Of a stretch of 36,547 nucleotides of DNA, positions 1 to 36,547 are shown in pieces. Source of the stretch: an uncultured Eubacteriales bacterium (GTDB lineage Bacteria > Bacillota > Clostridia > Lachnospirales > Lachnospiraceae). Under the pieces are notes generated by a model that was not told where the DNA came from, made no database searches, and was given only the letters and a program-made list of their open reading frames with translations. The position numbers and the translations under genes were made by a program. The stretch covers positions 1-36,547 of the forward strand of contig OMZX01000012.1 in NCBI GenBank assembly GCA_900315665.1. Direction: 5' to 3'. The first letter of the stretch is position 1. The number at the start of each line of letters is the position of its first letter.

Positions 1-2498
1 CCCTCTGAAAGTTCCTCCGCCAGTGATCCGTAACGTTGGATGAAGAAAAAGATGAGTAAAAGAAGAATCAGGCTCACGATTGTAATGATCACACCGGCCT
101 TAAGTCCGTCCGGAAAATAGCGCATCTCTATCGTATGCGTGCCCGGTGTAAGCATTACACCAAGGAAGGTATCCTTGACAGCCTTGGTATCAGCCTTTTC
201 ACCATCGACAAGAACGGTCCAGCCCTTTTCATACGGGATCGATGTCATCAGGATGCCGCCATCCTTCGTCGTCACATCACCCTTAAGCTTCGTATCCGTA
301 TGGACTGACGGATCGAAGGTTTCCTTAGACAGCACCTGATATAGCTCGCCAAGCGCGTCATAATTAAAGCGGTAGACATCCGCATCCATCTCCTGGCCGT
401 TCGTATCCGAATGAATCGTCACGGTCTGCCCGGCATCGAGATAACCGATTTCAATAAAAAAGCCCCGGTCCAGATTTTTGAAGCTCGATTCTGTGAAACT
501 GTACTTGACCGTCGCCTCTTTCACGGATGAGTTTGAAACATAGGCATAGTATTCGCCACTGTCTACTGCTGTGAAGGTATAGTCTGTTCCATTGATGGAG
601 CCAAGTACGGTTTCAAGCACCGGGCTCGTACCCATCACCTCACATAGCTGGTTCTGTACATGCGCCGGTGTGCCGCTCCCCACATTCCAGTTATCCAATG
701 CCTCCTTCGGCACAACATACCCGAGCGGAAGTGTATAGCCGGCCTCATAGAGCCACGTATTGCCGGATACCGAAACCTCCGTAAGCTTCCTCTTTTCTGC
801 TGCCTCCGGCTGCTGCGAATAAATATCATAATTTACCGAGAACAGCATATTCATGAGCGGTGTGGAGCCGGTGATGGAGTAAGCATTGGTCGAGGCCTCC
901 ATACCGAGATCCCGGAAGAAATCCGAGCAGTGCGCATCCGCCATCGAGGAAAACAGGGACACGCTCGGGAAATTCATCCAGGCGCCGTCATCCTTTGTCT
1001 TACGCGTCATCTTTTCGAAGCGGTAAAAGCCCGGATCTCTTTCCTGTATATCGGCTACCAGCTTACGAACATCATCATTATCCGCTGTATAGGCAGTTCT
1101 CGAGGTTGTCGTCACAGAGGTCACGCCCATATTGAGGCCGGACTCCGCCGCAACCGTCACAAGCATCGCAAGGGAAAGCATTTCACGTGATCCGATTCGC
1201 TTTCTCTCGCAATAAAGATAGGCATAATACAGTGCCGCGATGCCACCTGTAATATAGAACACGCTGAAATGAATCGCATCATCGGTAACGGTCTTCTGCG
1301 CAATGAGAAGAAAACCGATCGTCACAAAAAGCGCGATGCCGAGCTCCCGGAGCGAGCTTTCACGGCGTTTAAGATATGCCTCGAAGCTCATCAAGAGGAG
1401 GAGGAAAATATAGATGAAGCTCTGACGGCATGGCAGCGAATTCGGATAATGAAAGCCATGCCAGATGAAGTTCAGGATATTGACAGAAAAGCTCAGATAA
1501 AAGAACACGAGAAGTACAGCGTTGACCGCCTTCTCGCAGACTACGATCCTTCGGTTCATGAAGTAAAGTGGAAGCATTAGGAAGATCAGCACACCGGCAT
1601 AGATATTCGGCCAGTGATCCAGTCCCTGCTCCGTCTCGACGAAGGGCATCTGCCGCGCGAACATATCGATGATCGTAAAATACTGTGTGAGCACCTGCGG
1701 GAAATTCATCTCGCCGGATGCCGTACTCTGAAGCGTGCAGATCTCCGGGATGAGTGTCACTGCTGCAAGCCCGCCTGCTAAAAGTGAATAAATCGTGAAG
1801 CGCACACCGCGGATCAGAAGTTCCTTCCAGCTTTTCACAGAAAGAAGGACATTCTCCGCGATAAACATGATCACAAGGAAGATGCAGATCATGATGGAGA
1901 TATAGTAGTTTGACAGAATGCTTACACCGAGTGTCACCACGTAGAGTGCACCGCTCCCGCCCTTCATCAGACGCTCAAAGCCGAGCATGATAAGCGGGAA
2001 CAGTATGATACAGTCGAGCCACATGAGGTTCCAGCTGTATGCAGAGATATAACCGGATAGTGCATAAAGGATTGCAAAAAGTGTACTGGAGACCTCCGTC
2101 GTTTCAAAGTGCTTCCGGAGATAATAGTTCATCGTGATGCCTGAGAGTCCGATCTTTATGACGATCATATACGTCATGAACTCGAGGATCAGTCCCTTCG
2201 GACAAAGAAGGATGAGCCAGTTCACAGGACTTGCGAGATAATAGGCATAGAGCGACGTAAAATTGACACCAAGACCGATATCCCAGCTGTAAAGCAGCGA
2301 ACCGCCATGATGCAGCTTATGATGAAACTCGGAAAAAAATGGCGCGTACTGATGATACATATCCGTACGGAGAAAAGTCTCGGAACCAAACGGAAAGATG
2401 CCACGCACGATAAAAATAAAAAGCATCGCCGTGACCGGAATCAGAAATGAAAAGAGATAGCTGTCTCTTTTTCTCAAGTGAAACGTACTCGTCTTCAA
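1..2498 (-). CDS. YfhO family multi-pass membrane protein (3' end cut by window edge)
   Basis: I translated the minus strand directly. The frame is open from a TTG at 2498 to the left edge, about 832 residues, so the C-terminus is missing but probably only by a few dozen residues. The TTG follows an AGGAG ribosome binding site 7 bases upstream; the nearby ATG at 2503 is in another frame and stops after two codons. The N-terminus reads RTDMYHQYAPFFSEF, then GGSLLYSWDIGLGVNF and SLYAYYLASPVNWL, which are hallmarks of the YfhO family. Many hydrophobic segments follow. A periplasmic/extracellular beta-rich part ends in SIPYEKGWTVLVDG, then a last membrane helix near positions 30-90. YfhO proteins are GT-C-like polytopic proteins linked to glycosylation of lipoteichoic acid and other cell-surface polymers. 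It lies 80 bases behind a GtrA gene, which fits polyprenyl-phosphate-sugar transport feeding a membrane glycosyltransferase. The substrate cannot be read from the sequence. Confidence 0.9.
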   Translation of the reverse strand, partial: MKTSTFHLRKRDSYLFSFLIPVTAMLFIFIVRGIFPFGSETFLRTDMYHQYAPFFSEFHHKLHHGGSLLYSWDIGLGVNFTSLYAYYLASPVNWLILLCPKGLILEFMTYMIVIKIGLSGITMNYYLRKHFETTEVSSTLFAILYALSGYISAYSWNLMWLDCIILFPLIMLGFERLMKGGSGALYVVTLGVSILSNYYISIMICIFLVIMFIAENVLLSVKSWKELLIRGVRFTIYSLLAGGLAAVTLIPEICTLQSTASGEMNFPQVLTQYFTIIDMFARQMPFVETEQGLDHWPNIYAGVLIFLMLPLYFMNRRIVVCEKAVNAVLLVFFYLSFSVNILNFIWHGFHYPNSLPCRQSFIYIFLLLLMSFEAYLKRRESSLRELGIALFVTIGFLLIAQKTVTDDAIHFSVFYITGGIAALYYAYLYCERKRIGSREMLSLAMLVTVAAESGLNMGVTSVTTTSRTAYTADNDDVRKLVADIQERDPGFYRFEKMTRKTKDDGAWMNFPSVSLFSSMADAHCSDFFRDLGMEASTNAYSITGSTPLMNMLFSVNYDIYSQQPEAAEKRKLTEVSVSGNTWLYEAGYTLPLGYVVPKEALDNWNVGSGTPAHVQNQLCEVMGTSPVLETVLGSINGTDYTFTAVDSGEYYAYVSNSSVKEATVKYSFTESSFKNLDRGFFIEIGYLDAGQTVTIHSDTNGQEMDADVYRFNYDALGELYQVLSKETFDPSVHTDTKLKGDVTTKDGGILMTSIPYEKGWTVLVDGEKADTKAVKDTFLGVMLTPGTHTIEMRYFPDGLKAGVIITIVSLILLLLIFFFIQRYGSLAEELSE

Positions 2499-2578
2499 AG
2501 CATTCTCCTGTAGAAAAATGGTTATATTCAGCGTCGTGGGAATCGGCCGGATATTTTTGTACTCGAAACGCTTTCTCG

Positions 2579-3025
2579 TCAGCCTTTGTTCTTGAAAATA
2601 AAGAATTTGCTGGCAACATAGTTAAATACAAGATTGATAAAGGTCGTGAGGAACCAGCTCAAGGTATGCCCAAGCCCGCAGATGTCGATACAGATGATCA
2701 TCAACACAAATGTCAGTAGTCCAGAAATGACCCGGGCAGCTGCAAAGGAAAGAAACTCCTTCACAAGATACTTCGGATTCATATTATGATTATCGAAAAC
2801 CCAGAACTTATTCGTCCAGTAGGCAAAGATCACTGCCGTGATAAATGCTACGACATACGCAATCTTATAAGAGATGCTGCTGTTCATGCCGCCGGCGGAC
2901 AGACCCTTGTCAAGTACATGGAAGATCACGAAATTCACAAGCGTCGTCATACAACCGACGATGATATACATGATGCCCTCCATATGAAGCAGCCGGAGGA
3001 TTAAAGTCTTAAACCGATTTAACAT
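2579..3025 (-). CDS. GtrA family membrane protein (putative lipid-linked sugar flippase)
   Basis: A 148-residue protein with four hydrophobic segments (roughly residues 18-38, 50-72, 88-110 and 118-140). It has the GtrA family pattern: YIIVGCMTTLVNFVIF at the first helix, FAYWTNKFWVF in the middle, and FNYVASKFFIFKN at the C-terminus. GtrA proteins are thought to move undecaprenyl-phosphate-linked sugars across the membrane. The start at 3025 has no good ribosome binding site and sits directly after the T run of a terminator. An internal ATG at about 2971 (MYIIVG) follows GGAGGG, but starting there would remove the short cytoplasmic N-terminus usual in the family. The next gene is the YfhO-type protein, so the two probably work on the same surface glycan. 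Confidence 0.85.
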   Translation of the reverse strand: MLNRFKTLILRLLHMEGIMYIIVGCMTTLVNFVIFHVLDKGLSAGGMNSSISYKIAYVVAFITAVIFAYWTNKFWVFDNHNMNPKYLVKEFLSFAAARVISGLLTFVLMIICIDICGLGHTLSWFLTTFINLVFNYVASKFFIFKNKG

Positions 3026-3078
3026 AAAAAATAACCCCTTACAAGCATATACGAATAAATATAGCTTAGTAAGGGGTT
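3026..3078 (-). terminator. Rho-independent terminator after carD
   Basis: The stem AACCCCTTAC (3033-3042) pairs perfectly with GTAAGGGGTT (3069-3078). On the minus strand the hairpin is followed by ATTTTTT. It lies 10 bases beyond the CarD stop and ends exactly where the gtrA ATG begins. Confidence 0.85.
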
Positions 3079-3088
3079 GGTTTCAAGC

Positions 3089-3598
3089 TTAAACACTTTC
3101 CTTTTCAAAGGTGTCCATGATGAACTCGGGAATTGCTTCTCGCGGAAGCTTGAAGATAATGCCAAGTTCTTCATAGAGGATATTTTCGGCTTCCTCCATA
3201 TAATGAAGATCTGTGAGCGTCAGCTTCTTGCCGGCAGCCTCACGCTCTTCTCTTTTCTTATAAAGAGTTTTGATCACCCGCATGAGTTCCGCAGGTTCAC
3301 AGCTCTTGATGCAGGCTTTATAGGTTTCATCTCGCTGCTTGTTATTCTGAATGTCAAGGATTTCTATATCGGCGATGGTTCGGATAAAATCCTTTGCCTC
3401 CGCCTCCGTCATGATGAGACGCATATTCACATTGGGTGCATCTACCGGTACATATACAGAACCTTCCGGCTTCTGGAAAGGCTGCATCACATAATATTTT
3501 TTATCCTTCGAAACGCCATCAATATTAAGCGTCGTAATCCCGGTTACTCTGTGAATTCCTTTGCATCCATAAACTACATAATCACCCGCTGCAAACAT
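3089..3598 (-). CDS. CarD/CdnL-type RNA polymerase-binding transcription regulator
   Basis: About 169 residues from the chosen start. The N-terminus MFAAGDYVVYGCKGIHRVTGI is the Tudor-like RNA polymerase interaction domain shared by CarD, CdnL and the Mfd RID. The C-terminal two thirds are helical and charged (KTLYKKREEREAAGKKLTLTDLHYMEEAENILYEEL), matching the CarD DNA-binding helical bundle. These proteins bind the RNA polymerase beta subunit and stabilise open complexes, often at rRNA and stress-related promoters. The sequence has ATGATG (3601 and 3598) behind AGGAGG; the second ATG gives the better spacing and the usual MF.xGD N-terminus. A farther GTG at 3634 would add 12 residues but has no binding site. 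It is transcribed alone, with its own promoter and terminator. Confidence 0.88.
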   Translation of the reverse strand: MFAAGDYVVYGCKGIHRVTGITTLNIDGVSKDKKYYVMQPFQKPEGSVYVPVDAPNVNMRLIMTEAEAKDFIRTIADIEILDIQNNKQRDETYKACIKSCEPAELMRVIKTLYKKREEREAAGKKLTLTDLHYMEEAENILYEELGIIFKLPREAIPEFIMDTFEKESV

Positions 3599-3640
3599 CA
3601 TACCTCCTTTTACGTTTTTTGGTGTAACGCGCACAGTTTT

Positions 3641-3659
3641 AACAAATCCGGTATTTGTT
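3641..3659. promoter_or_regulatory. Inverted repeat between the carD promoter and start codon
   Basis: AACAAAT (3641-3647) and ATTTGTT (3653-3659) form a 7-bp inverted repeat with a 5-base centre. It lies downstream of the predicted -10 and upstream of the ribosome binding site, so it could be an operator or a small 5'-UTR hairpin. No protein can be assigned. Confidence 0.4.
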
Positions 3660-3679
3660 AATGTTTCCTTCTATCCTGT

Positions 3680-3707
3680 ATAATAAACTAAAATTACATA
3701 TTGACAA
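3680..3707 (-). promoter_or_regulatory. Sigma-A-like promoter of carD
   Basis: On the minus strand TTGTCA (3707-3702) and TATTAT (3685-3680) are separated by 16 bases, each one mismatch from consensus. The rest of the interval up to 3872 is very AT-rich and shows no gene. Confidence 0.6.
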
Positions 3708-3872
3708 TTTTGTTTATGCCATGTAATATTTATAATTTTATCATTAGTTGTAAAAAAATTCAAACTAAACTGATATTAAATTTTGCTCAAACTTTACATA
3801 AATTTAAGTTTATTAGTTCGATAGGACAGGACTATCTGATGGAAGCAGCAGGCATCTATACTTTATAAAATT

Positions 3873-4349
3873 CTATTTATGATATGGTTCATGTGCATTA
3901 ATCTTAAAAGCTCTATAAATCTGCTCCAGAAGAATAACCCGCATGAGCTGGTGTGGAAAGGTCATGCGAGAAAAGCTCAGTTTCCAGTCTGCACGTTTCA
4001 GAACCTCCGGTGATAATCCCAGCGATCCGCCGATCACGAAGCAGAGCTCACCACTCTTCTGCATAAACGTACTCATTTTCTTTGCCAGTTCTTCAGAGTT
4101 CACCATCTCCCCTTCGATAGCCAACACAATCACCAGCGCCCGCTCCGGCAGCTTCTCGAGGATTCTCTTTCCTTCGATTTCCTTGATCCTTTCTTCGATG
4201 GCAGCCGGCGCATGCTCCGGTGTCTTCTCATCCTGCACCTCTATGATATTGAGGGTGCAATACCTCGATAGACGCTTGGTGTATTCAGCGATTGCCTCTC
4301 GAAGATATTTTTCCTTGACTTTTCCAACACAGATAATATTTATTTTCAT
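3873..4349 (-). CDS. rlmH: 23S rRNA (pseudouridine1915-N3)-methyltransferase RlmH
   Basis: 158 residues, the normal RlmH length. It begins MKINIICVGKVKEKYL and has the SPOUT trefoil-knot SAM-binding segment FVIGGSLGLSPEV (about residue 104 on), then SFSRMTFPHQLMRVILLEQIYRAFKI and the characteristic C-terminal EPYHK. RlmH methylates pseudouridine 1915 in helix 69 of 23S rRNA on assembled 70S ribosomes, using SAM. It lies 150 bases downstream of valS on the same strand. A perfect hairpin between them has no T run, so read-through from valS is possible. Confidence 0.97.
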   Translation of the reverse strand: MKINIICVGKVKEKYLREAIAEYTKRLSRYCTLNIIEVQDEKTPEHAPAAIEERIKEIEGKRILEKLPERALVIVLAIEGEMVNSEELAKKMSTFMQKSGELCFVIGGSLGLSPEVLKRADWKLSFSRMTFPHQLMRVILLEQIYRAFKINAHEPYHK

Positions 4350-4445
4350 ATCCTGTTATACTCTTCATCCCGGCCACCCGACTGGGTTGATACCAATGGT
4401 TCTTTCGCCGTATAGATCGTGAGGCAGGCTTAAGACCATGCATAA

Positions 4446-4471
4446 GGGGGTCAGGATTCATCCTGACCCCC
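4446..4471. other. Perfect 11-bp hairpin between valS and rlmH
   Basis: GGGGGTCAGGA (4446-4456) and TCCTGACCCCC (4461-4471) pair perfectly around a 4-base loop. Neither strand has a T tract after it, so it is not a typical intrinsic terminator. It may be an RNA-processing or mRNA-stabilising hairpin at the 3' end of valS. Confidence 0.6.
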
Positions 4472-4499
4472 TCAACGCACACATCTTACAAACAAGACC

Positions 4500-7142
4500 T
4501 TATGCGAGAGCCTTCAGCCTTGCCTCTGTCTGTTCAAGCATCTGACGATACTTCACGAGCTTATCTTTCTCCTCCTGCACCTTTTCAGCCGGTGCCTTCG
4601 AGACGAAGCGCTCGTTTCCGAGCATGCCCTCCGAACGCTTGATTTCCTTTGTCCACTTATCCCGTTCCTTCTCGAGTCTTTCCTTTTCCTTCTCGATATC
4701 GACGAGATCCGTGAACGGCATGTAGATATTTGCATCAGGAATTACGACAGATACCGCATTATCTTCGATACCTGTCTTATCCTCCTGGATGACGACTTCC
4801 GATGCACTGCCGAGTGTCGCAAAGAAAACCTTACTATGTTCGAAGGTATTTCTTACAGCCTCGGATGCCGATACGACGAATACCTTTGCCTTTCTTGACG
4901 GTGCAACATTCATCGAAGTACGAACATTACGGATCTGACGAACTGCCTCCTTGATGGTCTCGACATCCTTTTCCTCTGACGTGAATGCGAGTGCCGCATC
5001 ATATTCCGGCCAGGAGGAGCACATGAGCGGTGTCTTCGCACCATCTTCGAGCGTATCATAAATCTCCTCGGTGATGAACGGACAGAACGGATGCAGCAGC
5101 TTCAGGGCATCGATCAGCACATGCTTCAGTGTCCAGAGTGCAGCGCTCTTCGTATCGTCAGTCTCGGACCAAAGTCTCGGCTTCACCATCTCGATATACC
5201 AGTCACAGAACTCTTCCCAAATAAAGCCCTGTACCTTGTCCAGCGCGATACCGAGGTCAAAGGCCTCCATGTTTCGGTTAACATCCGTGATGAGATTGTT
5301 CAGCTTACTAAGAATCCACTTGTCTGCGATGGTCAGCTTCTCAGGTCTTTGGGACGGCACCTCCGCTTTATCGAGATTCATCATGATGAAGCGCGATGCA
5401 TTCCAAACCTTGTTCATGAAGTTTCTGGATGCCTCGACTCTCGACCAGTAGAAACGCATATCATTGCCCGGTGCATTACCAGTAAGCAGTGTCATACGGA
5501 GTGCATCCGCGCCATACTTCCGGATTACTTCCAGCGGATCGATACCATTGCCGAGCGATTTACTCATCTTCCGGCCCTGGTCATCCCGTACGAGTCCATG
5601 GATCAGTACCTTATGGAACGGCACCTTTCCGGTCTGCTCGATCCCGGAGAACACCATACGAACAACCCAGAAGAAAATGATATCGTAACCCGTTACCAGC
5701 ACATCCGTCGGATAGAAATACTTGTACTCCGGAGTCTCTTCCGGCCAGCCAAGTGTCTCAAACGGCCAGAGTGCACTGGAAAACCAGGTATCCAGCGTAT
5801 CCGGATCCTGCGTGAAATGCTTACATCCGCACTTCGGACATACAGACGGCTCCTCCGGCTGTACGATCATCTCACCACAGTCATCGCAGTACCATGCCGG
5901 GATGCGATGACCCCACCAGAGCTGTCTTGAGATACACCAGTCCTTGATATTCTCAAGCCAGTGAAGATAGGTCTTCGAATAGTTCTCCGGTACGAACTGA
6001 AGCGATCCATCCTTGATTGCCTCGATAGCCGGCTTCGCCATCTCATCCATACGGACAAACCACTGCGGCTTGATCATCGGCTCAACTGTCGTACCGCAGC
6101 GGTCATGCGTGCCGACATTGTGCTTCGTCGGTACGATCTTTACTAAAAGGCCAAGTGCCTTCAGATCTTCGACCATGACCTTACGGGCTTCATAACGGTC
6201 CATGCCGTCATACTTAGAGCCCGGACACTTGATCGTCGCATCATCGTTTAAAATATTGATTTCCGGCAGATTATGACGCTTTCCAACCTCGAAATCGTTT
6301 GGATCATGCGCCGGTGTGATCTTTACGGCGCCGGTGCCTTTCTCCATATCAGCATGCTCATCCGCAATGATCGGGATCTCCCGATCTGTGAGCGGCAGCT
6401 TCACCATCTTGCCGATGAGATCCTTATACCGCGGATCCTCAGCATTGACGGCAACCGCAGTATCGCCAAGCAGCGTCTCAGGTCTCGTCGTCGCAATCTC
6501 GATAAGCCTGCCCTCTTCACCGATGATTGGATAATTGATATGCCAGAAATAACCATCCTGCTCCTCGTGGATCACCTCCGCATCGCTAAGCGAGGTATGG
6601 CACTTCGGGCACCAGTTGATGAGTCTCGAGCCCTTATAGATATAGCCCTTTTTATAAAGCTTCATGAAGACCGTCTCGACAGCCTTCGAACAGCCCTCAT
6701 CCATCGTAAAGCGGGTTCTGTCCCAGTCTGCAGAGGACCCCATCTTATGAAGCTGATTCAGGATTCTGTTTTTATATTCGTCAGACCACTTCCAGCATTC
6801 CTCGAGAAAACCTTCCCGTCCGAGCTCATGCTTATCGATGCCTTTATCCTTCAGCATATTCGTGACCTTCACCTCGGTCGCGATAGCCGCATGATCACAG
6901 CCCGGCTGCCACAGCGCTTCATAGCCCTGCATCCTCTTCCAGCGAATCAGCGAATCCTGCAGCGTATTATCAAGCGCATGGCCCATATGAAGCTGACCGG
7001 TAACATTTGGCGGCGGCATCATAATCGTAAAAGGCTTCTTGTTCGCATTCACTTCAGCGTGAAACGCATTGGCCTTCATCCACATGTCATAAATACGGTC
7101 CTCAAATTCTTCAGGATTGTACTGCTTTGCTAATTCCTTCAT
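4500..7142 (-). CDS. valS: Valine--tRNA ligase
   Basis: 880 residues from the chosen ATG, typical for bacterial ValRS. It charges tRNA-Val and edits misactivated threonine. The class I signature PPPNVTGQLHMGH is at about residues 44-55, with KMSKS in GRKMSKSLGNG. Zinc-binding cysteine pairs are in NWCPKCHTSL and in CDDCGEMI...CPKCGC. The C-terminus has the long coiled-coil arm (EKEKERLEKERDKWTKEIKR...MLEQTEARLKAL) that contacts tRNA. The ATG at 7142 follows GGAGGG 9 bases upstream. Another in-frame ATG at 7193 would add 17 unconserved residues. I looked for a T-box leader before the gene and found none. Confidence 0.98.
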   Translation of the reverse strand: MKELAKQYNPEEFEDRIYDMWMKANAFHAEVNANKKPFTIMMPPPNVTGQLHMGHALDNTLQDSLIRWKRMQGYEALWQPGCDHAAIATEVKVTNMLKDKGIDKHELGREGFLEECWKWSDEYKNRILNQLHKMGSSADWDRTRFTMDEGCSKAVETVFMKLYKKGYIYKGSRLINWCPKCHTSLSDAEVIHEEQDGYFWHINYPIIGEEGRLIEIATTRPETLLGDTAVAVNAEDPRYKDLIGKMVKLPLTDREIPIIADEHADMEKGTGAVKITPAHDPNDFEVGKRHNLPEINILNDDATIKCPGSKYDGMDRYEARKVMVEDLKALGLLVKIVPTKHNVGTHDRCGTTVEPMIKPQWFVRMDEMAKPAIEAIKDGSLQFVPENYSKTYLHWLENIKDWCISRQLWWGHRIPAWYCDDCGEMIVQPEEPSVCPKCGCKHFTQDPDTLDTWFSSALWPFETLGWPEETPEYKYFYPTDVLVTGYDIIFFWVVRMVFSGIEQTGKVPFHKVLIHGLVRDDQGRKMSKSLGNGIDPLEVIRKYGADALRMTLLTGNAPGNDMRFYWSRVEASRNFMNKVWNASRFIMMNLDKAEVPSQRPEKLTIADKWILSKLNNLITDVNRNMEAFDLGIALDKVQGFIWEEFCDWYIEMVKPRLWSETDDTKSAALWTLKHVLIDALKLLHPFCPFITEEIYDTLEDGAKTPLMCSSWPEYDAALAFTSEEKDVETIKEAVRQIRNVRTSMNVAPSRKAKVFVVSASEAVRNTFEHSKVFFATLGSASEVVIQEDKTGIEDNAVSVVIPDANIYMPFTDLVDIEKEKERLEKERDKWTKEIKRSEGMLGNERFVSKAPAEKVQEEKDKLVKYRQMLEQTEARLKALA

Positions 7143-7251
7143 ACTGATTTTCCCTCCAATGCACACACCCTGGCACCCAAGCCCAGGCTTCATGCACTCC
7201 TTTCTTTTTTACGCTTCCTCGCGGAAGACCACCGGCATGTCTGAAAACAGC

Positions 7252-8046
7252 TCAGACACGGTCCCGGTATTCCTTCTTCCACTTAAGGAGCAAAAGCTTT
7301 GCCTGCCGCCGGAACTCCTCCCGGTCCGTATCATACAGCTCTGTCACTTTCTCCATCCGGTCTGAGCTCTCTGCCTGCTTTAAGACAGCATTGTACTCCT
7401 TCTCCCAACCGGCAAGCACCTCTGTATCGATGCTGTTTTCATATTTTTCGATCGTGTTAACCGAAGGCTCCAGCTTGTGAATGAAATAAAGCTTCCGAAG
7501 CGGCTCGGTCTTATTGGTTTCCACGAAGGATTCCTCGAAGATATCCGAAGCCTTTCTGAACTGCATCACCGATACATAGCCGGCGCCAAGTTTCTGTTTT
7601 ACCCGATCCAGAGCACCATTTCTTAAGGCGTCCTCATAGGCTTCGATGGCCCGTCCATAGCGTTCCATACGGAAAAAGGTGTCTCCAAGAAGCTCAAGGA
7701 AATCCTTTTTATCAACATTCCTTAAGCGTCGGTAGCCCGCTTCAAAGGCAACAATCTCCGTTTCCTTATAATAATTTGCATCCCTTAGAATCATAAGGAG
7801 AAGCCGTGTCTCGATATCTGTACCTTCCCCGGAGCCCATATACTGCTCCAAACGGCTTGCAAGCATGCCCATGTGCAGCTCATCACGAATCCAGTTTGTG
7901 AGCTTCCTGTCGACGAAATCCCGCGGAATGATGATCGGATAATGGACGATCACATACGAAAGCTCCTGGATGGACCAGATATTCGTGTCCAGTTTTTCAT
8001 AATAGAAGGGATGCTCCGCACGCCTTCCGCATAACAAAAGCCCCAT
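7252..8046 (-). CDS. TPR-like protein, third gene of the Hsp70-like/DUF5717-like block
   Basis: 264 residues, soluble, with no signal peptide or membrane helix. The middle (about residues 108-185) looks like tetratricopeptide repeats: LELLGDTFFRMERYGRAIEAYEDALRNGAL and then LGAGYVSVMQFRKASDIFEESF. The rest is helical, and the C-terminus is rich in Lys, Arg and Glu. I do not recognise the family with certainty. Its ATG is 5 bases after the stop of the preceding gene, and its ribosome binding site (GGAGG) is inside that gene, so translation is coupled. A physical partnership with the Hsp70-like protein is an inference; TPR proteins often act as adaptors for Hsp70. Confidence 0.75.
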   Translation of the reverse strand: MGLLLCGRRAEHPFYYEKLDTNIWSIQELSYVIVHYPIIIPRDFVDRKLTNWIRDELHMGMLASRLEQYMGSGEGTDIETRLLLMILRDANYYKETEIVAFEAGYRRLRNVDKKDFLELLGDTFFRMERYGRAIEAYEDALRNGALDRVKQKLGAGYVSVMQFRKASDIFEESFVETNKTEPLRKLYFIHKLEPSVNTIEKYENSIDTEVLAGWEKEYNAVLKQAESSDRMEKVTELYDTDREEFRRQAKLLLLKWKKEYRDRV

Positions 8047-8051
8047 AAATC

Positions 8052-9275
8052 TTAATCCTCCAGACTAATCTGCTCGGTAATCTGCGCACCAGATCCCGGA
8101 AACAAATCGCCGAATCCAAGATCCGTCACCGACACAATAAGCGTTTTGGCATCACGGAAGGAAGCATCCATCGACACCCGCGTCGTACGGTTTTCCCGCT
8201 TCGGAAAATCCGACAGCACCATCCGAAGCCGGCGTGAACGTTTCGGATCAATCAGAGAGCTTACCTCAAAATCGATATAATCCTGATCGTCCAGGATAAA
8301 TTCATAGACTGCGCCGGCACTTGTCCAGCTGCTGCCTGCCTTCACGATCGGTACACTCCGTTCTTTTTCCTTCAGGGATACACGGAAGGAAACATCACTG
8401 GACACTCTCGTATCGCAAAGAATCGTATATTCCTCTTCGCGGCCTTCCCGAAGCATCCCTGCATAAAACATAGCACCGACAGAAAAGAGCGCCGGTTCAA
8501 TGAGCACTCGTCGTCTTGTACATACAAAATTCATAAAATCAGGCACAAGACTTGTATCCTGGAAGCCTCTGCCGGATAGAAAAACAGCACTGAAGGAATT
8601 TTTACTGAGTGTTCTTTCAGCGACTGTCCGAAGCAGCCGGTCTGCAATCTTCTGTCCGGAAGCTGATTTCAGAATATCAAGATTAAACGCTTCCTCTTCT
8701 TCCTCGCTTGCAACCAGTACAAACTTTCTCGTGCCACGGCTTACCCGCATCTCATAGTAGGTCAGCACCTGATTTGACAGTTCATACATCCCGACCATCC
8801 GGTTATATAGTGTCTTATCCTGTCCGAGTACAAAATGCGAGAAGCTCTCCATATAGCTCTGAATCTCGATATTTTTAGGTTCCGCTCCCGCGCGGACCAG
8901 TGCCTCACGGATATGCTCCATCACACGCCGCTCCGGCTTTCTGATCGACACGACGATGTAATCCGTCGAAAGCTCCACGGGATCAGTTGAAGCTCCCTGA
9001 AGCAGCACATGAAAGAAGTGCGCCAAAAGATCCACTGCCTCATACCTGACGTCCCCGATTGTCGCTGTTCCATCCTTCCGGATGAGACTCACCAGCTTAT
9101 CGACGATCACACCATGGCCTGACAGCGTTTCCTTGTAGGCATCCTCACCGATTGTCCACCGCTCCGCCTGTCTATCCCGTGCAATGACGGTCGGAAAATA
9201 GGAGGATTCCGTTTCCTCATCTACCGTAAAGCCTGTATACTCATCATCCAGTGAAATTCCAATATTACGATTCAC
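8052..9275 (-). CDS. DUF5716-like protein with degenerate Hsp70 (actin-like ATPase) architecture
   Basis: 407 residues starting at GTG, with its ribosome binding site inside the end of the upstream gene. The order of segments resembles DnaK. NIGISLDDEYTGFTV sits in the place of phosphate loop 1 (IGIDLGTT in DnaK). DYIVVSIRKPERRVMEHIREALVRAG resembles the segment after the VP.YF motif. VGMYELSNQVLTYYEM sits where phosphate loop 2 would be, and AVFLSGRGFQDTSLVPDF sits where the adenosine loop would be. ALFSVGAMFYAG resembles the end of the nucleotide domain. After residue 300 comes a beta-rich part ending TLIVSVTDLGFGDLFPGSG, like the Hsp70 substrate-binding beta domain. The glycine-rich ATP-binding loops are not conserved, so it is probably a pseudo-ATPase. 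The family name is from memory; the fold is an inference. Confidence 0.7.
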   Translation of the reverse strand: MNRNIGISLDDEYTGFTVDEETESSYFPTVIARDRQAERWTIGEDAYKETLSGHGVIVDKLVSLIRKDGTATIGDVRYEAVDLLAHFFHVLLQGASTDPVELSTDYIVVSIRKPERRVMEHIREALVRAGAEPKNIEIQSYMESFSHFVLGQDKTLYNRMVGMYELSNQVLTYYEMRVSRGTRKFVLVASEEEEEAFNLDILKSASGQKIADRLLRTVAERTLSKNSFSAVFLSGRGFQDTSLVPDFMNFVCTRRRVLIEPALFSVGAMFYAGMLREGREEEYTILCDTRVSSDVSFRVSLKEKERSVPIVKAGSSWTSAGAVYEFILDDQDYIDFEVSSLIDPKRSRRLRMVLSDFPKRENRTTRVSMDASFRDAKTLIVSVTDLGFGDLFPGSGAQITEQISLED

Positions 9276-9280
9276 AGAAT

Positions 9281-11962
9281 TTACCCCTTCTCCTGTTCCT
9301 TAAGCTCTGAAACAAACAGCTCATCTATGACAGCTTCATTGCGTACATAGCGAAGCATCGATTTCAGCAGTTCCTTATCCTTTGTCGTACCGATAAGGCC
9401 TGACATTTCATTCAGGATATCATAGGTGTCCCCCTTTGCCCGCGGATGTGCTTCCGCAGTGAGACTTCCGCTTTCCACGAAATCAGGCCCCTTCGTCGAA
9501 TCATAGACCTGATATTCCATCGTTTCCTGTGAAAACAGCGTGACCGGACGTACGTAAATATTCTGATAAACACGCTCGATCTCCCGCTCCTCGAAGTCCG
9601 CTTCATCCGGCAGGACTCTGACATAAAGTGAAGGTCTTACGTCCTTATCCCCATGATACTCGATATAATCATGACTCATGACACTGTCAGGGACATGAAT
9701 AAATTTAGAAAGCTTCTTCGTATAAGCAAAGATATATTTATGGCTAACAAGATAATCTACGATATCCTGCAGAACAAGTTTTTCTTCTCCGGTTAGCTTT
9801 GTTTTTCCCGCTTCATAGCGTGAAAAACCGAGCATCATGATCAGCGGAACACGTTCAATCATCGATTCCTCACGAATGAGATGGAAAAGATCCTTAAATA
9901 CCACAGAATCCATCTCACGGTCATGCAGGAAGTAGTCGATACATCGTCTCGTAATATAAGCCCGGATCAGCATCATATCTGAACCATTCTTATCCCGGTA
10001 AATCTGATAGACCTCATCGAGGCCTGTCTCCTCTCCGGTAAAGAGCATCTGCCCGAGAAGCCTCTCTGCCATGATATTAACCTGTCCGCTTCCCGCCTTG
10101 ATGCCACGGCGCAGAACCAAAAGCATATCCTGAGAGAGTCCATTAAAGTTCTTTAACAGGAAACCAAGAATATCTCTCTCCTCGGTATTCATATGAAAAA
10201 GCCTGAGACAAAGTGTCATGAGGAGTTCTCTATCCTGATTACTATCTTGCAGTTTCTTTCTCGTAAGCGTTTCAAGAACCTCTCTCGTTACTGGCATAGA
10301 AGGATCGAGGGATAGCCGGTCGAAGGCAGCATTAAAATCTGTAAGCTTGAGAAGGATAGCGACAGTCGTTGCCCTTTCCTCCTCTGTCAGCTCCTCATCC
10401 GGGAGAGTACTTAGAAACAGGATGTCATCCTTAGTATAGGCTTTATCTCTCTCGATCACATGCTCCTCCATATACCGAAGTACACAAGAAACCAGTGTGC
10501 GCCGGAAAGGTCCGGCCAGGGGAAGTTCACGATAGCAGGATTCGAGCAGATGAATATCCGAGATGCTGAAGGGTCCCTTCGAAAGAATCTCGATTGCCTT
10601 TCGAAGCTTCAGCATCGGATGGGACGGCAATACCTTAAAGCATCTCTCTTCGAGGGATGGCTTGTTCATAAGTCTCGTAATATTCGTGGTAACACGGGTA
10701 TAGCGGCACCCGTAGGCATCCTGGAAAAGAAGCAGTGCATTATCAAAATAAACCGGTATATACGCCTCACCGTCCCGAAGCGGATAAATTTCTTCCTTTG
10801 AAAGCTCCTGATAGCGTACGACCACATACTGCATATCCGGGTCAGATACCTCGATCCGGCAGGCATTGAGAATACCCGGCAGGACACCTGCGATCTTTTC
10901 ATCGATCATATCCGGCAGAATCATACGCTCATAGATCCTGGCCAGGGCTCTGTCGAAGCTTCCTGCCAGCAGATTTCCGATGGCATACTCCTGAATATCA
11001 TGCTCGAAGCGCTCATAGATATCATCGCCCTGCTTAAAATTGCTGAGAATGTTATAGTAAAGCGGGCGTTTCATATCTTCACTGATTCGCTGATCCAGTG
11101 AAAAATAGAGATAAACCTCCCTCGGCAGCAGCGTCTCACAGCAGTCCGGCATCGACTGCACTAAAAATTCATAGAGTCTTGTGAGCTTCGAGCCACCTGA
11201 TACTGCCTTTTCAAAGACAGGGAAAACTTCAGGGCTTGTCACGCCGTCTCGGATCAGACGCTGCGCCTCCTCCTCTGTAGCGACAGGGTCCTTCAGCTTT
11301 TCAGGATCATACAGTGCCTTCGTCTTTCCCTTCTGTGCACGGTTGTTGTTCAGGATTTCATGTCTTCTGGCGCCTGTATCCTGCCCTTTAATCTCGTCAT
11401 AATAGCCGAGAGCCCTTATAAACTCGATAACGGAAACTCTGAGATCATGTCCGTTCCGCAAGCCCTCATAAATGGAAAGAAGCCGTGAGTCTGAAAGAAA
11501 AGGAGCTTCGCAAAAATCATCATAGACGAAAATTCTCTGTGCGAGATCCTCATGTTCTCTAAAAAGATCGACGTAATCCTTTGATGTTTTTAAGGACTGG
11601 ATCACCTCTCTGCTCTTTGTACCCTTTACCGTAAAATGATAGGGTATCTTCAGCTCACCGGCATTGGAAACCAGAAGCAGATTCCCATCGATTTCTCCTT
11701 CGCCAGACCTCCTTCTCGTATCGATGTCACAGTTCAGCCTCGTACGGCTGCCTAAAAAGGCGGTCTTCTCTGTCGTTACATATGGGTTGTCAGAGTACAC
11801 TAACCCTTTCAGCTGTATGCCATTTTCAGATACAAGAATAAGGTCAAAACGGGAAACCTCTCCCGCATTGACCGTACCTTCAAAGGATGGTGCGCTTAGC
11901 TTAAGCTCCGGCTGATCCAGATCCACGATTCCTCTTGCAAGTTTGTTTATACGTTCTTTCAT
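9281..11962 (-). CDS. Very large DUF5717-like protein, Ig-like N-terminus plus helical repeats
   Basis: 893 residues, no signal peptide, no membrane helix. The N-terminal 120 residues are beta-rich and Ig-like (VNAGEVSRFDLILVSENGIQLKGLVYSDNPYV ... NAGELKIPYHFTV). Residues from about 150 to 770 are almost entirely helical, with recurring hydrophobic pairs as in HEAT/TPR-type solenoids. A short beta-rich part (RPSLYVRVLPDE ... YVRPVTLFSQETMEYQVYD) and a helical C-terminus follow. The opening MKERINKLARGIVDLD is, as far as I recall, typical of DUF5717 proteins in Lachnospiraceae. It is first in a three-gene block and has its own promoter. The size and architecture suggest a scaffold or client-holding protein for the downstream Hsp70-like protein; its function is unknown. 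Confidence 0.75.
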   Translation of the reverse strand: MKERINKLARGIVDLDQPELKLSAPSFEGTVNAGEVSRFDLILVSENGIQLKGLVYSDNPYVTTEKTAFLGSRTRLNCDIDTRRRSGEGEIDGNLLLVSNAGELKIPYHFTVKGTKSREVIQSLKTSKDYVDLFREHEDLAQRIFVYDDFCEAPFLSDSRLLSIYEGLRNGHDLRVSVIEFIRALGYYDEIKGQDTGARRHEILNNNRAQKGKTKALYDPEKLKDPVATEEEAQRLIRDGVTSPEVFPVFEKAVSGGSKLTRLYEFLVQSMPDCCETLLPREVYLYFSLDQRISEDMKRPLYYNILSNFKQGDDIYERFEHDIQEYAIGNLLAGSFDRALARIYERMILPDMIDEKIAGVLPGILNACRIEVSDPDMQYVVVRYQELSKEEIYPLRDGEAYIPVYFDNALLLFQDAYGCRYTRVTTNITRLMNKPSLEERCFKVLPSHPMLKLRKAIEILSKGPFSISDIHLLESCYRELPLAGPFRRTLVSCVLRYMEEHVIERDKAYTKDDILFLSTLPDEELTEEERATTVAILLKLTDFNAAFDRLSLDPSMPVTREVLETLTRKKLQDSNQDRELLMTLCLRLFHMNTEERDILGFLLKNFNGLSQDMLLVLRRGIKAGSGQVNIMAERLLGQMLFTGEETGLDEVYQIYRDKNGSDMMLIRAYITRRCIDYFLHDREMDSVVFKDLFHLIREESMIERVPLIMMLGFSRYEAGKTKLTGEEKLVLQDIVDYLVSHKYIFAYTKKLSKFIHVPDSVMSHDYIEYHGDKDVRPSLYVRVLPDEADFEEREIERVYQNIYVRPVTLFSQETMEYQVYDSTKGPDFVESGSLTAEAHPRAKGDTYDILNEMSGLIGTTKDKELLKSMLRYVRNEAVIDELFVSELKEQEKG

Positions 11963-11986
11963 CGCAACTTTTCTCCGTAAGTTTGT

Positions 11987-12015
11987 ATTCTAACATAGAA
12001 ACGGATGGGTTTAAA
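11987..12015 (-). promoter_or_regulatory. Candidate promoter of the DUF5717-like operon
   Basis: On the minus strand TTTAAA (12015-12010) and TAGAAT (11992-11987) are 17 bases apart. The start codon at 11962 follows, with a GGAGAAAAG binding site. Confidence 0.45.
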
Positions 12016-12046
12016 GTCTTGTGATGGATTTCGAAATGCAACCTAA

Positions 12047-12075
12047 TTGAAATGATTCCAAGTTAATGATAAGAT
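12047..12075 (+). promoter_or_regulatory. Candidate promoter of the DUF4364 gene
   Basis: TTGAAA (12047-12052) and TAAGAT (12070-12075) are 17 bases apart, back to back with the promoter of the divergent operon. The transcript would start about 20 bases before the ATG. Confidence 0.45.
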
Positions 12076-12103
12076 TAAGAAAGCATTTTCCGGGAGCAGA
12101 CTT

Positions 12104-12622
12104 ATGATCACTGAACCAATCACACTCTACAAACTGATGATACTGTATCTTCTAAAGACAGTAAACTACCCGCTCTCAAACAATCAACTGAGCGGCTTTT
12201 TTCTGGATTATGAGTATACCACCTACTTTACGCTGCAGGAAGCGATTTCTCAGCTGACAGAGGCAAAGCTGATCACGCCGCATAAAACGAAGAATACGAC
12301 ACGTTATGAGGTGACGAAGGAAGGTTCTGAAACGCTCAATCTTTTTGGCCAGGATATCCCGGAGGGGGCTGTAGAGGATATGGAGCGTTTTCTCAAGCAG
12401 AACAAGCTCCGTCTCCGTCAGGAATCTTCCAGCTTCGCGGATTACAGTCAGGACGAGAACGGGAATTTTATCGTACATGCCGAGGTTCGGGAGGAAAACG
12501 CCATCCTATATGCGCTGGATATCAATGTTCCGGATAAAGAGTCGGCGGAACGTATGTGTATGAACTGGTCGAAGCATGACCAGGAAATCTACGCATATCT
12601 CATGAAGGAGCTGCTGGGTTGA
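12104..12622 (+). CDS. DUF4364 family winged-helix protein
   Basis: 172 residues. The N-terminal 80 residues fit a winged helix-turn-helix: ITLYKLMILYLLKTVNYPLSNNQLSGFFLDYEYTTYFTLQEAISQLTEAKLI, then a wing ending TRYEVTKEGSETL. The C-terminal half is mixed alpha/beta (ILYALDINVPDKESAERMCMNWSKHDQEIY). This is the layout of the clostridial DUF4364 family, whose role is not established; the fold suggests DNA binding. It is divergent from the DUF5717-like operon, so it is a candidate regulator of it, though no operator is obvious. Its stop codon is 7 bases before a long inverted repeat. Confidence 0.85.
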   Translation: MITEPITLYKLMILYLLKTVNYPLSNNQLSGFFLDYEYTTYFTLQEAISQLTEAKLITPHKTKNTTRYEVTKEGSETLNLFGQDIPEGAVEDMERFLKQNKLRLRQESSSFADYSQDENGNFIVHAEVREENAILYALDINVPDKESAERMCMNWSKHDQEIYAYLMKELLG

Positions 12623-12629
12623 CACCACC

Positions 12630-13013
12630 CAGTGGAAAACGAAACTGAACTCTGTGCGCGCAGGGCGTCAGTCCTGTGGCTAGAGACTCCGATGCTAAGA
12701 AAAAGTCACAAAATGACCCCTAAGAAGATGCACGTTTTCGGCGGAACTCGGGGAGTTTTGTTGAAACAAAACACAAAGAAAGAACCTGTTGCAAAACGCG
12801 CAACAGGTTCTTTTGAATACGCTCGCCGCTTAGGCATCCATGAAGCCTCCCGGCGCAAGCGCCGTACTCCATGGATAATCCTCAGACACCCGCCGAAATC
12901 GCTATGGAAGCTCCGGCATCTTCTAAGGGGTCATTTTGGATTTTTCTAAGCATCTCCGTATAGCCACAGGACTGACGCCCTGCGCGCACAGAGTTCAGTT
13001 TCGTTTTCCACTG
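12630..13013. repeat. Long inverted repeat R1 (53-bp perfect arms)
   Basis: Arms 12630-12682 and 12961-13013 are exact reverse complements over 53 bases. Pairing continues inward with small bulges: 12691-12731 against 12916-12955, then TTTCGGCGG near 12736-12744 against CCGCCGAAA near 12890-12898. An apical stem GTTTTGTT/AACAAAAC (12755-12770) follows. The element fills almost the whole 406-base gap between the convergent DUF4364 gene and aminotransferase. No protein coding is credible here. The interior is homologous to R2 at 27477-27753, but the outer arms are not. A separate structured module (12779-12876) is inserted beside the apical stem. No target-site duplication is visible. Confidence 0.9.
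12779..12876 (+). repeat. Structured repeat module M, copy 1 (nested in R1)
   Basis: Hairpin A is AAAGAACCTGTTGC (12779-12792) pairing with 12800-12813 and followed by TTTT-like bases. Next come the conserved linker CGCTCGCCGCT and AGGC. Hairpin B has outer stem ATCCATG (12836-12842)/CATGGAT (12870-12876) and inner stem CGGCGC/GCGCCG around AA. Shared unpaired motifs with the other two copies are CGCTCGCCGCT, AAGCCT and TACTCC; the stems differ by compensating changes. Confidence 0.8.
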
Positions 13014-13028
13014 AGGTTTTGGCTCAAG

Positions 13029-14363
13029 TTACTTCTTCTCGTCCATCTCCTGCTCTACTGCTGCGACGGTTTCGTTTTTCTTCTCGGCGATTAGTTTCTC
13101 GGCGGAAACTAATTTAACCACGAGCGTGAACAGGGTTGCCGCAGTCTTCAGGTCTTCAATCGGGGGATAGGTCGGAGCGATACGGATGTTTGCATCCTGC
13201 GGGTCTTTGTGGTACGGATAGGTTGCACCGGCATCGGTCAGCTTTACGCCGGCCTTTTTGCACTTATCGACGATGGCCTTTGCACAGCCCGGAAGGGCAT
13301 CGAAGCTGATGAAGTAGCCGCCCTTAGGCTTCGTCCATGCACCAATCTCGAGTCCGCTTAAGTTCTCATCAAAGATGCTTTCTACCATTTCAAACTTCGG
13401 GCGGATGATATCTGCGTGCTTCCGCATATGCTCAACCATTCCATGGATATCTTTAAAGAAACGGACATGCCGAAGCTGATTCACCTTGTCGTAGCCGATG
13501 GTCTGGCGTTTCATCTGCTTTTTAATGTCTTCCATATTGTTAAGACTTGTAGCCATCGCAGCGATGCCGGAGCCAGGGAAGGTAATTTTCGAGGTTGATG
13601 CAAATTTATAGACGAGATCCGGATTGCCGGCTCTCTTACATTCTGCGAGTATTTCGATCAGGTGGTCCTGATGATCATCATAGAGATGGTGGATGCCGTA
13701 AGCATTGTCCCAGTAAATACGGAAATCCCTTGCGGCAGGCTTCAGTCTTGCAAAGCGGCGGACGGTCTCATCGGAATAGCTGTAGCCCTGTGGGTTTGAA
13801 TACTTCGGAACACACCAGATTCCTTTGATGGCTTCATCCGCAGCAACAAGCTTCTCAACCATGTCCATATCCGGTCCTTCCGGCGTCATCGGCACATTGA
13901 TCATCTCAATGCCAAAATACTCTGTGATACCGAAATGACGGTCATAACCAGGAACCGGACAGAGCCATTTTACCTTGTCGAGCTTGCACCACGGGGTGTT
14001 GCCCATGACGCCGTGGGTATAAGAACGAGAAATACAGTCATACATCACATTCAGGCTGGAATTACCGAAGATGATGATGTTATCCGGATTGTTTTCCATC
14101 ATATCGGACAGAAGTACCTTCGCTTCATCGATACCGGTCAATACGCCATAATTACGGCAATCCGTACCATCCTCACAGTACATATCAGCGTCTGAATTCA
14201 GGGCATCCATGAGTCCCATACTAAGATCAAGCTGTTCCTTGCATGGCTTGCCACGGCTCATATCGAGTGTCATTTCCAGGGCCTGATAGCGTCTGTATTC
14301 CTTACGTAGGCCCTCCAGCTCATGTTGCAGTTCCTCTACGGACATCGCGGTATATGGTTTCAT
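13029..14363 (-). CDS. PLP-dependent aminotransferase, class I aspartate aminotransferase (subgroup Ic-like)
   Basis: 444 residues. It starts MKPYTAMSVEELQHELEGLRKEYRRYQ, then LDMSRGKPCKEQLDLS, which is the N-terminus of the Asp_aminotransf (Cg2680-like) group and not of AspC. The PLP-binding lysine is in STSKITFPGSG at about residue 259. The Asp that binds the pyridine nitrogen and a Tyr are in YWDNAYGIHHLYDD (about 217-230), and CVPKYSNPQGYSYS is the NPQG segment. It is expected to transaminate aspartate or a related amino acid with 2-oxoglutarate. The C-terminal tail (VSAEKLIAEKKNETVAAVEQEMDEKK) is charged and probably disordered. The ATG follows a strong AGGAGGAG site. A lone gene, convergent with DUF4364 across R1. 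Confidence 0.88.
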   Translation of the reverse strand: MKPYTAMSVEELQHELEGLRKEYRRYQALEMTLDMSRGKPCKEQLDLSMGLMDALNSDADMYCEDGTDCRNYGVLTGIDEAKVLLSDMMENNPDNIIIFGNSSLNVMYDCISRSYTHGVMGNTPWCKLDKVKWLCPVPGYDRHFGITEYFGIEMINVPMTPEGPDMDMVEKLVAADEAIKGIWCVPKYSNPQGYSYSDETVRRFARLKPAARDFRIYWDNAYGIHHLYDDHQDHLIEILAECKRAGNPDLVYKFASTSKITFPGSGIAAMATSLNNMEDIKKQMKRQTIGYDKVNQLRHVRFFKDIHGMVEHMRKHADIIRPKFEMVESIFDENLSGLEIGAWTKPKGGYFISFDALPGCAKAIVDKCKKAGVKLTDAGATYPYHKDPQDANIRIAPTYPPIEDLKTAATLFTLVVKLVSAEKLIAEKKNETVAAVEQEMDEKK

Positions 14364-14465
14364 TTTTCTCCTCCTGTTAAATGCACCACGTAACGAACTT
14401 GATTTTAATCACCACGGCACAGAAATGCAATACAGCCGTCACAATTTGTTAAAAAAAATACGAAG

Positions 14466-15092
14466 TCATGGTTCATTTAGCGCCGTGTTGTTTTTCAGCT
14501 CCTCTATGCGGCTCTTCAGAAAGGTTTCTTCACGGGTAGCAGCTTCATCCCCCGGGTAATTTTGAAGATATTTTTCGACAGCATCGTAAGCAGCCTCCCA
14601 CTGGGCTGTCTTTTCGAGATAGACGACTTCATCGAAGTCGATATCCCGGTCATTTGTGAGCCCTGCGGCTTTCGCGGCATCGAGTTTTTCGCGTGCTGTT
14701 TCCGTGTCATCGTCATTCAGCGCGTCGGACGCTTCCTTTACGAGGCGCTTTGCATCAAGCTGCGTCTGAAACTGAACATATGCCTCTTGATCACCATCAA
14801 CCTTTCGAAGCGTATCGATGGTTGTCTGACAGGCATCGAGGTCACCGGACATATATTCCGCCTCGGCACGATATAAAAGAATATCAAACTGTGTCTCCGA
14901 TACTTCGCCTCGTCCTGCCTGAAGCGCCTGATTCAGGGTATCGATAGCTTCTTCATATTTTCCCTTTTCAAGCTGGTCGATACCACTAAGTCTTAGTTCT
15001 TCCACCTTTTTGTTGCTGCACGCGGTAAGGAAAAGTGAACCAGAAAGAAGCATGTAGACAACAACCGTCTTGATTTTTCCGACTTTATACAT
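14466..15092 (-). CDS. TPR-containing lipoprotein
   Basis: 208 residues. The signal peptide (VVVYMLLSGSLFLTAC) ends in a lipobox, LTAC, with the lipidated Cys at about residue 25. Helical repeats follow: SGIDQLEKGKYEEAIDTLNQALQAG, FDILLYRAEAEYMSGDLDACQTTIDTL, DEVVYLEKTAQWEAAYDAVEKYLQNYPGDE, all in the tetratricopeptide pattern. It is probably anchored on the outer face of the membrane and mediates protein contacts; no specific function can be given. It starts 17 bases after dut and is probably cotranscribed with dut and scpA/scpB. A run of eight Ts lies just beyond the stop (about 14451-14459) without a clear hairpin. Confidence 0.8.
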   Translation of the reverse strand: MYKVGKIKTVVVYMLLSGSLFLTACSNKKVEELRLSGIDQLEKGKYEEAIDTLNQALQAGRGEVSETQFDILLYRAEAEYMSGDLDACQTTIDTLRKVDGDQEAYVQFQTQLDAKRLVKEASDALNDDDTETAREKLDAAKAAGLTNDRDIDFDEVVYLEKTAQWEAAYDAVEKYLQNYPGDEAATREETFLKSRIEELKNNTALNEP

Positions 15093-15109
15093 AGGTCTAA
15101 ACCTTTACC

Positions 15110-15547
15110 TTAATTCTTTCCAGTCGAGCCGAAGCCGCCACGGTCGCTGTTTCCAAGACTTTCCACCTCTTCAAAACAGATATGCGGCTGATGCTCGAAC
15201 AGACGGAACTGGCAGATACGGTCATTCACATGAACCTCTGTGTCCCGTGTCGCATAGACCGGCATGCGGATGATATCATTGTCGCCGCAATAGGATTCGT
15301 CAATGACGCCCAGCGAGTTTGTCTGGAGCAGTCCGAAATTTTTGAAGGTTGAGCTTCTTGGTGCGATGACCATCTCATAGCCCTTCGGAATCTCCACGGA
15401 GATGCCCATACTGATGAGACGGAATTCGCCCTTCTTAAGACTTACATTTTCTGCCACACGAAGATCAATCCAGTCGCTCTTCCCACCGATGTACTGAAGC
15501 TTCTCGATTTCTTCTGTGTGATATTTAATCCGCAATGTCTGTTCCAT
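15110..15547 (-). CDS. dut: dUTP diphosphatase (trimeric dUTPase)
   Basis: 145 residues from the ATG at 15547 (GGAG six bases upstream); an earlier in-frame ATG at 15571 would add eight residues. The five dUTPase motifs are recognisable: WIDLRVAENVSL (motif 1, with D of the LRA-type motif shifted), APRSSTFKNFGL (motif 2), NSLGVIDESYCGDNDII (motif 3), NDRICQFRLFE (motif 4) and RGGFGSTGKN (motif 5, glycine-rich C-terminus). It hydrolyses dUTP to dUMP and pyrophosphate, keeping uracil out of DNA and feeding dTMP synthesis. The start overlaps the end of scpB by 23 bases, so it is translationally coupled to the condensin genes. Confidence 0.93.
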   Translation of the reverse strand: MEQTLRIKYHTEEIEKLQYIGGKSDWIDLRVAENVSLKKGEFRLISMGISVEIPKGYEMVIAPRSSTFKNFGLLQTNSLGVIDESYCGDNDIIRMPVYATRDTEVHVNDRICQFRLFEHQPHICFEEVESLGNSDRGGFGSTGKN

Positions 15548-16226
15548 CGTTTTCTCCATTCTCAGGTTCATCCGAAGTTATTTCTTGATTGTCATTCTTC
15601 TCCGGCCCCATCACATCGAGCACCTCTTCGTCCACCTGCTCCTTGATTTCCTCTGCGACATCTGGATTCAGCGATGGCAGGTCATCAAGGGAACTTACCC
15701 CGAACCGGCGCAGGAAGTCCTCGGTCGTTGCAAAAAGCGCCGGTCGTCCCGGCTGATTCAGACGTCCGACCTCATAGACGAGATTAAACTCAATCAGCTT
15801 ATTGACCGCATGATCCGATTTCACGCCTCGAATCTTCTCAATTTCCGCCTTTGTAACCGGCTGCTTATACGCGATGATGGAGAGCGTCTCCATGACGACA
15901 TCGGTCAGCACCGGCTTGTCGGGATGCTTCGCAACGCGGATCAGCGGTTCGAAATATTCCTTCCGCGTACGCATCTGATACTTGTCTTGTACCTTCACGA
16001 TTTCAAGCCCGGTCTTCATATCCTCATAGCGTTTCAAAAGTCGTTCCACTGCTTGCTGCGAAGCATCCTTCGACAGGTCAAGCGCCCTGGAGATCTCCTC
16101 CATCGAAACACTGCCGCCCATCGTGAACAGCAGTGCCTCTACCGTATTTTCTTCCTTTCGGAGCTCCTCCGCATACTCACGGTCGATCTCCTCCATCAGC
16201 TCCTGCTGTGTTTCCTCAAGTCCCAT
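15525..16226 (-). CDS. scpB: Segregation and condensation protein B
   Basis: 233 residues. The core is typical ScpB: VEALLFTMGGSVSMEEISRAL at about 28-48, then the second winged helix with TDVVMETLSIIAYKQPVTKAEIEKIRGVKSDHAVNKLIEFNLVYEVGRLNQPGRPALFATTEDFLRRFGVSSLDDLP. ScpB dimerises and joins ScpA and SMC in the bacterial condensin. An N-terminal extension of about 25 charged residues and an acidic C-terminal tail (EEVLDVMGPEKNDNQEITSDEPENGEN) are unusual but lie outside the conserved core. It lies 84 bases behind scpA. Confidence 0.96.
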   Translation of the reverse strand: MGLEETQQELMEEIDREYAEELRKEENTVEALLFTMGGSVSMEEISRALDLSKDASQQAVERLLKRYEDMKTGLEIVKVQDKYQMRTRKEYFEPLIRVAKHPDKPVLTDVVMETLSIIAYKQPVTKAEIEKIRGVKSDHAVNKLIEFNLVYEVGRLNQPGRPALFATTEDFLRRFGVSSLDDLPSLNPDVAEEIKEQVDEEVLDVMGPEKNDNQEITSDEPENGENDGTDIAD

Positions 16227-16310
16227 TCTATATTCCCTTTTCCTATTTTATCTGACTCTCATTCACCTTACACATTGTAGCATACACAGTCCAATGCCTA
16301 CAGAAACGTC

Positions 16311-17117
16311 TTAATCGAAGGCTGCAAGTTCCTTAAGCTCCTCCTCGGAAAAGCTTTCACCACTATCCTGCCTGTCCACCTTCGTGATATCCATGTCGCC
16401 AAATGGCTTCTCCTGCACCAGTGTAATACGGCCCATCTTCATGAGCTCCAGCACCGCGAGGAAACTGACCACCACATTCATCTTGTCCTTCTTTTTAATC
16501 ATATGGCGAAAGGTAAAATGCTTATGATGCTCGACATAATCCATCACATCCCGAATCCGGTCGCTCAGTGACAGTTTCTCCCGATGGATCACACCGAACT
16601 TGGAACGAATCTGGTCGATGCTTTCTTCCTTACGCTTCATCACATCCTCGAAGGTAAGGCGCAAGGATTCCAGCGTAACGCCTTTTAAAAGAGCATCGAG
16701 ATCTACAGGCGGTACATACTTCTCAACCTCCTCAGGGATCTGCTTTTCCCGATAAAAATAAGTATCGGCGCCATCCTCTCTTTTCTCGAGCTGTACAGCC
16801 ATATATTTATATTTACGATATTCCAAAAGTCTCTCGACGAGCTCCTGCCGCGGATCGATCTCCTCGCCGCTTTCCTCATCGATTTCCTTCGGTAGAAGCA
16901 TCCTTGATTTAATCTCAAGGAGCGTAGCCGCCATCACCAGAAAATCCGAGATAACATCGAGATCTTCCTCCTCCATCTGATTGACGTATTCCATATACTG
17001 TGCCGTGATTTCCACAATCGGAATATCAAAAATGTCAACCTTATCCTTATCGATGAGATGAAGTAAAAGATCGAGCGGTCCATCAAAATGTTCAAGCTTA
17101 AATTCGAGTTGTTCCAT
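16311..17117 (-). CDS. scpA: Segregation and condensation protein A
   Basis: 268 residues. The N-terminal kleisin signature EFKLEHFDGPLDLLLHLIDKDKVDIFDIPIVEIT is followed by DVISDFLVMAATLLEIKSRMLLP. The C-terminal winged helix contains VVVSFLAVLELMKMGRITLVQEKPFGDM. ScpA bridges the two SMC heads and binds a ScpB dimer in chromosome condensation and segregation. It is first in the scpA-scpB-dut-lipoprotein operon. Confidence 0.97.
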   Translation of the reverse strand: MEQLEFKLEHFDGPLDLLLHLIDKDKVDIFDIPIVEITAQYMEYVNQMEEEDLDVISDFLVMAATLLEIKSRMLLPKEIDEESGEEIDPRQELVERLLEYRKYKYMAVQLEKREDGADTYFYREKQIPEEVEKYVPPVDLDALLKGVTLESLRLTFEDVMKRKEESIDQIRSKFGVIHREKLSLSDRIRDVMDYVEHHKHFTFRHMIKKKDKMNVVVSFLAVLELMKMGRITLVQEKPFGDMDITKVDRQDSGESFSEEELKELAAFD

Positions 17118-17157
17118 TCCCTACCCTGTTAAAGACCCTTTCCATTTTCCTTTTAGT

Positions 17158-17185
17158 ATTCTATAGAGTTTTTGTTTTTTTGCAA
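17158..17185 (-). promoter_or_regulatory. Candidate promoter of the scpA operon
   Basis: On the minus strand TTGCAA (17185-17180) and TAGAAT (17163-17158) are separated by 16 bases. It lies about 40 bases before the scpA ATG. Confidence 0.45.
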
Positions 17186-17412
17186 TCTACTTTTTCCGAC
17201 TTCATGTTCTAACTTCCTGCAGCTTTTCACAACCACTATCCCGCGATCTCAGGTCATAGCTTCAGGAATAAACCATGTCTTTAATTCTTACTTTTTATTT
17301 AAAAAACCATGCATGGTTATTTTCAATCCTTGTCAGAATCTCTTTCATATTTAACAAGAAAAATTTGAAAATTATATTTAAATAAAATATAGTATGAAAA
17401 ATATCTTTCGTA

Positions 17413-17418
17413 TATAAT
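17413..17418 (+). promoter_or_regulatory. Candidate -10 element of the XRE gene
   Basis: A perfect TATAAT in an AT-rich context. No good -35 is visible at 16-18 bases, so it may need an activator. The predicted leader is about 90 bases. Confidence 0.4.
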
Positions 17419-17514
17419 GAACATGTCTTAAACGAATACCATGGATTCTAAAGAGACAGCTGCTTATGCATAGAGCAAAGGTAACTGTAAACCAGCACAC
17501 TATAAGGAGGTCTT

Positions 17515-17805
17515 TTGAAAAGATATCTTTATACTTATGCCCCCTTATGGCAGACTCTGAAGGACGGTGGCGTCAGTCAGTATCAGCTATTACAAGGTGG
17601 GATCACATCTTCACAGCTCAACCGACTTCGTCGGAATGAATCAATCACTCTGAAGACTCTGAAGCGTTTATGCGAGACGTTACAGTGCCGCGTTTCCGAC
17701 ATTATGATCATGCGTCCGGAAGAAGAAATCGTGGAGTTCCTGGAGGAGATCGAAACGGAGGAAACAAAAGAGGAAGAAAAAATGGACACCTTCCATTTAG
17801 AATAA
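17515..17805 (+). CDS. Small XRE/Cro-type HTH regulator
   Basis: 96 residues starting at TTG, five bases after AAGGAGG. The helix-turn-helix covers about residues 9-65: LWQTLKDGGVSQYQLLQGGITSSQLNRLRRNESITLKTLKRLCETLQCRVSDIM. This is the YozG/HTH_26 layout, in which CxVSDIM ends the DNA-binding domain. The C-terminal 30 residues are highly acidic (EEEIVEFLEEIETEETKEEEK). It stands alone, with a strong hairpin behind it. A role as a transcription regulator is likely; its target is unknown, and the palindromes in its own upstream region are candidate autoregulatory sites. Confidence 0.8.
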   Translation: MKRYLYTYAPLWQTLKDGGVSQYQLLQGGITSSQLNRLRRNESITLKTLKRLCETLQCRVSDIMIMRPEEEIVEFLEEIETEETKEEEKMDTFHLE

Positions 17806-17847
17806 CTCGTAACTCCCTGACAAAACTCTGTTCTATTGTACGTGAAA

Positions 17848-17884
17848 TGCCGGAACGAAAGCATCCCCGCCTTTCGTTCCGGCA
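17848..17884 (+). terminator. Strong hairpin terminator after the XRE gene
   Basis: TGCCGGAACGAAAG (17848-17861) pairs perfectly with 17871-17884 (14 bp). The sequence after it is ATATTTG, a weak U tract. It sits between the convergent XRE and ftsH genes and could serve both. Confidence 0.7.
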
Positions 17885-17976
17885 ATATTTGATTGAATAT
17901 TAAAGCCTCATCGCATCAATGTAAATGCAAATCACAAGCTTGAACCTGGTAGGAAGATCCCCCCGCTTTACCTTAC

Positions 17977-20223
17977 CTACTGGTCTTCATCCTGTTCTGC
18001 ACTGGCAGCCTTTTCTTTGTCAGCGCTCTCATGATCGATATCTCCACGCTTCTGTCCATCCGCTGTATAGAGGGCTCTTGCTTCTTCGAAGCTGATCTTT
18101 TCCTTATGCTCCTCGACAGCCTTTGCAACATCCTCCTGCAGCTTTTTCGCCTTTTCCTCCGTCGTTTCAGGTACATCTGTATAAGGCGCGTTTATTACTG
18201 TATCCTGTGCTTTCACCGTTTCTTTTGTCTTCGAATCAGATGATGTTTCCATATCGGAATCAGTCTGCTCCTCAATGCGCACTCCATCCGCCGTATACTT
18301 TTCCGGATGAAGCTTCATGTCTTCTTCCTTCTGCACATCATGAAGAATATGCATGAATTCCTTTCCGGTAATGGTCTCGCGTTCGATCAGAAACTCTGCG
18401 ATCCGGTCCAGTGCAAAACGGTTCTTTCGGAGAATCTCCTTCGCTTCCTCGTAGCTCTCCTTCAGAATCTTCATGACCTCTTCATCGACAGCGGTCGCTG
18501 TGTCGTCGCCACAGTTCATGACCGTCTTTCCAGAAAGATACATCGATTCCTGCGTTGCAAGTCCCATAAGACCGAACTTATCGGACATACCATACTGCGT
18601 AACCATCGCGCGAGCCAGCTTCGTCGCCTTTTCGATATCATTTGCCGCACCAGTTGTAACCGTATCAAAGACGATTTCCTCCGCGGCACGACCTGCAAGA
18701 TAGGTGACCAGCATCGCATGCAGCTCATCCTTCGTGTTCAGATACTTTTCTTCCTCCGGAACCTGCATCACATAACCGAGCGCACCCATCGTACGAGGAA
18801 TGATGGTGATCTTCTGCACCGGCTCGGCATCCTTCTGGATGGCGGAAACGAGTGCATGACCAACTTCATGATAGGAAACGATTCTTCTCTCCTGCTGGGA
18901 AAGAATACGATCCTTCTTCTCTTTACCGACAAGTACGACCTCAACCGCCTCAAAAAGATCCGACTGTGATACGGCCTTTCGTCCATGCTTGACTGCTGTG
19001 ATGGCTGCCTCATTCATCATATTGGCAAGATCTGCACCGACGGCGCCGGAGGTTGCCAGAGCAATTTCATTGAAATCGACACTATCATCAAGCTTTACAT
19101 CCCGTGCATGTACCTTCAGGATGTTAACACGGCCTTTAAGGTCAGGCTTTTCGACGACGATACGGCGGTCGAAACGACCCGGACGAAGCAGTGCCGGATC
19201 CAGAATCTCCGGACGGTTCGTCGCACCCATGACCATGATGCCCTTCGAGGCATCGAAGCCATCCATCTCAGAAAGGAGCTGGTTCAACGTCTGCTCACGT
19301 TCATCATTGCCACCGCCATAATGACTCTCTCTTGATTTACCGATTGCATCGATTTCATCGATAAAGATAATGCACGGCGCTGTCTGGCTTGCCTGCTTAA
19401 AAAGATCACGGACACGGCTTGCACCGACGCCGACAAACATCTCGACGAAATCAGAACCGGACAGAGAATAAAACGGCACCTGTGCTTCACCGGCGACAGC
19501 CTTTGCAAGAAGCGTTTTACCGGTTCCCGGAGGTCCTACAAGAAGTGCACCCTTTGGCAGCTTCGCACCAACCTGCGTATACTTCGATGGATTATGCAGG
19601 AAGTCGACGATCTCAATCAGAGACTCCTTCGCTTCATCCTCACCGGCCACATCCTTGAAGGTGACACCGGTTTCCTTCTGCATGTACATCTTTGCCGTGG
19701 ACTTGCCGACGCCCATGATATTGGAACCGCTGCCGCCCATCCGGCGCATGGTCATGCTCATGAGGACAAAGAGAAGCGCAAACGGGATGACCACGCTGAA
19801 GATGGTCTCCATGATGAAGCCGGAATTGTCAGGCTTTTTCTTGTAGATTTCTACATTGTGACGAAGCAGCCGGTCGACGAGATTTTCTGCGTCCGCATTG
19901 ACCGGAACCACATAGTATTTAAGCTCAACCTGATTGAGATAGCCGCCGTAGCTCTCGGTGCTGTCCTCTGCCGGCACGAAGCCTGCCACCGGATAAACCG
20001 TGATTTCATTGGTTCCCCACTCTACCTTCTGCACCTGTCCGTTATCTACCATCGTGATAAAGGCAGAGTAGCTGATTTCCTGAGAAACCTCCGAGACGAA
20101 AAAGCCCCGGATCATCGTATAAACGAAAAAGGTAATGACGGCAGCGATGATCAGAATCATAAAGGTTGGTCCTGAATTGCGGAATCGCCTGTTGTCATTA
20201 CCCTGATAATTGTTGTTGTCCAT
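17977..20223 (-). CDS. ftsH: ATP-dependent zinc metalloprotease FtsH
   Basis: 748 residues. Two membrane helices (about 20-40 and 137-158) flank an extracytoplasmic domain. The AAA+ domain has Walker A GPPGTGKT (230-237), Walker B FIDEID (about 287-292) and the second region of homology [20 protein letters not shown]. The zinc protease motif is HEVGH (452-456), with the third ligand in [13 protein letters not shown]. FtsH degrades misfolded membrane proteins and regulators. A C-terminal tail of about 130 charged, low-complexity residues (after [10 protein letters not shown]) is much longer than in many homologues. GGAG lies seven bases before the ATG. It has its own promoter and a palindrome at the predicted transcript 5' end. 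Confidence 0.98.
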
Positions 20224-20242
20224 GTAAGCACTCCGTTTCCGT

Positions 20243-20261
20243 GTATCTTATTTTAAGATAC
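20243..20261. promoter_or_regulatory. Palindrome at the ftsH transcription start
   Basis: GTATCTTA (20243-20250) and TAAGATAC (20254-20261) form a perfect 8-bp inverted repeat with a 3-base centre. It begins about eight bases after the ftsH -10, so it is either an operator overlapping the start site or a hairpin at the very 5' end of the mRNA. It matches neither CIRCE nor a CtsR box. Confidence 0.55.
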
Positions 20262-20269
20262 TTCTTTTC

Positions 20270-20298
20270 ATTATACGGACGGGGTGCACATAAATCAA
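20270..20298 (-). promoter_or_regulatory. Sigma-A-like promoter of ftsH
   Basis: On the minus strand TTGATT (20298-20293) and a perfect TATAAT (20275-20270) are separated by 17 bases. It lies in the 83-base gap behind the DUF1015 gene. Confidence 0.65.
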
Positions 20299-20306
20299 GT
20301 TAAAAC

Positions 20307-21596
20307 CTAGCGTTCAATCTCATGAATAAACAGTCCGGAGCGGAGCTTCGGCTCGAACCAGGTGGATTTCGGCGGCATGAGTCTGCCGGCGTCAGCGACA
20401 CGCAGCAGCTCAGAAATCGAGGTCGGATACATGGAAAATGCAACCGCCGGACCTCTTTCCTCGATCGTTCCATCCATCACCTTATCATAGGTATAGCGGT
20501 TCACAAGCTTCTCCAGCTCCTTCACGCCCCGAATCCCGCCGACAAACTGAATCCGATGATCCGTCCGCGGGTCTTCGATGCCAAGCATCGGTGAAAGCAC
20601 AAGCTCCTGCAGCATCGAAACATCGAGTGTCTTCACAGGATCACTTCGTCTTTCACTGACCATCTCATCACGAAGTGTCAGGAGGAACCATTTCCCATCA
20701 AGATAGATGCCTACATTTCCCTTATTGCCCGGAGAAACGGCTGACGGAGCCGGAATCACTTCGAAATATTCCTCAAGCGATTCCATAAAATCAGCCGGCT
20801 TAAGACCATTTAAGTCTTTGACAACACGGTTGTACGGAAGAATCTCAAGCTCCGAATCCGGGAACAAAACAGACAGGAAGTAATTAAACTCTTCCTTCCC
20901 GGTATAATCCGGATGCGCCTCACGGCGTTTCAATGCGACCTTAACGGCACTCGCTGCCCTATGGTGTCCGTCTGCGATGTAGGTATTAGGCACCTTCTCA
21001 AATGCCTCCGCCAGCGCCTCAACCGTCGCTTCGTCCGAAATACGCCAGACTTCATGATGCACACCGTCATCCTCTGTAAAATCATAGAGTGGTGTATTCC
21101 GCCGCACTCGCGTAACGACGGCTTCAATGGCATCCTGCCGGCGATAGCAAAGAAAAATCGGACCAGTCTGTGCGGAGCAGACATCCACATGATGAATCCG
21201 GTCCAGCTCCTTCTCCGCTACCGTATTCTCGTGCTTTTTGCAGACGCCGGACAGATAATCATCGACACTGGACAGCGCACAGATGCCGGTCTGCGTCCGC
21301 CCCTTCCAGGTAAGCGACCACACATAATAGCACGGCTTATCCTCCCGCACGAAAACGCCGTCCGCTTCTTCCTTTCGAAGCATCTCGGCCGCCTTTTCAT
21401 AAACGGACATCGCATACATGTCCTGTGTCGGCGGGAACTGCGTCTCCGGCCGGTCAATATTGAGAAAGCTAAGCGGCTTTCCCTTGACGGCTTCGGCAGC
21501 CTCTTCACGGGAATATACATCATACGGAAGCGCCGCGACATCCTTCGCAAGCGCCTCGGTCGGGCGGAACGCCCGGAACGGTTTTACTACAGCCAT
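20307..21596 (-). CDS. DUF1015 family protein in the serine biosynthesis operon
   Basis: 429 residues, full length for the family. The start MAVVKPFRAFRPTEALAKDVAALPYDVYSREEA is the DUF1015 N-terminus. The signature TYIADGHHRAASA is at about residue 207-219, and the C-terminus ends MPPKSTWFEPKLRSGLFIHEI. It is the third gene of serC-serA-DUF1015, with a 9-base gap to serA and GGAG before the ATG, so it belongs to the serine pathway by context. The DGHHR motif resembles that of ParB-fold free-serine kinases (SerK/SbnI type). A kinase or phosphatase role on serine/phosphoserine is inference only. No serB-type phosphatase is in the operon. Confidence 0.9.
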   Translation of the reverse strand: MAVVKPFRAFRPTEALAKDVAALPYDVYSREEAAEAVKGKPLSFLNIDRPETQFPPTQDMYAMSVYEKAAEMLRKEEADGVFVREDKPCYYVWSLTWKGRTQTGICALSSVDDYLSGVCKKHENTVAEKELDRIHHVDVCSAQTGPIFLCYRRQDAIEAVVTRVRRNTPLYDFTEDDGVHHEVWRISDEATVEALAEAFEKVPNTYIADGHHRAASAVKVALKRREAHPDYTGKEEFNYFLSVLFPDSELEILPYNRVVKDLNGLKPADFMESLEEYFEVIPAPSAVSPGNKGNVGIYLDGKWFLLTLRDEMVSERRSDPVKTLDVSMLQELVLSPMLGIEDPRTDHRIQFVGGIRGVKELEKLVNRYTYDKVMDGTIEERGPAVAFSMYPTSISELLRVADAGRLMPPKSTWFEPKLRSGLFIHEIER

Positions 21597-21605
21597 AGGA
21601 CTCCT

Positions 21606-22775
21606 TTACTGTACTTTCCTAACGCGGAGAATGCCCTCGAGCTTCTGGAGGTTTTCCATACCCTCTTCATTCAGGTGCGTGTTGATGTCCATCAGTGTAT
21701 AGGCATAATCACCACGCGACTTGTTCTGCATGCCTTCGATGTTGATGTTCGCATCGCCGAGTGCCTTTGTGATCTTCGAAAGCATATTCGGCACATTCCG
21801 GTGAAGAATCGCAATACGGCCGACCGACTGACAGATGCCCATATCCGTATCCGGGAAATTCACAGAATGATGAATATTTCCATTATCGAGGTAATCCTGG
21901 ATTTCCTGGACGGCCATCACCGCACAGTTATCCTCAGCCTCTTCCGTCGATGCACCAAGATGCGGCAGCACCAGCGCCCCCGGCATGTGTACGGAGGAAG
22001 CATTCGGGAAATCCGAAACATAGGCCTTCACCTTCCCTGCTGCCAATGCCTCCTTCATGTCCTGGTCATTGACGAGTACGTCACGCGCAAAGTTAAGGAT
22101 GCGTACGCCGTCCTTCATACGCTTGATGGCATCCGCGTTAATCATACCCTTCGTGGAATCATTGGCCGGCACATGAACTGTGATGTAATCACTCTTCTCA
22201 TAAATCTCATCCGTCAGCGCGGCATGATGTACCTTCTGGGAAAGCTCCCATGCAGAATTCACGGAAAGATACGGATCATAACCATAGACCTCCATACCGA
22301 GATCAACCGCAGCATTCGCAACAAGAACACCGATCGCACCGAGACCGATGACGCCGAGCGTCTTTCCCTTGATCTCATTCCCGGCGAACTGCTTTTTCGC
22401 CTTTTCTGCGGTTTTCTTGATATCAGGATCGTCGGCATTGGCCTTGATCCAGTCTGCACCGCCGACAACATCACGGCTTGCAAGCATCAGACCTGCAATC
22501 ACGAGCTCCTTCACGGCATTGGCATTGGCGCCAGGCGTGTTGAACACGACGATGCCTTCTTCTGCGCAGCGATCCAGCGGGATATTGTTGACACCGGCGC
22601 CGGCACGTCCGATTGCTCGAAGCGTCTTCGGGAACTGCATCTCCTTCATATCCGCTGAGCGGACAAGCACTGCCGCTGCCGTGTCGATCGTGTCAACCAG
22701 CGTGTACCCCTTCCGGAATTTTCCAGTACCAACACGGCTAATGTTATTTAAGCAAAATACTTCTCTGTCTTTCAT
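21606..22775 (-). CDS. serA: D-3-phosphoglycerate dehydrogenase
   Basis: 389 residues, a short ACT-containing form. The substrate-binding part has RAGAGVNNIPLDRCAEEGI at about 57-75, the NAD-binding Rossmann motif is GVIGLGAIG (about 142-150), and the catalytic His is in LPHLGASTEEAE. In place of the common RGG..VDE segment this protein has FARDVLVNDQDM. A C-terminal ACT domain (HRNVPNMLSKITKALGDANINIEGMQNKSR) is the usual site of serine feedback. It oxidises 3-phosphoglycerate to 3-phosphohydroxypyruvate, the first step of serine synthesis. It lies 83 bases behind serC. Confidence 0.96.
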   Translation of the reverse strand: MKDREVFCLNNISRVGTGKFRKGYTLVDTIDTAAAVLVRSADMKEMQFPKTLRAIGRAGAGVNNIPLDRCAEEGIVVFNTPGANANAVKELVIAGLMLASRDVVGGADWIKANADDPDIKKTAEKAKKQFAGNEIKGKTLGVIGLGAIGVLVANAAVDLGMEVYGYDPYLSVNSAWELSQKVHHAALTDEIYEKSDYITVHVPANDSTKGMINADAIKRMKDGVRILNFARDVLVNDQDMKEALAAGKVKAYVSDFPNASSVHMPGALVLPHLGASTEEAEDNCAVMAVQEIQDYLDNGNIHHSVNFPDTDMGICQSVGRIAILHRNVPNMLSKITKALGDANINIEGMQNKSRGDYAYTLMDINTHLNEEGMENLQKLEGILRVRKVQ

Positions 22776-22858
22776 GTTATCTCCCCTTTTTCAAACAAAA
22801 GCTGTCCCTCTGAAGTGCGTGTCACATCGTACACCCCGGAGAGACGGCTATCTATATT

Positions 22859-23941
22859 TTAAGCGTTTTCTTTTTCAAATTTATCCATGAACTGAACGAG
22901 CGTCTCGACACCCTTCTTCGGCATCGCATTATAAAGAGATGCACGCATGCCGCCGACGGTACGATGGCCTTTCAGATTCTTGAGGCCGGCTGCACTGGAC
23001 TCTGCGATAAACTTCTTATCGAGTTCCTCATTGCCGGTGATAAACGGCACATTCATGAGCGAACGATCCTTCGGTACGACGGTACCCTTAAAGAGCTTCG
23101 ACTGATCGAGATAATCATAAAGGATCTTAGCTTTCTCTTCATTCCGCTTCTTCATCTCGGAAAGACCGCCCATTTCCTTCAACCACTTGAAGACTAAGCC
23201 GCAGATGTAAATATTGTAGCAAGGAGGCGTGTTGTAGAGAGAACCCTTATCGGCATGGGTCTTATAGGTAAGCATGGTCGGCGTAAACGGGAGAACATCC
23301 TCACGGATCAGGTCATCGCGGATCACGACAATGGTTACGCCTGCCGGCCCCACGTTTTTCTGTACGCCGCCCCAGAGGATGCCGTACTTTGTGACATCCA
23401 TCGGCTCTGACAGGAACATGGAGGAAACATCAGAAACGAGATCCTTACCCTTTGTGTTCGGGAGGGTCTTGATAGTTGTACCATAAATGGTGTTGTTCTG
23501 GCAGATATAGACATAATCTGCGTCCGAATCGATCGGAAGATCAGAAAGATCAGGAATATAGGTGAAGGTCTTATCCGCGGAGCTTGCTACCACATGTACG
23601 GTGCCATACTTCTCTGCTTCCTTGGCTGCCTTCTTTGCCCACTGACCGGTTACGATATAATCGGCAACTTTATTTTTCATGAGATTCATCGGAACCATGG
23701 CGAACTGTGTATTGCCGCCGCCCTGGAGAAACAGTACCTTATAATTGTCAGGAACTCCGAGGAGTTCTCTGAAATCAGCCTCTGCTGTATCGATGATATC
23801 CTGGAACTCCTTTGACCGGTGCGACATCTCCATGACGGACATTCCGCATCCATGATAATCCAGCATCTCTGCAGCCGCTGTCTTTAGTACCTCCTCCGGT
23901 AAACATGCCGGACCCGCACTGAAATTATAAACTCTGCTCAT
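22859..23941 (-). CDS. serC: Phosphoserine aminotransferase
   Basis: 360 residues, typical of SerC. It starts RVYNFSAGPACLPEEVL and has GMSVMEMSHRSKEF, FLQGGGNTQFAMVPMNL and the PLP lysine segment WGGVQKNVGPAGVTIVV at about residues 190-206. Close to the end comes GHRTVGGMRASLYNAMP, which binds the substrate phosphate. It converts 3-phosphohydroxypyruvate and glutamate to phosphoserine and 2-oxoglutarate. First gene of the serC-serA-DUF1015 operon, divergent from uvrB; the binding site GGAGCGGGAG precedes the ATG. Confidence 0.97.
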   Translation of the reverse strand: MSRVYNFSAGPACLPEEVLKTAAAEMLDYHGCGMSVMEMSHRSKEFQDIIDTAEADFRELLGVPDNYKVLFLQGGGNTQFAMVPMNLMKNKVADYIVTGQWAKKAAKEAEKYGTVHVVASSADKTFTYIPDLSDLPIDSDADYVYICQNNTIYGTTIKTLPNTKGKDLVSDVSSMFLSEPMDVTKYGILWGGVQKNVGPAGVTIVVIRDDLIREDVLPFTPTMLTYKTHADKGSLYNTPPCYNIYICGLVFKWLKEMGGLSEMKKRNEEKAKILYDYLDQSKLFKGTVVPKDRSLMNVPFITGNEELDKKFIAESSAAGLKNLKGHRTVGGMRASLYNAMPKKGVETLVQFMDKFEKENA

Positions 23942-24114
23942 ATACTCCCGCTCCTTTGCTCATGATTGTTTAATTTTTGCCATTTCTATGGCTTCACTAG
24001 ACTATAGCACCGACATCATTAATATCGTATATAAATGTTTTTTATGTATTTAGATTAGTACATGCTTGATGGGGTCCGCTTGATGAGGTCAGGAGACCTT
24101 ACAGAAATCTTACG

Positions 24115-24143
24115 GTTACAATGCAATGGTTCTACTGTATAAT
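24115..24143 (+). promoter_or_regulatory. Candidate promoter of uvrB
   Basis: GTTACA (24115-24120) and a perfect TATAAT (24138-24143) are 17 bases apart. I looked for a Firmicutes LexA box (GAAC-N4-GTTC) around it and did not find one. A small inverted repeat AGGTC/GACCT lies at about 24084-24097. Confidence 0.5.
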
Positions 24144-24233
24144 GGTGAACATACTTAGATTATTTCATCCTTGATGATATTTCTTTAGCTGACATTTCTT
24201 TATAACAGTATTTCTTTTTGGACGGAGAAGCTC

Positions 24234-26228
24234 ATGGAAAAACATCCTTTTGTTTTACATTCTGACTACGCGCCGACCGGTGACCAGCCTAAGGCGATTG
24301 AGAAGCTCGTTGCCGGCTTCAAGGAAGGCAATCAGTTCGAAACCCTGCTCGGCGTGACCGGCTCCGGTAAGACCTTTACGATGGCCAATGTCATCCAGGC
24401 GTTGCAGAAGCCAACGCTCATCATATCCCACAACAAAACACTGGCGGCCCAGCTCTATTCCGAAATGAAGGACTTTTTCCCTGAAAACCGGGTAGAATAT
24501 TTTGTTTCCTATTACGATTATTATCAGCCGGAGGCCTATGTCCCGTCGACCGATACCTACATTGAAAAAGATTCTGATATCAACGATGAAATCGATAAGC
24601 TTCGGAACTCCGCGATGGCCTCTCTGTCCGAGCGAAGCGATACGATTGTCGTCTCCTCCGTTTCCTGCATCTATGGACTCGGTGCGCCGACAGAGTATCT
24701 GAACATGGCGATTTCTCTCCGTCCTGGCCAGATAAAAGATCGGGACGAGTTCATTCGACAGCTCATCGACATCCAGTACAATCGGAACGATATGGACTTT
24801 AAGCGCGGCACCTTCCGTGTCATGGGTGATGTTGTCGACGTTTTCCCGGCCAGTGAAGGCGAAGAAGCCTACCGCATCGAGTTCTTCGGAGATGAAATTG
24901 ACACAATCAAACGGATCGATGCCCTGACGGCGAAGACCAATGCTTCCATGCAGCACATCATGATCTATCCTGCAAGCCCCTACGTCATCCCGCAGGATAA
25001 GCTGAACCTCGCCTGTGTCAATATCCTGAAGGAAATGGATGAGCGGGTTCAGTATTTTAAGGACAATGACAAGCTTCTCGAAGCGCAGCGGATTGCCGAG
25101 CGGACCAATTATGATGTTGAGATGCTGAAAGAAACCGGCTTTTGCTCAGGTATCGAAAATTATACGAGACATTTAAATTTTGCGAAACCGGGCGAACCGC
25201 CCTATACCCTCATGGATTATTTTCCGGACGACTACCTCATCATCGTCGATGAGTCGCACGTCACACTCCCGCAGGTACGCGGCATGTACAATGGAAACCT
25301 TTCCCGTAAGACAACCCTGGTGGATTATGGCTTCCGTCTGCCATCCGCACTGGACAACAGGCCGCTTAATTTCGAGGAATTTGAACAGAAGATTGATCAG
25401 ATGATGTTCGTATCGGCGACACCCGGTGATTATGAAGCGGATCATGAACTTCTGCGAGCGGAGCAAATCATCCGTCCGACCGGTCTCCTCGATCCGGAAA
25501 TCGAGGTCCGTCCGACGAAGGGACAGATTGATGATCTCATCGCGCAGATTCATAAAGAAACCGCCGCAAAACACAAGGTTCTCGTGACGACGCTCACGAA
25601 GCGGATGGCGGAGGACCTCACAAAATATCTCAAGGAAGCGGATATCCGTGTCAAGTATCTGCATTCCGATATCGATACCCTGGAGCGGGCACAGATCATC
25701 CGCGATATGCGGCTTGACAAATTTGACGTACTTGTAGGCATTAACCTGCTCCGTGAGGGACTCGATATCCCTGAGGTTGCACTCGTCGCGATTCTCGATG
25801 CCGATAAGGAAGGCTTCCTTCGTTCAGAAACCTCGCTCATCCAGACGGTCGGCCGTGCTGCGCGTAATGCTGACGGGCACGTCATCATGTATGCTGACAC
25901 GATCACAGAATCCATGCGTCACACGATTGATGAGACCAATCGCCGCCGCAAGGTACAGATGGCTTATAATGAGGAGCACCACATCACGCCGACGACGATT
26001 CATAAGGCGGTACAGGATGTTATCGCGATCACACGTGCTGCAGACGCTGATGATCTCGGCGGGATCAAAAAGGATGTGGAATCTATGTCGCATCAGGAGG
26101 TGGACAAGCTCATCCGCGAACTCACGAAAAAGATGCGCGCCGCTGCCACCGAGCTCAACTTCGAGGACGCCGCCAAATACCGTGACAAGATTGAAGAAAT
26201 CCGGAAAACCATTTCGAAAGAAGAATAG
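24234..26228 (+). CDS. uvrB: UvrABC system protein B
   Basis: 664 residues. It begins with [21 protein letters not shown] and has Walker A GVTGSGKT (40-47), the beta-hairpin [21 protein letters not shown] used to probe damage, the DESH helicase box (about 338-341), and helicase motifs V/VI with [14 protein letters not shown] and QTVGRAARN. The C-terminal UVR motif [19 protein letters not shown] binds UvrC. It is the damage-verification helicase of nucleotide excision repair. GGAG lies six bases before the ATG. No uvrA follows in the window; a structured repeat starts directly after the stop. Confidence 0.98.
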
Positions 26229-26229
26229 G

Positions 26230-26360
26230 AAGGCATCGCAAGCGATGCCTTTGAACGCGCTCGCCGCTAAGGCATCCCGAAGCCTTCTCCGCTCCGCTCC
26301 GGTCGGCGCAAATCAGATGTCCACTGGACATCTTGCGCCCGCTTCGCGGTACTCCGGGAT
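26230..26360 (+). repeat. Structured repeat module M, copy 2 (3' end of uvrB)
   Basis: Hairpin A is AAGGCATCGC (26230-26239) pairing with GCGATGCCTT (26242-26251), starting two bases after the uvrB stop. The linker CGCTCGCCGCTAAGGC follows, then hairpin B with outer stem ATCCCG/CGGGAT. The inner arm of hairpin B is expanded here: GGCGCAA/TTGCGCC encloses AGATGTCC/GGACATCT. The shared motifs AAGCCT and TACTCC are kept. Hairpin A followed by TT could end uvrB transcription. Confidence 0.8.
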
Positions 26361-26362
26361 AA

Positions 26363-26392
26363 CAACAAAAACCTCCGGAGCCACTCCGGAGG
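26363..26392 (-). terminator. Rho-independent terminator of tRNA-Arg
   Basis: On the minus strand CCTCCGGAG (26392-26384) pairs with CTCCGGAGG (26380-26372) around a 3-base loop and is followed by TTTTTGTTGTT. It lies 10 bases beyond the tRNA 3' end. Confidence 0.92.
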
Positions 26393-26401
26393 TCTTCGAT
26401 A

Positions 26402-26474
26402 TGTTCCTAGGCGGACTCGAACCGCCACTACTGGCGTCGGAGGCCAGCGCTCTATCCAATTAAGCTATAAGAAC
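26402..26474 (-). tRNA. tRNA-Arg, anticodon CCG
   Basis: On the minus strand the acceptor GTTCTTA pairs with TAGGAAC (one G-T), the discriminator is A, and the 3' CCA is not encoded. The D arm contains TAGCTTAATTGGATAGAGC. The anticodon stem CTGGC/GCCAG encloses loop CTCCGAC, giving anticodon CCG (codon CGG). The T arm is GGCGG-TTCGAGT-CCGCC. All cloverleaf elements are present. Confidence 0.95.
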
Positions 26475-26499
26475 ATCCTTCGCTTTCGCGAACCCTTGC

Positions 26500-26529
26500 A
26501 TTATATCTCATGTCTCCTGAAAACACAAG
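26500..26529 (-). promoter_or_regulatory. Promoter of tRNA-Arg
   Basis: On the minus strand a perfect TATAAT (26505-26500) lies about 26 bases before the tRNA. A weak TTGTGT -35 (26529-26524) lies 18 bases upstream. Confidence 0.5.
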
Positions 26530-26577
26530 TGTCAGAATTTTCACAGGCTGGTACCTTGTTTCCGAAAGATTTTTTTA

Positions 26578-26606
26578 TTGAAACAAATTTTCTTTCGTGA
26601 TAAACT
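26578..26606 (+). promoter_or_regulatory. Candidate promoter of the rpiR-like pseudogene
   Basis: TTGAAA (26578-26583) and TAAACT (26601-26606) are 17 bases apart. The spacer carries GAAA and TTTC half sites (about 26580-26596) that could be an autoregulatory operator. Confidence 0.45.
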
Positions 26607-26645
26607 TACTTTTGAAATATGAGTTTTTAGTCAGGAGGCAATATC

Positions 26646-27462
26646 ATGCAGGAGGATTATTTAACGAAAATCCGTTCCGTCTATAATCAGTTTACGAAGG
26701 CTGAAAAAAAGGTCGCTGATTATATTCTGGAGAACCCGAAAAAGGTACTGTTCATGTCGATTTCGGATCTCGCGGAGGCCTGCAATGTCGGCGATACTTC
26801 CGTGTTCCGTTTTTGTAAGACGATGAACGTGAAGGGCTATCAGGAGTTTAAGATGATGCTTTCTCTGTCGATGCGGCAGGCTGCTCCCGATTCCACTGCG
26901 GAACAGGGCAAAAGCATAACGTTGCAGGATAACATCGAGGACCTCGTAAAAAAGGTGCTTGCAGAAAATGTTTCCGCCATTCAGGAAACCTATTCCCTTA
27001 TTAATCTGAAAACTGTTTCCGCTGCCGTAGATGCTTTTTACGGCGATGAAGGCCATGAACAAGTTCCTGCGGATCGAACCGAAGGTCAGCTGTATCATGG
27101 ATGCAAATATGCAGCTTATCACTGCATCGACACTGAACGCGGATGATGTGGCACTGATCTTCTCCTATTCCGGGTCGACGAAGGATACCGTCGAGATTGC
27201 AAAGTCTGCAAAGCGTGCGGGTGCGAAGACGATTTTGATCACACGTTTCCAGAAGTCACCGCTGACAGAGTATGCAGACATTATCCTGCTCTGTGGTGCG
27301 AATGAAGGGACACTCCAGAAAGGATCGACTTCAGCCGAAATTTCGCAGTTGTTCCTCGTCGATATTCTCTACAGTGAGTATTATCGGCGGCACTATCAGG
27401 TTTGCAAAGAGAACTGGGAGAAAACAAAGGCCGCTATCGCAGACAAGAATTATTCGTTCTAA
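26646..27462 (+). pseudogene. RpiR family (HTH-SIS) regulator, broken by an internal deletion and frameshift
   Basis: The first frame (26646-27146) gives a complete RpiR N-terminal helix-turn-helix: LTKIRSVYNQFTKAEKKVADYILENPKKVLFMSISDLAEACNVGDTSVFRFCKTMNVKGYQEFK. It then runs to TVSAAVDAFYG, after which it is nonsense. The second frame (+1, from about 27031) continues the family sequence at TAMKAMNKFLRIEPKVSCIMDANMQ and holds the rest of the SIS domain (ALIFSYSGSTKDTVEIAKSAKRAGAKTILIT), ending at 27462. Between the two, the segment expected in RpiR proteins (about 14 residues like GAKRIYFFGVGAS, which starts the SIS fold) is absent, so this is more than a one-base slip. An intact RpiR protein would bind DNA in response to a sugar phosphate. 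The HTH part may still be made. Confidence 0.85.
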
Positions 27463-27476
27463 GTGGCTTCGCGGAC

Positions 27477-27753
27477 GGGAGGGACGACGGTCCCGATCCG
27501 TGCATGCGAGTGGCCATCGCAGATTTCAAAGACTACAGCGCTAACAAAATTCACAAAATGCCCCCTAAGAAGTTGCACGTTTCCGGCGGAACTCGGAGAG
27601 TTTTCTTGAAAGAAAACTCTCCTCAGACACCCGCCGGAATCGCTATGGAAGCTCCGGCAACTTCTAAGGGGGCATTTTGGAATTTTCTAAGCGCTTCCGT
27701 ATGAAATCTGTGATGGCCACTCGCATGCACGGATCGGGACTGTCGTCCCTCCC
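27477..27753. repeat. Long inverted repeat R2 (52-bp arms with two wobbles)
   Basis: Arms 27477-27528 and 27702-27753 are complementary over 52 bases with only two non-Watson-Crick positions, both G-T. The interior continues as a stem, with 27541-27576 against 27657-27695. Next is TTTCCGGCGG near 27580-27589 against CCGCCGGAA near 27631-27639. The apical perfect stem is GAGAGTTTTCTT/AAGAAAACTCTC (27597-27622). The element fills the 307-base gap between the rpiR-like pseudogene and convergent luxS. Its interior is homologous to R1 but its outer arms are not. It lacks the nested module that R1 carries. Confidence 0.9.
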
Positions 27754-27769
27754 TGACCTTTGAAAGAAT

Positions 27770-28249
27770 TCAGGCTGGATAATTCATGTGTGCGTCGTCG
27801 ATTGCGTAAAGGGTGTTTTCCAGGTAGCGGTTAGCGAGGTAGTGGGCCATGCCGAGATTTTGATCCAGGTAGTTTCCGCAGTCGTGGGCGGTGGCACCTG
27901 GGATTTCGCCTTCGTAATCGCGGATGAATTCGTACATTTTTGTGATGACAGGAACAATATCACGAGACGCAAGGTCACCGGCGAAGATGGCGTAAAAACC
28001 GGTGCGGCAGCCCATCGGGCCGAAGTAGATGGTCTTATCTTTCCACGCCGGATCGTTTCTTAGGAAGGTGGCGCCGAGATGCTCGATGGTATGAACCTCC
28101 GCCGTATTCATGACGGGTTCCTTGTTCGGAGTTGTCATGCGAAGGTCAAAGGTCGTGATGGTCTCCTCTCCGACCTTATCCTTTCTTGATACGTAGATAC
28201 CCGGCTCGAGCTTCAGATGGTTTACGGTAAAGCTTGCTATTTTTTCCAT
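27770..28249 (-). CDS. luxS: S-ribosylhomocysteine lyase LuxS
   Basis: 159 residues. The metal site is HTIEH (His53 and His57) plus Cys124 in ATAHDCGNY, and the catalytic Cys81 is in GPMGCRTGFY. It cleaves S-ribosylhomocysteine to homocysteine and DPD, the precursor of autoinducer-2, in the activated methyl cycle. The ATG follows GAAGGAG. A strong hairpin lies directly upstream, between this gene and the preceding secreted-protein gene. Its 3' side faces the R2 palindrome. Confidence 0.98.
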   Translation of the reverse strand: MEKIASFTVNHLKLEPGIYVSRKDKVGEETITTFDLRMTTPNKEPVMNTAEVHTIEHLGATFLRNDPAWKDKTIYFGPMGCRTGFYAIFAGDLASRDIVPVITKMYEFIRDYEGEIPGATAHDCGNYLDQNLGMAHYLANRYLENTLYAIDDAHMNYPA

Positions 28250-28265
28250 AATGTCTCCTTCAGAA

Positions 28266-28293
28266 AAGGCTGTCGCAGTATCGCGACAGCCTT
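28266..28293 (-). terminator. Hairpin between the small secreted protein gene and luxS
   Basis: AAGGCTGTCGC (28266-28276) pairs perfectly with GCGACAGCCTT (28283-28293); on the minus strand it is followed by TTTTC. It ends about 16 bases before the luxS ATG, close to its ribosome binding site. It can terminate the upstream gene or form a leader hairpin for luxS. Confidence 0.65.
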
Positions 28294-28370
28294 CATTGTA
28301 TCATATTCAATTCTAATTTTCAGCCTATAGCAGAAATCTCTTCTTCAGGCAACTGCTTCCGAGATGGAAT

Positions 28371-28898
28371 TTATTGCTCCAGATTTTCGGAAAGCTCCTC
28401 GAGCACTGCATCAGTTACCATACCAAAATAGAAATCCTGGTAATTTTTCTTTGAAGCATCCGTAAAGACACGAACATCGTAGCAACGGTTTACAAAATCA
28501 TAAGCCTTACCGCTCTCCGTATCCTGCTCGAAAAGATTCTCCGGAAGAAGATTCAGAGACTCTCCGATCTTCACGGTCTTCTTCAGAACACGATTCCTTA
28601 CGCCGACGTCCTGACCATTCAGATATTCATTGACATAAACGATGACATCTGCGGTTGTAACAGAACCATCTTCACTCGTGAGACGGAAGGATGCGTTATC
28701 ACTGACGATAAAGGCAGGCTTCGTCTGCTTCGTCACGGGATCATTGACCTTGCCCGGAAGGTACATGTCATCGACGGCAAGTGAAACCTTCGCCTGACTC
28801 TTTACGATGGAACTCGATGCAAAGGATGAAAACGCTGCCGTCAGGCTAAGGGCACATCCGATGACAATCGCTTTTATAGTTGAATGCTTATGCAGCAT
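28371..28898 (-). CDS. Small secreted protein of unknown function
   Basis: 175 residues. A clear signal peptide occupies about residues 1-28 (MLHKHSTIKAIVIGCALSLTAAFSSFASS), with cleavage likely after AxA-type FASS. The mature part is beta-rich (VKSQAKVSLAVDDMYLPGK ... AFIVSDNASFRLTSEDGSVTTADVIVYVNEYLNGQDVG), with one Cys. I do not recognise the family. It has its own promoter and GAGGTG seven bases before the ATG. No lipobox or cell-wall anchor is seen, so it is probably released or associated with the surface. Confidence 0.75.
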   Translation of the reverse strand: MLHKHSTIKAIVIGCALSLTAAFSSFASSSIVKSQAKVSLAVDDMYLPGKVNDPVTKQTKPAFIVSDNASFRLTSEDGSVTTADVIVYVNEYLNGQDVGVRNRVLKKTVKIGESLNLLPENLFEQDTESGKAYDFVNRCYDVRVFTDASKKNYQDFYFGMVTDAVLEELSENLEQ

Positions 28899-28932
28899 AT
28901 CGTTACACCTCAGTTACCTAAGAATTAGTCTT

Positions 28933-28962
28933 ATTATAGTTGAAAGCGCACACCGTTGGCAA
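28933..28962 (-). promoter_or_regulatory. Promoter of the small secreted protein gene
   Basis: On the minus strand TTGCCA (28962-28957) and a perfect TATAAT (28938-28933) are separated by 18 bases. The remaining AT-rich interval up to 29139 shows no gene. Confidence 0.6.
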
Positions 28963-29139
28963 GTTTTCGGCCTTTACTGTAAGTTTTTCGTAAAAAAGCA
29001 ATAAAATCTCACCGCACTTTATCATTAAATCTTGCACAATATTTTGTGATTTTAATATCTAAAGTATCTATATGTTCGATTTGCATTTTCTATTGTACGA
29101 ATCAGGCCTCATTTTTTTGTCAGATGGCAGAGTTGGCAT

Positions 29140-30774
29140 TTAATAGTGGAAGTTCGGGATTACCTGATCCCAGGACGAGATGCCGATGATCGGCAGAGCA
29201 AATGCGGTCGACGCCATCGACAGGTTCGGATCATCGATATTCCGGAAGACATCCTTGATCGGACGCTCTATGAGGTGATTTGTATTTGCCGGATCGACGG
29301 ACTGAAGACCATAGGCAAGACCAGTCTTCGTCTCCTCTGTGTGATCAAGCTGTCGGCTTAAAAGGAAGCCCTTGATATCCGGGTTGCAGTTCACCATATA
29401 ATACGCATAGGCAAAGGCTGCTGCCTGATCGAGTGTCGCATCCTGCCCGCGCGAGTTCGAATTAAAGCCCTGCTCCGTGAGATAAATGTCGCGAACCGTG
29501 CCTGCACGGGTCAGAAGATCGGCGCGATGCATATAATTCGTGATGACACTGATGTTTGCCATACTGACAACCGGCGAGGCATCTGTGTTGTTCACCTTAC
29601 CGGTCTCATAATCATCCCAGAAAATCGGGTTCCAGATCGGATATGGATATGGATGAAGCGCTAAGCCCCAGTCCGTCTTACCCTCCATCTGGTCCAGTAT
29701 GCTAAATGCTTCCAGCACCGACTTCCCCGTATATTTCCCGACGACGCCGGTTTCCGGCAGCATATTCCAGTAGAGATCCAGTGAGAACATCACAGAATCT
29801 CCTGCGCTCACGGACTTGATGGCTGTGTAGAAGGTACGGAACGCGCGCTGGTAAATCAGTGTATATTGGCCGACATCATAGTTTCCGATATAGTTCCAGT
29901 ACTGGTTGTTGATCTCGTTACCGATGACCCAGTTTGTGATCTTACCATGGCCATTATAGCCGCTGTAACGATTCGCAAGGAAGGAAGCAATCGCCTTCAC
30001 AAGATTGAAGCCGCGCTCGGTCATGACATTGAAGCCATAATACAGTGCCTGATCGCTGGTCTGTACCGAAGTACCGGGAATATAGAGATCCGGTTGTGCC
30101 CCATTGAAGCCATTGAGAAGAATCGCAGTTACTGCTACGCCCGCGTTTGAGAGACGTGAAATCTGATTATCCAGTTCGGAAACATTCTTCGCACTGAAGC
30201 TATAGTTCTGCCCCTCGAAGGAGTATGTGATACCCGAGCCAAGAAGCTGTGCTGTCGTGATGGAGATGCTGGCCTGCTTTAGGTTTAGCTTCAGCGCATC
30301 ATCAATCAGATTCGGGTCAATCATGAGGCCTTTCTTTCCATAAATGGCAGGTGCACTCTGATCTGGTGCTATCACCTCCGGATTTGTGATGTAGCAGCGG
30401 TTTGATATCAGTTGATAGCTGCCGGAACCCCCGTCGACAGCCAGAGCGAAAGCATCATAAAGCCTGTTCGACGCCGGGCCATCCTGCATATCGAAGGTGA
30501 AGGTCATGCTGGATGAAGCCTGCTGTGCTGAGAGATAATCCGCTCTGCCGGAAACATCCGACTGATATGGCTTCATCGAAAAAAGATAAACTGCCGGCGG
30601 ATTCGACGGATCAAAATCAGATACGGTTGCCGTGACATTAATCTTTGATGGATCATTCGGATCGATCTTGGCTGATGTCACATTTGCCGTCGTTGCAAAA
30701 GAAGCAAACGACGTGCCCGCTGTAAGCATTAGAAAAGTGATTATGGTAAAAATAAGCTTCGAAAGTCTAGTCAT
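29140..30774 (-). CDS. Secreted DUF5722-like protein with a glycoside hydrolase (clan GH-A type) fold
   Basis: 544 residues from the ATG at 30774, which follows GAGGAGG by seven bases. A signal peptide (about 1-27, KLIFTIITFLMLTAGTSFASFA) is followed by a beta-sandwich-like domain (about 30-135). Next comes a TIM-barrel-like domain with the two clan A glutamates: WVIGNEINNQ (Glu about 286, acid/base position after Asn) and IYLTEQGFNS (Glu about 434, nucleophile position). LALHPYPYPIWNP and GFLLSRQLDHTEE are further barrel strands. I place it in the DUF5722 family from memory. It is probably an exported glycosidase or glycan-binding enzyme; the substrate is not predictable. It stands alone, with its own extended -10 promoter. 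Confidence 0.8.
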   Translation of the reverse strand: MTRLSKLIFTIITFLMLTAGTSFASFATTANVTSAKIDPNDPSKINVTATVSDFDPSNPPAVYLFSMKPYQSDVSGRADYLSAQQASSSMTFTFDMQDGPASNRLYDAFALAVDGGSGSYQLISNRCYITNPEVIAPDQSAPAIYGKKGLMIDPNLIDDALKLNLKQASISITTAQLLGSGITYSFEGQNYSFSAKNVSELDNQISRLSNAGVAVTAILLNGFNGAQPDLYIPGTSVQTSDQALYYGFNVMTERGFNLVKAIASFLANRYSGYNGHGKITNWVIGNEINNQYWNYIGNYDVGQYTLIYQRAFRTFYTAIKSVSAGDSVMFSLDLYWNMLPETGVVGKYTGKSVLEAFSILDQMEGKTDWGLALHPYPYPIWNPIFWDDYETGKVNNTDASPVVSMANISVITNYMHRADLLTRAGTVRDIYLTEQGFNSNSRGQDATLDQAAAFAYAYYMVNCNPDIKGFLLSRQLDHTEETKTGLAYGLQSVDPANTNHLIERPIKDVFRNIDDPNLSMASTAFALPIIGISSWDQVIPNFHY

Positions 30775-30801
30775 AAAATTTCCTCCTCTACCATGCGTCA
30801 T

Positions 30802-30810
30802 AGTATAGCA
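30802..30810 (-). promoter_or_regulatory. Extended -10 promoter of the DUF5722-like gene
   Basis: On the minus strand TGC precedes TATACT (TATACT at 30807-30802, TG at 30810-30809), an extended -10. No good -35 is visible at the usual distance. Confidence 0.5.
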
Positions 30811-30866
30811 CGGATAACGACGTCACTCCTTAAAGTTTTCCTTACAATAAAAGAACTTTGACAAAT

Positions 30867-30907
30867 AAAAAATACGGATGGAATGCGAAACCAGGACATC
30901 CATCCGT
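30867..30907 (-). terminator. Rho-independent terminator of tyrS
   Basis: On the minus strand ACGGATGGA (30907-30899) pairs with TCCATCCGT (30882-30874) and is followed by ATTTTTT. It lies 36 bases beyond the tyrS stop. Confidence 0.88.
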
Positions 30908-30942
30908 AATTCATCATCGAAACGAACTAATAATCAGTTTTT

Positions 30943-32160
30943 TCAGGAGAAAATTTTCATAAAGCTCTTCTTGCCGCGCTGTACGACCTTGCCATCCTTG
31001 AAGAAGGCTGCGTCGTAGGAGGCGCGCGGATCGGTTACCTTCTCGCCGTCAAGGAGAACGCCGCCCTGCTGTACGTTCTGCCGGGCATCGGAACGGGACT
31101 TCGCGAGACCGGATACGGCGAGAACACCGCAGATATCGATCTTACCATCACGGTAGTCTTCATCCTTCAGCTTGTACTCCGGCATGTTCTCAGAGCCACC
31201 GCCCATGAAGATGGACTTTGCGGCCTTATCAGCCTTGTCAGCCTCTTCCTTGCCATGTACCATCTCCGTGAGATCATAAGCGAGACGCTCTTTTGCCTTG
31301 TTAAGCTCAGCGCCTTCCCACTTGGCCATCTCGTTGATTTCTTCCATCGGAATGAACGTAAGGAGCTTCAGACATTTGATGACATCGGCATCCTGGACAT
31401 TTCTCCAGTACTGATAGAAGTCATACGGAGAGGTCTTGTCCGGATCAAGCCATACGGCACCGCCGACGGTCTTACCCATCTTCTTACCCTCAGAGTTTGT
31501 GAGCAGTGTGATGGTCAGCGCATAGGCATCCTTACCAAGCTTCTTACGGATGAGCTCTGTGCCAGCCAGCATATTTGACCACTGATCATCGCCGCCGAAC
31601 TCCATATTGCAGCCGTAATCCTGGTAGAGTCTGTAGAAATCATAGCCCTGCATCAGCATATAGCTGAACTCAAGGAAGGTAAGCCCCGCCTCCATACGAT
31701 TCACATAGCAGCGGGCACGAAGCATATCATTGACAGAGAAGCACGGACCGATTTCCCGCATGAAGTCAAGGAAATTAAGGTTCCGGAGCCAGTCTGCGTT
31801 GTTTACCATGCGCGCCTTGCCCTCGCCGAACTCGATAAACCGGCTCATCTGCTTCTTGAAGCACTCGCAGTTATGATCGATCTGCTCGATCGTCATCATC
31901 TTCCGCATATCCGTACGACCGGACGGATCGCCGATCATACCGGTGCCGCCGCCAACCAGTGCGATCGGCTTGTTGCCAGCCATCTGCAGCCGCTTCATAA
32001 GAACAAGCGCCATGAAATGACCGACATGCAGCGAATCCGCCGTCGGATCGAAGCCGATATAGAAGGTTGCCTTACCGTTGTTAACAAGCTCGCGGATTTC
32101 CTTCTCATCCGTCACCTGCGCGATCAGACCGCGCTCCACCAGTTCCTCATAAACTCCCAT
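30943..32160 (-). CDS. tyrS: Tyrosine--tRNA ligase
   Basis: 405 residues. The class I HIGH motif appears as HVGH in DPTADSLHVGHFMAL (about residues 39-53) and KMSKS appears as KMGKT in SEGKKMGKTVGG. The Tyr-binding part includes YMLMQGYDFYRLYQDYGCNMEFGGDDQWSN. The C-terminal S4-like RNA-binding domain begins near ICGVLAVSGLAKSRSDARQNVQQGGVLLDGEKV. It charges tRNA-Tyr. AAGGAG lies six bases before the ATG. Many Firmicutes tyrS genes have a T-box leader; I looked between 32161 and 32306 and found no TGGNACCGCG-type motif. Confidence 0.98.
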   Translation of the reverse strand: MGVYEELVERGLIAQVTDEKEIRELVNNGKATFYIGFDPTADSLHVGHFMALVLMKRLQMAGNKPIALVGGGTGMIGDPSGRTDMRKMMTIEQIDHNCECFKKQMSRFIEFGEGKARMVNNADWLRNLNFLDFMREIGPCFSVNDMLRARCYVNRMEAGLTFLEFSYMLMQGYDFYRLYQDYGCNMEFGGDDQWSNMLAGTELIRKKLGKDAYALTITLLTNSEGKKMGKTVGGAVWLDPDKTSPYDFYQYWRNVQDADVIKCLKLLTFIPMEEINEMAKWEGAELNKAKERLAYDLTEMVHGKEEADKADKAAKSIFMGGGSENMPEYKLKDEDYRDGKIDICGVLAVSGLAKSRSDARQNVQQGGVLLDGEKVTDPRASYDAAFFKDGKVVQRGKKSFMKIFS

Positions 32161-32306
32161 CGATTTCTCCTTGCTTTATTTTATAATGCATACATCAGGC
32201 ATGCGTTGCCTAATGCTGCGATATAACCTGTTCCTAGTATCTTCTATACTCTACTACTTCCCGCTCATTCATATGACTTCCATCCAGTCAACAGGTGGAA
32301 GCATTA

Positions 32307-33350
32307 TTAAAACTTCGTCTGTTGCACGTACTCGTAGACATTATCGATCAGGCGGACGGTGTCCTCCCACCCGATGCAGGCATCGGTGATGGACTTGCCG
32401 AAAACATGCTCTTCGACCTTGCAGTTTCCCTCGAGCAGATATGACTCAACCATCAGGCCCTTCACAAACGTCGCAAGCTCCTCAGAATATTTCCGGGAGT
32501 GCATAACCTCCTGCGCGATCCGGAGCTGCTCCTTATAATGCTTCCCTGAGTTGCAGTGATTGGTGTCGACGACAACCGCCGGGTTTACGAGATCCTTCTC
32601 CGAATACAATGTATGAAGGAGCTTCAGATCCTCGTAATGATAATTCGGCATCATCTGTCCGTGCTTTGACTGTGAGCCACGAAGGATCGCATGCGCATAC
32701 GGATTTCCGTCCGAGCGTACCTCCCATTCACGGAAGATGAAATCATGCGGATGCTGTGCTGCATAGATTGAGTTCAACATGACACCCATATCTCCTGAAG
32801 TCGGATTTTTCATACCGATCGGCACATCCGTACCAGAGGCGACGAGTCTATGCTGCTGGTTCTCGACGGAACGCGCGCCAACTGCGATATAGCTCATAAT
32901 ATCAGAGAGATATCGAAGATTGTCCGGGTATAGCATCTCATCGGCGGTGCTGAGGCCGGTCTCTCGAAGAACCTCCATATGAAGTTTACGAATGGCGGCA
33001 ATACCGCTCGCCACATTCGCACCCTTCTCCGGGTCCGGCTGATGCAGCATGCCCTTATAGCCTTCGCCGGTCGTACGTGGCTTATTCGTATAGACACGCG
33101 GTACGATCATGATACTGTCTTCGACCTGCTTCGCAATCTCCTTCAGACGATTGCAATATTCAAGTACAGGATCCTGATGATCGGCTGAGCATGGTCCGAT
33201 GATAAGAAGAAAGCGCTTTGACTTTCCGCTGAAAATGTCCTTGATTTCCTGGTCCCGCTTCGCCTTGATCGTAGCGAGCTCAGTCGGAAGCGGCAGCTGC
33301 TCACGAATCTCCGCCGAGGATGGCAGCTTCGCTCTGAATTCCAAACCCAT
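32307..33350 (-). CDS. aroF: 3-deoxy-7-phosphoheptulonate (DAHP) synthase, class I (AroF/G/H type)
   Basis: 347 residues, the type I-alpha length. It has the PEP- and E4P-binding segments LLIIGPCSADHQDPVLEY, IVPRVYTNKPRTT-GEGYKG, VGARSVENQQHRLVASG, GMKNPTSGDMGVMLNSI and VVVDTNHCNSGKHYKEQ, plus EGNCKV near the end. It condenses phosphoenolpyruvate and erythrose 4-phosphate in the first step of aromatic amino acid synthesis. The N-terminal extension (EFRAKLPSSAEIREQLPLPTELATIKAKRDQEIKDIFSGK) is that of feedback-regulated enzymes; which amino acid inhibits cannot be told. AroF/G/H cannot be separated by sequence here. GGAGAG precedes the ATG. tyrS lies downstream on the same strand. Confidence 0.95.
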   Translation of the reverse strand: MGLEFRAKLPSSAEIREQLPLPTELATIKAKRDQEIKDIFSGKSKRFLLIIGPCSADHQDPVLEYCNRLKEIAKQVEDSIMIVPRVYTNKPRTTGEGYKGMLHQPDPEKGANVASGIAAIRKLHMEVLRETGLSTADEMLYPDNLRYLSDIMSYIAVGARSVENQQHRLVASGTDVPIGMKNPTSGDMGVMLNSIYAAQHPHDFIFREWEVRSDGNPYAHAILRGSQSKHGQMMPNYHYEDLKLLHTLYSEKDLVNPAVVVDTNHCNSGKHYKEQLRIAQEVMHSRKYSEELATFVKGLMVESYLLEGNCKVEEHVFGKSITDACIGWEDTVRLIDNVYEYVQQTKF

Positions 33351-33444
33351 AATTATCTCTCCTCATTCTACGTGAAGCCCCATCGAAGCCTGCCGAAGCC
33401 CTTTCCGGCGTCGTATTCTGTTCGTAAAGCCCACATAATGTTGA

Positions 33445-33473
33445 AGTATAGGCGAAAACCTACCATAAATCAA
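33445..33473 (-). promoter_or_regulatory. Promoter of the DAHP synthase gene
   Basis: On the minus strand TTGATT (33473-33468) and TATACT (33450-33445) are separated by 17 bases. It lies just outside the left arm of R3. Confidence 0.6.
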
Positions 33474-33598
33474 GGGGAGCGTAGCTATGCGAACGCAGAA
33501 CCGGCCGAATGCAGAAGGCGCATCCACGCTCGCTGCTCGAAAGTCCTAGCGCTATCCGGGTGTTTCAGTCGGGCCGGCCCAATTCAGGAAAAATCAGT

Positions 33599-33680
33599 AG
33601 ACATCGCAAGCGATGTCTTTGAACGCGCTCGCCGCTAAGGCATCCCGAAGCCTCCCCGCGCAAGCGCGGTACTCCGGGAT
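33599..33680 (+). repeat. Structured repeat module M, copy 3 (nested in R3)
   Basis: Hairpin A is AGACATCGC (33599-33607)/GCGATGTCT (33610-33618) followed by TT. The linker CGCTCGCCGCTAAGGC is next. Hairpin B has outer stem ATCCCG/CGGGAT and inner stem CCGCGC/GCGCGG around AA. It is nearly identical to copy 2 in the conserved parts and shorter in hairpin B. Confidence 0.82.
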
Positions 33681-33709
33681 AACCTTGGCGGTACTCCGGG
33701 ATAACCTTG
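33666..33709. repeat. 22-bp tandem duplication at the end of module M3
   Basis: The segment GCGGTACTCCGGGATAACCT and two more bases occurs at 33666-33687 and is repeated at once at 33688-33709. It duplicates the 3' side of hairpin B, giving two possible partners for its 5' strand. Confidence 0.85.
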
Positions 33710-33911
33710 AAGGGATTTTTCCTTCAATGGGCCTAGAAAATCCGGGGTTGTAACCCGGATTTTCTACCTCGACTGAAGCACCCGGCTAGCTGGGACTTTC
33801 GGCTTTATGCTCGCTTTGGATGCGCCTTCTGCATTCGGCCGGTTCTGCTGTCTTTTGCAAAACATCAAAATCATCATTAAACTACAATTTATATCCGAAA
33901 ACGTTTGAATA

Positions 33912-33920
33912 TGGTAAAAT
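33912..33920 (+). promoter_or_regulatory. Extended -10 promoter of the diguanylate cyclase gene
   Basis: TGG directly precedes TAAAAT (33915-33920), an extended -10. No convincing -35 is seen upstream. Confidence 0.45.
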
Positions 33921-33956
33921 AGTAAAAAGTAGAACGCAGCAGGAAAGGAGAAGTCG

Positions 33957-35132
33957 ATGTCTAGTTATAGTGTAGATTTTCTACAGCTATATAATGAAAT
34001 TAATATTACGTGCATCGTTTTCCTAATTATTGTGTTCATTCGGAGCGGTCAGGAGCTTCCGAAGTCACGGGATCAGCGGTTGCTTCGGCAGGCGCTCATG
34101 AGTTCTGTACTGCTCACCGCTTCCGATATGATCTGGTTCAATGCTGATCAATCCTGGTTCTGGCCCGTCCCGGTTCTCATGGTTCTGAAGATCATCTACT
34201 TTTTATCTTCCTCCTTCATGGCCTATTGCTGGTTCATTTTGTTTGAAAGCTATCGCGGATCCAAGCTATGGAACAAAAAACTCTATGTCGGTCTCGCAGC
34301 CATCCCGATGCTGATTCACTTTGTACTGCTTCTCCTCAATGTTAAATACGGTTTCCTGTTCTATTATGACGGGCCTGTTTATCTGAGAGCGCGGTACTTC
34401 CTGTTCCAATACCTATTGATCTATCCTGAGGCACTGATGACCTGCTTTATCTCCTTTGTGAAGGCCTGTCAGCCGAAGAATTACACGAAGCATGAGCGCT
34501 ATATGTTTATCGCGACCTTCCCGATTGCGCCAGCGATTTGCGGAATTCTGCAGCTTTTCTATTGGCGGCTGCCGGTTCTCTGCGCCGGTACTGCGATATC
34601 CGCGCTCATCTTCTACATGAATATGCTTCGGTCTCTCATCTCGCGTGATCCTCTGACTGGTCTTAACAACCGCCGTTCACTTCTTCGTGATCTTGATGGC
34701 ATCGTACGGGAGCATGGCAATGACGGCACCGTGACGCTCTGCATGATTGATCTTGATCATTTCAAATCCATCAATGACCGCTATGGTCATCTCGAGGGTG
34801 ATCAGGCACTTCTGATTCTCACAGAAGCGCTGAAGGAAACCGCGAAGCCCTATCAGAAACGCCCCATCATCGGACGTTTCGGCGGTGATGAATTTATCGT
34901 CGTGCTCGACCAGGCGACGCCCGAGCAGGTACAGTCCTTCCGCATCACACTTAGCGATCAGCTTCTGGTGCTATCAAAGGACCGGAACAAGCCATACGTC
35001 GTCGAAGCCAGCATTGGCACCTCAGTAAATAAAGGCTTTAAGGACATCCCCGCCTGGATCCAGTCCGCCGATGATGCTATGTATGCCGAGAAGCTCCGCC
35101 ACCACAGCACCCGCAGCATAAAACGCGCCTGA
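33957..35132 (+). CDS. Membrane-bound GGDEF diguanylate cyclase
   Basis: 391 residues. The N-terminal 225 residues contain about seven hydrophobic helices (starting INITCIVFLIIVFI, then LMSSVLLTASDMIWF and LMVLKIIYFLSSSFMAYCWFILF), a possible sensor. The GGDEF domain follows: RDPLTGLNNRRSLLRDL, LCMIDLDHFKSINDRYGHLEGDQAL, IGRFGGDEFIVVL (intact GGDEF) and EASIGTSVNKG. It should make cyclic di-GMP from two GTP. The RxxD inhibitory site normally five residues before GGDEF is not present, so product feedback there is unlikely. AAGGAG lies six bases before the ATG. It is the only c-di-GMP gene in the window, and a terminator follows. Confidence 0.93.
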   Translation: MSSYSVDFLQLYNEINITCIVFLIIVFIRSGQELPKSRDQRLLRQALMSSVLLTASDMIWFNADQSWFWPVPVLMVLKIIYFLSSSFMAYCWFILFESYRGSKLWNKKLYVGLAAIPMLIHFVLLLLNVKYGFLFYYDGPVYLRARYFLFQYLLIYPEALMTCFISFVKACQPKNYTKHERYMFIATFPIAPAICGILQLFYWRLPVLCAGTAISALIFYMNMLRSLISRDPLTGLNNRRSLLRDLDGIVREHGNDGTVTLCMIDLDHFKSINDRYGHLEGDQALLILTEALKETAKPYQKRPIIGRFGGDEFIVVLDQATPEQVQSFRITLSDQLLVLSKDRNKPYVVEASIGTSVNKGFKDIPAWIQSADDAMYAEKLRHHSTRSIKRA

Positions 35133-35170
35133 AGCTGACACCGGGGACGGTTCTATCTGTCAGCTTTTAT
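35133..35170 (+). terminator. Rho-independent terminator of the diguanylate cyclase gene
   Basis: AGCTGACA (35133-35140) pairs with TGTCAGCT (35158-35165), followed by TTTATTTTTG. It starts right after the stop codon. Confidence 0.8.
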
Positions 35171-35227
35171 TTTTGTAAGTTTTTACATCTTTTTACTATT
35201 TTTGTAACTTTTTACATTTCTTTACAT
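35170..35227. repeat. Two tandem 29-bp AT-rich repeats
   Basis: TTTTTGTAAGTTTTTACATC (first 20 bases, from 35170) is repeated with three substitutions from 35199; the period is 29 bases. Each copy carries GTAA and TTAC half sites around a T run. Its function is unknown. Confidence 0.6.
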
Positions 35228-35230
35228 TTT

Positions 35231-35273
35231 AAAATGATGCAGGACATCCGATCTGAGTGTCCTGCATCATTTT
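35231..35273 (-). terminator. 16-bp hairpin at the end of the small-protein operon
   Basis: AAAATGATGCAGGACA (35231-35246) pairs perfectly with 35258-35273. The stem overlaps the stop codon of the minus-strand gene. The A and T ends make it a possible bidirectional terminator. Confidence 0.75.
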
Positions 35274-35544
35274 ACATATCGCCAGTCTTCTTTAATTCAC
35301 CTTTATACAAATCCTCAACATAAGTTGGACCATTTTTCCAGCATTCACTCTCTTCATCATAGAGAAGCTTTCCAGTATTTGAACATATAAAATTCGTCAA
35401 CACTTTATCTGAATCCTCCTCGAATTCTGAAGCCAAATCATCTACCACCATTGATATAATCGCATCTATTGCGAAATCCTTCTGTTCCTTTGTAACGGAT
35501 TCCTTTACAGTCAACTTAGCAATTACATCAGTCAACTTCTGCAT
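35272..35544 (-). CDS. Small protein of unknown function, partner of the DUF3791 gene
   Basis: 90 residues from the ATG at 35544, nine bases after a GGGGG-type binding site; a second ATG at 35550 is closer to it. The N-terminal half is helical (MQKLTDVIAKLTVKESVTKEQKDFAIDAIISMVVDDLASEF). The C-terminal part reads FICSNTGKLLYDEESECWKNGPTYVEDLYKGELK. I do not recognise a named family. It overlaps the DUF3791 gene by 17 bases, so the two are co-translated. They may be a two-gene toxin-antitoxin or phage-defence-like unit, but this is only context. Confidence 0.65.
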   Translation of the reverse strand: MQKLTDVIAKLTVKESVTKEQKDFAIDAIISMVVDDLASEFEEDSDKVLTNFICSNTGKLLYDEESECWKNGPTYVEDLYKGELKKTGDM

Positions 35545-35761
35545 GAACATCAACCCCCTTATGGCTTAGAACCTGCTTGATTTCTTCAAAAATGGCTTCG
35601 TCGCCTTCAGTATGGAACATGCCATAGCAATCCCTTATAAGTTCCAATATGCCATATTTTCCAAAAATTGTACTAGCCTTTTGAACCGTTATATTCCATT
35701 GATCCGTAGCCAACCGCATCAACCTTGCCTGCATAAAAATGATTTCTTCGCTTTTACTCAT
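35528..35761 (-). CDS. DUF3791 family protein
   Basis: 77 residues. It has the family pattern of short helices ending FGKYGILELIRDCYGMFHTEGDEAIFEEIKQVL, like DUF3791 proteins (typically L...YI.D.Y...H.E....A..DI). The function is unknown; genes of this family are common in accessory regions of Clostridia beside toxin-like genes. A GGAG lies about 12 bases before the ATG at 35761, which is long, so the start is somewhat uncertain. It overlaps the next gene and lies 129 bases beyond yoeB on the same strand. Confidence 0.7.
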   Translation of the reverse strand: MSKSEEIIFMQARLMRLATDQWNITVQKASTIFGKYGILELIRDCYGMFHTEGDEAIFEEIKQVLSHKGVDVHAEVD

Positions 35762-35890
35762 ACTTTTACTTGTCTCCAGTCAGTAGCATTACTGAAAATG
35801 ATTTGTACATATAAACTGAAAATTTCTATAAAGCTTCTACGCCTTTATTTTTTCAACATTTGATTTCGCCCGATATCAACAGCTAATATC

Positions 35891-36160
35891 TTATGTATCT
35901 GAATAATGCTGACGGCATGCAATAATACTGACAACTTCTCCATCGATACGATAAACCAACCGATCCTTTTCATTGATACGCCTGGACCAGAAACCCGCCA
36001 GGTCTCCCGATAAACGCTCCGGTTTTCCGAGACCTTCATTACCATTCCTGCAGATATCCTCAATCAATGTATTAATCTTCCGCAGTGTCCTTCTGTCCTC
36101 CGTCTGCCAGTAAACATAATCCGCCCAGCCATTATCCGTAAACTGTTTAATCATCAGCAT
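35891..36160 (-). CDS. yoeB: YoeB-type mRNA interferase toxin (RelE superfamily)
   Basis: 89 residues. The YoeB pattern is clear: FTDNGWADYVYWQTEDRRTLRKINTLIEDICRNG, GLGKPERLSGDLAGFWSRRINEKDRLVYRI and the C-terminal CRQHYSD with the catalytic His. YoeB cleaves mRNA in the ribosomal A site when free of its antitoxin. Two starts are possible, ATG at 36160 and ATG at 36154 (MIKQFTDNGW, more like homologues). Both overlap the yefM end, so translation is coupled. Confidence 0.95.
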   Translation of the reverse strand: MLMIKQFTDNGWADYVYWQTEDRRTLRKINTLIEDICRNGNEGLGKPERLSGDLAGFWSRRINEKDRLVYRIDGEVVSIIACRQHYSDT

Positions 36161-36407
36161 CTACCAACTCGTGCTCATGCACATGCCCTCGTTCAAGCTG
36201 TCTTTTTGATTCCATCAGCCAGTCATAATTCGCTTTATTACCCATCAGATGCACATTTTCCAGAAGATTGTTATAAACCTCCTCGGAAATCATGACAACA
36301 TTCTTATTTTCCTTCCGCGTAATAATGATCGAATCATAATTATCCGTACATTCATCCATATAAGCCTTCATATGATCACGAAAAAGAGTGTAATTTATCG
36401 CTGTCAA
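36147..36407 (-). CDS. yefM: YefM-type antitoxin (Phd/YefM family)
   Basis: 86 residues from the TTG at 36407, which gives the family N-terminus MTAINYTLFRDHMKAYMDEC and lies eight bases after GGAGG. An in-frame GTG at 36416 overlaps the binding site and is unlikely. The body is typical: DSIIITRKENKNVVMISEEVYNNLLENVHLM is the DNA-binding, dimerising part, and the C-terminus MESKRQLERGHVHEHELVDADD wraps and inhibits YoeB. It represses its own operon together with the toxin. Confidence 0.94.
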   Translation of the reverse strand: MTAINYTLFRDHMKAYMDECTDNYDSIIITRKENKNVVMISEEVYNNLLENVHLMGNKANYDWLMESKRQLERGHVHEHELVDADD

Positions 36408-36450
36408 TGCTTCCACCTCCGTTTCTCATTCAACTTTAATCACATCAAAA

Positions 36451-36479
36451 AGTATAACGTACAGAATTACGTACGTCAA
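36451..36479 (-). promoter_or_regulatory. yefM-yoeB promoter with an embedded operator palindrome
   Basis: On the minus strand TTGACG (36479-36474) and TATACT (36456-36451) are 17 bases apart, each one mismatch from consensus. The spacer holds a perfect inverted repeat ACGTAC (36457-36462)/GTACGT (36471-36476), placed where a YefM-YoeB complex would block RNA polymerase. Confidence 0.8.
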
Positions 36480-36547
36480 TGGATATGAGCAATAAGCCAA
36501 TAGCTTCATAAAATTAATAAAAACTTTATTTCGCCTGGTACCTGTGT

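Follow-up and report, generated by a model that had tools for sequence, protein, structure and literature searches.

Dispersed hairpin repeats M and P in a Lachnospiraceae genome: probable mobile DNA, with P arms probably homogenised by copying

Module M in the window and in related genomes

The window analysed here is a stretch of 36,547 nt, contig C104 of the host genome (G000, 2.45 Mb in 121 contigs). It carries three copies of a repeat of about 88 nt, module M, in which a linker joins hairpin A to hairpin B; the latter has an outer and an inner stem. Copy 2 is immediately preceded by the stop codon of a gene that we take to be uvrB, the product of which shows 90% identity to that of Oribacterium sp. 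KHPX15, which makes the host an Oribacterium or one of its near relatives. The features are:

12779-12876, + strand: M copy 1 (from the alignment of copies; covariance-model match at 12782-12880)
12779-12792/12800-12813, + strand: hairpin A of copy 1, a 14-bp stem unrelated to those of copies 2 and 3
12820-12835, + strand: linker of copy 1, CGCTCGCCGCTTAGGC
12836-12842/12870-12876, + strand: outer stem of copy 1, ATCCATG/CATGGAT
12851-12856/12859-12864, + strand: inner stem of copy 1
24234-26228, + strand: gene presumed to be uvrB
26230-26360, + strand: M copy 2 (alignment of copies and covariance model)
26232-26239/26242-26249, + strand: hairpin A of copy 2, GGCATCGC/GCGATGCC
26274-26279/26355-26360, + strand: outer stem of copy 2, ATCCCG/CGGGAT, with the inner arm enlarged
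26373-26397: hairpin 3' of copy 2; a tRNA-Arg gene also lies 3' of the copy
33599-33680, + strand: M copy 3 (alignment of copies and covariance model)
33600-33607/33610-33617, + strand: hairpin A of copy 3, GACATCGC/GCGATGTC
33626-33641, + strand: linker of copy 3
33642-33647/33675-33680, + strand: outer stem of copy 3, ATCCCG/CGGGAT

The original prediction had placed three copies at these positions, and the alignment bears this out, with the common blocks and the stem changes that it claimed. Hairpin A has a different stem in each copy and each still pairs (8 bp in copies 2 and 3, 14 bp in copy 1). The outer stem of hairpin B is ATCCCG/CGGGAT in copies 2 and 3 versus ATCCATG/CATGGAT in copy 1, and both the inner stems and the larger inner arm of copy 2 are as described. 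A partial repeat of the right end of copy 3 is found directly after it, at 33686-33703. When the copies are folded as single strands of DNA, none of 200 shuffles does as well as copy 1 (z -5.9) or copy 2 (z -4.0); copy 3 by itself folds weakly (z -2.05, with 4 of 200 shuffles equally good). In the minimum-energy fold of copies 1 and 3 the linker is paired to the inner arm and the outer stem does not form; the complement for this alternative pairing is absent from the M copies read in a second species, G012. A pseudoknot between AGGC before hairpin B and GCCT inside it had also been proposed. The GCCT half is gone in L020, L021, L022, L170 and L179 with no matching change in AGGC, so the pairing is unsupported, and in L015 GCCT is taken up into a longer outer stem. 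We rejected the pseudoknot for absence of covariation support.

Searching G000 for the 20-nt linker pattern, with 2 mismatches at most, gave 19 matches, and the reversed control gave 0. A covariance model made from six copies, with up to 150 candidates scored per genome, gave 21 matches in G000 and 7 in G012 among 17 genomes of the genus, so the module does have further copies in its own genome, the absence of which would have spoken against the original prediction. Four weak matches were found in G010 (E 0.0055-0.0075) and none in the remaining 14 genomes. A second model, made from 25 matches and run with stricter filters and 12 candidates per genome, matched 2 of 348 genomes of the family, G000 (E 7e-7) and G195 (E 5e-4). 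On visual comparison, what the matches in G010 and G195 have in common with M is mainly hairpin A and the TTTGAAC..CGCTC stretch, and judged by this likeness they may be a sister element. The M model had no match in 41 loci of named Lachnospiraceae, 28 of which are uvrB loci. In the window no Rfam family (release 15) is found at gathering scores besides tRNA; a match of M to such a family would likewise have spoken against the original prediction.

All 19 M copies examined are intergenic, lying between ORFs, and the neighbouring genes take every orientation (-M- 7, +M+ 6, +M- 3 and -M+ 3). One tandem pair is present. Several copies, copy 2 among them, have a stop codon on one side and a terminator-like hairpin on the other, and several are nested at one spot inside another repeat, P, which is described below.

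Stem pairing was scored by script over the M loci. One of the 27 rows printed was a chance match on the minus strand of the window, which left 26. Hairpin A reaches at least 6 bp in 22 of these and does not in the other four; the outer stem does so, at the expected place, in 18 of 26 (recounted by hand). The outer stem takes five forms, ATCCCG, ATCCATG, ATCACGGGG, ATCCCTGAAGCC.. and AACCCGAAATTTC. In L010 an ATCCGT/ACGGAT outer pairing was seen by eye, and in the remaining rows the outer stem is missing or the match is misplaced. In the model-fitted alignment A6, 7 of the 9 pairs of hairpin A show both-sided changes, with 95.5% of cells paired. Helices 2-5 of A6, in the outer and inner stems, are mis-registered (22.7-76.1% of cells paired), so only hairpin A was read from it. 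Over the whole structure, both-sided changes affect 55 cells; shuffles gave 17.2 and slid controls no more than 12. The linker is kept across the two species, G000 and G012, while hairpin A and the outer stem vary and usually still pair. The compensatory changes in M are real and hold in the second species too.

Large hairpins around copies 1 and 3 and the P family

Copies 1 and 3 lie inside far larger hairpins of 384 nt and 354 nt, which had been missed before. The second of these is a member of the family P:

12630-13013, + strand: large hairpin around M copy 1, 384 nt
12630-12682/12961-13013, + strand: its perfect 53-bp outer arms
12709-12731/12916-12938 and 12733-12744/12890-12901, + strand: its further arms
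33483-33494, + strand: left boundary of P, AGCTATGCGAAC (family form GGCTATGCGGAC)
33495-33848, + strand: P element holding M copy 3 (locus L120), 354 nt
33495-33526/33817-33848, + strand: its perfect 32-bp outer arms
33538-33545/33794-33801, + strand: S1
33558-33571/33770-33783, + strand: S2
33576-33595/33714-33733, + strand: H1, split by M
33734-33766, + strand: H2
33849-33858, + strand: right boundary of P, TGTCTTTTGC, T-rich (family form TGTTTTTGGC)

None of 100 shuffles folded as well as 12630-13013 (z -24.1), and the same count, 0 of 100, was obtained for 33495-33848 (z -16.3). The core of the hairpin around copy 1 is unlike P, and no second copy of this hairpin was found in the subset of own-genome loci examined.

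A pattern for the P tip (up to 3 mismatches) gave 45 matches in G000 versus 2 in the reversed control. We analysed 43 of the 45 loci, leaving out C44:5876, which has no P core, and C62:50722, which was examined separately. The arms, counted in 42 loci (L128 is truncated by a contig end and stands outside this count), are 25-112 bp in length with 84-100% identity to each other's complement. P is laid out as a long stem bearing a conserved branched core with S1, S2 and two apical hairpins, H1 and H2. This core usually measures about 155 nt; several copies have deletions in it and six carry M. RNAalifold on 17 cores gave 58 pairs, 23 of them changed on both sides. Outside the arms a motif recurs, GGCTATGCGGAC before and TGTTTTTGGC after, which is well kept in only some copies. 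The two arms of one copy match each other far better than they match the arms of other copies; between different G000 loci only short words are common, mostly GGAGGGGCACCC at the inner end. P is intergenic (n = 42: -P- 16, +P+ 13, +P- 7, -P+ 4, one-sided 2), and it often starts within about 25 nt of the end of a neighbouring ORF.

A covariance model made from the RNAalifold cores matched 5 of 299 Lachnospiraceae genomes in a search over 298 genera with 10 candidates scored per genome. With 150 candidates scored, the matches were 47 in G268, 13 in G101, 8 in G130 and 1 in G062. These four other genera carry P homologues with the same layout. Eight loci read through all show it: an arm, then the core, in which H1 (its loop like CCTGAAGGG) is joined by another apical hairpin, then the second arm. 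G101 is a single 3.8-Mb contig, which argues against P being an assembly fault of G000. The exact-type P pattern had 0 matches in 16 other genomes of the genus, in which the model search covered G001 alone, and the exact M and P patterns had 0 matches in viral contigs. One P element compared with plasmids and phages in a distant-mode search gave no match, and the P model had 0 matches in all 80 of 80 named Lachnospiraceae loci around uvrB. An Rfam E-value scan of four P loci returned only sub-threshold matches to palindromes, of microRNA type and others, at chance level. No description of M or P was found in the literature records searched; one may exist elsewhere, for instance among the thousands of candidate RNAs from human microbiomes in a published survey (PMC8040213).

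Six of the 21 M copies in G000 lie in P cores. A left junction in the H1 loop is common to four of these loci (L120, L118, L016 and L200) and a right junction to four (L120, L116, L122 and L200), with no target duplication visible by eye. This position and the lack of a visible duplication suit insertion as a single strand.

Changes in the P arms

In G268 the arms of different copies can be aligned and are homologous along their full length. The 47 matches yielded 32 loci, of which 30 were used (L309 and L323 were dropped beforehand), in 13 nearest-neighbour pairs with each copy used once. Of the 1255 stem pairs compared, 1092 are unchanged. The other 163 divide into 124 both-sided changes that keep the pairing, 32 one-sided changes and 7 of other kinds. 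The both-sided changes comprise 64 transitions and 60 transversions, the one-sided changes 26 and 6 (Fisher p 0.0025). There are 18 indels in left arms and 12 in right arms; eight, of 1-7 nt and within three copy pairs, match in size and place. When copies less than 10% apart are taken, 127 of 188 changed pairs are both-sided, these pairs not being independent. In G101 (11 of 13 copies offered, 5 pairs) the 78 changed pairs divide into 33 both-sided, 40 one-sided and 5 other, and the contrast of transitions and transversions is not significant (p 0.09). The 16 changed pairs in G130 (8 copies, 3 pairs) are 7 both-sided, 7 one-sided and 2 other.

The position of mismatches was examined in 31 G000 arms with 40 columns or more, after eight loci had been set aside at the outset. 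Mismatched or gapped columns number 55 of 594 in the outer third, 25 of 585 in the middle and 24 of 571 in the inner third; an outer-third excess as extreme was seen in 0 of 2000 permutations. On wholesale replacement of arms in G000 there is little to go by, as just two pairs of copies have P cores at least 95% identical; the outer arms of these pairs are not alike.

Template-switch maintenance of hairpin stems (PMC8794818) yields perfect stems by arm copying, both-sided changes and distal mismatches, and in concerted coding palindromes (PMC6649704), too, one arm is copied from the other and the stems are kept perfect. The both-sided changes and distal mismatches of P fit arm copying of this kind, as in the quasipalindromes and RNA stems treated in those sources. 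The cases given there concern single or mitochondrial genes, whereas P is bacterial and dispersed, occurs in dozens of copies and has arms of 25-112 bp. The signs of template-switch maintenance, multi-base changes on both sides between related copies with indels included, are present in the G268 arms and are weaker in G101 and G130. It is likely, judging from these alignments, that the P arms have been repeatedly copied from each other, with correction strongest near the tip.

Some of the data sit less well with copying. In G101 and G130 the number of one-sided changes is about equal to that of both-sided changes, and in G268 only the eight indels match out of those in the left and right arms. 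Transversions on one side only are rare. Copying by itself does not predict this, so selection for pairing contributes, or could contribute, to the matching of the arms. If both-sided changes arose from a one-sided start, the share of transversions should be equal in both classes; the observed share is higher among both-sided changes, more than copying alone explains, which would fit selection against bad pairs. The joint changes of the arms probably come from arm copying, and for that reason matched changes alone do not show a functional RNA. Covariation is the usual evidence for such an RNA. P, with dozens of copies per genome, shows both-sided changes in abundance; these are often transversions or indels, and DNA copying is a plausible source of them. 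P is thus a natural test bed for arm copying versus RNA selection, a reason for care when covariation is used to discover RNAs in repeats, and a lead to an unrecognised spreading route for hairpin elements.

Origin and mobility of M and P

We consider it fairly probable, on comparisons of sequence, that M and P are non-autonomous mobile DNA hairpins and that the P arms are homogenised by arm copying, the latter part being probable in itself. M would be a short non-autonomous repeat acting as a pair of DNA hairpins, A and B, with the conserved linker between them, and P a mobile non-coding element; copy 3 is nested in P and copy 1 in another large hairpin. One P arm would serve as template for the other by template switching at an extruded hairpin, or alternatively by snap-back synthesis during P movement. 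M would be inserted into hairpin loops as single-stranded DNA without target duplication, and a putative single-strand transposase, encoded by the host or by an IS, may move both elements. Several observations fit less easily: G000 arms at different loci have just short words in common, mostly at the inner end, the host hairpin of copy 1 has no relative among the loci examined, no transposase is tied to M or P, and the 3-kb RAYT-like loci are without M.

Alternatively, M, and P with it, could be structured RNAs, such as elements of 3' UTRs or of RNA processing, with selection at the RNA level restoring the pairs. The conservation of the M linker in two species while the stems change, the both-sided changes and high pairing of hairpin A, and the M copies between stop codon and terminator-like hairpin all speak for this, as does a TTTT run, present after the right P arm at 17 of 41 loci and after the left one at 0 of 41. 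Yet M and P occur in all four orientations of neighbouring genes, and wobble-type mismatches are without significant strand bias: they favour neither strand in G000 (48 versus 53), and in G268 they number 12 versus 45, or 12 versus 22 once five fixed mismatch positions are removed. The many both-sided transversions and the matched indels in P arms, and the Rfam results for the window and the four P loci, also argue against it, and from these alignments we judge it unlikely. The original prediction had left the choice between a structured RNA family and a palindromic mobile repeat, either one selected for its fold. The mobile repeat is supported, since M is dispersed in every gene orientation with a tandem pair and nested copies. 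The changes do not establish selection for the fold, because arm copying explains the joint arm changes in neighbouring P at least as well and the wobble mismatches show no significant strand bias. A different account, which we also doubt, takes the P core as a mobile unit that enters the loops of pre-existing long terminator hairpins at gene ends, with the arms as host sequence. It would explain why G000 arms vary by locus while the core is conserved, why P often starts so close to an ORF end, and why hairpins with the P outer motif and no core exist (L220, L223, L229 and L231). It is at odds with the boundary conserved outside the arms and with G268, where the arms are homologous between copies along their length and so travel with the core.

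REP and REPIN sequences moved by a RAYT (TnpA-REP) transposase are dispersed intergenic non-autonomous palindromes with single-strand chemistry (PMC3116915, PMC8266576). M and P are likewise dispersed, intergenic, palindromic and non-autonomous, and M has the high copy number and intergenic position of REP, with 21 copies versus hundreds in E. coli. That M is REP or REPIN proper is very unlikely all the same. Its copies are short intergenic palindromes, and RAYT-like genes, encoding long divergent Y1 proteins (the label is our own assignment), are present in the M carriers G000 and G012. The REP palindrome is preceded by a conserved tetranucleotide, most often GTAG; this is not conserved in M, being found at the foot of copy 3 and absent from most other copies read. 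In M a conserved single-stranded linker separates two hairpins that differ from each other, and P is ten times larger. REP repeats lie near the RAYT gene (strongly so in some systems only), whereas no M was found at E of 1 or below within the 3-kb RAYT-like loci L161 and L163. G010 has M-like repeats and no Y1 transposase match, and G004, G013 and G016 have long Y1 proteins with no M match. RAYT as the mover of M is unsupported, as no M is present at the RAYT-like loci and no Y1 in G010.

Bacterial MITEs are small, non-coding, multi-copy elements with inverted ends. MITE copies share terminal inverted repeats; M has none and the G000 P arms share only short words. In G268, where the arms are common to P copies, P comes near a MITE. 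The target-site duplication of MITEs is not visible at the M-in-P junctions. M and P are REP/MITE-like, but without the tested marks of either family. Mitochondria have double-hairpin elements and repetitive hairpin-forming elements, which by description are also two-hairpin, coding-free mobile repeats, with variable stems.

Within the reading of M and P as mobile DNA hairpins, P might even belong to a new class of mobile elements in bacteria, multiplying via a self-primed fold-back DNA intermediate while smaller hairpins such as M ride in its loops, although from the sequences at hand we regard this as quite unlikely. The hairpin tip would prime a fresh second arm from the first in each cycle; new P copies would start as perfect palindromes, and arms would drift yet stay self-matched. 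An IS200-type tnpA gene lies beside one P copy (L160), a single case.

An M-like repeat and a tandem M pair

The repeat found in G010, a same-genus genome (L168, L174, L171 and L177), and in G195, another Lachnospiraceae genome (L335 and L336), may be a sister of the dispersed hairpin repeat M. Its layout is hairpin A, TTTGAAC and CGCTC, followed by a 3' half unlike that of M. One copy is flanked on both sides by genes that we take to encode ribosomal proteins. In the host genome G000, a tandem M pair lies immediately 5' of a ribosome-binding site and start codon (L012, C41:18439-18615).

Transposase genes and paired P copies

RAYT-like proteins are encoded in two M-bearing genomes, at L161 (G012:C67) and L163 (G000:C11). 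The neighbour gene is apparently common to both loci and is presumably comM-like. An IS200-type Y1 transposase gene directly adjoins one copy of the larger hairpin element P in L160 of G000:

C26:166-522, tnpA, IS200-type Y1
C26, about 675-856, P copy

In L299-L302 of the Lachnospiraceae genome G268 (C112, C75, C115 and C170), P copies form pairs whose two members are oppositely oriented and separated by about 520-880 bp. No long ORF with obvious function was found between the paired copies of L293 and L300.

P boundary motif away from the core

Four G000 loci (L220, L223, L229 and L231) carry the outer boundary motif of P on short terminator-like hairpins, without the P core. Tandem repeats of the P boundary motif TGGCTGTGCGGAC and near-forms adjoin a short hairpin in L213/L221 (G000:C31:24537-24577).
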